Of a DNA stretch of 40,007 bases, positions 1-40,007 are shown in pieces. The stretch comes from Chthoniobacterales bacterium (lineage in GTDB: Bacteria > Verrucomicrobiota > Verrucomicrobiia > Chthoniobacterales > UBA10450): the NCBI GenBank assembly GCA_013815325.1, contig JACDGM010000036.1, forward strand, positions 1-40,007, given 5' to 3'. Each line of letters begins with the position of its first letter. The stretch's first letter is position 1. Position numbers and translations under genes: made by a program. The notes below the pieces were generated by a model. The model saw only the letters and a program-made list of their open reading frames with translations, was not told where the DNA came from and did no database searches.

Positions 1-35
1 CGGCATTTTTCCGGTCGCGAACGTTCCCCTTTCCG

Positions 36-66
36 TGAGGTCCTTCGCTTCGCTCAGGATGACAAG
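36..66. repeat. Right arm of intergenic inverted repeat, family A (partial)
   Basis: The stretch contains GAGGTCCTTCGCTTCGCTCAGG followed by GATGACA in slightly interrupted form, matching the right arm of the complete palindromic elements at 3069-3190 and 7884-7992. The left arm is not visible and may lie beyond the window edge or be lost. The rest of positions 1-115 holds nothing else I recognise. Function is unknown; REP/BIME-like elements of this kind sit between genes. Confidence 0.6.
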
Positions 67-115
67 CAGGTTGCTACGTTGACCATGTCGCAGATCGCCG
101 CGAATTTGCCCACAT

Positions 116-1216
116 ATGTCCGCCGCCAAAACCCGCGTCCTCCTCGGCATGAGCGGCGGCGTCGATTCCAGCGTCGCCGGGTATCTGCTGCGCGAAGAGT
201 GTTACGAGGTCGTCGGCGTGACGATGAAGGTATGGCCGCAGGACTGCATCTCGCGCGCCGAGGACAAATGCTGTGGCCCGCAGGCGGTGGCCGACGCCCG
301 CAACGTCGCGCATTCGTTAGGCATTCCCCATTACGTGGTTGACGAAGCAGATCAATTCGAGCGCCTCGTGATCGATTATTTTTCGAGCGAATACCGCGCC
401 GGCCGCACGCCCAATCCCTGCGTGATGTGCAACGAGAAGCTGAAATTCGGCAAGCTCTGGGAGAAGGCGGAGGCGCTCGGCTGCGCTTACATCGCGACCG
501 GCCATTACGCGATTATCGAGCAGCGCCGCGATCGCGCGGTCCTGCGCAAAGGCGCCGATGGGCACAAGGACCAATCCTATTTTCTCTTCAGCCTGCGCCA
601 GGAGCAGTTGCGCCGCGCCCTCACCCCGCTGGGCGCGATGTCGAAGCCGGCCATTCGCGAGATCGCGCGATCGTTAGGCTTGAAGGTGGCTGACAAAGTC
701 GACAGTCAGGAAATCTGTTTCGTGCCGGGGAATGATTACAAAGCTTTTCTCCGCTCACACCTTGCTGAGGACGAATTTCATCCAGGTGACATTTACGATC
801 TCGACGGCAATTTCGTCGCGACCCACCAAGGCATCGAGATGTTTACGATCGGGCAGCGCAAAGGCTTGCCCGGCGGTTCCGCCCAGCCGCGTTACGTCGT
901 GGATATCGATGCCGAAACCAATCGCGTGATTGTCGGCCGCGCGGAAGATTTGCTCACGGAAGAATTTGAGATCGAGCGCGTGAACTGGGCGGGCGATCTT
1001 TCGCCTAACGAATCCAACGAGGTGACGGTGAAGATCCGCTATGCGCATGCAGGGACGCGCGCGACGGTCACGCCGCTGCCCGGGCAGCGCGCCCGCGTGC
1101 AACTGCACGACCCGCAAAAAGCGGTGAGCCCCGGACAGGCCGCGGTCCTTTATGATGGCGACGTGGTCGCCGGCGGCGGCTGGATTTGCCGGCAAACCGC
1201 AGCCGTTCCGGCCTAA
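116..1216 (+). CDS. mnmA: tRNA-specific 2-thiouridylase MnmA
   Basis: MnmA thiolates U34 of Lys, Glu and Gln tRNAs in the cytoplasm, using ATP and sulfur relayed from a cysteine desulfurase. The 366-aa product is normal family length. Visible signatures are the PP-loop GMSGGVDSS near residues 11-19, the catalytic Cys in NPCVMCN (Cys102), the second Cys in EICFVPG (Cys201) and the C-terminal beta-barrel region with IGQRKGLPGG. The ATG at 116 puts the PP-loop at the usual distance from the N-terminus. Three copies of the window-wide octamer lie in the gene, encoding SLG twice and PNE once, and a fourth copy supplies the TAA stop. cutA starts 4 bp after this stop, so the two are probably cotranscribed. 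Confidence 0.97.
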   Translation: MSAAKTRVLLGMSGGVDSSVAGYLLREECYEVVGVTMKVWPQDCISRAEDKCCGPQAVADARNVAHSLGIPHYVVDEADQFERLVIDYFSSEYRAGRTPNPCVMCNEKLKFGKLWEKAEALGCAYIATGHYAIIEQRRDRAVLRKGADGHKDQSYFLFSLRQEQLRRALTPLGAMSKPAIREIARSLGLKVADKVDSQEICFVPGNDYKAFLRSHLAEDEFHPGDIYDLDGNFVATHQGIEMFTIGQRKGLPGGSAQPRYVVDIDAETNRVIVGRAEDLLTEEFEIERVNWAGDLSPNESNEVTVKIRYAHAGTRATVTPLPGQRARVQLHDPQKAVSPGQAAVLYDGDVVAGGGWICRQTAAVPA

Positions 1217-1219
1217 CGA
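1212..1219 (+). promoter_or_regulatory. Octamer copy forming the mnmA-cutA junction
   Basis: CCTAACGA here provides the TAA stop of mnmA (1214-1216) and all three bases of the spacer before the cutA ATG at 1220. The whole intercistronic junction is therefore made of the dispersed motif. A regulatory role is not shown. Confidence 0.6.
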
Positions 1220-1543
1220 ATGCCCGACGAAGTCCTGCTCGTTTTAAGCACCTTCCCCGATCGCGGCACGGCGCAGCGGATCGCGGAGGAGCTGGTCGTT
1301 GGCCGATTTGCGGCCTGTGCCAACGTCGCTTCGGCGGTCGATTCGTTTTACTGGTGGAAAGGCGAAATTGAAACAGCGAGCGAAGTGCTGGTGTATTTCA
1401 AGACAACTGCGAAAAGGTTCGACGCGTTCGAGGGCAAATTGCGCGAGCTGCATCCCTACCACGTGCCGGAGATTATCGCTCTACGCGTGAGCGATGGGTC
1501 GAGGGAATATTTGAGCTGGGTGGCGGACAACTGCCGCGCCTAG
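1220..1543 (+). CDS. cutA: CutA family divalent-cation tolerance protein
   Basis: The 107-aa product is a full-length CutA-like protein, a small trimeric cytoplasmic ferredoxin-fold protein linked to divalent metal tolerance, whose molecular role remains unsettled in most bacteria. Recognisable segments are the N-terminal LVLSTFPDRGTAQRIAEEL, the FAACANV strand, the SFYWWKGEIE turn with its paired Trp, the helix that follows FKTTAKRFDAFEGKL, and HPYHVPEIIAL. It starts at an ATG 4 bp after the mnmA stop, consistent with a two-gene operon. The sequence after the stop (1544-1647) shows no clear terminator. Confidence 0.94.
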   Translation: MPDEVLLVLSTFPDRGTAQRIAEELVVGRFAACANVASAVDSFYWWKGEIETASEVLVYFKTTAKRFDAFEGKLRELHPYHVPEIIALRVSDGSREYLSWVADNCRA

Positions 1544-1647
1544 CGACCAGGCACGATCGCGTGAGCGCAAATTAGACTCGCCGCGGCGCGGAGGTGATTG
1601 CGCCTGCAGGATTGCCGCGGCCCATGAGCCGATGATAAACTCTCGTT

Positions 1648-3039
1648 ATGTCCTTAATTTTCGAGACGATTCCAACTGAAGGTCTGGCCGAAATTTCTTA
1701 TCTGATTGGCGATGATGACGAGGGCACCGCAGCGGTTTTCGATCCGCGGCCCGACGTCGAGATTTACCTCCAGCTCGCACGCGCGAAGAACGTCGCGATC
1801 ACGCACGTTTTCGAAACCCATATCCACGCCGATCTCGTCAGCGGAGCGCGTGAGCTGAGCAGTCGCGTCGGCACGGCTAAAATTTTCGCGAGCCACGAAG
1901 CGGGCGCGAGCTACGGCTTCGCGACCGAAGCGGTTAAAGATGGGGATCAGTTCAAATTCGGATCGCTCGTGATCACGGCGCGGTACACGCCTGGCCACAC
2001 GCCCGAGCACGTTTCCTATGTTCTCGCGGAGGAGGATCATCCGGGATTGCCCTGGGGCGTGCTCAGCGGCGACTCGCTTTTCGTCGGCTCCGCCGGCCGC
2101 CCGGATTTGTTAGGCGAAAAGGAGACTGCGAAGTTGGCGGCGCTCCAGTTTAAGACTCTGCGCGAGTTTTTCCTCAAGTTACCCGACGGCGTCATCGTTT
2201 ATCCGACGCACGGGAGCGGCTCGCCCTGCGGCGCGGAAATCGGCGACCGCCTAACGAGCACGATCGGTTTCGAGCGCGCTTTCAATCCTTTCCTGCAGTT
2301 CGACGATGTCAAAGCTTTCACCCAGCACTGCATCAAAACCGCCCCGCCCATTCCGAAATATTATTCGCGGATGAAAACGGTGAACGCGGAGGGGCCGAAA
2401 ATCCTCCGCGGCCTGCCGCAGGTGCAGGCTCTGCCGCCGAAAGCATTCAAACAGGCGGTCGGAAAGAAGACAGCCCTTTTGATCGACACCCGCTCGATGT
2501 TTGCCTTTGGCGGCGCGCACATCGCCGGTGCCCTCAATCTCGGGGCGTCACCCACCCTCTCGATTTGGGCCGGATCACTGCTCGATCCCGAGACGCCGAT
2601 CCTGCTTGTCCTGGAGAATGACAGCGATGTGGAAGAAGTCGTTAGGCTATTTCTCCGCACCGGCTTCACAAATTTCGCTGGCTATCTCGTCGGGGGGATG
2701 AAGGCCTGGGACGTCGCCGGTTATCCTTTCGAGCAGGTGCCGCAGATTTCCGTGCATCAACTGCAATCGGCCAATGGGCAGATGCAGGTGCTCGATGTGC
2801 GGACCGATCGGGAATGGAAGGGCGGGCACGTGCCGGGCGCGCGGCACATCGTGGTCCCGCAGCTGCAGCAACGTGTCGCGGAGCTCGATCGCACAAAGCC
2901 GACGGCTGTTTATTGTGCGTCCGGCTATCGGGCGAGCATCGCGGTGAGCATTCTGAAGACCGCCGGTTTCGAGAATGTGAGCAATGTCCCGGGCAGCTGG
3001 CACGCCTGGAAAGAAGCCGGATTCCCGGTGGAGAAATAG
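1648..3039 (+). CDS. CstB-like persulfide dioxygenase with pseudorhodanese and rhodanese domains
   Basis: The 463-aa protein has three modules. Residues 1-250 are a metallo-beta-lactamase fold of the ETHE1/persulfide dioxygenase type, with THIHAD (His58, His60, Asp62), TPGHT (His117), GDSLFVGSAGRPDL (Asp142) and YPTHGSGSPCG (His188, Cys194). Around residues 265-365 is a rhodanese fold without a catalytic Cys. Residues 370-463 are an intact rhodanese with CASGYRAS (Cys423). This order matches Staphylococcus CstB, which oxidises persulfides to sulfite/thiosulfate using a PDO-domain Cys near the iron site; Cys194 is placed similarly. The usual HxHxDH ends in DL, which should not remove an iron ligand. 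The sulfite-oxidase-family gene downstream would take the sulfite onward. Product assignment is family knowledge; substrate is inferred. Confidence 0.9.
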   Translation: MSLIFETIPTEGLAEISYLIGDDDEGTAAVFDPRPDVEIYLQLARAKNVAITHVFETHIHADLVSGARELSSRVGTAKIFASHEAGASYGFATEAVKDGDQFKFGSLVITARYTPGHTPEHVSYVLAEEDHPGLPWGVLSGDSLFVGSAGRPDLLGEKETAKLAALQFKTLREFFLKLPDGVIVYPTHGSGSPCGAEIGDRLTSTIGFERAFNPFLQFDDVKAFTQHCIKTAPPIPKYYSRMKTVNAEGPKILRGLPQVQALPPKAFKQAVGKKTALLIDTRSMFAFGGAHIAGALNLGASPTLSIWAGSLLDPETPILLVLENDSDVEEVVRLFLRTGFTNFAGYLVGGMKAWDVAGYPFEQVPQISVHQLQSANGQMQVLDVRTDREWKGGHVPGARHIVVPQLQQRVAELDRTKPTAVYCASGYRASIAVSILKTAGFENVSNVPGSWHAWKEAGFPVEK

Positions 3040-3068
3040 CCTACCGAGCTATGCCGCTCTCGCCTATT

Positions 3069-3190
3069 GTCATCCCGATCCGGCGAAGCGCGGAGAGGGA
3101 CCTCGCATGCGTTCGACTGACGCGATTTCTGAAAGCGGCGCCGAAAAACGCATGCGAGGTCCTTCGCCGTCTTCGCGACTCAGGATGACA
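3069..3190. repeat. Intergenic inverted repeat, family A
   Basis: A long imperfect palindrome opens with TGTCATCCCGATCC, runs through GGGACCTCGCATGCG and its partner CGCATGCGAGGTCC, and closes with CAGGATGACA. It fills the gap between the rhodanese and sulfite oxidase genes. As a folded RNA it would give a strong cruciform-type hairpin. Related copies are at 7884-7992 (complete) and 36-66 (right arm). Such REP-like elements can act as terminators or mRNA stabilisers, but that is inference here. Confidence 0.85.
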
Positions 3191-3204
3191 TCGTTTTATA
3201 ACAC

Positions 3205-4251
3205 ATGATCATTCGCGAAAAGGAACCGGCCAACCTCGAGATGCCGTTCGGTCTGCTCGACGGCTGGATCACGCCTAACGAACAATTTTACATTCGCTCG
3301 CACTTCCCCGTGCCCGAGGTGGATTTCAAAAGCTGGCGGTTAAAGATCGAAGGGGCGGTCGCTCAACCGGTCGAGTTCAGCTATAACGAATTGCGCGCGC
3401 TGCCGGCGAAGACGCTTCTTGCGACGCTGGAGTGCGCGGGCAACAGCCGCGTTTTTCTCGTGCCCAAAGTGAAGGGGACGCAATGGGAGCTCGGCGCCAT
3501 TGGCAACGCCGAGTGGACCGGGGTGTCGTTAGGTGAGCTTTTGCGCAAAGCGGGCACGAAGGAAAGCGCGCTCGCAGTGGTGCTCGAAGGTGCGGACAAC
3601 GGCGCGATTGCGGAGCCGCCGCGGCCCACCGGCAAAGTGCATTTCGCGCGCAGCGTGCCGCTGGGCAAAGCGATGGACGACGTCCTGCTCGCGTTCCAGA
3701 TGAACGGCCAACCATTGCCCGCGTCGCACGGGTTTCCGCTGCGCGCAATCGTGCCCGGATGGTACGGAGTAGCGTCAGTCAAATGGCTCCAGCGCATCAT
3801 CGTTGTTGAGCGTCCGTTTAATGGTTACTACGAGACGGTAGACTATGCGTTCTGGGAAGGCGGCGCTGCGGGATCGAGGCTCGTCCCGATCACGGAGATG
3901 CAGGTGAAGGCAGTCATCGCGCGTCCCGGCAGCAATGAAGCGATCGCGGCCGGCGAGACATACCGTGTCAGCGGCGCCGCCTGGACGGGCGGCGCGGACG
4001 TTGTGAGAGTCGAGTTGAGCACGGATGGAGGCGGATCATGGCAAAGCGCGTCGTTAGGCGAGGAGGCGGCGCCGCACTGCTGGCGTTTGTGGGAATTCGA
4101 TTGGCAGACACCCGCGACGCCCGGCCGCTGCACGTTGCTGGCACGAGCGACCGATTCGCGCGGCCGCATCCAGCCTAACGAACGCGACCCTGACCGCGGC
4201 ACTTACATGATCAATCACTGTCTGCCAATCGAGGTTGAGATCGGAAGATAG
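3205..4251 (+). CDS. Sulfite oxidase-family molybdopterin oxidoreductase
   Basis: The 348-aa product has the two domains of the sulfite oxidase family. Residues 1-215 form the molybdopterin-binding fold, with Cys77 in LECAGNSR as the expected molybdenum ligand, HGFPLRAIVPGWYG near residue 175, and ASVKWL. Residues 225-345 form the Mo-co dimerisation Ig-like domain (VSGAAWTGGADVVRVELSTDGG). There is no Tat or Sec signal at the N-terminus and no heme domain, so it looks cytoplasmic as encoded. Family members oxidise sulfite to sulfate. The neighbouring persulfide dioxygenase makes that substrate plausible, although YedY-like methionine-sulfoxide reductases share the fold. Four dispersed octamers lie inside, coding PNE, SLG, SLG and PNE. 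Confidence 0.88.
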   Translation: MIIREKEPANLEMPFGLLDGWITPNEQFYIRSHFPVPEVDFKSWRLKIEGAVAQPVEFSYNELRALPAKTLLATLECAGNSRVFLVPKVKGTQWELGAIGNAEWTGVSLGELLRKAGTKESALAVVLEGADNGAIAEPPRPTGKVHFARSVPLGKAMDDVLLAFQMNGQPLPASHGFPLRAIVPGWYGVASVKWLQRIIVVERPFNGYYETVDYAFWEGGAAGSRLVPITEMQVKAVIARPGSNEAIAAGETYRVSGAAWTGGADVVRVELSTDGGGSWQSASLGEEAAPHCWRLWEFDWQTPATPGRCTLLARATDSRGRIQPNERDPDRGTYMINHCLPIEVEIGR

Positions 4252-4252
4252 G

Positions 4253-4345
4253 CTTCCAGCTTATCTCGGCCGGCGGGCATCGTGCCCGCCGCTTCGAATC
4301 CGAAGACTGGAAGCCTGCCGGCCGGGACAGGCTGGATGCCTGTCT
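4253..4345. repeat. Intergenic inverted repeat, family B
   Basis: The region between the convergent sulfite oxidase-like gene and the exonuclease gene holds stacked palindromes: GGCGGGCATCGTGCCCGCC, then GACTGGAAGCCTGCCGGCC and ACAGGCTGGATGCCTGTC. The same vocabulary of 'gcaggcatcctgc' and 'ctggaagcctg' recurs at 27169-27275 and 39721-39853. It probably acts as a transcription barrier between converging genes; that is inference from position and stem strength. Confidence 0.7.
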
Positions 4346-4386
4346 TCCGCCTGCGACTGCGAGCGCGAATCCGACTGACGGATTCG

Positions 4387-4950
4387 TTAGGCGATTGTCG
4401 CCGGGTCAAGGTGTGCCCAGTCGATCGCGACCCGCTGCCGCCGCGCAAAACGGTCGTGAAAGAAAAGCTCCTTATGCCGGCAACCGTGCTCGTGCACCAG
4501 CCGGGTCACCTTCACGTCGAAGCAGCAATACTCCGCCACCTCGAGAAAATGGCCTTCCCGCCACCACTTGATCGCGTCGATGCTCACGCTCGTTTTGTCC
4601 ACGCCTAACGTCGCCTGCGCGATCGCGTCGAGCCCGAGCCGGTGCCCGAGCTTCGTTTCCATGTCGAGCATGAGATCGACCGTCGGCAGCTCGTGCGCGA
4701 GATCGAGCACGGTGTAACCCATCAAAACGTGATAATCGAAATTGATGACGTTATATCCGACGACAAGATCGGCGCGCCGCAGGCGCTCAATCAAATCGTG
4801 AACGCGCGTTTCTTGAAAAATTTCGTAACGGCCGGTGCGCGTGCTGTAGATCACGCCGATCGACATTTGCATATTACCCTTGCGATCCCAGCCGCCGGCG
4901 TCGTTCGCGGTGCGCTGCGTTTCAAGATCGAAGTAAAGTATGTCGCGCAT
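4387..4950 (-). CDS. RNase H-fold 3'-5' exonuclease-like protein
   Basis: The 187-aa protein shows the DEDD exonuclease pattern: YFDLETQR near residues 6-12 (Asp, Glu), GYNVINFDYHVL near residues 65-76, and EYCCFDVKVTRLVH near 138-151, giving the Tyr-x3-Asp signature. It resembles the YprB/RNase_H_2 group of predicted ribonuclease H-like exonucleases. No helicase domain is attached. The ATG at 4950 lies right after a heptanucleotide tandem array, so its upstream region is repetitive. The TAA stop is supplied by the dispersed octamer at 4384-4391. It is the last gene of a minus-strand run with the secreted protein and the GH57 enzyme. The specific substrate is unknown. Confidence 0.8.
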   Translation of the reverse strand: MRDILYFDLETQRTANDAGGWDRKGNMQMSIGVIYSTRTGRYEIFQETRVHDLIERLRRADLVVGYNVINFDYHVLMGYTVLDLAHELPTVDLMLDMETKLGHRLGLDAIAQATLGVDKTSVSIDAIKWWREGHFLEVAEYCCFDVKVTRLVHEHGCRHKELFFHDRFARRQRVAIDWAHLDPATIA

Positions 4951-4953
4951 GGA

Positions 4954-5016
<63 letters not shown>

Positions 5017-5031
5017 AAGGGCGCGACGCGG

Positions 5032-6282
5032 CTATTTCAACTCGAAATCGCCGCAATCGAAAGCCATCATTTCTTCGAGGTGGGTGACGCGAAATTGCTC
5101 GACGACCGCACCGTCGTCCTGGAAGACATCGACTGTGTTTTCCGCCTGGCGCGCGATGAGCGCGCGGGAAAGATTGTGCGTTTCGCTGATGGTGCGCAGC
5201 GGCAGGCCGTCCGTCGTTTCCAAATAGCTGCCTTCTGCGTCGAAGCCGATCGCGAGAACAATTTTCCCCGGCTGATCCCGCTCGAGCGGATTGGGCCGCA
5301 GCTTTTGCATGATCGTCGCGGGAGCGGCCCGTGAATCGTTAGGCGCAGCCACCGGCCGGCTGTTCTCGATCGCGAAGTTCTTGTGCGCCACGATCTCTTT
5401 CGCGAAATCGATCTTCCAGTCCGAAACGGCTTGACCTTTTTCCGGGACGGCGGCGTTGGCGAGAAGAGTGAGACTGCGGACACGCTGCACAGCCGGTGAC
5501 TCTTCGAGCAGATATATCCGATCTTCGTTAGGCGAGGCCGCGATGTCGGTCGGTTGGGGATCTTCGGTGGGGACCGAAAGCGTGCGCAAAACCGGCGGCC
5601 CGGGCTGGCCCGGCGCGGAAAGTTGCACGATCTCGACTTGGGACGCGCCTTTGTTGAGACGGCTGATCACCCAAAGCGTGCCAGTTTTTCCTCTCGTAAA
5701 AGCTATCGGATCGATCCGCGCCTCCGCAAACTTAGCCCCATCGGGCGGTTCAAATGGTTCCGGCGCTACCCGGTCACTCGGACGCAGTTTTCCGGTGGCG
5801 GGTTCGAAGAGAAATTGCGCGCTCCTGCCCCTGGGCATCGTCGTCTCCAGGCACAACGAGCCATCGCTCGCCGCGATCCGCGAAATGTGCGCGAGGTGGG
5901 GTGAATCTTCGTCCGTCACCCAATCGTTGAAGAAGGAGTTGACCCCTTCGACTTTAAGGCCGCCGACGAGATAACCCCGGGCTCGATATCTATTGGGGGG
6001 GAGGGGCCGTCCAGCATCGTCGTTGCCGTCCCACGTTGTTTCGAGCGCATCGTGGCCGGCCGTGAAGTCGGAAACGCCATCTTCGCGATGCAAGACGCGC
6101 ACGAGCTTCCCGTCCGTATTGTAGATGCCGAGGCTGATCGTGCCATCGAGCGGCGGCGGGACGAAATGCAGCCTAACGACGCGAGGGGTTGGTGTCGGAG
6201 GGTTCGGAGTCGGCGCAGGGGTTTCCTGTCCGTGCGCGAGGGCAAGCGCGATCACGAGCAAAGGGAGAAGAAGAACGCGCAT
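5032..6282 (-). CDS. Secreted protein with FlgD-like Ig domain, function unknown
   Basis: The 416-aa product begins with a signal peptide (MRVLLLPLLVIALALAHG) and a Pro/Thr-rich linker at residues 20-33. Residues 35-110 resemble a FlgD Ig-like module, with GISLGIYNTDGKLVRVL-type strand order and the typical TTWDGNDDAGRPLPPNRY turn. The rest looks like irregular beta-propeller or NHL-like sequence (TRGKTGTLWVISRLN, DIAASPNEDRIYLLEES) with no catalytic motif I recognise. It is probably exported to the periplasm or surface. The start codon is 11 bp from the stop of the GH57 gene, so both are likely one operon. Octamers encode PND, PNE and VR. No function is assigned. Confidence 0.8.
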   Translation of the reverse strand: MRVLLLPLLVIALALAHGQETPAPTPNPPTPTPRVVRLHFVPPPLDGTISLGIYNTDGKLVRVLHREDGVSDFTAGHDALETTWDGNDDAGRPLPPNRYRARGYLVGGLKVEGVNSFFNDWVTDEDSPHLAHISRIAASDGSLCLETTMPRGRSAQFLFEPATGKLRPSDRVAPEPFEPPDGAKFAEARIDPIAFTRGKTGTLWVISRLNKGASQVEIVQLSAPGQPGPPVLRTLSVPTEDPQPTDIAASPNEDRIYLLEESPAVQRVRSLTLLANAAVPEKGQAVSDWKIDFAKEIVAHKNFAIENSRPVAAPNDSRAAPATIMQKLRPNPLERDQPGKIVLAIGFDAEGSYLETTDGLPLRTISETHNLSRALIARQAENTVDVFQDDGAVVEQFRVTHLEEMMAFDCGDFELK

Positions 6283-6293
6283 GCGGAAACGAG

Positions 6294-7877
6294 CTAGAGA
6301 TAATAGCGCCAGTTGAGGTCGGGAAAAATCAAAGCGCGCTCCTCACACTCTTTCAGTAAATTTTGATCGATGCGAGCGGCGCAAAGTTGGTCGGCGAGGC
6401 GGTTGAAGCGAAGGAGGTGATCGCGGGTGCGGGCCGCAGCGTAGTCGGGCGCGGAGCGCGTCTTGATGAGGAAGGCCCAGTCGCTCGACTGCGCGAGAAG
6501 CAGTTCGCGCGCGGCTTGTCGAAGCGCGCGCTCGGTGAGGGGATCGCTGCTGTCGCGATGGGCGCGCGCGATTTCCGTCATGCGCCGGGTGGCGGCATGC
6601 AGGAGCGGATAAATCCAGGCGTTGCTCTCGTCGAGCCAGACACCGCTGAAGCCATTCTCGCCCCAGCTCGAAGGATTTGGCCTAACGATCTGCTGCGACG
6701 GATGGGCTGTGAGAAATTCGCTCGGCGTGGTGAGCTGGAAGTCCTCAGACTGCGCGGCGAGGCGCAGGAACGTTTCGAGAAAACGCGGACCTTCAAACCA
6801 CCAATGACCGAAAAGTTCGGCATCGAACGGGCTCACGACAAGCGCGTCGAAATCCGCGCTCGCGAGCTCCTGAAAGCGCGCTCCCCGCTTCTCGAAAAAA
6901 TCCTGCGCGTGCTCATCCGCCGCCGCCTGCGCCCAGACCGGATCGTAGAATTCCTTCTCTTCCGTGCGGCCGCTGACGCGATGATATTTGAGACCGCTGA
7001 ATTTGCGCAGGCCCGCCGGCCTAACGAATGGCCGTAACTCCTCCTCCGACCGGTCGTAGCCGATGTCGCGATAAAAGTCGCGGTAAACCGGATCACCGGG
7101 ATAACCGGACTCGGCGCTCCAAACTGCATGGCTCGATTCGCGATCGCGCGCGAAAGCCGCCGGGCCCGCCGGCGTATAACAGGGCGCGAAAAGAGCAAAG
7201 CGCGGCTGTGGCCGGGCGAACATCAGGCCGCGTGCGTCGAGGACAAACCAGCGGATATTTGCTTCCTGTAAAATCGCATCGAGGCCGGCGCTGTAGCCGC
7301 ATTCCGGCAGCCAGAATCCGGTCGGTTCACGTCCAAAATTTTCGCGATAACTGTCGCAACCGATGCGAACCTGCGCCCGTTGCGCCTCGGGGAAGTCCTG
7401 AAGCAACGGGAGAAATGGATGTGTCGCCGCGCTCGCCATGATTTCGAGACAGTTGTGTTCCTGCAACGCGCGAAATGCCCTAACGACGTCGCGTGAGAGT
7501 GTTTCCTCGAAAAAAGCCCGCGCTTCCGTGAAGAAGCGCCCGTAGAACTGCGCCAGCTCGAAAAGTTGCGGCTGATGGCGGTTGCGCTCGATCTCTTGCC
7601 GGGCGAGTCCGATTAGGCGTTCGAGATGGCGCAGGTATCTTTGCTGGAGTAGATCGTCGCGCAGCATCGCGCAGAGCGTCGGGGTGAGCGACATCGTGAG
7701 CTTGCAGCGCACCCCTTCGTCCGCCAGCCGGCGCAGCATGCGGAGGAGCGGGAGGTAAGTTTCGGTGATGGCTTCGAAAAGCCAGTCTTCCTCGAGGAAA
7801 TCCTCGTGCTCCGGGTGCCTGACGAATGGCAGGTGAGCGTGGAGGATGAGGGCAAGATGACCAGGCGGAGCGCTCAC
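6294..7877 (-). CDS. GH57 family 1,4-alpha-glucan branching enzyme-like protein
   Basis: The 527-aa protein is a GH57 glycoside hydrolase of the branching-enzyme (DUF1957) type. It starts with the metal/substrate motif ILHAHLPFVRHPE. The likely nucleophile is Glu192 in GFWLPECGY and the acid/base is Asp352 in SPFDAELFGHWWFEGP; the C-terminal helical domain runs from about 420 and includes SSDWAFLI. GH57 branching enzymes introduce alpha-1,6 branches into glycogen-like glucans in the cytoplasm. No glycogen synthase or GlgP neighbour is present in the window. The gene leads a minus-strand operon with the secreted protein and exonuclease, and family A repeat DNA lies upstream. Four octamers inside it code for VR on the sense strand. 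Confidence 0.9.
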   Translation of the reverse strand: MSAPPGHLALILHAHLPFVRHPEHEDFLEEDWLFEAITETYLPLLRMLRRLADEGVRCKLTMSLTPTLCAMLRDDLLQQRYLRHLERLIGLARQEIERNRHQPQLFELAQFYGRFFTEARAFFEETLSRDVVRAFRALQEHNCLEIMASAATHPFLPLLQDFPEAQRAQVRIGCDSYRENFGREPTGFWLPECGYSAGLDAILQEANIRWFVLDARGLMFARPQPRFALFAPCYTPAGPAAFARDRESSHAVWSAESGYPGDPVYRDFYRDIGYDRSEEELRPFVRPAGLRKFSGLKYHRVSGRTEEKEFYDPVWAQAAADEHAQDFFEKRGARFQELASADFDALVVSPFDAELFGHWWFEGPRFLETFLRLAAQSEDFQLTTPSEFLTAHPSQQIVRPNPSSWGENGFSGVWLDESNAWIYPLLHAATRRMTEIARAHRDSSDPLTERALRQAARELLLAQSSDWAFLIKTRSAPDYAAARTRDHLLRFNRLADQLCAARIDQNLLKECEERALIFPDLNWRYYL

Positions 7878-7883
7878 TGCCTA

Positions 7884-7992
7884 GTCATCCTGCGCCGCGA
7901 AGACGGCGAAGGACCTCACAAGCCACTCGAGCGTTATCTATCGCTAACACCGTGAGACGCCTGCGAGGTCCCTCGCTTCGCTTCGGGATGAC
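7884..7992. repeat. Intergenic inverted repeat, family A
   Basis: A second complete copy of the family A palindrome: GTCATCCTGCGCCGCGAAG and GGCGAAGGACCTCAC on the left, GCGAGGTCCCTCGC and TTCGGGATGAC on the right. It lies between aspC's stop (8014, minus strand) and the start of the GH57 gene (7877, minus strand), so transcription from aspC would run into it. The centre (about 7920-7955) is not shared with the 3069-3190 copy. Confidence 0.83.
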
Positions 7993-8013
7993 AATGGGTG
8001 TGGGCGCCGCCTA

Positions 8014-9204
8014 TTACAGCGTGCGGCAGAAATCCTGAAACCGGTCGAGGCCCTTCTTGATCACGTCGATGCTCGTCGCGTAGCTCAAGCGGATCGTGCG
8101 ATCGTCGCCAAAAGCCGCGCCCGGAATGACGGCAACGTTGGCTTTGCTGAGCAAGCGGTCGGCGAAATTTTGCGAGGTCAAACCGAGCTGGCTGATGTTG
8201 ACCAGAATGTAAAAAGCGCCCTTCGGTTTGACCGCTGTGATGTTCGCGATCTTGGCGATGCGGTCGTACATGTAATTGCGCCGCATATCGAACTCGTCGT
8301 GCATGTCGGAGAGCGGCTGCTGGTCGCCTTTCAGCGCGGCGATCGCGCCTTTCTGCGCAAACGAGCACGGGTTCGAAGTGCTGTGGCTCTGAATGGAATC
8401 GACCGCCTTCGCGATCGCTTCCGGCGCGCCCATGTAGCCGAGCCGCCAACCGGTCATCGCATACGATTTGCTGAAGCCGCTGACGGTGATCGTGAGGTCA
8501 TACGCCTCCTTCGAAAGCGACGCGATGCTGACGTGTTTGGCACCGTCGTAGACCAGCTTCTCGTAGATCTCGTCGGACAAAATGTAGATGTCCTCTTCCG
8601 CCGCCACCTCGACGATCGCCTCCAATTCTTCTCTCGTATAAACCGCGCCGCTCGGATTGTTCGGGCTGTTCATGATGACCATTTTAGTCCGCGGGGTCAT
8701 GGCGTTTTCGAACTCTTTCGCGCTCATTTTCCAATGGTTGCGCTCGCTCGTTTGCACGATCACCGGCTCTGCCCCGGCGAGCCGGACCATATCGGGATAG
8801 CTTACCCAATAAGGGGAGGGGATGATGACTTCGTCGCCCGCTTCGCAGGTCGCGAGGATGGCGTTATAACAGGAATGCTTGGCCCCATCGCTTACAATCA
8901 CCTGGCTCGGCCGATACTCGAGGCCGTTGTCGGCCGCGAATTTATCGGCGATCGCCTGGCGCAATTCCGGCAGCCCGGAGCTCGGCGTGTATTTCGTGAA
9001 CCCAGCCTCGAGCGCGGCGATCGCGGCCTGCTTGATGTGCTCCGGCGTGTCGAAGTCGGGCTCGCCCGCGCCAAACCCGCAAATGTCAATTCCCTCGGCT
9101 TTCATCGCCTTGGCTTTGCTGTCGATCGAGAGGGTGAGCGAAGGAGTGAGTTGAGATGCGCGCGTCGAGATTTCCATGGCCAGGGTGTTCAAAGTGGTTT
9201 CCAA
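8014..9204 (-). CDS. aspC: Class I PLP aminotransferase (aspartate aminotransferase type)
   Basis: The 396-aa product is a fold-type I aminotransferase of the I-gamma/AspC-like group common outside enterobacteria. It carries GAGEPDFDTPEHI near residue 45, SDGAKH at 105, the Asn of NSPNNPSG (Asn183), Asp211 and Tyr214 in LSDEIYEKL, the PLP Lys246 in SGFSKSYAMTGWRLGY, and the Arg in IRLSYA. The expected reaction is aspartate + 2-oxoglutarate to oxaloacetate + glutamate; some relatives act on prephenate, which cannot be ruled out. An alternative start is Met10. The next gene upstream is the tandem NDK, 15 bp away on the same strand, suggesting cotranscription. The gene contains none of the dispersed octamers. 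Confidence 0.92.
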   Translation of the reverse strand: METTLNTLAMEISTRASQLTPSLTLSIDSKAKAMKAEGIDICGFGAGEPDFDTPEHIKQAAIAALEAGFTKYTPSSGLPELRQAIADKFAADNGLEYRPSQVIVSDGAKHSCYNAILATCEAGDEVIIPSPYWVSYPDMVRLAGAEPVIVQTSERNHWKMSAKEFENAMTPRTKMVIMNSPNNPSGAVYTREELEAIVEVAAEEDIYILSDEIYEKLVYDGAKHVSIASLSKEAYDLTITVSGFSKSYAMTGWRLGYMGAPEAIAKAVDSIQSHSTSNPCSFAQKGAIAALKGDQQPLSDMHDEFDMRRNYMYDRIAKIANITAVKPKGAFYILVNISQLGLTSQNFADRLLSKANVAVIPGAAFGDDRTIRLSYATSIDVIKKGLDRFQDFCRTL

Positions 9205-9219
9205 AAAAGGGAGCGCAAG

Positions 9220-10296
9220 CTAGGAGCGCGCGTAGAAGTTTTCAATCAAAGGTTTTAGGTTGTTCTCGCGCACTTGCACGATTTCCATCTCGCGTTTGGC
9301 GTTCTCCGCGGAGTCGGAAGCGTGCGCGGCGTTGACCATGATCGTCTGCCCAAATTCCTTGCGGATCGAACCCGGAGGCGCCTTGCTCGGATCGGTCGGC
9401 CCGAGCACTTCGCGGATTTTTCGCACGGCGTCGATGCCTTGATAAACGAGCGCGATGCACTTCTCGGTGCCGGCCTCGGCGCGCTCTGCCGCGCTCATCG
9501 CGCTGGGCCGTCCACCGGACATAAACTCGATGATGTCTTCCCACGCTCCGCGCCCTTTGTCGGGGCCAAGTTTATCTCTCAGAACGTCGAGCACCGGTCC
9601 GTAGAATTCCTCCGCCTGCGCCACGCTCATGCGATGAACTTTGAAACCGATGATGTAGAGGCCGCTGCGGGAGAAAACCTCGATCACTCCGCCCGGTCGT
9701 GAGTTGGGAAATTTGAAGTTGTCCGGTTTGATCAGAACAAGTGTCTTCTCCACCATCGCGCCCTCCGGAAAATCGATCACGTCGTCGATGATGCCGCCAT
9801 CGCTGTCAGAAAATTCCGCCCACAACTTCAGGTCCCGCTCGATCGCGTCGGCATCGAAAGCCGCGAGCACGCCCGGCTCGAAATAGGTCACCTTGCCGGC
9901 GCCGTCAGCGATATAATCGCCAAACGTATCGCGAATCGTTTCACCGCTCGTCCGCTCATGCACGATGTGCCCGACCGCTTCCTGGGTTTTGCGGATCGCG
10001 TTCTCGCCGCGGAACACCAGCAGCATGACCCGCGCGCGCTGGCCATTTACGGTGCCTGTGAAATTTTTCAGAACATAGTCGCGAATCAATTCCTGGGTGG
10101 CGCGATGGCGCTGGTCAGTCTCGGTCACGATCGTCGTGGCGTAGCGCCTAACGAGTTCGCTACCGGGAGCAAACATCCGGCCGCGGATCAGATCGAGGCC
10201 GGTGCGGGAGATGAGGCGGGAGATGATGCCGCCGGTGCGCGATTTGCGCATCGAGTAAGGGGTAACGATGACATAGGAAAGTTCTTCAGCCTGCAT
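9220..10296 (-). CDS. ndk: Tandem-domain nucleoside diphosphate kinase
   Basis: The 358-aa product is more than twice the length of a normal NDK (about 140 aa). The C-terminal half from about residue 181 is a recognisable NDK: EKTLVLIKPDNF, GFKVHRMSVAQAEEFYG, IEFMSGG, IREVLGPTDPSKAPPGSIRKEFG and the phosphohistidine loop NAAHASDS (His325). The first 170 residues look like a second NDK fold (YVIVTPYSMRKSRTGGIISRL, LVFRGENAIRKTQEAVGH, ETIRDTFGDYI), but the IKP lysine is replaced and the active-site His segment reads VTYFEPGVLA, so this half is probably inactive. NDK transfers the gamma phosphate of ATP to NDPs. The N-half could serve regulation or oligomer contacts. Confidence 0.88.
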   Translation of the reverse strand: MQAEELSYVIVTPYSMRKSRTGGIISRLISRTGLDLIRGRMFAPGSELVRRYATTIVTETDQRHRATQELIRDYVLKNFTGTVNGQRARVMLLVFRGENAIRKTQEAVGHIVHERTSGETIRDTFGDYIADGAGKVTYFEPGVLAAFDADAIERDLKLWAEFSDSDGGIIDDVIDFPEGAMVEKTLVLIKPDNFKFPNSRPGGVIEVFSRSGLYIIGFKVHRMSVAQAEEFYGPVLDVLRDKLGPDKGRGAWEDIIEFMSGGRPSAMSAAERAEAGTEKCIALVYQGIDAVRKIREVLGPTDPSKAPPGSIRKEFGQTIMVNAAHASDSAENAKREMEIVQVRENNLKPLIENFYARS

Positions 10297-10496
10297 AGAA
10301 GATCCTTGAGCGGCTGAACGGATTAGGCCGCGGTGGTGCAGACAATCGAAGTCGCTCGGACGAACGGAAGGTAGCTGCGGCTAACGAGCCTTCAACTAGG
10401 TTTTCGCAGGCTGCGCTGGCCGCTCCCTCCTCGGCGGCCGCCTGTAAGCGCTTTGCTCTGCGGAGCGCGAGTCTGCGGGTATTTTGCCTAACGACG
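10297..10496. other. 200-bp intergenic stretch between ndk and prmA
   Basis: No ORF is convincing here. It holds a GC-rich palindrome-rich segment around 10400-10460 (GGCGGCCGCC), one near-match and one exact dispersed octamer, and the hairpin listed at 10475-10507. It probably contains the ndk promoter and the prmA terminator. Confidence 0.5.
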
Positions 10497-10507
10497 TCAA
10501 TACCCGC
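10475..10507 (-). terminator. Hairpin at prmA 3' end with the octamer in its loop
   Basis: GCGGGTATT (10475-10483) pairs with AATACCCGC (10499-10507). The loop holds the octamer at 10487-10494. The stem overlaps the prmA stop codon at 10497-10499. No long U-tract follows, so termination is possible but unproven. Confidence 0.45.
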
Positions 10508-11336
10508 GCCGCCCAGATCGGCGGCGTCTACAGAAGCGCAGCGCGACCCATTTCCCGCGACGCCGTTGTTTTTCCATCCGGAAACCGAACCGGCGGAAAG
10601 CGCGCACGACGGCGGGAGCCTGCTCGCGCAAAATGCCGGAAATGATCAGCACGCCGTGAGCGCGAAGTGCGCGGTGAAAGCTGGGAGCCGCGGTGATCAA
10701 CAACTCACTGAAAAGATTCGCGGTGATGACGTCGAAACGATGCGGCGGTTCCCAGCGCAGGAAGTCGCGGGTAAGGAACTTCGCGCCGCTAATTCTGTTC
10801 AGCCGCGCATTGGCCTTCGCGTGCGCGACGGCGCGTGGATCGTTGTCGAGTCCGAGGACTTCGCCCGCGCCGAAACGCCATGCGGCGAGCGCAAGAATTC
10901 CCGTTCCGCTGCCGGCGTCGAGCAGGCGCCAGCCAGGCGCAAGCTTGCGCGTCGTCGCTTCGAGCAAACGCAAACACATCGCGGTAGTCGCATGTTCGCC
11001 GGTGCCAAATGCGCCGGCCGCTGGAATAATAAGTTGTGGTTGTTCGCCAGGCTCACCTTCCGTCACAACAATCAGCCGCCGCCCAATACGAAGCGGCGGG
11101 CGTACTTCCGCTTGCAGATATTCCTTCCGCCAGTCACGCGTCAGTTGCTCCGCCGCTCCTCCGAAACACCGGATCAAATCCGTAACTTCGGCTTTTGTGC
11201 GGCAAGTAACCTGCACCCGACGACGCGCTCGGCCAGGGCGCTCGATCACCGCTACATTACCAGGCAACGCCTCCTCGAGCGTCATCTCATGCGCGGCCAG
11301 CCATGCCGCGGACGCGTCATATTTCCAGAGATACAT
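10497..11336 (-). CDS. prmA: Ribosomal protein L11 methyltransferase PrmA
   Basis: PrmA trimethylates ribosomal protein L11 using SAM. Visible family features are the GAFGTGEHATTAMCL segment, the SAM motif LLDAGSGTGILALAA, the acidic residue in GLDNDPRAVAHAKANA, and DVITANLFSELL in place of the common NPxY-type motif IV. The N-terminal 80 residues fit the small substrate-binding domain. The reading frame stays open up to 11585, but that would overlap the divergent aroF start. I prefer the ATG at 11336 (MYLWKYD, 279 aa); 11360 and 11399 are alternatives. The arginine-rich C-terminus is unusual. Transcription is divergent from aroF across a roughly 90-bp shared promoter gap. Confidence 0.87.
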   Translation of the reverse strand: MYLWKYDASAAWLAAHEMTLEEALPGNVAVIERPGRARRRVQVTCRTKAEVTDLIRCFGGAAEQLTRDWRKEYLQAEVRPPLRIGRRLIVVTEGEPGEQPQLIIPAAGAFGTGEHATTAMCLRLLEATTRKLAPGWRLLDAGSGTGILALAAWRFGAGEVLGLDNDPRAVAHAKANARLNRISGAKFLTRDFLRWEPPHRFDVITANLFSELLITAAPSFHRALRAHGVLIISGILREQAPAVVRAFRRFGFRMEKQRRRGKWVALRFCRRRRSGRRGY

Positions 11337-11429
11337 CCGCTGCCGATGCCGATAACACATCCGCGCGCGCGGCGCGATGCCGGTTGCCAATCGCGTCATC
11401 GTGTGAAATCGGTGCAGTCCCAGAACGCC

Positions 11430-12437
11430 ATGCTCATCGTCATGAACGCAAATGCCTCGACTGCCGAGGTCGACGAGGTCGTGAGGGTGATCGACGCGCT
11501 CGGCTTGCGCGCTCATCCGATGCCCGGCGCGACCCGCACGGCGATCGGTATCACCGGCAATCGGGGTGAAGTTGACCTCCGCCATTTCGAAAATCTTCCC
11601 GGCGTGGCGGAGGCGATTCGCGTGAGCAAGCCATACAAATTAATCAGCCTCGATCTCCGGCCCGACCGCACCGTCGTCGATCTCGGGGATGGCGCGCGGA
11701 TTGGCGACGGCTCGCTCGCGCTCATCGCCGGGCCTTGTGCGGTCGAGACGCGGGAGCAGGTTTTCGCCGCCGCTGCGGCGGTGCATGAATCGGGCGCGCG
11801 CTTTTTCCGCGGCGGCGCCTTCAAGCCGCGCACTTCGCCTTACGCTTTCGCGGGTCTGGGTGAAGAGGGTTTGAAACTCCTGACGGAACTACGCGCGGAG
11901 TTCGGTCTCAAGATCGTCAGCGAAGCGCTTGATGAACCAGGCGTCGATCTCCTGGAGAAGTACGCCGACATGATCCAGATCGGCGCGCGCAACATGCAAA
12001 ATTACACGCTCCTGCGGCGCGCCGGCCGCTCGCACTTGCCAGTGCTGCTGAAGCGCGGGATGGCGGCGACGCTCGAGGAGTGGCTCCTCGCCGCGGAGTA
12101 CATCATGGCGGAGGGAAATTATCGGATCGTCCTCTGCGAACGCGGCGTGCGGACCTTCGCCCAGCACACCCGCAACACCCTCGATCTCGCGGTCGTGCCG
12201 GCGATCCGCCGCATCTCGCATCTGCCGATCGTGATCGATGCCTCACATGGGACTGGCCATAGTTATATGGTGGGACCGCTCGCCCGCGCCGGCGTCGCGG
12301 TCGGCGCCGATGGGCTTATGATCGAAGTTCACGCCAAACCCGAGGAAGCGCTGTCCGACGGCGCGCAATCGCTCACGATCGCGGAATACGCGCAACTGGT
12401 CGAGGAAGTGCGGGCGATCCACGACGTCGTAGCCTAA
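11430..12437 (+). CDS. aroF: 3-deoxy-7-phosphoheptulonate synthase (DAHP synthase, type I-beta)
   Basis: This enzyme condenses PEP and erythrose 4-phosphate to open the shikimate pathway. Residues 1-70 form a ferredoxin-like N-terminal domain (MLIVMNANASTAEVDEVVR) as in Thermotoga DAHPS, where it mediates allosteric inhibition by aromatic amino acids. The barrel carries IAGPCAVETREQ, RGGAFKPRTSPYAFAGLGE, DMIQIGARNMQN, LLKRGMAAT, LCERGVRTF and IVIDASHGTGHS. The frame is open far upstream, to 10566, but that region is antisense to prmA. The ATG at 11430 begins exactly at the conserved N-terminus, giving 335 aa. The TAA stop lies in a copy of the dispersed octamer (12433-12440). Confidence 0.93.
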   Translation: MLIVMNANASTAEVDEVVRVIDALGLRAHPMPGATRTAIGITGNRGEVDLRHFENLPGVAEAIRVSKPYKLISLDLRPDRTVVDLGDGARIGDGSLALIAGPCAVETREQVFAAAAAVHESGARFFRGGAFKPRTSPYAFAGLGEEGLKLLTELRAEFGLKIVSEALDEPGVDLLEKYADMIQIGARNMQNYTLLRRAGRSHLPVLLKRGMAATLEEWLLAAEYIMAEGNYRIVLCERGVRTFAQHTRNTLDLAVVPAIRRISHLPIVIDASHGTGHSYMVGPLARAGVAVGADGLMIEVHAKPEEALSDGAQSLTIAEYAQLVEEVRAIHDVVA

Positions 12438-12511
12438 CGAGTATGGGAAGAGACGTACTTCCGAAGCGGTTGGCCTATCTCGCTGGAGCGTGAGCGAGAG
12501 GGCGAACTTTT

Positions 12512-12528
12512 GCGGCTGACACAGCCGC
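12512..12528 (+). terminator. Hairpin after aroF
   Basis: GCGGCTG, a three-base loop and CAGCCGC form a 7-bp GC-rich stem about 75 bp after the aroF stop. No U-run of note follows, so factor-independent termination is only possible. Confidence 0.4.
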
Positions 12529-12589
12529 CTCTACACTCTTGTGCGGTCGATTTGACGCACCGCTTCCCCTCCCTTAATTACCCTCCCTC

Positions 12590-12663
12590 GCGCCCGTAGC
12601 TCAACTGGATAGAGCATCTGACTACGGATCAGAAGGTTTGAAGTTCGAATCTTCACGGGCGCA
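12590..12663 (+). tRNA. tRNA-Arg (anticodon ACG)
   Basis: A 74-nt cloverleaf can be drawn. The acceptor GCGCCCG pairs with CGGGCGC and is followed by discriminator A. The D-arm is GCTC...GAGC. The anticodon stem TCTGA/TCAGA encloses the loop CTACGGA with anticodon ACG, and the T-arm contains GTTCGAATC. The CCA end is not encoded. ACG is normally edited to ICG to read CGU, CGC and CGA. It stands alone between aroF and a small membrane-protein gene. Confidence 0.96.
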
Positions 12664-12719
12664 CTTACCGCACTCATCCTCTGGTTGCGTATCGCGTCGT
12701 GCTGGGAGAAATTTCCCGC

Positions 12720-12923
12720 ATGGCAGGACAAGGATCAACCGGCAACGTCGTCGCAGCGCTCTGCAGTTTCTTCATTCCCGGGCTCGGACAATTGCTCCAG
12801 GGCCGGCTTCTCATGGCGATTATCCAATTCTGTCTCGCCGGCATTCTTTGGATCTTCCTCCTCGGGTGGCTCATCCATCTCTGGTCGATCGTCGACGCCG
12901 CGGTTTGGAAAGGCCGCGCCTAA
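12720..12923 (+). CDS. Small two-helix membrane protein (TM2-like)
   Basis: A short protein of 67 aa from the ATG at 12720 (74 aa from 12699). It has two hydrophobic segments, VVAALCSFFIPGLGQLLQG and LLMAIIQFCLAGILWIFLLG, and ends with HLWSIVDAAVWKGRA. The glycine-rich PGLGQ turn and the C-terminal WSIVDA resemble small TM2-like and DUF-type bacterial inner-membrane proteins. Function is not known. Its TAA stop is part of an octamer at 12919-12926. It follows tRNA-Arg directly with no clear promoter seen. Confidence 0.75.
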   Translation: MAGQGSTGNVVAALCSFFIPGLGQLLQGRLLMAIIQFCLAGILWIFLLGWLIHLWSIVDAAVWKGRA

Positions 12924-12986
12924 CGAATTGTAGAGGCGGCCGTGTGGGGTAAGGCCTCCGGGCGACAAGCCCCCGGCTATACCTGC

Positions 12987-13790
12987 TCAGGGACTCAGTC
13001 CTTTGAGCAACACCTTCCAACGCTTCCAGGCGTCGTCGCGCGCCTGGCGGTTTGCCGGCTTGGCGTCGGGCGCCTCGCCCGCGCGCATGAAACCGTGGCC
13101 CGCCCCGGCGTAGGTGACTGGCTCGAAGGTTTTGCCTAACGATCTCATGATTTCGGCAGTCGGCGGGACGGTCGCGCCGATGCGTGCGTCCTCCTCGGCG
13201 TAGAAGCCGTAGACCGGGCATGTGATGTTCGCGGCTTCGGCTTTTTCCGTCGGCCCGGTGCCGTAGAAAACATAGGAGGCTTTAAGATGGGGATTGTGAT
13301 TGGCGTACTGGAAGGAGCGGCCGCCCCCCCAGCAAAATCCGGTCACGGCGAGCGTCCCATCGCAGGCCGGCAACTTCGCCACGTAATCCGCCGCGGCGTC
13401 GAGATCAGCCATCACTTGCGGCGTTTGCAACGCGGAGACCGCTTTGACGGCCGCGTCCTGATCGGGATAACTCTGCGTGTCTTTGCCGGGCTCCGTCAGC
13501 AGATCCGGCACGATCGCGATGCAACCGGCGGCGGCGATCTCATCCGCCATTTCGCGCGCCCAATCCGTGAGGCCGAAAATCTCGTGGACCACGAGGACGG
13601 CCGCCGTCTTCGATTTCGCTTCGGGATAAACGATGAAGGCTTTAACGCTACGGTTGTCATGCTTCAGCTCGACCCATTCGCTGTGCCGCGGCGATTTGTT
13701 GAGCCGCTCTTTCGCCCAATCCTGGGCGGGCAGCGTTCCGACGCCTAACGCCGAGGCAAAAAACAGAACGGCAAGAACACGAAGTTTCAT
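12987..13790 (-). CDS. Exported dienelactone hydrolase family protein
   Basis: The 267-aa alpha/beta hydrolase has an N-terminal signal peptide (MKLRVLAVLFFASALGVGTLPAQ), so it is predicted to be exported. The dienelactone hydrolase catalytic set is present: Cys153 in GFCWGG, Glu70 in VHEIFG, Asp201 in EEDARIG and His232 in GAGHGFMR. DLH enzymes open lactones in chlorocatechol degradation, but exported homologues are common and usually of unknown substrate. There are no catechol-pathway genes nearby. One dispersed octamer codes SLG near the C-terminus. Confidence 0.9.
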   Translation of the reverse strand: MKLRVLAVLFFASALGVGTLPAQDWAKERLNKSPRHSEWVELKHDNRSVKAFIVYPEAKSKTAAVLVVHEIFGLTDWAREMADEIAAAGCIAIVPDLLTEPGKDTQSYPDQDAAVKAVSALQTPQVMADLDAAADYVAKLPACDGTLAVTGFCWGGGRSFQYANHNPHLKASYVFYGTGPTEKAEAANITCPVYGFYAEEDARIGATVPPTAEIMRSLGKTFEPVTYAGAGHGFMRAGEAPDAKPANRQARDDAWKRWKVLLKGLSP

Positions 13791-13987
13791 GGTTTACAAA
13801 ACGGCGCTTCTCAATCGCAGGCAACTCTCAGCGTCCAAATAACGTCTCATAATGGCGATCAATCGCTTTGGAAAAGGCCCGCCGGATCGCACCTCCTTTG
13901 AGTCGCCGATGCAGGCGCAGAAATCCGTAACAGCATTGTTACCAAATTATACTCGCAAGGGAGGCGCCTTCGCCAAAGCTTCAGACC

Positions 13988-15310
13988 ATGAAAACCTATC
14001 ACACCCAACCAAGCAAACGCGAAGGAAGGTCTCTTGCCGCCATCGCCATCATGGTCGGCTCACTCCTGGCGCCTCACGGGGCACAAGCCGCTGCCGGCCG
14101 TCTGGATGCCAGCTTTGGCAATGGCGGGGTCGCGATCACCGACTTCGCGCAAACCGATGATTATGCTTCTGCCGTTGAGGTGCAACCGGATGGGACGATT
14201 ATCGTTGCCGGCTCCAGCGGGATTTATCCCGACTTCCACTCTGCTTTGGTGCGCTACACGAGGAATGGTGGACTCGACTCCGCCTTCGGTAACGGCGGCA
14301 AAGTCGTGGCTCAGTTTGATTCCAATGGGGACGACTTGAGCGCGATCGTTCTGCAGTCGGATGGCAAAATCGTAGCAGCGGGTTCCATCCATGGGACGGC
14401 TTTTCTCGTCGCCCGTTTCAATGCCGACGGCAGTCTCGACCAAGCCTTCGGTAGTAATGGCAGCGTGGAGACTAAATTTGGCGATCCCAGTGCGGGAGCC
14501 GCCGATGTGGTCTTGCAAACGGATGGTAAAATTATTGCCGTCGGGGTAAGCGGCGCGGGATCTTTAAGTGAACTCAATGACTTTGCCTTAGCGCGTTACA
14601 ACTCTGATGGGAGTCTTGACCAAACCTTTGGCTCCGGCGGCAAGGTCATCACCCATTTCCCTGGCGTCTTCAATACTGGCTCCACTGCGACTTCTGCCAT
14701 GTTCCAATCTGATGGCAAGCTCGTCGTCGGTGGCTTTTACAAGAACGAAGGCACGCCGCATCAATTTGCTCTTGCACGCTATAATTCAAACGGCAGCCTT
14801 GATTTCAATTTTGGCCGTGCCGGTAAAGTGATGACTCCGGTCGGCACGGGCGACGCCTTTTCCTTCGCGATCGCGCTTCAAAGTAATGGGAGAATTGTTC
14901 TGGCGGGTTATTCCGACACCACTCAAGGACATGACTTCTCGCTCGCCGGTTACGCTTCGAACGGCACGCTCGACACAACTTTCGGTAACGGAGGTATCAT
15001 GGCGACCGATTTCGCCGGCGGCAGCGATGACATCGCTTACGCCATGACCATGCAACGCGACGGCAAACTGGTTGTCGCCGGCCGTACTGGACCATATCCC
15101 GAATTTGATTTCGCGGGCGCGCGCTACAGTAGCGATGGCCAGCTTGACCAAAATTTCGGAACCGGTGGCAAAGTGACGACCAGCTTTAGCAGCAGTGATG
15201 ATGCCTATGCCGTCGCGTTCCAGCCGAACGGCAAGATTATTCTCGCAGGCATATCCTTCGCTAACGGCGCGAACTTCGATTTTGCCGTGGCGCGCTATCT
15301 CGGTCGCTAG
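13988..15310 (+). CDS. Secreted delta-60 repeat protein
   Basis: After a long signal peptide (cleavage probably after GAQA, near residue 35), the 440-aa protein consists of seven repeats of about 55-60 residues. Each opens with LDxxFGxGGKV-type sequence and later has QxDGKIVVAG and a DFALARYNxDGS segment: LDASFGNGG, LDSAFGNGG, LDQAFGSNG, LDQTFGSGG, LDFNFGRAG, LDTTFGNGG, LDQNFGTGG. This is the delta-60 repeat, predicted to form beta-propeller-like extracellular structures. Function is unknown. The gene appears less GC-rich than its neighbours and has no exact octamer from 13143 to 15376, consistent with, but not proving, a different history. Confidence 0.9.
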   Translation: MKTYHTQPSKREGRSLAAIAIMVGSLLAPHGAQAAAGRLDASFGNGGVAITDFAQTDDYASAVEVQPDGTIIVAGSSGIYPDFHSALVRYTRNGGLDSAFGNGGKVVAQFDSNGDDLSAIVLQSDGKIVAAGSIHGTAFLVARFNADGSLDQAFGSNGSVETKFGDPSAGAADVVLQTDGKIIAVGVSGAGSLSELNDFALARYNSDGSLDQTFGSGGKVITHFPGVFNTGSTATSAMFQSDGKLVVGGFYKNEGTPHQFALARYNSNGSLDFNFGRAGKVMTPVGTGDAFSFAIALQSNGRIVLAGYSDTTQGHDFSLAGYASNGTLDTTFGNGGIMATDFAGGSDDIAYAMTMQRDGKLVVAGRTGPYPEFDFAGARYSSDGQLDQNFGTGGKVTTSFSSSDDAYAVAFQPNGKIILAGISFANGANFDFAVARYLGR

Positions 15311-15379
15311 CTCCAGATTTCTTTGCCGCTTCCGCACGTCCTCGACGAGCAGCAGCTCGCCTCCGAAGATCGGCGTTCG

Positions 15380-16375
15380 TTAGGGCGTGGCGCGAAAGAG
15401 AATCTTGCCCGCCCGCTTCCCTTCCGCGGCGCGGGCCACCGCCTCGGAAAATTCGCCTAACGGATAGCTGCGCTCGATTTTTGTCTGGAGCAGACCACGG
15501 CGCGCGAGATCGAAGAGCCGCTCGAAGGTTTGGTCGCGCTCGGCCGCGGTCGCCAGCTCGTACCATTTGTTCACCCAGAAGCCGGTAAAACGGAGATTCT
15601 TGAAGATCAGCAACCCGTTAGGCAAGGTGAGCGGCTTCAGGCTCATCGCCCCGTAAGTCACGATGGTTGCTTCCGGCGCGACTATCTTGGCAAGGCGCAG
15701 CGCGCTCTCGCCGCCGACCGCATTCAAGCCGAGCCGGATTAGCGCACGCTCCGTCGCCTCCGCGGCGGCCTCACGCAGATCGTCACCGTCGAGGAGGACA
15801 ACGTCGCCGCCTTCCGCGCGCAGCTCTTCGATCAGCTCTGGCCGCCGAACGACGTTGACGGTGCGGTAACCGAGCTCGCGTGCGATCTGAATAACGGCGC
15901 GACCGGCGGCGGAGTTGGCGGCGTTTTGAATCACCCAGTCGCCCGGCTCCAGCCGGACGAAATCGTGCAGCATGCGCCATGCGGTGAGCGGGTTGATCTT
16001 CAACATCGCCGCCTGTTCCCCCGCGATCTCGTTAGGCGCGACGATCAGTTTGCCGGCTGCGATCACGGCTGCTTCGCGCCAGGTGCCGAGATCGTGGGGC
16101 AGAATGACCTGCGCCCCAGCGGCGACATTGCGCACCGCCGCGCCGACTTCCTCAACCACGCCCGCTCCTTCAAAACCAGGCGTTGCGGGCAGCTCGGGGC
16201 GGACCGGATATTTTCCCTCGATCGCGTTCAGATCAGCCGGATTGATCGGCGCAGCGAGCAACCTAACGAGTGCCTCATTTTCCCCAACGGGCCGAAGTTC
16301 CTCCGCTTCGAGATGCAAAACCTTCTCCGGTTTGCCGTGCGCCTGATAGACTATGGCTTTGATACTCCCGCTCAT
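15380..16375 (-). CDS. MDR family oxidoreductase, enoyl thioester reductase-like
   Basis: A medium-chain dehydrogenase/reductase without structural-zinc cysteines. Features are the N-terminal KAIVYQAHGKPEKVL, APINPADLNAIEGKYP (the MECR/Etr1 signature region), PGFEGAGVVEEVG, the cofactor-binding stretch VIQNAANSAAGRAVIQIARELG, and the NALGG-like segment LNAVGGESALRLAK. Mitochondrial-type 2-enoyl thioester reductases use NADPH to reduce enoyl-ACP or enoyl-CoA; this substrate class is inferred. The frame is open to 16483, but the conserved N-terminus begins at Met 16375 (331 aa). That start is only 4 bp from the divergent CDF gene's start. The stop TAA is supplied by the octamer at 15377-15384. 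Confidence 0.87.
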   Translation of the reverse strand: MSGSIKAIVYQAHGKPEKVLHLEAEELRPVGENEALVRLLAAPINPADLNAIEGKYPVRPELPATPGFEGAGVVEEVGAAVRNVAAGAQVILPHDLGTWREAAVIAAGKLIVAPNEIAGEQAAMLKINPLTAWRMLHDFVRLEPGDWVIQNAANSAAGRAVIQIARELGYRTVNVVRRPELIEELRAEGGDVVLLDGDDLREAAAEATERALIRLGLNAVGGESALRLAKIVAPEATIVTYGAMSLKPLTLPNGLLIFKNLRFTGFWVNKWYELATAAERDQTFERLFDLARRGLLQTKIERSYPLGEFSEAVARAAEGKRAGKILFRATP

Positions 16376-16379
16376 TTTT

Positions 16380-17285
16380 ATGGCCTCGCATCCTACAGCG
16401 AACACTTCCGCCAGCAATCTCCGATCCGGAGCGCGCGTCGCACTGCTCGGGATGGTGGCGAACTTCGTTCTCGCGACAGCCAAAATCGCTGCGGGACTTC
16501 TCGGAAATTCTTATGTTCTGATCGCTGACGGAATTGAATCCGGCCTTGATATCGCGGGCTCGGCGATCATCTGGGGCGGGCTGAAATTTGCCGCGCGGCC
16601 CCCCGATGAAACGCACCCTTACGGTCACGGCAAGGCTGAGCCGGTGGCGGCGATAGTGGTCTCGTTAGGCGTAATTGCGGCAGCCTTCGGACTCGCGATG
16701 CGCAGCGCTTACGAGGTTTTTCAACCGCATCACACGCCGAAACCATTCACGCTTCTCGTCCTCATCGTGGTCGTGATTGTGAAAGAGCTGCTCTATCGCT
16801 GCGTCATTCGGCTGGGCCGGGATGTCGAGAGCACGGCGGTGCAGACCGACGCCTGGCATCATCGCACCGACGCGCTCACTTCGATCGCGGCCTTCATCGG
16901 CATCTCGATCGCCCTCCTCGGCGGGCCGGCCTGGCAGAGCGCCGATGCCTGGGCGGCGCTTTTTGCCTGTGCTTTGATCGGGGCAAACGGTTATCGATTG
17001 CTCAATCCCGCGCTCCACGAAATCATGGATACCGCGCCGCAAGGCAAGATCGTTCCCGCCATCCGGTCAGCGGCGTGTGCGGTTCCGGGCGTGCGTAATG
17101 TCGATAAGTGTTTGGTGCGGAAGATGGGGCTGGAGTTCTACGTCGATCTACACGTGGGGGTGGATGAAACGATTTCGGTGCGCGCGGGGCATTCCATCGC
17201 GCACGACGTGAAAGACGCGATCCGGCAGACTGACTCCCGCATCGCCGATGTGCTCGTTCACGTGGAGCCGGCTGCTGTTCGTTAG
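16380..17285 (+). CDS. Cation diffusion facilitator (CDF) family transporter
   Basis: From the ATG at 16380 the protein is 301 aa; an in-frame start at 16353 overlaps the divergent gene. It has about six membrane helices and a cytoplasmic C-terminal domain (RSAACAVPGVRNVDKCLVRKMG, YVDLHVGVDETISVRAGHSIAHDVKDAI). The TM5 metal site HHRTD is intact, whereas the TM2 site reads ADGIESGLD with Glu where His or Asp is common, so metal selectivity cannot be told. CDF proteins export Zn, Mn, Fe or Co in exchange for protons. The TAG stop is inside an octamer that also carries the stop of the convergent nucleosidase gene. Confidence 0.92.
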   Translation: MASHPTANTSASNLRSGARVALLGMVANFVLATAKIAAGLLGNSYVLIADGIESGLDIAGSAIIWGGLKFAARPPDETHPYGHGKAEPVAAIVVSLGVIAAAFGLAMRSAYEVFQPHHTPKPFTLLVLIVVVIVKELLYRCVIRLGRDVESTAVQTDAWHHRTDALTSIAAFIGISIALLGGPAWQSADAWAALFACALIGANGYRLLNPALHEIMDTAPQGKIVPAIRSAACAVPGVRNVDKCLVRKMGLEFYVDLHVGVDETISVRAGHSIAHDVKDAIRQTDSRIADVLVHVEPAAVR

Positions 17286-17286
17286 G
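17279..17286. other. One octamer providing stop codons on both strands
   Basis: TCGTTAGG contains TAG at 17283-17285, which ends the CDF gene on the plus strand. Its reverse complement contains TAA at 17284-17282, which ends the nucleosidase gene on the minus strand. The two convergent genes overlap by 4 bp inside the motif. Confidence 0.85.
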
Positions 17287-17926
17287 CGAAAGCGAGCAGC
17301 TCGCAAAGCGCCGCGGCGAGGTTGGCGCGAGCAAGCCGAATCTGTCGCGCGAAGCGAAGTAGCCTAACGACTGCGGCGGGATTCTTGAGGAGATAGCCGC
17401 TGAGCTTGCGCGCGTCGATTCGCTGCCTCGCGAGATCGAAAAGCACTGAAGGCGGAGCCGGGAAAGGAGCAGCCGCGGTGTCGCTGATCGCGCGCAGGGA
17501 AAGCATCGGCACGTTTTTGGCCGCACAGGCTTCGGCAACCCATTCCGTTTCCATATCGACCGCGACGGCGCCCGTCGCGCGCGCCACTTTCCGGCGATCC
17601 GCCTCGCTTTCAATGATCCGGGGGGCGGTAACAAGCCGGGCGATCCGGGCGACGAGGATGCCGTCGGCGCGGGCCAGCGATTCGGGGTTGGAAAAATTGT
17701 TCGCGAGGAGGAGGTCGCCCACGCCTAACGACGGATCGACACCTCCAGCGAAGCCGCTGCTGATGAGCAGAGCGAAAGGCTGCGTCGCGAGGAAAGGCAC
17801 GATTCGCTCCCGACAGCTTTTCTGCCCGACGCCGGTATGGAGCACGGTGACCTTGCGTTTTTGGTTGCCGAGCAGCCGAAGGAAATCCCGGCTTTCGCTC
17901 GGAAGCGCAAACGTGACCGCGATCAT
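17282..17926 (-). CDS. Phosphorylase-superfamily nucleosidase (MTA/SAH- or futalosine-type)
   Basis: The 214-aa product belongs to the purine nucleoside phosphorylase / MTAN superfamily. Visible parts are the N-terminal IAVTFALPSESRDF, VLHTGVGQ, LISSGFAGGVDPSLGVGDLLL and the substrate-binding AVDMETEWVAEACAAKNVPMLSLRAISDTA. The family cleaves N-glycosidic bonds of nucleosides such as methylthioadenosine, S-adenosylhomocysteine, futalosine or hopanoid precursors; I cannot choose among these from sequence. The start overlaps the stop of the upstream gene by 4 bp (ATGA), indicating translational coupling, and the stop is shared within an octamer with the convergent CDF gene. Confidence 0.82.
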   Translation of the reverse strand: MIAVTFALPSESRDFLRLLGNQKRKVTVLHTGVGQKSCRERIVPFLATQPFALLISSGFAGGVDPSLGVGDLLLANNFSNPESLARADGILVARIARLVTAPRIIESEADRRKVARATGAVAVDMETEWVAEACAAKNVPMLSLRAISDTAAAPFPAPPSVLFDLARQRIDARKLSGYLLKNPAAVVRLLRFARQIRLARANLAAALCELLAFA

Positions 17927-18579
17927 TTTGATGGCGCGGAGAGCACGATCTCCAGCCGGACGAGATCGTTAGGCGAGGGCGACGGAGACGAGGTTGCCGC
18001 GGCAGGGGACGGCCCGCCGAGACCGGCAAGGGTTTGCCGGAAGTCCGCCTCGGCTGAGGCCGGGACGATCACGAGAACGCTGAAACCGCTATCGTTAGGC
18101 AAACCCTTTGTGCCCGAGCCACCGGTCTTCTCGGCGGCGGCGATGATCGTTTGCGCGACCGCATCCTGATGGTCGCGCGGCGCGGTGATGGCGATCTGCT
18201 CCATCCCGATCGTTGGAGGAGTGAACGTGGCGGCGGCGGATTTTTCGATCGAGCTTTGCAGTTGATGTCGGAGCGCTTCTTCGCGCGCCTTTTGCACCTG
18301 ACCGCTCGGTTTGTTCGCGTGAAAAATATAGATCAAGCCGAGCGCGACATTCATCGCCACAAGCACGGCGCAAGCCGCGGCGAGCTGCCGCCCCCGCGAG
18401 CCCGCGCGCGTGGTCGCTGTCGTTTCGCCTTCCGCGCGCTGCAGCCCGCGGTGCACCTGGCGCGCACTAACGAATTGCTGTTGCAATTCCGGGTCCGCAA
18501 TGAGCGCTCGCTCGAGGCGTTCCTTCTCCACGGGCGGCAGCTTTCCTTCCAGGTAATCGAAGAACTTTTCGGGCGTCAA
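17923..18579 (-). CDS. Membrane-anchored protein with anti-sigma-factor-like layout
   Basis: The 218-aa protein has an N-terminal helical segment (MTPEKFFDYLEGKLPPVEKERLERAL) similar in style to the cytoplasmic part of anti-sigma factors. A single membrane segment follows at about residues 67-88 (AAACAVLVAMNVALGLIYIF), then an extracytoplasmic region with a Ser/Pro linker near the C-terminus. The zinc-binding His/Cys motif of ZAS anti-sigma factors is absent and no sigma-factor gene is adjacent, so that role is only a guess. It overlaps the nucleosidase gene by ATGA. Octamers encode PND twice. Confidence 0.65.
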   Translation of the reverse strand: MTPEKFFDYLEGKLPPVEKERLERALIADPELQQQFVSARQVHRGLQRAEGETTATTRAGSRGRQLAAACAVLVAMNVALGLIYIFHANKPSGQVQKAREEALRHQLQSSIEKSAAATFTPPTIGMEQIAITAPRDHQDAVAQTIIAAAEKTGGSGTKGLPNDSGFSVLVIVPASAEADFRQTLAGLGGPSPAAATSSPSPSPNDLVRLEIVLSAPSK

Positions 18580-18678
18580 GGCGGAGGCAAATTAGGCCGC
18601 GCGATCGGTTAGTCTAGAGGGTCGACTGGCCCCGCGCCCGGTTGAGATTTCAAGCTCTTCCCTTAGAATAAGCGCCTC

Positions 18679-21600
18679 GTGCCCCATACTGAAGCGAACG
18701 CTGTCCAACCGCGCCGCCGCAGAAGTTGGATCCGCTGGCTCCTCACTGGGCTCGCGACCGTTTTTTTGCTGCTCGTGGTCTTTCAGGGACCGATCCTGCG
18801 CGCGGTCGTCCATGCCGTTGCGGTCAAGATCGCGGCTGGGCACAACCTCAAGCTCGACCTCCGCGTTGAGGGTGGCGTCCTCGCCGGGATCACGCTGCGC
18901 AATGTGCACGCGACCGCGACCGGTCCCTCGGCCGTACAATCGCTCGAGGCTGATTTCATCCAGGCGAAATACAGCCTGACGAATCTGGCTTTTCACGGCA
19001 TGTCGGACTTCCTGAAAGACGTGGAGGTGCGGAATGTGACGGCGGTGCTCGATCCCTCGAAGGCGCCGATCCCGACTCCGACGCCGCCGCCCCAGCCTAA
19101 CGAGAAGGTGAGCCTGCCGGCATTTTTCCCCGATCGCCTGCAGATCACAAACGTGAACCTAACGATCCGTGGCCAGCCGCAGGACACGGTCGTAAAAAAT
19201 CTGAACCTCGGCCTTTATCCCGATCGCGAGGGGGAGCTGCGGATCGATAAGTTGCAAATCCCTGGCGTCCACACCTGGACCGGCATCACCGCGACCACGA
19301 CCTACGCAGACAAGAATCTCTTCCTCCACAATTTGACGCTCGATCAGGAGAACAAGCTACAAATGGTGAACATCGACGCGTCGCGGATCGGGCAGGGGAA
19401 GGTCGGGGTGCAATTCCAAGGGACGATTGGCGGCGGCCAGGTCGCGAGCAAAATCGATCTCTCCACGGAAGGCTCCACTTATCAGACAAACACCAACGTC
19501 CATGCAAAAGACATTTCGTTAGGCAAGCTTGGCGAGATGATCGGGAAGTCGCCCGGCGAATTTTCGGGCGACGTGAAGAGGGCCGATATCGATTTGAGAG
19601 GTTCGCTTAATCAGCCCTCAAGCTGGGACGGAACGATCCAGGCGGAGGTGAACAATGTCCGGCAGGGTAAGCTCGCTCTCGACGATGTGAAGCTCGATCT
19701 CGTCGCAGCGGATGGGAAAGCCACCGTGCGGGAAGCGCGCCTCGATGCCGGCACGAATCATGTGGCGTTGCGCGGGTCGATCGACTTGCCCGAGACGACG
19801 GAAGGCTTCGGACGCACGCCGGGAGATTTTCAGATTGCGATCGGCGCGCCGGACTTGAAACAGCTGACTGGTTTTCTTGAGCAACCCGTGACCGGCTCGT
19901 TACAGGCGAGCGGGAATCTAAAGACGGAGAACGGAATTGTTTCTCTCGACCTGAAGGCTAATGGAGACCTTATCGGCTTCGACAAGGCGGCGGTGAAAAA
20001 ACTCACCGCGACCATCTCGGCGACGAAGAAGATGCCGCCCGCCGAGAAGAAGGAAGAGCCGATTTACGAGGGTCTCACTACGACGGTGCACGCCGAATTG
20101 AGCGATGTGCGTTACGGCGACTGCGTGGTCGACCGGGTCGCGGCGGACGTGAAGAGCGACGGCGCGACGGTTTCGCTGGCGCCGCTGACGGTTACGCGGA
20201 ACAACAACATTCTGCTCGTGCGAGGAGACTTCCAGCTGCCCCCGCCTAACGAGGAGCTGATGAAGCAAGCGGCCGATCTGCAGTTCAGCCTGCGCGCTCC
20301 GCAGCTTGGCGATTACTGGCAGAACGATACGCCTAACAAGGTAACGGGAGAGCTGCAGGCCGACGGCAACGTGCGCAGCCGCGGCGGCGTTGCGAGCGGA
20401 CAGATCAATCTTTCCGGTGCGCAAATCGCGGCCAACAAATTGCTCGTTAGGCAAGTGAGCGCGCAGGCCGCGATCGCAAACAGCACGGTTTACCTGAACG
20501 ACCTGACGGCGACGCTGAACGAGCAGGATTATATCAACGCGTTTGGGACGGTGAAGCTGCAGAAGCCATTCCCTTACACCGGCGCGGTGAAGGCTAACCT
20601 GGCCGATCTTTCGGCCTTCGAGCCGCTCCTCGCGACGGCGGAAAAAAAGACGCCGCTCGCCGGTTCGCTGGTCTTGAATTGGGATGGGCAGGGCGAGGTC
20701 TCGACGTTTCAGAATAACGGCAATCTGAACCTCAAGCTCGAGCACGGTCGTTATGCGGATCTGAAAGATTTGCGTGCCAGCGTCGAGGCGCATTACACGC
20801 CGCAGGAACTGAATGTGCCGATCGTTTTCGTCGGGAGCGACAAGCTTAATTTCCAGGCGAGTCTCCGGGCTAAAGGTTCGACCCTGGAGATCAGCAACAT
20901 CCAGATCGATCAAGGCAGCGCGAGATACGCCACCGCTTACGCTTCGCTCCCATTTGTCTGGAGTAATCTGGGGACGGATCGGAAGACTTTTCCGCCTAAC
21001 GGAAAGGTGGCGATCAATTTCCAGTCGGAAAATCTCGATATCGAAAAGCTCTTCCGAGACCTCGGCGCCAAAGCGCCGGTCGCGGGAAAGTTGAGCGTGA
21101 AACTCGATGCGAAAGGCGCGCTCGAGCAGTTGCAGGGCAGCCTCGATTTGCAGCTGCAAAATTTGAAGGCCGACGCCGCGGCGCAGCTCGAGCCGGCAAA
21201 GGTGAATGTCGCCATGCGCTTGCAGAACAACGAGCTGAAGGTCGACGGCAAAATCGAGCAAGCGAAAATCCAGCCAATCCAGATCACGGCGCGTCTGCCG
21301 CTTAACGTCTCCCAAGTCATCGCGAATAAAAAGCTCGACGAGCAGACGCTGGTGCAGGCGAAAGTCGTAATGCCGCGCAGCTCGGTGAATTTCATCCGCG
21401 AGTTTGTCCCCGCGCTGCGCCAGCTCGACGGCACCCTCGCGCTCGACGTGAATGTTGGCGGCACGATCGCGAAGCCCGACCTGCGTGGCGCGGCCGATAT
21501 GAACATCAACGTCGCGCGCTTTGAAAACGCAACGCTGCCCGCCCTAACGAACTTTAAAGCGCAGCTCAATTTCCGAGAAAGCACGCTGAGCTTCGACCGT

Positions 21601-22587
21601 TTCGGGGGTGACCTCGCGGGCGGGCCCTTCACGGTTTCCGGCCGGATCACGCTGCCGAAATTAACCGAGCCGAGCTTCGATCTGCGCCTGAAAGCGAACA
21701 GTGTCTTGGTCGCGCGCAATGACGACCTCACCGCACGCGTCGATGCCGACCTCAAGGTCGAAGGGCCACTGCAAAGCGCGAGTGTGAGCGGCGAGGTCCT
21801 GACGACGAACAGCCGCTTCCTCAAGAACATCGATATCATTCCGATCGGCCTGCCCGGCCGCCCGGCACCGCAACCGGAGCCGCCTTCCACCGCGCCTTCT
21901 CTTTCATTTCCCAACCCGCCGCTGCGCGATTGGAAATTCGATATCGCGATCAAGAGCAAGGATCCGTTTCTGATTCGCGGCAATCTTGCGGCGGGCAGCG
22001 CAGTCATCGACATGAAATTATCGGGGACCGGGCTGCATCCGGGCCTGGAGGGACAAGTCCGGCTGACGAGCTTCGAAGCCACCCTGCCCTTTAGCACCCT
22101 AACGATTCGCTTTGGCTTTCTTTATTTCGATCCGGACGATCCGCTCAATCCGCGGATTGAGTTGCAGGGTGAATCGTTGATCCGCGATTACACGATCCAC
22201 GTTTATATTTACGGGACGGCAAAGGCGCCGCAGGCGGTCTTCAGCAGCGAACCGCCGCTTCCGCAAGAGGAGATTATTTCGCTCCTCGCCACCGGCACGA
22301 CGCGCGAAGAACTGACCGGCAGCGGCAACGTGCTGGCGAGCCGCGCCATTTTGCTTTTAGGGAAAGAGCTTTACCGGAAAATCTTCAAGAAAGGCGGCGA
22401 CGAAGAGCCGAAAACCGATTCCATCTTCAATCGATTGAGCGTCGACATCGGCAATCCCGATCCCCGCACGGGCGAGCAGACCGCGACCGCGAGATACAAG
22501 GTAAGCGATCACGTTGTTTTGGTCGGGGACCTTGGGGTGGCGGGTGGTTTTCGCGGCCAGGTCAAGTATCTGATTCGCTTCCGTTAA
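18679..22587 (+). CDS. tamB: TamB-like translocation and assembly module protein
   Basis: A 1302-aa protein with an N-terminal signal anchor (WIRWLLTGLATVFLLLVVF, about residues 18-36) and a very long beta-rich region of AsmA/TamB character. It ends in the conserved TamB domain: RFGFLYFDPDDPLNPRIELQG, IYGTAKAPQAVFSSEPPLPQEEIISLLATG and a final beta-strand pattern ending YLIRFR. TamB-type proteins span the periplasm and are linked to outer-membrane protein assembly or anterograde phospholipid transport. The start is GTG at 18679. The gene ends 1 bp before the Omp85 gene, matching the known tamB/tamA pairing. Eight exact octamers lie within it. Confidence 0.93.
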   Translation: MPHTEANAVQPRRRRSWIRWLLTGLATVFLLLVVFQGPILRAVVHAVAVKIAAGHNLKLDLRVEGGVLAGITLRNVHATATGPSAVQSLEADFIQAKYSLTNLAFHGMSDFLKDVEVRNVTAVLDPSKAPIPTPTPPPQPNEKVSLPAFFPDRLQITNVNLTIRGQPQDTVVKNLNLGLYPDREGELRIDKLQIPGVHTWTGITATTTYADKNLFLHNLTLDQENKLQMVNIDASRIGQGKVGVQFQGTIGGGQVASKIDLSTEGSTYQTNTNVHAKDISLGKLGEMIGKSPGEFSGDVKRADIDLRGSLNQPSSWDGTIQAEVNNVRQGKLALDDVKLDLVAADGKATVREARLDAGTNHVALRGSIDLPETTEGFGRTPGDFQIAIGAPDLKQLTGFLEQPVTGSLQASGNLKTENGIVSLDLKANGDLIGFDKAAVKKLTATISATKKMPPAEKKEEPIYEGLTTTVHAELSDVRYGDCVVDRVAADVKSDGATVSLAPLTVTRNNNILLVRGDFQLPPPNEELMKQAADLQFSLRAPQLGDYWQNDTPNKVTGELQADGNVRSRGGVASGQINLSGAQIAANKLLVRQVSAQAAIANSTVYLNDLTATLNEQDYINAFGTVKLQKPFPYTGAVKANLADLSAFEPLLATAEKKTPLAGSLVLNWDGQGEVSTFQNNGNLNLKLEHGRYADLKDLRASVEAHYTPQELNVPIVFVGSDKLNFQASLRAKGSTLEISNIQIDQGSARYATAYASLPFVWSNLGTDRKTFPPNGKVAINFQSENLDIEKLFRDLGAKAPVAGKLSVKLDAKGALEQLQGSLDLQLQNLKADAAAQLEPAKVNVAMRLQNNELKVDGKIEQAKIQPIQITARLPLNVSQVIANKKLDEQTLVQAKVVMPRSSVNFIREFVPALRQLDGTLALDVNVGGTIAKPDLRGAADMNINVARFENATLPALTNFKAQLNFRESTLSFDRFGGDLAGGPFTVSGRITLPKLTEPSFDLRLKANSVLVARNDDLTARVDADLKVEGPLQSASVSGEVLTTNSRFLKNIDIIPIGLPGRPAPQPEPPSTAPSLSFPNPPLRDWKFDIAIKSKDPFLIRGNLAAGSAVIDMKLSGTGLHPGLEGQVRLTSFEATLPFSTLTIRFGFLYFDPDDPLNPRIELQGESLIRDYTIHVYIYGTAKAPQAVFSSEPPLPQEEIISLLATGTTREELTGSGNVLASRAILLLGKELYRKIFKKGGDEEPKTDSIFNRLSVDIGNPDPRTGEQTATARYKVSDHVVLVGDLGVAGGFRGQVKYLIRFR

Positions 22588-22588
22588 A

Positions 22589-24751
22589 ATGAAGCAGCTC
22601 TGCCTCATCGCGCTCTTCCTTTGCCTAACGAGAGGATTGGTCCCTGCCCAGAATGCGGTCAAGCTGCCGGTGCAGGAGCAAAAGGAGAAAGAGAAGAAGG
22701 CCGCGGGCAAAGTGGAGGAGAAGGTTGCGCAGCAAGCCAACCTGGAAATCCGCGGCAACCGCTCCTTTGAAGACAAGGAGCTGCGCGCGCAGCTCAAGGA
22801 ACAACTGGCCACGATCGAGCAATACGGCCTAACGAGTGCGCGGGCGGATGACGCGGCCTTTTTTCTCGAGCTCTTCTATAAGAAACACGGCTACGCCAAG
22901 GTCGACGTCAGCTACACCATCGTCTCCGGCAACCGCTTCCGGCTCGACGTCGTGGAAGGGCCGCTCGTTCATCTCGGCAAGGTCGAGTTCATCGGCAATC
23001 TCCAATTGCCGCCGGATAAACTTTTCGATTATGCCGTCGCCCCGACGCGGACCCGTTATTCCAAGGCGACCGTGCTCCTGCCCTTTGTCCCGGGCGACGT
23101 CGCAGAGGGCGCCGACCTCGTGCTGCGCTACTACGTGTCGGAAGGTTTTATCGAAGCGGTGGTCGAACCGCCTACATATCGCTACGTGCAGCCCGATCTG
23201 GTCGCCGCGCAGATCTTCATTCACGAAGGTCAGAAATATTTTTTCGGCAACCTCAATTTTGTCGGGCCCACCATCTATGGAGCGGAAGCGTTGCGCGGGC
23301 AGATGCTCGACCTCCTCCGGCTTCCTTACACCGAGGCGCGGCTCGCCGATATCCCGCGGCGTCTCCAGTCCTACTACAAAACGCGCGGTTATTTCGCGGT
23401 CAAAGTCGACGCGGTGGGAGACCCGAACCTTGCCATCAAAGCGCGCGTGCCGGTCCGGGTGACGATCGAGCCCGGCCCCGTTTACTATTTCGATGGCGTG
23501 ACGGTGAAGGGCACGCGCCAGTTGCGCCCGACTTATCTGGTCAATCGTTTCAAGAACTTGCGCGGCCGCCCCTACAGCCCGGAGGTGCTCGACAAGAAGT
23601 TCCGTCAGCTCATGCGAACGAGCCTCTTCAACATCCTGAAAATCAATCCGACGCCGGTGAACGGGAACCAGCTGCGCCTCGATATCAACCTTGAGGAAGC
23701 CAAGCCGCAGGAGTTTGGATTCTCGATCGGCTACGGCTCCTACGAAGGTGCGATCGTCGGCGCGTCATATGCAAATCGCGATCTCTTCGGCTACGGCCGG
23801 CCGGTCACGACCTCGATCGAGTACACGCAGCGCAGTTACAAGGCGGACGTCCTTTTTGAGGACCCGTATTTTTACAACACCGGTTTCGGGCTCCAGGTGC
23901 GACTGTCGGCGCTGACCTTCGACTATGATGGCTATTCCAAATTCGAGCTCGGCGGCCGCGTCACCTTGAGCCGTCAGATCACCGACAAATATTCCATCGG
24001 TCTCGTTCTCAGCGGACGTCACGTGGAAATCACCGACGCTACGATCGACGACAGGCTGCTTGGCGAGACGAATTATTTCATCAGCTCGGTCGGTTTCACT
24101 CAGACGCTCGACTTGCGCAAGAATCCGCTCGTCGCGCCGCGTGGATTTGTTTTCGACAATACGGTCGACCTGGCGACGAGCGCGATCGGGAGCGACATCG
24201 ATCTGCTGCGCGCGACTGGGCGGATGAGTTACTATCTTTCTTTCACCCCGGATCAGCCACAGTTGACGGGAGAAGATCTAGAAAAATCCCGCCTCCAGAA
24301 ATGGTTCGAGCGCAGCTTGCTGGCGTTCGGTGCGCGCGCCGGTGTGGTTTATCCGCTCGACACCGCGGGCACGAGCGCGGCGCTCGCCATCCCGATCGAT
24401 GAGCGGTTTTTCACCGGCGGGAGCACGACGGTGCGGAGTTTTTCGGAACGCGATCTCGGCCCGCACGACGACAAGGGGAACCCGATCGGCGGCGAGTACT
24501 ACACAGTCTTGAACGTCGAGTACACTTTTCCAATTTACGGCGAGTTGTTAGGCGCGGTTTTCGTCGATGCGGGAAATCTTTTGCCAGATGCCCGGTCGCC
24601 GGGGTTGAACGATCTGCGTTACGGCATTGGCGTGGGGCTGCGCTACAATCTGCCGATCGGCCCGGTGCGGCTCGATTACGGGGTGAACCCGAGCCCGCGC
24701 GGTGACGAGGCGTTCGGTGCCTTTCATTTCAGTTTCGGCTTTGCCTTTTAG
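22589..24751 (+). CDS. tamA: Omp85 family outer-membrane protein (TamA/BamA-like)
   Basis: The 720-aa product has a signal peptide (MKQLCLIALFLCLTRGLVPAQ), a Lys/Glu-rich linker at 30-50, then several POTRA-like repeats up to about residue 345 (LEIRGNRSFEDKEL, VHLGKVEFIGN, YFFGNLNFVGP, YYFDGVTVKGTRQL). A 16-strand-type barrel occupies 350-720 and ends in the Phe-terminated strand FHFSFGFAF. The L6 motif usually written VRGF/Y appears as TTVRSFSERDLGP. Pairing with the TamB-like gene 1 bp upstream makes TamA the best label, although this phylum may use the pair differently from proteobacteria. Two octamers occur near the 5' end, then none for 3.8 kb. Confidence 0.92.
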   Translation: MKQLCLIALFLCLTRGLVPAQNAVKLPVQEQKEKEKKAAGKVEEKVAQQANLEIRGNRSFEDKELRAQLKEQLATIEQYGLTSARADDAAFFLELFYKKHGYAKVDVSYTIVSGNRFRLDVVEGPLVHLGKVEFIGNLQLPPDKLFDYAVAPTRTRYSKATVLLPFVPGDVAEGADLVLRYYVSEGFIEAVVEPPTYRYVQPDLVAAQIFIHEGQKYFFGNLNFVGPTIYGAEALRGQMLDLLRLPYTEARLADIPRRLQSYYKTRGYFAVKVDAVGDPNLAIKARVPVRVTIEPGPVYYFDGVTVKGTRQLRPTYLVNRFKNLRGRPYSPEVLDKKFRQLMRTSLFNILKINPTPVNGNQLRLDINLEEAKPQEFGFSIGYGSYEGAIVGASYANRDLFGYGRPVTTSIEYTQRSYKADVLFEDPYFYNTGFGLQVRLSALTFDYDGYSKFELGGRVTLSRQITDKYSIGLVLSGRHVEITDATIDDRLLGETNYFISSVGFTQTLDLRKNPLVAPRGFVFDNTVDLATSAIGSDIDLLRATGRMSYYLSFTPDQPQLTGEDLEKSRLQKWFERSLLAFGARAGVVYPLDTAGTSAALAIPIDERFFTGGSTTVRSFSERDLGPHDDKGNPIGGEYYTVLNVEYTFPIYGELLGAVFVDAGNLLPDARSPGLNDLRYGIGVGLRYNLPIGPVRLDYGVNPSPRGDEAFGAFHFSFGFAF

Positions 24752-24789
24752 GAGCGGGCCGCGACAGCGCGCAACCTTGCGGTGGGCGA

Positions 24790-24814
24790 GCGACGATTTA
24801 TATTTGAGCGTCGC
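24790..24814. promoter_or_regulatory. Inverted repeat upstream of hppD, possible operator
   Basis: GCGACG (24790-24795) and CGTCGC (24809-24814) flank an AT-rich 13-bp centre (ATTTATATTTGAG), an island in GC-rich DNA, about 20 bp before the hppD ATG. It could be a regulator site or a leader hairpin around a -10-like element. Position and symmetry are the only evidence. Confidence 0.3.
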
Positions 24815-24834
24815 CAACCGAAAGAACTCAGCTT

Positions 24835-25968
24835 ATGCAAACCACTATCGAAGCCCCTAAACGCAGCACCTCGAGGGAAGTCGACTTTCTGCCCTTGCAA
24901 GGAACTGACTACGTCGAGTTCTATGTCGGCAACGCCAAGCAGGCAGCTCATTTTTACAAAACCGCCTTTGGCTTTCAAAGCCTGGCCTACGCCGGACCTG
25001 AAACCGGGATGAAGGACAAGGTGAGCTATGTGATTCGTCAGCATAAGCTGACTTTTGTGCTCACGACTCCGCTACGTTCGGAGAATGCGATCGCCGATCA
25101 TATCTACAAACATGGCGACGGGGTGAAGTTCCTTGCTCTGAAAGTCGAAGACGCGACCTCGGCTTGGGAGGAGACGACGAAGCGCGGTGGCAAGAGTTTC
25201 ATGGAGCCTGTGACGCTAACCGATGACAGCGGCGAGGTCGTCATGAGCGGTATCCACACCTACGGAGCTACCATCCATCTTTTTATCGAGCGCCGGAATT
25301 ACAACGGCGTTTTCATGCCGGGCTTCCGCAAATGGGAGTCAACCTACAACCCGCCGGAGGCCGGCCTGCAATACGTTGACCATTGCGTTGGCAACGTCGG
25401 CTGGAATCAAATGAATCCCTGGGTCAAGTTTTACGAAGATGTCATGGGTTTCCGCAACATCCTAACGTTCGACGACAAGGATATCTCGACTGAATACTCC
25501 GCCCTCATGAGCAAGGTCATGAGTAACGGCAACGGCTTCGTCAAGTTCCCGATTAATGAGCCGGCTGAAGGAAAGAAAAAATCACAGGTCGAGGAGTATC
25601 TTGACTTTTATGACGGCGAGGGCGTGCAGCATTGCGCGATCGCGACCAAGGACATCGTCGCTACGGTGCGGGACCTGCAGAGTCGCGGCGTCGAGTTCCT
25701 CAAAATTCCGGCGAGCTATTATGAAACTGTCCTCGATCGAGTAGGTAAGATCGATGAGGACCTCGAGCCGCTTCAGGAGCTGGGCATCCTTATCGACAAG
25801 GACGAGGAGGGCTATCTCTTGCAAATCTTCTCCAGGCCGATCGAGGACCGCCCAACGCTCTTCTTCGAGATCATCCAGCGCAAAGGCGCGAAGAGCTTTG
25901 GCAAGGGTAACTTCAAAGCGCTTTTTGAAGCGTTGGAAAGAGAACAGGACCTGCGAGGTAACCTTTAA
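24835..25968 (+). CDS. hppD: 4-hydroxyphenylpyruvate dioxygenase
   Basis: HPPD converts 4-hydroxyphenylpyruvate to homogentisate with O2, the second step of tyrosine catabolism. The 377-aa product has two VOC-type barrels. The iron ligands are visible in the C-terminal barrel: His183 (YVDHCVGNV), His266 (GVQHCAIAT) and Glu345 (LFFEIIQRKGA). The conserved C-terminal helix GNFKALFEALEREQ, which gates the active site, is complete. It is followed 11 bp later by hmgA, so the two form an operon that takes 4-hydroxyphenylpyruvate to maleylacetoacetate. No maleylacetoacetate isomerase or fumarylacetoacetase gene is found in the window. Confidence 0.97.
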   Translation: MQTTIEAPKRSTSREVDFLPLQGTDYVEFYVGNAKQAAHFYKTAFGFQSLAYAGPETGMKDKVSYVIRQHKLTFVLTTPLRSENAIADHIYKHGDGVKFLALKVEDATSAWEETTKRGGKSFMEPVTLTDDSGEVVMSGIHTYGATIHLFIERRNYNGVFMPGFRKWESTYNPPEAGLQYVDHCVGNVGWNQMNPWVKFYEDVMGFRNILTFDDKDISTEYSALMSKVMSNGNGFVKFPINEPAEGKKKSQVEEYLDFYDGEGVQHCAIATKDIVATVRDLQSRGVEFLKIPASYYETVLDRVGKIDEDLEPLQELGILIDKDEEGYLLQIFSRPIEDRPTLFFEIIQRKGAKSFGKGNFKALFEALEREQDLRGNL

Positions 25969-25979
25969 AGGAAACTATT

Positions 25980-27167
25980 ATGCCGCAATATCAGAAGCTC
26001 GGAGAAATCCCCCGCAAACATCACATCTGGTTTCACCGCAACGGTTCCTCCAACGGCGGTTACAAGAACGAGGGCATCGCTTACGAGCATGTCATCACGA
26101 CGGAAGGCTTCAATGAAGCTTACTCGATCATGTATCACATTCGCCCGCCGACCCGCGTCCGCAGTGTTGAGTTGTTGAAGTGCGAGGAGCTGAAGAAGGC
26201 GGCCGAGAGCCCGCTCCGTCATCACCACTTCAAGACCGCCGAGATTCCGCGGCGCGGAGATGTTTACACCGGGCGGATCCCCATGCTCTTCAACGAGGAC
26301 ATCACTGCTTACCGCTGCAAGCCGGAGAAGAATTTCGGCGACTTTGAATATTTCAAGAACGGCGGCGCGGACGAAATCATCTTTGTCTTCAAAGGCGCCG
26401 GGGTGTTGGAGAGCATGTTCGGCAAACTGCGGTATCGAGCGGAAGACTATATCGTCATTCCGCGCGGCATTACTTACCGCCTGGTGCCGGACGACGTGGA
26501 GCAGGAAGATTACCTCGTGCTCGAGTCATCCGGTCCGGTGCGCGTCCCACGGCGCTATATGAATAGCGACGGCCAGATTCGCATGGGCTCGCCCTATTCG
26601 GAACGAGACTTTCACGGGCCGACTGAGTTAATCACGATCGACCGCGAAGAGGATGTTGAGATTCTCGTCAAGGATGGTCCGCGCCTAACGAAAGTGGTAA
26701 ATGCCCATCACCCATTCGACGTTCTCGGCTGGGATGGCTACGTCTATCCCTATACCTTTAACGCCGCCGACTTCGAGCCGATCACCGGCACGGTGCATCA
26801 GCCGCCGCCGATTCATCAAACCTTTGAGATTCGCGGTTACGTTGTCTGCACTTTCGCCCCGCGCTTGCTCGATACGCATCCAGAAGCCGTTAAAATTCCC
26901 TGGGTCCACGACAACGTGGAAGCCGACGAGGTTCTCTTCTATGTGCGCGGTAATTTCGGTTCGCGCCGCGGCATCGAGGCCGGCTCGATCACCTTGCATC
27001 CGCGCGGCATCCCGCACGGGCCGCATCCCGGAACGATCATGGCGAGCAAGGACGCCGAGCGCACGGAAGAACTCGCCGTCATGTTCGACACCCAGCACAC
27101 GCTCGAGTTGACCGAGCAGGCGGTGAACCTCGATGACGAGAAATATCCGCTGAGCTGGCTGGATTGA
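25980..27167 (+). CDS. hmgA: Homogentisate 1,2-dioxygenase
   Basis: HmgA opens the homogentisate ring to maleylacetoacetate. The 395-aa product aligns in character with bacterial HGDs. It begins YQKLGEIPRKHHIWFHRNGSSNGGYKNEG, has the cupin segments FNEDITAYRC and EIIFVFKGAGVLES, and shows the iron-site region WVHDNVEADEVLFYVRG followed by HPRGIPHGPHPG. An AAAGGAAA ribosome-binding sequence lies just before the ATG. Cotranscription with hppD is likely. One octamer codes RLTK. The coding region ends immediately before a family B inverted repeat that probably insulates it from folE. Confidence 0.96.
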   Translation: MPQYQKLGEIPRKHHIWFHRNGSSNGGYKNEGIAYEHVITTEGFNEAYSIMYHIRPPTRVRSVELLKCEELKKAAESPLRHHHFKTAEIPRRGDVYTGRIPMLFNEDITAYRCKPEKNFGDFEYFKNGGADEIIFVFKGAGVLESMFGKLRYRAEDYIVIPRGITYRLVPDDVEQEDYLVLESSGPVRVPRRYMNSDGQIRMGSPYSERDFHGPTELITIDREEDVEILVKDGPRLTKVVNAHHPFDVLGWDGYVYPYTFNAADFEPITGTVHQPPPIHQTFEIRGYVVCTFAPRLLDTHPEAVKIPWVHDNVEADEVLFYVRGNFGSRRGIEAGSITLHPRGIPHGPHPGTIMASKDAERTEELAVMFDTQHTLELTEQAVNLDDEKYPLSWLD

Positions 27168-27168
27168 C

Positions 27169-27275
27169 GTAACACAGCCATCTTGGCTGTTAGGTCGTGC
27201 AGGCATCCTGCTGGCGTTTTTGCAGGCTGCGGGCTGGAAGCCCGCTCAACCTGACAGGCTGGGAGCCTGTGTTAC
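27169..27275. repeat. Intergenic inverted repeat, family B
   Basis: A 107-bp element bounded by GTAACACAG and CTGTGTTAC. Inside are CAGCCATCTTGGCTG, GCAGGCATCCTGC and the pair GGGCTGGAAGCCC / CAGGCTGGGAGCCTG. The same building blocks occur at 4253-4345 and 39721-39853. It separates hmgA from folE on the same strand. Confidence 0.8.
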
Positions 27276-27315
27276 GGTCTGTTGTGCAGGACACCGATTT
27301 CGATACGTCTGAGCG

Positions 27316-27323
27316 CCTAACGA
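27316..27323 (+). promoter_or_regulatory. Octamer copy abutting the folE start codon
   Basis: The last A of CCTAACGA is the A of the folE ATG at 27323, and there is no Shine-Dalgarno-like run in its place. Whether this affects initiation is unknown. Confidence 0.55.
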
Positions 27324-27904
27324 TGAAGCGCGACCGGCTCCAAACGGAGCGCATCATCGAAATGGAACGCGTCTTCGCCGGCTTGCTCGACGCCTTGGGC
27401 GAAGATTGCGCCCGCGAAGGCCTCGCCAGAACCCCGGGACGCGCCGCGCGCTCCTTCGAGTTTCTGACCCAAGGCTACCGCCAAACGGTTGAGGAGGTCG
27501 TGAATGACGCGATCTTCGCCTCCGACGCGAGCGAGATCGTGATGGTGAAAGACATCGAGCTTTACTCGATGTGCGAACACCATTTGCTCCCCTTCATCGG
27601 CCGCGCGCATGTGGCTTACATTCCCAACGGAAAGGTCATCGGCCTTTCGAAAGTGGCGCGAATCGTCGACGTCTACGCGCGCCGGCTGCAAATTCAGGAG
27701 CAGCTCACGACGCAAGTGGCCGATGCATTGATGCAAGCGCTCCATCCGTTAGGCGTGGCCGTCGTCATCGAGGCAAAGCATCTCTGCATGATGATGCGCG
27801 GAGTGCAGAAACAAAACTCCGTCATGAAAACTTCCTGCCTGCTCGGAGTCTTCAAGGAAGACGCGCGCACCCGCGGGGAATTTCTCGCTCTCCTCAGCCA
27901 GTGA
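27323..27904 (+). CDS. folE: GTP cyclohydrolase I
   Basis: FolE converts GTP to 7,8-dihydroneopterin triphosphate, the entry to folate, biopterin and 7-deazaguanine routes. From the ATG at 27323 the protein has 193 aa, normal for the family. Zinc ligands are Cys84 and His87 in MCEHHLLPF and Cys155 in [24 protein letters not shown] and [10 protein letters not shown] are also conserved. The frame is open upstream to 27197, through family B repeat DNA, so the later start is preferred. Its stop overlaps the start of the triple-PTPS gene (GTGA) if that gene uses GTG. This makes the two functionally linked. Confidence 0.95.
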
Positions 27905-29142
27905 TCGACCCCGCGTCGATGTTGCTGACGGTCAGCAAGCGGCTTGAGTTCTCCGCTTCGCGGCGCCTCTTCTCCGCTGCCTGGACGGAGGCGGAAAATC
28001 GCGCCGCATTCGGAGCGGAAACCGCGGCGCGTTACGGCACCGGTCGCAATTACGTCGCGTTTTTCGTGCTCAGCGGCGCAGTCGATCCGGCGAATGGAAT
28101 GCTCGTGAACATCAGCGAGATCAAGCGACGCGTGGAGGAAGTCTTGCACGCAAACTTCGATCACAAATTCCTCAACGAAGATCATCCCGCTTTTCGCGAG
28201 CAGCCGCCGACTGCGGAAAATATCGCGCGCCAGCTTTTCACCGAAGTCACGCCGCTCTTTGGCGATCTTGGGGCGGGACTGGTCGCCTGTCATTTGCAGG
28301 AAGCGCCGGAGCGCAGCGCGACTTGTTACGGCGACGGGATCGCGGAAGGACATCATTGGTTCGAATTTTCCGCGGCGCGCCAGACGATGTCGCCGCACCT
28401 CAGCGCGCAGGAGAACGACGAGCTTTTCGGCGTGGCCGCTTCGTCGCATGGTCATGGGCATCATTACCGCGCCCGCCTCACGTTCCGCGACGCGTCGCCG
28501 GAGCTTGCGCAGCCGCTCATTGCGCAACGCGACCTCGCTCGAGTCGTGCAAACGTTGCGCGCCGAATTCGACCATAAGAATCTCAATCGCGAAGTTCCCG
28601 GCCTAACGAATCGTCCAATAACGACGGAGAGTCTGGCGCAATACCTCTACGAACGAGTCGCAGCCGAGTTGCCCATCAATCGGGTGCGCCTGCACGAACG
28701 GGAGGATTTTTTTGCCGAATACTGGACGGGCGACAAGTATTTCCTCGGCCTGCAACGCGCCTTCAGCGCAGCCCACCGGCTGCACGCGGGCGAGTTGTCC
28801 GACGCGACGAATCTCGCCCTCTACGGCAAGTGCAACAATTTTCTCGGTCACGGTCATCGCTATCTCACCGAAGCGATGATCAGTGGCGAATATGACGCGC
28901 GCAGCGGGACGCTCTACAACTTCGTGCACCTGCTCGACGGGGTGGAGGCGGCGCTGCGACCCTGGCGGGATAAACATCTCGATCGCGAGACGGATGAATT
29001 TCGAACAAAGCCCTCGACGGGCGAAAATATCGTGCGCGCTCTTTGGCCGAAGTTCGCCGAGCAGCTCAACCACCAACTCGTGCGCCTCCGGCTTTGGGAG
29101 ACCCCGAACAACCGCTTCACCTTGCGCCTAACGAGCCCATAG
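27901..29142 (+). CDS. Triple fusion of 6-pyruvoyltetrahydropterin synthase (PTPS/QueD) domains
   Basis: A 413-aa protein from GTG 27901, or 407 aa from ATG 27919, made of three PTPS-fold units. Domain 1 (about 8-130) has FSASRRL, GTGRNY and FDHKFLN: all three zinc His are lost, but the catalytic Asp-His pair is kept. Domain 2 (about 150-265) has FSAARQT, GHGHHY and FDHKNLN: two zinc His remain and Cys is absent. Domain 3 (about 280-413) has FSAAHRL and [12 protein letters not shown], a full zinc site with CxxxxxHGH as in PTPS-II biopterin-type enzymes, but the Asp-His pair reads Arg-Asp. All keep the pterin-anchoring Glu (TAEN, TTES, TGEN). Single PTPS enzymes are oligomers with shared active sites, so the chain may act as a covalent trimer. 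Coupling to folE supports a pterin role. Confidence 0.88.
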
Positions 29143-29160
29143 GCGGCGCTTGTTTGTAGA

Positions 29161-29178
29161 CGCCTCTTCTGCGAGGCG
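29161..29178. terminator. Hairpin after the PTPS fusion gene
   Basis: CGCCTC and GAGGCG form a 6-bp stem with a 6-nt loop, between the convergent PTPS-fusion and PUR-domain genes. No clear U-tract follows, so this is a weak terminator call. Confidence 0.4.
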
Positions 29179-29193
29179 CGGGCGTCCACGCTG

Positions 29194-29403
29194 TTACAAG
29201 GATGGCTGCGGCTCGGCGGCGAGCACATCGTCGATCGCATCCGCGAAATCATCCACGCCCGACATCGGCACGATAATAACGTTGCGGTGGCCCTGGCTTT
29301 CTTCTGTTATGCGAAGGAATTTGCCGCGGCCGTTTTCGCGCAGGTCGATCGCAAATATTTTCCGCTCGATCTGCAACTCTGTTGATTCGATGATGCTATC
29401 CAT
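29194..29403 (-). CDS. Small PUR-domain nucleic-acid-binding protein
   Basis: A 69-aa protein consisting of little more than one PUR repeat: the strand pattern KIFAIDLRENGRGKFLRITEES, then NVIIVPMSGVDDFADAIDDVL as the closing helix. Bacterial single-repeat PUR proteins in spirochetes and Bacteroidetes dimerise and bind single-stranded DNA or RNA. The gene is convergent with the PTPS-fusion gene and lies downstream of rnr on the same strand, so it might be cotranscribed with this RNase. The RNA-related context is suggestive only. Confidence 0.72.
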   Translation of the reverse strand: MDSIIESTELQIERKIFAIDLRENGRGKFLRITEESQGHRNVIIVPMSGVDDFADAIDDVLAAEPQPSL

Positions 29404-29490
29404 TTTCGGTGGCTTGAATGGTACTACTGTGCCGCGATGAAATGGAAGCCTAATCTTCCCAGGGGAGCAGGGAAGGATCGGTCCAGAGGT

Positions 29491-31677
29491 TTACCGCCCT
29501 CGCCCGCGGCGAGGCCGTTGTGATGATCCGACTAGCCCGTCGGTCACAATCGCGAAGTCGGCCTGCTGCTTGAAGATATCGATTCTCGCCACTACGACGC
29601 GGAGCGCTTCACCGACAGTTAGCGTGCGTTTGGATTGGCGGCCGATGAGCCGGCGGCGAGCACCATCGAAGACGTAGAAGTCGTCAGCCAGCGAGGAGAT
29701 GTGGATCAGCCCGGTGAGGAGAACGTCGGGCAGTTCTATAAGGAGGCCGTAATTGCGCACTTCAATTACAACCGCGCGAAATACTTGGGGATTATCCGTC
29801 GCCACTTGCGCTTGCAAAAATTCCAGCTTCTTCATCTTGACCGACTCGTTTTCCGCGTCGGCGGCCACGCGTTCGGTGGTCGAGATGTGTTCCGCGATAC
29901 CGGTCAGCTCGGCCACACTCCCGCGCGCGCCGCGGCGGCTGTTGCGAGCGGCGAGTGTGCGGTGGACGACGAGATCGGCGTAACGGCGAATCGGGCTGGT
30001 GAAGTGCGCGTAATTCGTTTTTGCCAGGCCGAAATGGCCCAGCGGCTGCGTCGTATAGCGGGCGCGCTTGAGACTTTTGAGCAGGCCGATCTTAAGTGCC
30101 TGCTCTTCCGGTTTTCCACGCAAAGACGCAAGCAAACGTTGCAGCTCGGCGCGATTCGTAAGGTCGCCCGCCTGGAAACCGTAGCTCTGAACCATTTCTC
30201 GATATTCCGTGAGCTTATCCGGATCAGGATTTTCGTGGACGCGATAGATCGTCGGAATGAGGCGGTTCTTCAATTCCGCGGCGACAGCTTCGTTGGCAGC
30301 GAGCATGAATTCTTCGACCAGTTGATGCGATTCGTCGTTCTCGATCCGTTCGAGCCGGAGCGGCCGGCCGCTTTTGGGATCGAGCACGACTTTGACTTCC
30401 GGGAAATCGAGATCGAGCGAGCCCTGCGCAAAACGACGGCGGCGCAGGATCGCGGCGAGCGACCAGGCGGTGTGCAAACGTTCGCCCAGCTTATCGTTAG
30501 GCGGATTTTGCAGGATGGCGTAGGCTTCTTTGTAAGTGAGCCGGTGGGCGCTGCGGATCAGCGTCCGCGCGAAACGCGCGCTCCGCGGCGCGGCGTTTTT
30601 CGCAAAGCGAATGAAGGCGGAATGCGTCAGCCTAACGACGTTGGGGTTTAAGCTGCAAACGCCGTTGCTCAGCCGCTCGGGCAGCATCGGGACGACGCGG
30701 TCGGCCAGGTAAACGCTGTTCCCCCGCTGCAACGCCTCGCGATCGAGCGCGCTCCCGGGCACGACATAAGCCGAAACGTCGGCGATGTGAACACCGAGTT
30801 CCCATTCGCCGCCGGGCAGCTTCTCGACGTGGATCGCGTCGTCGAAATCGCGCGCGTCATCGGGGTCGATCGTGACGATGAAACGATCGCGCAGGTCCTC
30901 ACGTTCGCCGTAACCATCGGGATCGACCGTCTCCGGGACGCGTTCCGCTTCAGCCAGGACGTCCACGGGAAACTCCGTGGGCAAATGATGCTTGCGGATG
31001 ATCGAAAGCATGTCGACGCCCGGATCGCCCGCGCGCCCGAGGAACTCGACGATCTCGCCCTCGGGGTTGACGTGGCGTGATTCCCACGGCTCCAGCCTAA
31101 CGACGACTTTGTCACCCGGAGAGGGAGCCCGGTGCGCCTCCGGGAGGGGTTGCGGTTTGACGTAAACATTGTGCACGATGCGCGGATCATCCGGCACGAC
31201 GTAAGAAAAGTTCGGCGTCTGCTGTAAGGTGCCGACGATGGTCGCATGGGCGCGCTCGAGGATGCGAATGACGCGACCTTCCGGATGAGCAGTGCCGCTC
31301 CGGGCGCGAGTGTAGGCCGCGTCGCGTGTGATGCGCGCGACGACGCTGTCGCCGTTCATCGCTGTCCCGGTGTTTTCCGCCGCGATGAAGACGTCGCCCT
31401 GGTCGGAATTTTCGCGCACCAGAAAGCCGAAGCCCGCTTGGTGGACTTGCAGTTTGCCGGTGACGAGATCGGCCTCTTCGGGAAGGACGTAGCGGTTTTT
31501 GCGGATGCGCGCGATGTCGCCGGCGCGCTCGAGCTGCTGCAACGCTTCCTTCAAATGCCCGCGCCCGTCGCTCTTGATTCCGAGCGCACGTCCCAGCTCG
31601 ATTTTGTCGAGCGGCCGGTATTTTGGCCCGCGCATGACGGCGAGAATCTTTTGTTTGGTGTCGCTTTCTTTTTTCAT
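29491..31677 (-). CDS. rnr: Ribonuclease R
   Basis: RNase R is a processive 3'-5' exoribonuclease acting on structured RNA. The product is 728 aa from Met 31677 (744 aa from 31725). Order: N-terminal winged-helix-like region (TKQKILAVMRGPKYRPLDKIELGRALGI), cold-shock domains (KLQVHQAGFGFLVRE, DVFIAAENTGTAMNGD), and the RNB domain with the metal-binding aspartates in TIDPDDARDFDDAIH, IADVSAYV, and PERLSNGVCSLNP. An S1 domain (FRAVVIEVRNYGLLIELPDVLLTGLIHISSL) precedes a short Arg/Gly-rich tail. Three octamers occur on its span. folP is divergent on the other side. Confidence 0.95.
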   Translation of the reverse strand: MKKESDTKQKILAVMRGPKYRPLDKIELGRALGIKSDGRGHLKEALQQLERAGDIARIRKNRYVLPEEADLVTGKLQVHQAGFGFLVRENSDQGDVFIAAENTGTAMNGDSVVARITRDAAYTRARSGTAHPEGRVIRILERAHATIVGTLQQTPNFSYVVPDDPRIVHNVYVKPQPLPEAHRAPSPGDKVVVRLEPWESRHVNPEGEIVEFLGRAGDPGVDMLSIIRKHHLPTEFPVDVLAEAERVPETVDPDGYGEREDLRDRFIVTIDPDDARDFDDAIHVEKLPGGEWELGVHIADVSAYVVPGSALDREALQRGNSVYLADRVVPMLPERLSNGVCSLNPNVVRLTHSAFIRFAKNAAPRSARFARTLIRSAHRLTYKEAYAILQNPPNDKLGERLHTAWSLAAILRRRRFAQGSLDLDFPEVKVVLDPKSGRPLRLERIENDESHQLVEEFMLAANEAVAAELKNRLIPTIYRVHENPDPDKLTEYREMVQSYGFQAGDLTNRAELQRLLASLRGKPEEQALKIGLLKSLKRARYTTQPLGHFGLAKTNYAHFTSPIRRYADLVVHRTLAARNSRRGARGSVAELTGIAEHISTTERVAADAENESVKMKKLEFLQAQVATDNPQVFRAVVIEVRNYGLLIELPDVLLTGLIHISSLADDFYVFDGARRRLIGRQSKRTLTVGEALRVVVARIDIFKQQADFAIVTDGLVGSSQRPRRGRGR

Positions 31678-31782
31678 CCCGGATGCGCGAGTTTCGGAGA
31701 AAGCAGCGCGATTGAAAGCAGACATTTTCCAGCCGTTAGGCGGCGGTCGAATAAAGCGCGTCCTGTGATAGTCTCTTTCTTG

Positions 31783-32628
31783 ATGACTTCGGCCAGCTGG
31801 AAAGTTGATGGAAACGCCATCGACCTAACGAGTCGCGGCATGATCATGGGAGTGCTCAATGTCACCCCTGATTCATTTTCCGATGGCGGTGAATTTTTCG
31901 CGACGGAGGCTGCGGTCCGGCACGGAATCGCGATGACGCGAAGCGGCGCCGACATCATCGACATCGGCGGCGAATCGACTCGGCCGGGCGCCCTCTCCGT
32001 TTCGCCTAACGAGGAACTCGACCGCGTCCTACGGGTTGTGCAAGAACTCGCCAGGTCCGCCGAAGTCCATCTCTCGATTGATACCTCGAAAGCGGCGGTG
32101 GCGCGGGCGGCACTCGACGCCGGCGCCGTCATCATCAACGACGTGACAGGCGGGCGGGGCGATCCGGAGATGTTCGCGCTCGCTGCGGAGAAGCGCGCGG
32201 CGCTCATCATTATGCACATGCAAGGAACGCCGCAGACGATGCAGCTGCATCCGGTCTATCACGATGTCGTCGCCGAGGTGGCTGATTTTTTTCGACAGCA
32301 ATTCGAGCTGGCGGTACGGTTCGGGATCGATCCGCTCTGCCTCGCTTTTGATCCCGGAATCGGTTTCGGCAAAACCGTCGCGCAAAACCTCGAGCTGCTC
32401 GTCAATCTCGAACGCCTCCGGGTGGATGATCGCCCGCTCGTCGTGGGAGTTTCGCGGAAATCCTTTCTCGGCAAAATCGCCGACGCGCCGTTTGCGAAAA
32501 CGAGCGCGACGGTGGCGCTGACTTCGCTCCTGCGCGAGCGCGGCGCGCAGATCTTGCGGGTCCACGACGTGGCCGAAAATGCGAACGCGCTCCGCACCAC
32601 GGAAGCTTTTCTTGCTGCCGGCCGATGA
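31783..32628 (+). CDS. folP: Dihydropteroate synthase
   Basis: FolP joins dihydropterin pyrophosphate and p-aminobenzoate in folate synthesis. From the ATG at 31783 the protein has 281 aa. All family blocks are visible: MGVLNVTPDSFSDGG, IIDIGGESTRPGA, SIDTSKAAVARAAL, IINDVTGG, FDPGIGFGKT, GVSRKSFLG and a C-terminal RVHDV. The frame is open upstream to 31246, but that part is antisense to rnr; TTG at 31780 is an alternative. Its stop overlaps the cdaA start (ATGA), so folP and cdaA are translationally coupled. Octamers encode DLTS near the start and SPNE. Confidence 0.96.
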   Translation: MTSASWKVDGNAIDLTSRGMIMGVLNVTPDSFSDGGEFFATEAAVRHGIAMTRSGADIIDIGGESTRPGALSVSPNEELDRVLRVVQELARSAEVHLSIDTSKAAVARAALDAGAVIINDVTGGRGDPEMFALAAEKRAALIIMHMQGTPQTMQLHPVYHDVVAEVADFFRQQFELAVRFGIDPLCLAFDPGIGFGKTVAQNLELLVNLERLRVDDRPLVVGVSRKSFLGKIADAPFAKTSATVALTSLLRERGAQILRVHDVAENANALRTTEAFLAAGR

Positions 32629-33500
32629 TCCCTCAAATCACACAAATGTTTTTCGATCGATGGCGCAGCGCCTTCGAGATCGTCCTTCTGAGCGTTGGCA
32701 TTTACTACGGCTATCTCTACTTCCGCGGCACCCGCGGGGCGAAAGTGCTGACCGGCCTCGCGATCGTTTTCCTCACGCTCACGCTGATCTCGCAGCTCCT
32801 CAATCTGGTCGTGATCAGCTTCATCATTCGCAGCTTCTCGGTCTTTATCGCGGTCGCGCTGGTCGTCATTTTTCAACCGGAATTGCGCCGCGGACTGGCC
32901 GAGCTGGGCGGTCATCCGATTTTTTCCCTAACGAGCGAGAAGCGCGAGACGGTGCATGACCTGGCGGAAGTGGTGACGCAGCTCGCGAACAAGCAATTCG
33001 GTGCGCTGCTCGCGATCGAGCGCGACACGTCGATCAGGGTTTACGAGGAAACCGGCGTGATCGTGGACGCGGCGTTTTCGACCGAGCTGTTGCTCACTCT
33101 CTTTCACCCGAAATCGGCACTGCACGATGGCGGCGTAATCGTGCGCGACGGCCGCATCGCCGCCGCGGCCTGCATTTTTCCGGTGAGCCAGCGCGAGACT
33201 CTCGACCGCAGTCTCGGTCTGCGGCATCGCGCCGCCTTGGGGATTACGGAAGAATCGGATGCCGTCGCCATCGTCGTATCCGAAGAAACGGGCGCAATTT
33301 CCATCTGTTACCGGCGGCGGCTCGAACGCAATTTTACCCCGGAGAGTTTCCGGCAACGCCTCGGCGAAGTGCTCCTCCATCGCAATTATGAAGAAGATGA
33401 TCCTGAACAACTGGCGCGCGAAAGTGATCTCCCTCCTGCTCGCGACCGCGCTCTGGTACCTCATCAAAAAGAACACAGCAACGACTCCCTTGCCGTCTGA
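32625..33500 (+). CDS. cdaA: Diadenylate cyclase CdaA
   Basis: CdaA makes the second messenger c-di-AMP from two ATP. The 291-aa product has three N-terminal membrane helices (IVLLSVGIYYGYLYF, VLTGLAIVFLTLTLISQLL, IIRSFSVFIAVALVVIF), then PELRRGLAELG, and the DAC domain with LHDGGVIVRDGR (DGA motif present as DGG) and GLRHRAALGITE (RHR motif). It overlaps folP by 4 bp. The final 35 residues look like the out-of-frame shadow of an overlapping small gene rather than conserved CdaA sequence. In Firmicutes cdaA is followed by cdaR; here only a tiny CdaR-like peptide follows. Confidence 0.94.
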   Translation: MIPQITQMFFDRWRSAFEIVLLSVGIYYGYLYFRGTRGAKVLTGLAIVFLTLTLISQLLNLVVISFIIRSFSVFIAVALVVIFQPELRRGLAELGGHPIFSLTSEKRETVHDLAEVVTQLANKQFGALLAIERDTSIRVYEETGVIVDAAFSTELLLTLFHPKSALHDGGVIVRDGRIAAAACIFPVSQRETLDRSLGLRHRAALGITEESDAVAIVVSEETGAISICYRRRLERNFTPESFRQRLGEVLLHRNYEEDDPEQLARESDLPPARDRALVPHQKEHSNDSLAV

Positions 33501-33537
33501 GGTGGACGGTCGGCCGGCGGCCGCGGAGGTTCATTAG
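33388..33537 (+). CDS. Small CdaR/YbbR-N-terminus-like membrane peptide overlapping cdaA
   Basis: A 49-aa reading frame starts at ATG 33388 inside the 3' end of cdaA in another frame: MKKMILNNWRAKVISLLLA followed by TALWYLIKKNTATTP. The NNWxxKVISLLLAxxLW pattern is characteristic of the membrane anchor of YbbR/CdaR proteins, the CdaA regulators, but the YbbR repeat domains are missing and translation ends at 33537. It may be a genuine micro-membrane partner of CdaA or a truncated cdaR remnant. The recognisable motif over a continuous frame makes me think it is expressed; no strong ribosome-binding site is visible. Confidence 0.62.
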   Translation: MKKMILNNWRAKVISLLLATALWYLIKKNTATTPLPSEVDGRPAAAEVH

Positions 33538-33559
33538 GGAATCTCGGGCGTGAGTCTCG

Positions 33560-33578
33560 CGCTTCGCGGAGCGAAGCG
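33560..33578. terminator. Bidirectional hairpin terminator between cdaA region and sprT-like gene
   Basis: CGCTTCGC, loop GGA, GCGAAGCG forms a perfect 8-bp stem followed by TTTAG on the plus strand, between convergent genes. It is a good candidate terminator for both directions. Confidence 0.65.
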
Positions 33579-33583
33579 TTTAG

Positions 33584-34036
33584 TTACCGCAGAAAGCGCG
33601 CGAGGTTTTCCTCTTCCCACTGGCGGGCGCGCCGGTAGCTCGGGAACGTTTTTTCCCGGCGATAGAACTCGTCCGTGTGCACCCGGCGCCGGCCCGACGC
33701 GTCCGTTTCATCCGGCACAACCGAGTGCAGCATCTCGTGGTAAAGCACATATTCCAAAAACCAGCGCGGGACGAACGGCTGATCGAGCAACGGATGAATT
33801 CGAATGACGCGGTCCTCTTCCTGGATCGTGCCGAAGATGAAGTACTCCTTCGGCCGCTGCCGCCGCCGCCGGCCCCACATGACGTTGTATCCGCGCAGAC
33901 GGCCGCGAAAATGACGCGCGTTCACGCGCTCGAAAATCTGGCGTAGATCGAAGTAGCGTCCTTCATGGCGAAGATTCAGATGCCGCTGCATCGGCAGGGT
34001 CGGCCGAGACAATTTTCGTTTCGTTTTTTTCGCCAT
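33584..34036 (-). CDS. SprT-like zinc metalloprotease-domain protein
   Basis: From Met 34036 (MAKKTKRKLS) the protein has 150 aa; the frame continues upstream to 34120 without conserved sequence. The SprT-like fold is shown by FDLRQIFERVNARHFRGRL, GYNVMWGRRRR, IRIHPLLDQPFVPRWFLEYVLYHEMLHSV (HExxH zinc site) and a later His in RVHTDEFYRREKTFP as probable third ligand. SprT/Spartan domains cut DNA-protein crosslinks in eukaryotes; bacterial members are mostly uncharacterised. The arginine-rich N-terminal half suggests nucleic-acid contact. It is convergent with the cdaA operon. Confidence 0.82.
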   Translation of the reverse strand: MAKKTKRKLSRPTLPMQRHLNLRHEGRYFDLRQIFERVNARHFRGRLRGYNVMWGRRRRQRPKEYFIFGTIQEEDRVIRIHPLLDQPFVPRWFLEYVLYHEMLHSVVPDETDASGRRRVHTDEFYRREKTFPSYRRARQWEEENLARFLR

Positions 34037-34196
34037 GGGGAAATTCGCGAGGGGCCACGGAAATTTAGAAGGCTTTGACCGGCTGACAAGGTTTCGCGTT
34101 GAATCAATTATCAGAAACAATGTAAGCCACTGATTTCGCGAAATTTATAAGCTGGCGCGCGCCGGGATATTCCGCGGCTGGACTTTCGGCCCGTCT

Positions 34197-35351
34197 TTGC
34201 CATCTTACGTGGGCAAGGGTAAAAAGCGCATCTCGATGACCCCGTTTCTCCGCAAATTGCTCGGCCTCAACTGGCTTCTGCTCGTCAACATGCTGGCGCT
34301 CGCGATTTTCGGCATCGTCGCGATCTACAGCGCCACCTATATGCGGCAGGACACGACGGCGCTCGATTTCTGGCGCAAACAAGCCAACTGGGTGGCGGTC
34401 GGTTTTTTCGCCTTTATTGCCACCAGCCTGATCGATTACCGCTGGGTTAAATGGGGCGCGCTCCCGATGTATTTTGCCGGGCTTTGCTTTCTCATCCTGA
34501 CTCGTTTTATCGGCACAAAAGTTTATGGGGCGCGCAGCTGGCTCCATTTCGGGCCGGTAAACTTCCAGCCCGCGCAGCTCGCAGTGGTTGCGGGCATTAT
34601 GGTGCTCGCTCTTTTTCTCAGCCAATTTCGCCAGATGCACCCGATGCTGCGGCTGACTCTTTGCGGCGCCATCGTCGGCGCGCCTTGTTTGCTCATCTTG
34701 ATGCAACCCGACCTCGGCGAGTGCATGATCTGGGGCCCGATCATCCTCGCCCTCCTCTACGTCGGAGGGCTGCCGCTCCGTTATCTCAGCTGCGTCGTTC
34801 TCATCGTGCTCGCCGTCCTCCCGCTCGCCTACACCGCTGTGCTCAAGCCCTATCAACAAGAGCGGATCACCGCGTTCATCAACCCCGATATCGACCGCCA
34901 GGGTTCGGCCTGGGCGATCAACCAGTCGCTTATCGCGATCGGCTCCGGCGGCTGGTCCGGGAAAGGCTTTAAAGCGCCAAACACCCAGATCGAATTGGGA
35001 TTCCTGCCCGCGACGGCTGTGCATAACGACTACATCTTCTCCGCCATCGGCGAGCAATGGGGCTTCGTCGGCGGCCTCGTGCTGCTGAGCGCGTTCGCCT
35101 TGCTCCTCGTGACGTGTCTCTTCGTCGCTTTTACGGCGGGCGACCTCTTCGGCACGCTCCTTGTCATCGGCGTCACCACCCTTGTGTTCACCCATATTTT
35201 TCAGAATGTCGGGATGACGATTTCCCTCCTGCCGATCACCGGCGTGCCGTTGCCGTTGATCAGTTACAGCGGTTCGTTCGCGCTCATGATCATGTTCGGG
35301 CTCGGGCTCGTGAACAGCGTCTGGGTTCATCGAAAAGTACCCGTGCGCTAG
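34197..35351 (+). CDS. rodA: Peptidoglycan polymerase RodA (SEDS family)
   Basis: RodA is the SEDS glycosyltransferase of the elongasome that polymerises lipid II at the inner membrane. The product has about ten membrane helices and the SEDS landmarks IFGIVAIYSATY, WLHFGPVNFQPAQLAVV, LILMQPDLGECMIW (with the essential Asp region), YQQERITAFINPDIDRQGSAWAINQSLIAIGSGG, GFLPATAVHNDYIFSAIGEQWGFVGG and ITGVPLPLISYSGSF. The longest frame starts at TTG 34197 (384 aa). GTG 34209 and ATG 34236 are plausible, the last giving a more typical N-terminus. No mre or PBP2 gene adjoins. A long antisense frame over this gene is a compositional artefact. Confidence 0.93.
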   Translation: MPSYVGKGKKRISMTPFLRKLLGLNWLLLVNMLALAIFGIVAIYSATYMRQDTTALDFWRKQANWVAVGFFAFIATSLIDYRWVKWGALPMYFAGLCFLILTRFIGTKVYGARSWLHFGPVNFQPAQLAVVAGIMVLALFLSQFRQMHPMLRLTLCGAIVGAPCLLILMQPDLGECMIWGPIILALLYVGGLPLRYLSCVVLIVLAVLPLAYTAVLKPYQQERITAFINPDIDRQGSAWAINQSLIAIGSGGWSGKGFKAPNTQIELGFLPATAVHNDYIFSAIGEQWGFVGGLVLLSAFALLLVTCLFVAFTAGDLFGTLLVIGVTTLVFTHIFQNVGMTISLLPITGVPLPLISYSGSFALMIMFGLGLVNSVWVHRKVPVR

Positions 35352-35368
35352 GAGGCCGCAGCTGCTGC

Positions 35369-35397
35369 CGTAGGTCCTATGCGTCGTAGGTCCTATG
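35369..35397. repeat. 13-bp direct repeat between rodA and secG
   Basis: CGTAGGTCCTATG occurs at 35369-35381 and again at 35385-35397, separated by three bases, in the leader of secG. GTAGGTCCTA is itself nearly palindromic. It might be a tandem binding site; there is no other evidence. Confidence 0.55.
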
Positions 35398-35435
35398 TGG
35401 ACAAACCCGCCTCTTTCGCCATATTCCCCGTCCCA

Positions 35436-35957
35436 ATGTCGATTCTGATCAACTCCCTGCTGGTTTTTGAGCCGCTCGTCGCGTTGCTCATGATGTTCGT
35501 CATCCTGATGCAGCGCCCAAAAAGCGAAGGGCTCGGGGCGGCTTTCGGCGGCGGAGTCACGGAGAACATTTTCGGCGCGCAGACGACCAATGTTTTGACG
35601 ACGATCACAACCTGGTTGGCGAGCATTTTCTTTATCACAGTGCTCCTCTTGTCGGTCCTCTACGCGCACAAGGGAGTCGCCAGTTCCGATGTGCGCCGGG
35701 AACTGATGAAAACTTCCGCAGCGCAGAAGGCGACCAGCTCGCTGCCCGCTAAAGCCGCCAGCCCGCTGCCCGTGAAAGCGGCCGCTCAAGGCGCCGCAGC
35801 TGACGCCAAAGCGCAACTCAATCCCGTCCCGAAGGGCACGGCCCCGGCGGTCGGAAGTGCATCGTCTCCCTCTGCGGCCGCAGCGGCGGTCGGAGTTGTG
35901 CCCGCCGGCGCACCGGTCGCTCCTGCCGCGACCGCGAGTCCCGGCGCCACGCCCTAA
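35436..35957 (+). CDS. secG: Preprotein translocase subunit SecG
   Basis: SecG is the small SecYEG channel subunit. From ATG 35436 the protein has 173 aa. The first 80 carry the family: two membrane segments with VFEPLVALLMMFVILMQRPKSEGLGAAFGGG and NVLTTITTWLASIFFITVLLLSVLY. The remaining 90 residues are a low-complexity Ala/Pro/Lys/Ser tail, much longer than usual, that should face the periplasm or cytoplasm depending on topology. The TAA stop is part of the octamer at 35953-35960, and apt begins 13 bp later, so the two are probably cotranscribed. The open frame extends to 35379 through repeat sequence; the later ATG is preferred. Confidence 0.9.
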   Translation: MSILINSLLVFEPLVALLMMFVILMQRPKSEGLGAAFGGGVTENIFGAQTTNVLTTITTWLASIFFITVLLLSVLYAHKGVASSDVRRELMKTSAAQKATSSLPAKAASPLPVKAAAQGAAADAKAQLNPVPKGTAPAVGSASSPSAAAAAVGVVPAGAPVAPAATASPGATP

Positions 35958-35970
35958 CGAGGGCCCGGCC

Positions 35971-36501
35971 ATGGTTGCTGACTCGATCGATCGGCTGCGC
36001 GCGGCGGTGCGCGACGTGCCAAACTTTCCCAGACACGGCATCGTTTTCAAAGACATCACCCCGATTCTGATCGACGCCACGCTCTTCCGCGATTCGATCG
36101 ATTGTTTCCTTGATAGATGCCGCTCGCTAACGGTGGATAAGGTGGTCGGAATCGATGCGCGCGGGTTTCTCTTTGGTTCGGCGGTGGCTTACGCGTCGGG
36201 AGTCGGGTTCGTCCCGATCCGTAAAAAAGGAAAGCTTCCATTTAAAACCGCGAGCGCTGCTTACTCGCTCGAATATGGCGACGCGGAGATGGAGATGCAT
36301 ATCGACAGCATCGAACCCGGCGAGAAAATCGTGCTCATCGATGACTTACTCGCGACCGGCGGCACCTCAGCGGCCGCGGCGGCGCTCATCCGCAAAGCGG
36401 GTGGCGAGTTGCTCGAAGCGCAATTCTTGATCGAGCTCGAGTTTCTCGATGGCCGGCCGAAGCTCGAGCCGACGCCCGTGGTGTCGTTCCTGAAATATTA
36501 A
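35971..36501 (+). CDS. apt: Adenine phosphoribosyltransferase
   Basis: APRT salvages adenine to AMP using PRPP. From ATG 35971 the protein has 176 aa, family-typical. Signatures are VRDVPNFPRHGIVFKDITPIL at the N-terminus, VVGIDARGFLFGSAVAYASGVGFVPIRKKGKLP, YSLEYGDAEMEMH and the PRPP loop IVLIDDLLATGGTS. The frame runs open upstream into secG, but the conserved N-terminus fixes the start. It follows secG by 13 bp and ends at a long inverted repeat shared with the convergent VOC-protein gene. Confidence 0.96.
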   Translation: MVADSIDRLRAAVRDVPNFPRHGIVFKDITPILIDATLFRDSIDCFLDRCRSLTVDKVVGIDARGFLFGSAVAYASGVGFVPIRKKGKLPFKTASAAYSLEYGDAEMEMHIDSIEPGEKIVLIDDLLATGGTSAAAAALIRKAGGELLEAQFLIELEFLDGRPKLEPTPVVSFLKY

Positions 36502-36588
36502 GACAGGATTAACGGGATTTACAGGATTAGGAATGAGCAAAGGCAAAGGCTCTTAGTCTTCAATCCTGAAAATCCTGTTAATCCTGTC
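36502..36588. repeat. Inverted repeat of AGGATT/AATCCT units between convergent genes
   Basis: GACAGGATTAACGGGATTT and ACAGGATTAG on the left face AATCCTGAAAATCCTGTTAA and TCCTGTC on the right, enclosing about 30 bp. The right arm reaches into the stop codon of the VOC gene (36587-36589). It can fold into a long AU-containing hairpin from either strand and likely terminates both apt and the VOC gene. Confidence 0.8.
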
Positions 36589-36979
36589 AGCGTTTCCCGT
36601 TCTGCACAGAAAGCTCCCAGCGGTAGCCATCAAGGTCACGGAACCAAATACCCATGTGCTTCGAGCCGGGGGCTTCCGGTCCGATCTCGTCACCCCGGTC
36701 TTCCACTTTGACCTTTAGCTTTTTCAGATGGGCCAGCGCTTTGCGCAGGGCTGCCATGTTCGTTAGGTGAAACGACATGTGCCCGAGAGTCTTCGGTCGC
36801 GGCTTTCCCTTGTGCAGCGCGATGGTCACGTTCCGGTTGCCGACCGCGATTCCTTTGTCGAACTCGAACTGCTTTTCAAAGCCCAAGGCGCTCTGAAACC
36901 ATTTCGCGCTCTTTTTCGGCGAGCGCACGGAGAGTCCGAAGTGGCCGACGGTGCCGACGGTGAATTGAGTTTTCATCAT
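36587..36979 (-). CDS. VOC superfamily (glyoxalase-like) protein
   Basis: A 130-aa single-domain protein with two beta-alpha-beta3 modules: GTVGHFGLSVRSPKKSAKWFQSALGF in the first half and KTLGHMSFHLTNMAALRKALAHLKK to the C-terminal HMGIWFRDLDGYRWELSV in the second. Candidate metal ligands are His in GHFGL, His in GHMSFH and Glu in WELSV, as in glyoxalase I and fosfomycin-resistance proteins. Substrate is unknown. Two adjacent Met codons (36979, 36976) could start it. Its stop codon overlaps the intergenic inverted repeat, and one octamer codes LTN. Confidence 0.85.
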   Translation of the reverse strand: MMKTQFTVGTVGHFGLSVRSPKKSAKWFQSALGFEKQFEFDKGIAVGNRNVTIALHKGKPRPKTLGHMSFHLTNMAALRKALAHLKKLKVKVEDRGDEIGPEAPGSKHMGIWFRDLDGYRWELSVQNGKR

Positions 36980-37083
36980 CTATTCTACGGTTCTTGGTGG
37001 GCGGGCGGTTGGAGATAAAATATTAAAGGCAGGCGGTGAGGCCGGATGAGATAGTATATGCGGCATGTCCCCTATCAGGCACG

Positions 37084-37803
37084 ATGAGCAGCGACTTTAA
37101 GGAACTGGATTTCCGCGAGACGCCGCTGGGCCAACTGAGCCTGCGCCGGCGCCGTGTGCTGTCGTTAGGCGGCATGGAGGTTTATGAAGTGCAACTGGGC
37201 GACGCCTTCCTGATGTCGAGCTTGTTTCATGAGGTCGAGGTGGCACTTGCTCACCTCGGGCTAGGCGAATTGGAAGGAGCGTCATGGGACGTGGTCGTGG
37301 GGGGGCTGGGGCTTGGCTACACCGCGGTGGCGGCTCTCGAGCATCACGACGTAGCATCGCTTCTTATCGTCGACGCCTTGCAGCCGGTGATCGAATGGCA
37401 TCAAAACGCGCTCGTGCCGCTCGGCGAGAAGCTGACGGGCGATCCCCGCTGCCGGCTATTGCATGCCGACTTTTTTGCGCGCGCGAAATCAAGGGACGGG
37501 TTCGATCCGGAGCAGCCGGGCAGACTGTTTCACGCGGTGCTCTTGGATATCGATCATTCACCGCGCAGCCTCCTGCATCCGAGTAATGCCGCTTTCTATG
37601 AAGCGGAAGGTCTGCGCGCGCTCTCGGCACACTTACACCCTGGCGGCGTTTTTGCGCTCTGGTCTGATGACCCGCCGGATGATGATTTTCTCGACGTGCT
37701 CGGCAGCGTTTTCGCCACCGTCCGCGCTCACATCGTCAGCTTTCCCAATCCGCTCCTGGAAGGGACTTCTGAAAGCACTGTCTATGTCGCGTGCAAGGCG
37801 TGA
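37084..37803 (+). CDS. Spermidine synthase-like SAM-binding protein
   Basis: From ATG 37084 (MSSDFKELDFRETPLGQLSLRR) the protein has 239 aa. It resembles the methyltransferase-fold part of spermidine synthases: the nucleotide-binding region VVGGLGLGYTAVAALEHHDVASLLIVDALQPVIEWHQNAL, then CRLLHADFFAR and the acidic AVLLDIDHSPRSLLHPSNAAFY, which replaces the usual D-D catalytic stretch. Whether it makes polyamines is doubtful; many such homologues are uncharacterised SAM-dependent enzymes. An upstream in-frame ATG at 37036 is less likely. It contains the last exact octamer of the window, coding SLG. Confidence 0.78.
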   Translation: MSSDFKELDFRETPLGQLSLRRRRVLSLGGMEVYEVQLGDAFLMSSLFHEVEVALAHLGLGELEGASWDVVVGGLGLGYTAVAALEHHDVASLLIVDALQPVIEWHQNALVPLGEKLTGDPRCRLLHADFFARAKSRDGFDPEQPGRLFHAVLLDIDHSPRSLLHPSNAAFYEAEGLRALSAHLHPGGVFALWSDDPPDDDFLDVLGSVFATVRAHIVSFPNPLLEGTSESTVYVACKA

Positions 37804-37833
37804 CTCGGTTCAGCGACTGAGCGGCCAGAGCAA

Positions 37834-38868
37834 CTAACGAATCTTGCCTTCGATCAAGCTGAAGGGCGACATCGTGGGAAGGATGCGAGTTAATCCTAAC
37901 CCGGCTAACTCGTAGAGCGCCTCGTATTCACCCGCGGTCCGCTCCTTCCCGCCTTCCATGATCATCATCTGGAGATCGAGGATTTTCGAAGGACTCGGTT
38001 CGTTTCCTTCGGGCACGACCATTTCGATGGTGAGGACGCGGCCATCCGGTTTCATGGCGGCGCGGATGTTGCGCAGAATCTGCAGGCTCTTCGCGTCGTC
38101 CCAATCGTGAATGATATGCTTCATCGTGTAGAGATCGGCGCCCGGTGTTACGGACTGGAAGAAATCGCCCGCGGCGAGTTCCACGCGATCGCGCACGCCT
38201 TCGCGATCGAGTAACTCTCCACAGCCGACGAGGACGTCCGGCAGATCGAAAAGGATACCGCGCATTTTCGGGTTGCGTTTGAGTATCGCGGCAAGGAGCA
38301 ATCCATGGCCTCCCGCAACCTCGACCACCGTACTCGTGCGCGAGAAGTCATAAGCTTCCGCGATGGCTGGAGCGACCGCGGCCGACAGCCCCGTCATGGC
38401 TCGATTAAAGACCGCACCGAGGGCGGGCTGCGCGGTGAAATAAGCGAATGAGTCCATGCCATAGAGTTTGTGCTGGGCGGCGTTGCCGGTCATGACGCAA
38501 TGCATGAGTTCGCCCCAGTTCCGCCACTGCCAGTCTTCGGCAAACATGACAGCGAGATCGCGCATCGAGCCGGGCACATCCCGCCGCAATAACTGAGAGA
38601 TCGGCGTCAGCTCGAAACGGTGGTCGTGCGTTTCGGAAAAGATGCCCGCGCTCGCGAGTGTGCGCAGCAGGCGATAAAGCGAAGGCTCGTTCGCGCCGGT
38701 TTGGGTGGCGAGATCTGCGGCGGTCTGCGGCTGAGCCGCCAAGAGATCGGGCACGCCGAGCTTGGTGGCGACGCAGAGACTACGCTGCATCAAGGCGCCC
38801 CAGAGCATCTGGGCGAGAGTTACTTCCGGAGGCGGCGCATGGACGGCTGAAGAGGCTGGTGGTTGCAT
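37834..38868 (-). CDS. O-methyltransferase (family 2, hydroxyneurosporene/AOMT-like)
   Basis: From Met 38868 (MQPPASSAVHAPPPEV) the protein has 344 aa; the open frame continues to 39015 without family sequence. The N-terminal dimerisation winged helix is visible in LAQMLWGALMQRSLCVATKLGVPDLLA and EPSLYRLLRTLASAGIF. The SAM site is TVVEVAGGHGLLLAAILKRNP, followed by GILFDLPDV, RVELAAGDFF and the catalytic-base segment YTMKHIIHDWDD, ending with GLGLTRILPTMSPFSLIEG. These enzymes methylate hydroxyl groups on phenolic or polyketide-like small molecules; substrate is unknown. No exact octamer occurs in it. Confidence 0.9.
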   Translation of the reverse strand: MQPPASSAVHAPPPEVTLAQMLWGALMQRSLCVATKLGVPDLLAAQPQTAADLATQTGANEPSLYRLLRTLASAGIFSETHDHRFELTPISQLLRRDVPGSMRDLAVMFAEDWQWRNWGELMHCVMTGNAAQHKLYGMDSFAYFTAQPALGAVFNRAMTGLSAAVAPAIAEAYDFSRTSTVVEVAGGHGLLLAAILKRNPKMRGILFDLPDVLVGCGELLDREGVRDRVELAAGDFFQSVTPGADLYTMKHIIHDWDDAKSLQILRNIRAAMKPDGRVLTIEMVVPEGNEPSPSKILDLQMMIMEGGKERTAGEYEALYELAGLGLTRILPTMSPFSLIEGKIR

Positions 38869-39027
38869 AGCGGGCGATGTTTCCTTAGTTCGGACCGGGT
38901 GAAATGTAAATCGCCCGTCTTCTGCGTGGCGGGTACGGTTGCATCGGGCATTGCGCCGAGGCAACAAGCGCGTTTCTTGCTCCGCATCGCGCATGACTGT
39001 CATGGCGCCGTCCACCGTTGCAAAAGA

Positions 39028-39675
39028 ATGATCTCCAGCCGTAAAAACTATTGGTCCCGCCTCAGCGCACTCGTATTGGCGACGCTGATCGTGCTCCAGG
39101 TTTGCGTCTCATCGGCGCAAGCGCGCCGCAACGAAGAGCCGGTCGTCTTCGCCAAGTCGGCCGAAGACCCGGTGCTGCGGCATCGCGTCGCGACCCTCGC
39201 CCCCGGCGTGGACCCTGAAGAGGCGCGACTGGCCGTCTCTACCGCCTACACGACCGGGCGAGAGCTGGCGCGCAAATGGCGCGTGCTCTGGCCGCCGGGC
39301 CTGCAGAATTTCCTCGTGAATACGGGAGCACGAAAAGGCGGACTCTGTTTTCAATGGGCCACCGAGCTCCTCATCCGCCTCGATGCCTTGCAACTCAAGA
39401 CGCTCGAACTCCATTGGGCGGAATCCTATCCGGGGACGGCAAGCGAGCACAACGTGATCGTAGTCACGGGCAAGGGCCAGCCCTTCTCTCAAGGGATTCT
39501 CTTCGATAACTGGCGCTACTCTGGGCGTCTTGCCTGGGGCCCGGTAAACGGTGATCCGGAATACGAATGGAAGGAGAACCAGGTAGAGCTGACGGGTCGT
39601 CTGGCCCGGATTAGGAGCGAGAGCGCGCACCGGCCAAAAACCGCCGCGAAGACTGAAACCAGCGCGGGCTTGTAA
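39028..39675 (+). CDS. Secreted protein with a possible Cys-His-Asp/Asn site, unknown function
   Basis: From ATG 39028 (MISSRKNYWSRLSALVL) the protein has 215 aa with a signal peptide ending near SSAQA. The frame is open upstream to 38863 over the divergent methyltransferase's leader. The middle has GGLCFQWATELL, then HWAESYPGTASEHNVIVVTG and GILFDNWRYSGRLAWGPV. The order Cys, then His, then Asp-Asn-Trp, each in a short hydrophobic strand, looks like the catalytic layout of papain- or transglutaminase-like cysteine hydrolases, but I do not recognise a named family. Probably periplasmic. Confidence 0.7.
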   Translation: MISSRKNYWSRLSALVLATLIVLQVCVSSAQARRNEEPVVFAKSAEDPVLRHRVATLAPGVDPEEARLAVSTAYTTGRELARKWRVLWPPGLQNFLVNTGARKGGLCFQWATELLIRLDALQLKTLELHWAESYPGTASEHNVIVVTGKGQPFSQGILFDNWRYSGRLAWGPVNGDPEYEWKENQVELTGRLARIRSESAHRPKTAAKTETSAGL

Positions 39676-39720
39676 CTGTGCAGGGTCCTAATAGGAATCG
39701 AATTGCGGTGCGCGACGGAA

Positions 39721-39853
39721 GAAGGGCATCCTGCCTGTCTCGGCCGACGGCCCTCCAGTCTGTCGGCTCAAGCGGCAGGCAAGATGCCTGCTCGCCAGAA
39801 CAGGCTCGCCGCAGCGAGTCCGTGCGTTGGCGGACTGGGAGCCTATCTTCCGC
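39721..39853. repeat. Intergenic inverted repeat, family B
   Basis: Nested palindromes include GGGCATCCTGCCTGTC, GGCAGGCAAGATGCCTGC and GGCGGACTGGGAGCC, matching the units at 4253-4345 and 27169-27275. It fills the gap before the lipoprotein gene at the right edge. Confidence 0.7.
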
Positions 39854-39854
39854 C

Positions 39855-40007
39855 GTGACCTTTCCGATTCGCTTCCTCTGCCTGGGCATCGCAATTCTTT
39901 GCACGAGTTGCACGAGCATGAGGGTAGCGGAGTTTGAGGGCGGACGGCCTATCCTGGATCCGGCGGCATTTTTCACCGGCCAAGCCAGCTCATCCGGAGT
40001 CATGGAG
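39855..40007 (+). CDS. DUF3833-like lipoprotein, N-terminal part (runs off the window)
   Basis: Fifty-one codons are visible from GTG 39855. The N-terminus is a lipoprotein signal: MTFPIRFLCLGIAILCTSC, with Cys in a lipobox-like setting (ILC or CTSC). It continues MRVAEFEGGRPILDPAAFF and TGQASSSGVME. The F-G-x-P-x-L-x-x-x-x-FF-x-G pattern resembles the start of DUF3833 proteins, which are lipid-linked and of unknown function. The assignment rests on this short stretch, so it is tentative. The upstream DNA is family B repeat. Confidence 0.6.
   Translation, partial: MTFPIRFLCLGIAILCTSCTSMRVAEFEGGRPILDPAAFFTGQASSSGVME

What the first reader, a model, noticed from the sequence alone, without database searches (positions are those of the whole stretch)
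314..37169. A 9-bp non-palindromic word, GCCTAACGA, peppers the whole window
By hand I count 53 exact CCTAACGA/TCGTTAGG octamers (34 on plus, 19 on minus) in 40 kb. Independent base frequencies predict about one. In 42 of 53 the word extends to GCCTAACGA, and about fourteen single-mismatch relatives were also noted. It lies in genes of unrelated function and in intergenic DNA. The density (about 1.3 per kb) resembles the DNA uptake sequences of Neisseria and Pasteurellaceae, but the sites are mainly single and intragenic. Candidate roles are a DNA uptake signal, a Chi-like recombination site, a KOPS/SBS-type segregation site, or a modification or structuring signal. I do not recall a published description for this word in any phylum.
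Basis: partly seen in the sequence, partly recalled or inferred. Interest (0 to 1): 0.93.

Follow-up and report, generated by a model that had tools for sequence, protein, structure and literature searches.

The report
Soil bacteria's DNA self-recognition word
The nine-letter DNA word GCCTAACGA is repeated about 2,750 times through the genome of a bacterium of the order Chthoniobacterales and stays in place between related species while the DNA around it changes, so it likely serves as a tag by which these bacteria would recognise and take up DNA of their own kind.

Summary
In detail: 42 GCCTAACGA in 40 kb (about 0.2 expected) and 2,754 in the 4.15-Mb genome against 66 for the reversed word. 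It is not local: the genus, the genus of G005 and G014 carry 1,410-4,605 copies, other genera of the family 60-587, other families of the order 1-30. Where own DNA aligns with congener G003 (about 78% identity), 60 of 68 words are exact against 11% of flanking same-frame 9-mers. The word has a rigid core and tolerant edges, occurs on both strands and in all stop-free frames, and shows no replication polarity. A second, unrelated word, AAGATCGACA, fills sister genera and is also kept in place; one genome (Centralia_MAG_126) carries both, interspersed. On an RNase R tree the family most simply went from A, through A+B, to B. PilT-type and ComEC genes are present; no ComP-family receptor passed its cut-off. 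Best reading: a DNA-uptake (self-recognition) signal in Verrucomicrobiota that works like neisserial DUS or Pasteurellaceae USS without shown homology, with a word replacement caught midway. Uptake itself is untested.

The parts
314..322 (-). word A (GCCTAACGA on minus)
   Evidence: exact match
671..679 (-). word A
   Evidence: exact match
1003..1011 (+). word A
   Evidence: exact match
1211..1219 (+). word A
   Evidence: exact match
2249..2257 (+). word A
   Evidence: exact match
2639..2647 (-). word A
   Evidence: exact match
3273..3281 (+). word A
   Evidence: exact match
4051..4059 (-). word A
   Evidence: exact match
4173..4181 (+). word A
   Evidence: exact match
4384..4392 (-). word A
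   Evidence: exact match
5336..5344 (-). word A
   Evidence: exact match
5525..5533 (-). word A
   Evidence: exact match
6171..6179 (+). word A
   Evidence: exact match
6680..6688 (+). word A
   Evidence: exact match
7019..7027 (+). word A
   Evidence: exact match
10146..10154 (+). word A
   Evidence: exact match
10486..10494 (+). word A
   Evidence: exact match
12432..12440 (+). word A
   Evidence: exact match
12918..12926 (+). word A
   Evidence: exact match
13134..13142 (+). word A
   Evidence: exact match
16029..16037 (-). word A
   Evidence: exact match
16662..16670 (-). word A
   Evidence: exact match
17279..17287 (-). word A
   Evidence: exact match
17362..17370 (+). word A
   Evidence: exact match
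17723..17731 (+). word A
   Evidence: exact match
17966..17974 (-). word A
   Evidence: exact match
18092..18100 (-). word A
   Evidence: exact match
19095..19103 (+). word A, inside the TamB-type ORF 18679-22587
   Evidence: exact match
19516..19524 (-). word A, inside the TamB-type ORF
   Evidence: exact match
20244..20252 (+). word A, inside the TamB-type ORF
   Evidence: exact match
20444..20452 (-). word A, inside the TamB-type ORF
   Evidence: exact match
22623..22631 (+). word A, inside the Omp85-type ORF 22589-24751
   Evidence: exact match
22827..22835 (+). word A, inside the Omp85-type ORF
   Evidence: exact match
26683..26691 (+). word A
   Evidence: exact match
27315..27323 (+). 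word A
   Evidence: exact match
28601..28609 (+). word A
   Evidence: exact match
29126..29134 (+). word A
   Evidence: exact match
30494..30502 (-). word A, inside the RNase R-type ORF 29491-31725 (RNB domain)
   Evidence: exact match
30630..30638 (+). word A, inside the RNase R-type ORF
   Evidence: exact match
31095..31103 (+). word A, inside the RNase R-type ORF
   Evidence: exact match
32004..32012 (+). word A, inside the Pterin_bind ORF 31246-32628
   Evidence: exact match
37162..37170 (-). word A, last in the window
   Evidence: exact match

Best explanation
GCCTAACGA (word A) is a genome-wide word that is held in place between species, and it likely acts as a DNA-uptake signal that would let these Chthoniobacterales bind and import DNA of their own kind by natural transformation. 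Shown: abundance, family restriction, rigid core with tolerant edges, occurrence on both strands and in all stop-free frames, retention at orthologous places far above the surrounding DNA, a second unrelated word (AAGATCGACA, word B) abundant and retained in sister genera, one genome with both, and the presence of pilus-retraction (PilT-type) and ComEC genes. Inferred: a surface DNA receptor, probably a minor pilin of a type IV pilus, binds the word on double-stranded DNA; pilus retraction pulls the fragment in; ComEC passes one strand into the cytoplasm; recombination into the chromosome then spreads and keeps the word at each place because word-bearing alleles are taken up more often. Inferred from the tree: word A is ancestral; the receptor gained or switched to B on the branch leading to Centralia_MAG_126 and its sister genera, after which A decayed.
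For: Abundance 2,754 against 66; 1,410-4,605 copies in the genus, G005 and G014; 1-30 in the 21 genomes of other families of the order, each below its reversed control. Retention of word A: own to G003 60 of 68 against 176 of 1,632 flanking same-frame 9-mers; own to G014 13 of 43 against 35 of 1,051; own to G004 24 of 44, G001 17 of 36, G002 9 of 28, G005 5 of 9, flanks 5-11%. Word B: kept in G014 from G016 9 of 10, g6 7 of 9, COA_6_3 6 of 8, AV18 5 of 6, flanks 4-12% (all sets are in the full report). Substitution profile: changes at positions 4, 6 and 7 near or below chance (0-4 copies each), positions 1, 8 and 9 tolerant. Own stop-free frames used about evenly: 58, 53, 52, 45. Bilingual genome: 70 of 72 5-kb bins of one 360-kb stretch hold both words. 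ComEC 53 of 58 and PilT family 56 of 58, 52 over cut-off, both in the own genome, both missing from the two 0.9-Mb genomes of the order. Close word-A pairs under 100 bp are scarcer than random in own (10 against 19), G014 (4 against 20) and G004 (2 against 4), but not in G003 (15 against 14.5).
Against: No uptake experiment exists here. No receptor identified: ComP_DUS (PF16732) reaches its cut-off in 0 of 58 genomes, and the weak hits that could be read are GspG-like pseudopilins (6 of 10 fetched loci; that name is recalled). ComEA (TIGR00426) reaches its cut-off in 0 of 58 and has no match in own; PilQ (TIGR02515) is below cut-off in 58 of 58. ComEC had no hit in two word-B users (G033, G035, 80% and 78% complete). 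ComEC and PilT are also present in sister families that lack the words, so machinery does not predict the word. Inverted close pairs, as in known uptake-word terminators, are rare. Words A and B are unrelated, whereas known dialects within a family resemble each other. In weak-A genera word A of the genus is retained no better than flanks (own to g7 3 of 33, p 0.34; own to g3 1 of 5). Word-B retention from G014 to others is modest (9 of 55, 7 of 25, 6 of 19, 4 of 20, 5 of 17, 3 of 20, 1 of 25, 0 of 7, 0 of 2). Word B is unevenly spread over reading frames.
Confidence: 0.72

Rival explanations
1. A Chi-like recombination signal read by an end-resecting nuclease-helicase, kept genome-wide because it protects and repairs the chromosome.
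For: Chi words are also short, over-represented and kept in the core genome (PMC8022716, passages read).
Against: Chi motifs are polarised on the leading strand (same passages). Here a 360-kb stretch of G014 holds word A 116 plus and 122 minus and word B 309 plus and 275 minus; 20-kb stretches show strand chi-square 23.1 on 16 degrees of freedom in own, 5.1 on 8 in G003, 1.5 on 6 in G004, 25.6 on 26 for word B in G014, and a mild local excess of 42.9 on 26 for word A in G014. Two unrelated words in one genome would need two readers (inference).
Confidence: 0.08
2. A binding site of an unknown nucleoid-organising or chromosome-segregation protein that needs an evenly spread word.
For: Near-random spread with scarce close pairs in three of four genomes, site-by-site retention.
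Against: No polarity or regional clustering, so not KOPS or matS type; wholesale replacement by an unrelated word would require a chromosome-wide binding protein to change specificity. Known nucleoid sites are usually degenerate or clustered (recalled).
Confidence: 0.1
3. A methylation-linked iterated word comparable to cyanobacterial HIP1, spread by biased mismatch repair rather than by DNA uptake.
For: HIP1 is likewise genome-wide with lineage variation (PMC4390886, passages). Word B contains GATC.
Against: Word A is asymmetric and contains no palindromic tetramer (sequence); HIP1 is a palindrome built on GATC/CGATCG sites (same passages). No methylase search was made.
Confidence: 0.05
4. 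Scattered integron attC sites or an inserted mobile repeat.
For: GCCTAAC/GTTAGGC are attC core-like (recalled), and in G038 (another family) the word does form an attC-like array. Gaps are commoner near unshared words (17 of 39 G003 words) than at random places (12%), and gaps spanning half a word, though few (1 of 39, 1 of 24, 3 of 52, 2 of 86, 3 of 76, 3 of 36), are above the random 0.4-1.3%.
Against: In 370 kb of own DNA the attC order GCCTAAC..GTTAGGC at 50-150 bp occurs 6 times against 12 in the opposite order, while 12.7 kb of G038 holds 7. Most unshared words are not spanned by a gap. 209 of 266 held own sites lie inside predicted genes.
Confidence: 0.02
5. Codon or peptide bias: the word encodes a favoured peptide.
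For: 209 of 266 held own sites are inside genes. Word B in G014 prefers some frames (180 and 69, 61 in sense; 233, 107 and 9 in antisense), and in G004 word A has 25 against 6 in its two sense frames.
Against: For word A in own both strands and all four stop-free frames are used about evenly (58, 53, 52, 45) and 39 of 266 sites are intergenic; anagrams of the word average 2.7 against 312. Word B is denser between genes than in them (2.31 against 1.48 per kb).
Confidence: 0.01

Closest known systems
Neisseriaceae DNA uptake sequence (DUS) dialects
   Same: Thousands of copies of a short non-palindromic word, a rigid core, lineage-specific variants that follow the species tree, one genome with two dialects (Simonsiella muelleri, kingDUS 2,257 and simDUS 2,292; PMC3630211, passages read).
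   Different: Different phylum; words A and B share no core (neisserial dialects share CTG, and the two in Simonsiella differ by one base); no ComP-family protein over cut-off; inverted close pairs rare; uptake untested.
Pasteurellaceae uptake signal sequence (USS)
   Same: Hundreds to thousands of copies of a 9-10-bp word, many inside genes, no general orientation bias in the genome, a different motif in a subclade (PMC2346458, part 1 of 3 of the text read).
   Different: Words unrelated; the two USS motifs resemble each other while A and B do not; the proposed USS receptor is itself only predicted (PMC12616744, passages).
Chi sites
   Same: Short over-represented word kept in the core genome.
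   Different: Chi is leading-strand polarised (PMC8022716, passages); these words are not.
Cyanobacterial HIP1
   Same: Genome-wide iterated word with lineage-specific variation.
   Different: HIP1 is a palindrome tied to GATC and CGATCG methylases (PMC4390886, passages); word A has no such site.

Membership tests
DUS/USS-type uptake word (functional kind) | Hundreds to thousands of copies genome-wide, far above chance, on both strands | tested here: met
   1,431 + 1,323 against 34 + 32 for the reversed word
DUS/USS-type uptake word (functional kind) | Non-palindromic word with an intolerant core and tolerant edges | tested here: met
   Single-substitution profile in G000, G003, G014
DUS/USS-type uptake word (functional kind) | Restricted to a lineage, with variants in sister lineages | tested here: met
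   but the second word is unrelated rather than a variant
DUS/USS-type uptake word (functional kind) | Words kept at orthologous places between species | tested here: met
   60 of 68 against 176 of 1,632; not above flanks in the weak-A genera g3 and g7
DUS/USS-type uptake word (functional kind) | Host has transformation machinery: pilus retraction ATPase and ComEC channel | tested here: met
   ComEC 53 of 58, PilT family 56 of 58, 52 over cut-off, both in the own genome
DUS/USS-type uptake word (functional kind) | ComEA and PilQ | tested here: inconclusive
   ComEA 28 of 58 at E 0.001, none over cut-off, none in own; PilQ 58 of 58 at E 0.001, none over cut-off
DUS/USS-type uptake word (functional kind) | Positional bias within genes (reported for Pasteurellaceae, PMC2346458) | not tested
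   not computed here
DUS/USS-type uptake word (functional kind) | Word-bearing DNA is taken up preferentially | not testable with these tools
   needs cells or purified receptor
Neisserial DUS proper | ComP (PF16732) receptor | tested here: not met
   0 of 58 over cut-off, 46 of 58 with weak matches at E up to 1; the 6 readable of 10 loci are GspG-like
Neisserial DUS proper | Shared CTG core | tested here: not met
   Words A and B contain no CTG or CAG (sequence); core as given in PMC3630211
Neisserial DUS proper | Inverted word pairs serving as terminators | tested here: not met
   Adjacent inverted pairs under 50 bp: own 3 of 247, G003 0 of 147, G004 0 of 70, G014 word A 0 of 315
Chi | Leading-strand polarity | tested here: not met
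   A 116/122, B 309/275 over 360 kb; contig fragments only, origin not mapped
KOPS | Strong orientation towards the terminus (recalled) | tested here: not met
HIP1 | Palindrome over a methylase site | tested here: not met
   Word A is asymmetric with no palindromic tetramer (sequence)
Integron attC | Paired inverted cores in fixed order and spacing (recalled) | tested here: not met
   6 in attC order against 12 opposite in 370 kb

The most novel reading that the evidence does not exclude
An independently evolved DNA self-recognition code in Verrucomicrobiota whose word was replaced outright: the family began with GCCTAACGA, passed through a bilingual state still alive in Centralia_MAG_126 (1,802 copies of A and 4,653 of B), and ended with the unrelated AAGATCGACA in its sister genera. 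To my knowledge this would be the first uptake language shift between unrelated words, in a lineage of bacteria related to Candidatus Udaeobacter.
Probability: 0.6. Interest if true: 0.92.

Novelty: new variant of a known kind. Interest (0 to 1): 0.82.

Why it matters
Uptake words are known to me from two proteobacterial families, Pasteurellaceae and Neisseriaceae (recalled; the abstract opening of PMC7811141 names these two). A third, in a different phylum, would show that sequence-selective DNA uptake evolved again, would imply frequent transformation in these bacteria, known here only as metagenome-assembled genomes, and would give a tag for making them genetically tractable.

Tried and rejected
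Integron attC: rejected in the own genome, although exact matches in one outgroup (G038) are an attC-like array. Codon bias as the cause of word A, insertion of a repeat as the main origin, MAG chimerism for the bilingual genome: rejected. Word-free gaps as mobile islands: the two largest own gaps hold subtilase-domain and RHS-repeat proteins, no phage family among the 8 proteins scanned there; not decisive. Receptor near pilT: a simple prepilin-motif scan of 10 loci (own, G003, G014, G009, G016; the other loci fetched were not scanned) flagged only ComEC itself. ComP family: nothing over cut-off; of 10 fetched loci, 6 gave a readable ORF in my script, all GspG-like, and 4 did not. ComEA and PilQ gave only sub-cut-off matches. 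Third words: none convincing in genera g3, g7, g8 (32-242 kb each) and other families of the order (20-60 kb each; G037, 7 kb, not scanned); genus g4 shows CTAACGAGA 12 against 0.3 in 80 kb, possibly a variant of word A. Literature, titles and abstract openings only: searches (1 paper; 7; 25 of 40 listed; 15 of 167; 0; 12 of 25; 8 of 30; 6; 3), 68 (10 of 5,981); none of those listed describes either word or an uptake word in Verrucomicrobiota. Limits: gene calls are from my own codon-usage ORF caller; retention uses blastn blocks of at least 300 bp, which favours conserved regions, and the flank control was taken at same-frame offsets in the same blocks; sites were treated as independent in the Fisher tests; the word-B comparisons reuse the same G014 sites against several relatives; the tree is of one gene.
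Full report
Observation. The window holds 53 CCTAACGA (34 plus, 19 minus) and 42 GCCTAACGA, against an expectation of about 0.2 under Markov orders 1-3 with the words masked, 0.89 under order 4 and 2.36 under order 5. The own assembly (4.15 Mb, 209 contigs) holds 1,431 + 1,323 copies against 34 + 32 of the word read backwards.

Where it occurs. In 58 genomes (the own genome and 57 relatives), the five of the genus hold 1,410-4,605 copies, G005 (another genus) 2,147 and G014 1,802; the other 30 genomes of the family hold 60-587, from about the level of the reversed control (G016: 60 against 79) to eleven times it (G024: 481 against 43); the 21 genomes of other families of the order hold 1-30, each below its reversed control. 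In 387 genomes of the phylum, counts outside the family are 0-29 except 75, 133 and 61 in three genomes of one genus and 59 in another (reversed controls 48, 66, 49, 31). Named records found with the window's RNase R place the family among Chthoniobacterales, together with MAGs named Candidatus Udaeobacter; NCBI lists that genus under Verrucomicrobiota, Spartobacteria, Chthoniobacterales. Matching coordinates between searches identify G004 as palsa_1392, G001 as LS_ISSM_2_bin.146, G002 as MGR_bin232, G014 as Centralia_MAG_126, G010 as palsa_1379, G009 as AV19, G012 as AV17 and, less tightly, G033 as COA_Bin_6_3. That they are mostly soil bacteria is inferred from record titles. The two loci titled Udaeobacter hold few words (12,967 bases: A 0, B 2; 22,289 bases: A 3, B 0).

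Anatomy of the word. In 310 kb of own DNA, single substitutions at positions 4, 6 and 7 occur 0-4 times each, near or below chance, while G1 to A or C (23, 25), C2 to A (21), G8 to A (32) and A9 to G or T (20, 18) are well above it: a rigid core with soft edges, as expected of a word read by a protein. The flanks add only a weak pyrimidine preference upstream. Of 266 held own sites 209 lie in predicted genes, 39 between genes and 18 on edges; the four stop-free frames of the two strands hold 58, 53, 52 and 45. In G004 one sense frame holds 25 and the other 6, and in G014 word A lies 162 times with and 115 times against the gene. Density within and between genes: own 0.79 and 0.60, G003 0.85 and 1.44, G004 0.57 and 0.52, G014 0.63 and 0.61 per kb. 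The word is therefore most simply read as DNA. Gaps between words are near random; pairs under 100 bp are scarcer than expected in own (10 against 19.1), G014 (4 against 19.9) and G004 (2 against 4.0) but not in G003 (15 against 14.5). No strand bias follows replication; a mild local strand excess exists for word A in G014 (chi-square 42.9 on 26).

Maintenance. Aligning held own DNA with held DNA of the congener G003 (77.6% identical in the smaller set), 60 of 68 own words are exact in G003, against 176 of 1,632 flanking 9-mers in the same frame (p about 8e-46). The reverse direction gives 60 of 99 against 255 of 2,356. Other relatives: G004 24 of 44, G001 17 of 36, G002 9 of 28, G005 5 of 9, with flanks at 5-11%. 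Against G014, across the family's deepest split and at 70% identity, 13 of 43 are kept against 35 of 1,051. In the weak-A genera there is no excess: own to g7 3 of 33, G003 to g7 2 of 26, G004 to g7 0 of 18, to g3 1 of 5, 0 of 6, 0 of 7. Unshared words lie more often near alignment gaps (G003 against own 17 of 39) than random places do (12%), and a gap spans half the word in 1 of 39, 1 of 24, 3 of 52, 2 of 86, 3 of 76 and 3 of 36 in the comparisons with any such case, above the random 0.4-1.3%: most words arise in place in loosely constrained DNA, a few by insertion or are lost by deletion.

A second word. A k-mer scan of relatives showed AAGATCGACA (usually followed by A or T) in sister genera. 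Counts over the same 58 genomes: 4,653 in G014; 996-1,509 in genus g6; 1,070 in G012; 147-1,016 in g14; 173-755 in g5; 760 in G016; 715 in G015; 22-85 in g4; 11-50 in the other genera of the family, 19-29 of them in the window's genus; 1-21 in the other families of the order; the reversed word gives 0-8. G014 carries both words. They are interspersed (70 of 72 5-kb bins of one 360-kb stretch hold both, r = 0.32), so the genome is not a mixture of two organisms. Word B is held in place too: of B words in other genomes, G014 keeps 9 of 10 (G016), 7 of 9 (g6: AV19, G027, G009), 6 of 8 (COA_6_3), 5 of 6 (AV18), 4 of 6 (AV17), 3 of 4 (COA_6_2), 1 of 3 (AV11), 0 of 2 (G015), 0 of 1 (g7), with flanks at 0-12%. 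In the other direction it is 9 of 55, 7 of 25, 6 of 19, 5 of 17, 4 of 20, 3 of 20, 1 of 25, 0 of 7, 0 of 45 (g7) and 0 of 2 (g5), flanks 2-9%, as if many G014 sites were young. Word A of G014 is not kept above flanks where the relative uses B: 0 of 26, 0 of 9, 0 of 7, 1 of 9, 0 of 1, 0 of 8, 2 of 14, 1 of 8, 0 of 2. Retention thus follows the resident word. Unlike word A, word B is uneven over reading frames and denser between genes (2.31 against 1.48 per kb).

History. On a tree of 46 RNase R proteins (quick method, SH-aLRT support; long branches among the outgroups), the window's genus and G005 form one side of the family's deepest split, with A at 427-1,071 per Mb; the g8, g3 and g7 clade has A at 75-178 per Mb; the g4 clade has little of either; G014 (A 621, B 1,604 per Mb) is sister to the remaining genera (support 87 for that join, 95 for the rest), of which the five with genome-wide counts have B at 76-621 per Mb and the Udaeobacter/AV side shows few words in its loci. 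The few words of weak-A genera that could be tested are often shared: g7 to own 3 of 3, to G003 2 of 2, to G004 0 of 1, to G014 4 of 7; g3 to own 1 of 1, to G004 0 of 1. The simplest reading is A ancestral, B gained before G014 split off, A then lost. This rests on one gene tree.

Machinery. ComEC (PF03772) is present in 53 of 58 genomes, including own; without a hit are the two 0.9-Mb genomes, G046 and the incomplete word-B users G033 and G035. The PilT family (TIGR01420) is present in 56 of 58 (52 over cut-off), including own; only the two 0.9-Mb genomes lack it. ComEA and PilQ gave only sub-cut-off matches. No ComP-family receptor was found over cut-off, and the readable weak hits look like GspG pseudopilins (name recalled). 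Sister families without the words also have ComEC and PilT, so machinery is necessary at most.

Interpretation. Abundance, strand balance, rigid core, family restriction, a changed word in sister lineages, site-by-site maintenance and uptake genes together match uptake words (PMC3630211 and PMC12616744, passages; PMC2346458, part 1 of 3). Chi is polarised (PMC8022716, passages) and HIP1 is a methylase-linked palindrome (PMC4390886, passages); neither fits. PMC5217627 (passages), a survey of spaced motifs, has no mention of Verrucomicrobia among the terms searched. It works like DUS and USS; it is not filed as a member of neisserial DUS, because ComP, the CTG core and the terminator pairs were tested and not met. 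What is new is the phylum, the two unrelated words in one family, and the bilingual genome: the nearest precedent seen, Simonsiella muelleri, carries two dialects that differ by one base. Shown: everything counted above. Inferred: the receptor, the uptake step, and the order of word replacement.

Noticed in passing
window 3067-3190, 4242-4350, 7884-7994: A dispersed, partly self-complementary element of about 110-125 bp with many further copies in the own genome and its congeners; these three copies do not contain the word.
   Followed up: no
G014 stretches (e.g. L052, L174, L182): Word B often stands in same-strand pairs 15 or 16 bp apart (33 + 27 of the AGATCGACA pairs within 40 bp, 14 at all other spacings), about one and a half helical turns; only 2 such pairs in the other word-B stretches held. 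Word A shows no such pairing.
   Followed up: partly
L076:9047-12702 (G038, another family): Six exact GCCTAACGA copies, 409-637 bp apart, each followed by GTTAGGC 95-147 bp on: an integron cassette (attC-like) array by its look, unrelated to the genome-wide word; no integrase was looked for.
   Followed up: partly
G239, G242, G251 and G428: Genomes elsewhere in the class with 75, 133, 61 and 59 copies of word A, 1.2 to 2.0 times the reversed control; not examined.
   Followed up: no
own contig C11 32,949-42,590 and C100 from 11,317 to at least 20,000: The longest word-free gaps of the held own DNA; they contain two large proteins with subtilase-domain matches and RHS-repeat proteins.
   Followed up: partly
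window: HIP1-like CGCGATCGC occurs 17 times and CGATCGCG 40 times; not tested against a Markov model.
   Followed up: no
own stretches; genera g4, g7 and AV MAGs: Other enriched words: AGTTGAGAG in own (19 against 1.2), CTAACGAGA in g4 (12 against 0.3) and GTCATCCCGA in g7 and AV MAGs, possibly parts of dispersed repeats or word variants.
   Followed up: no
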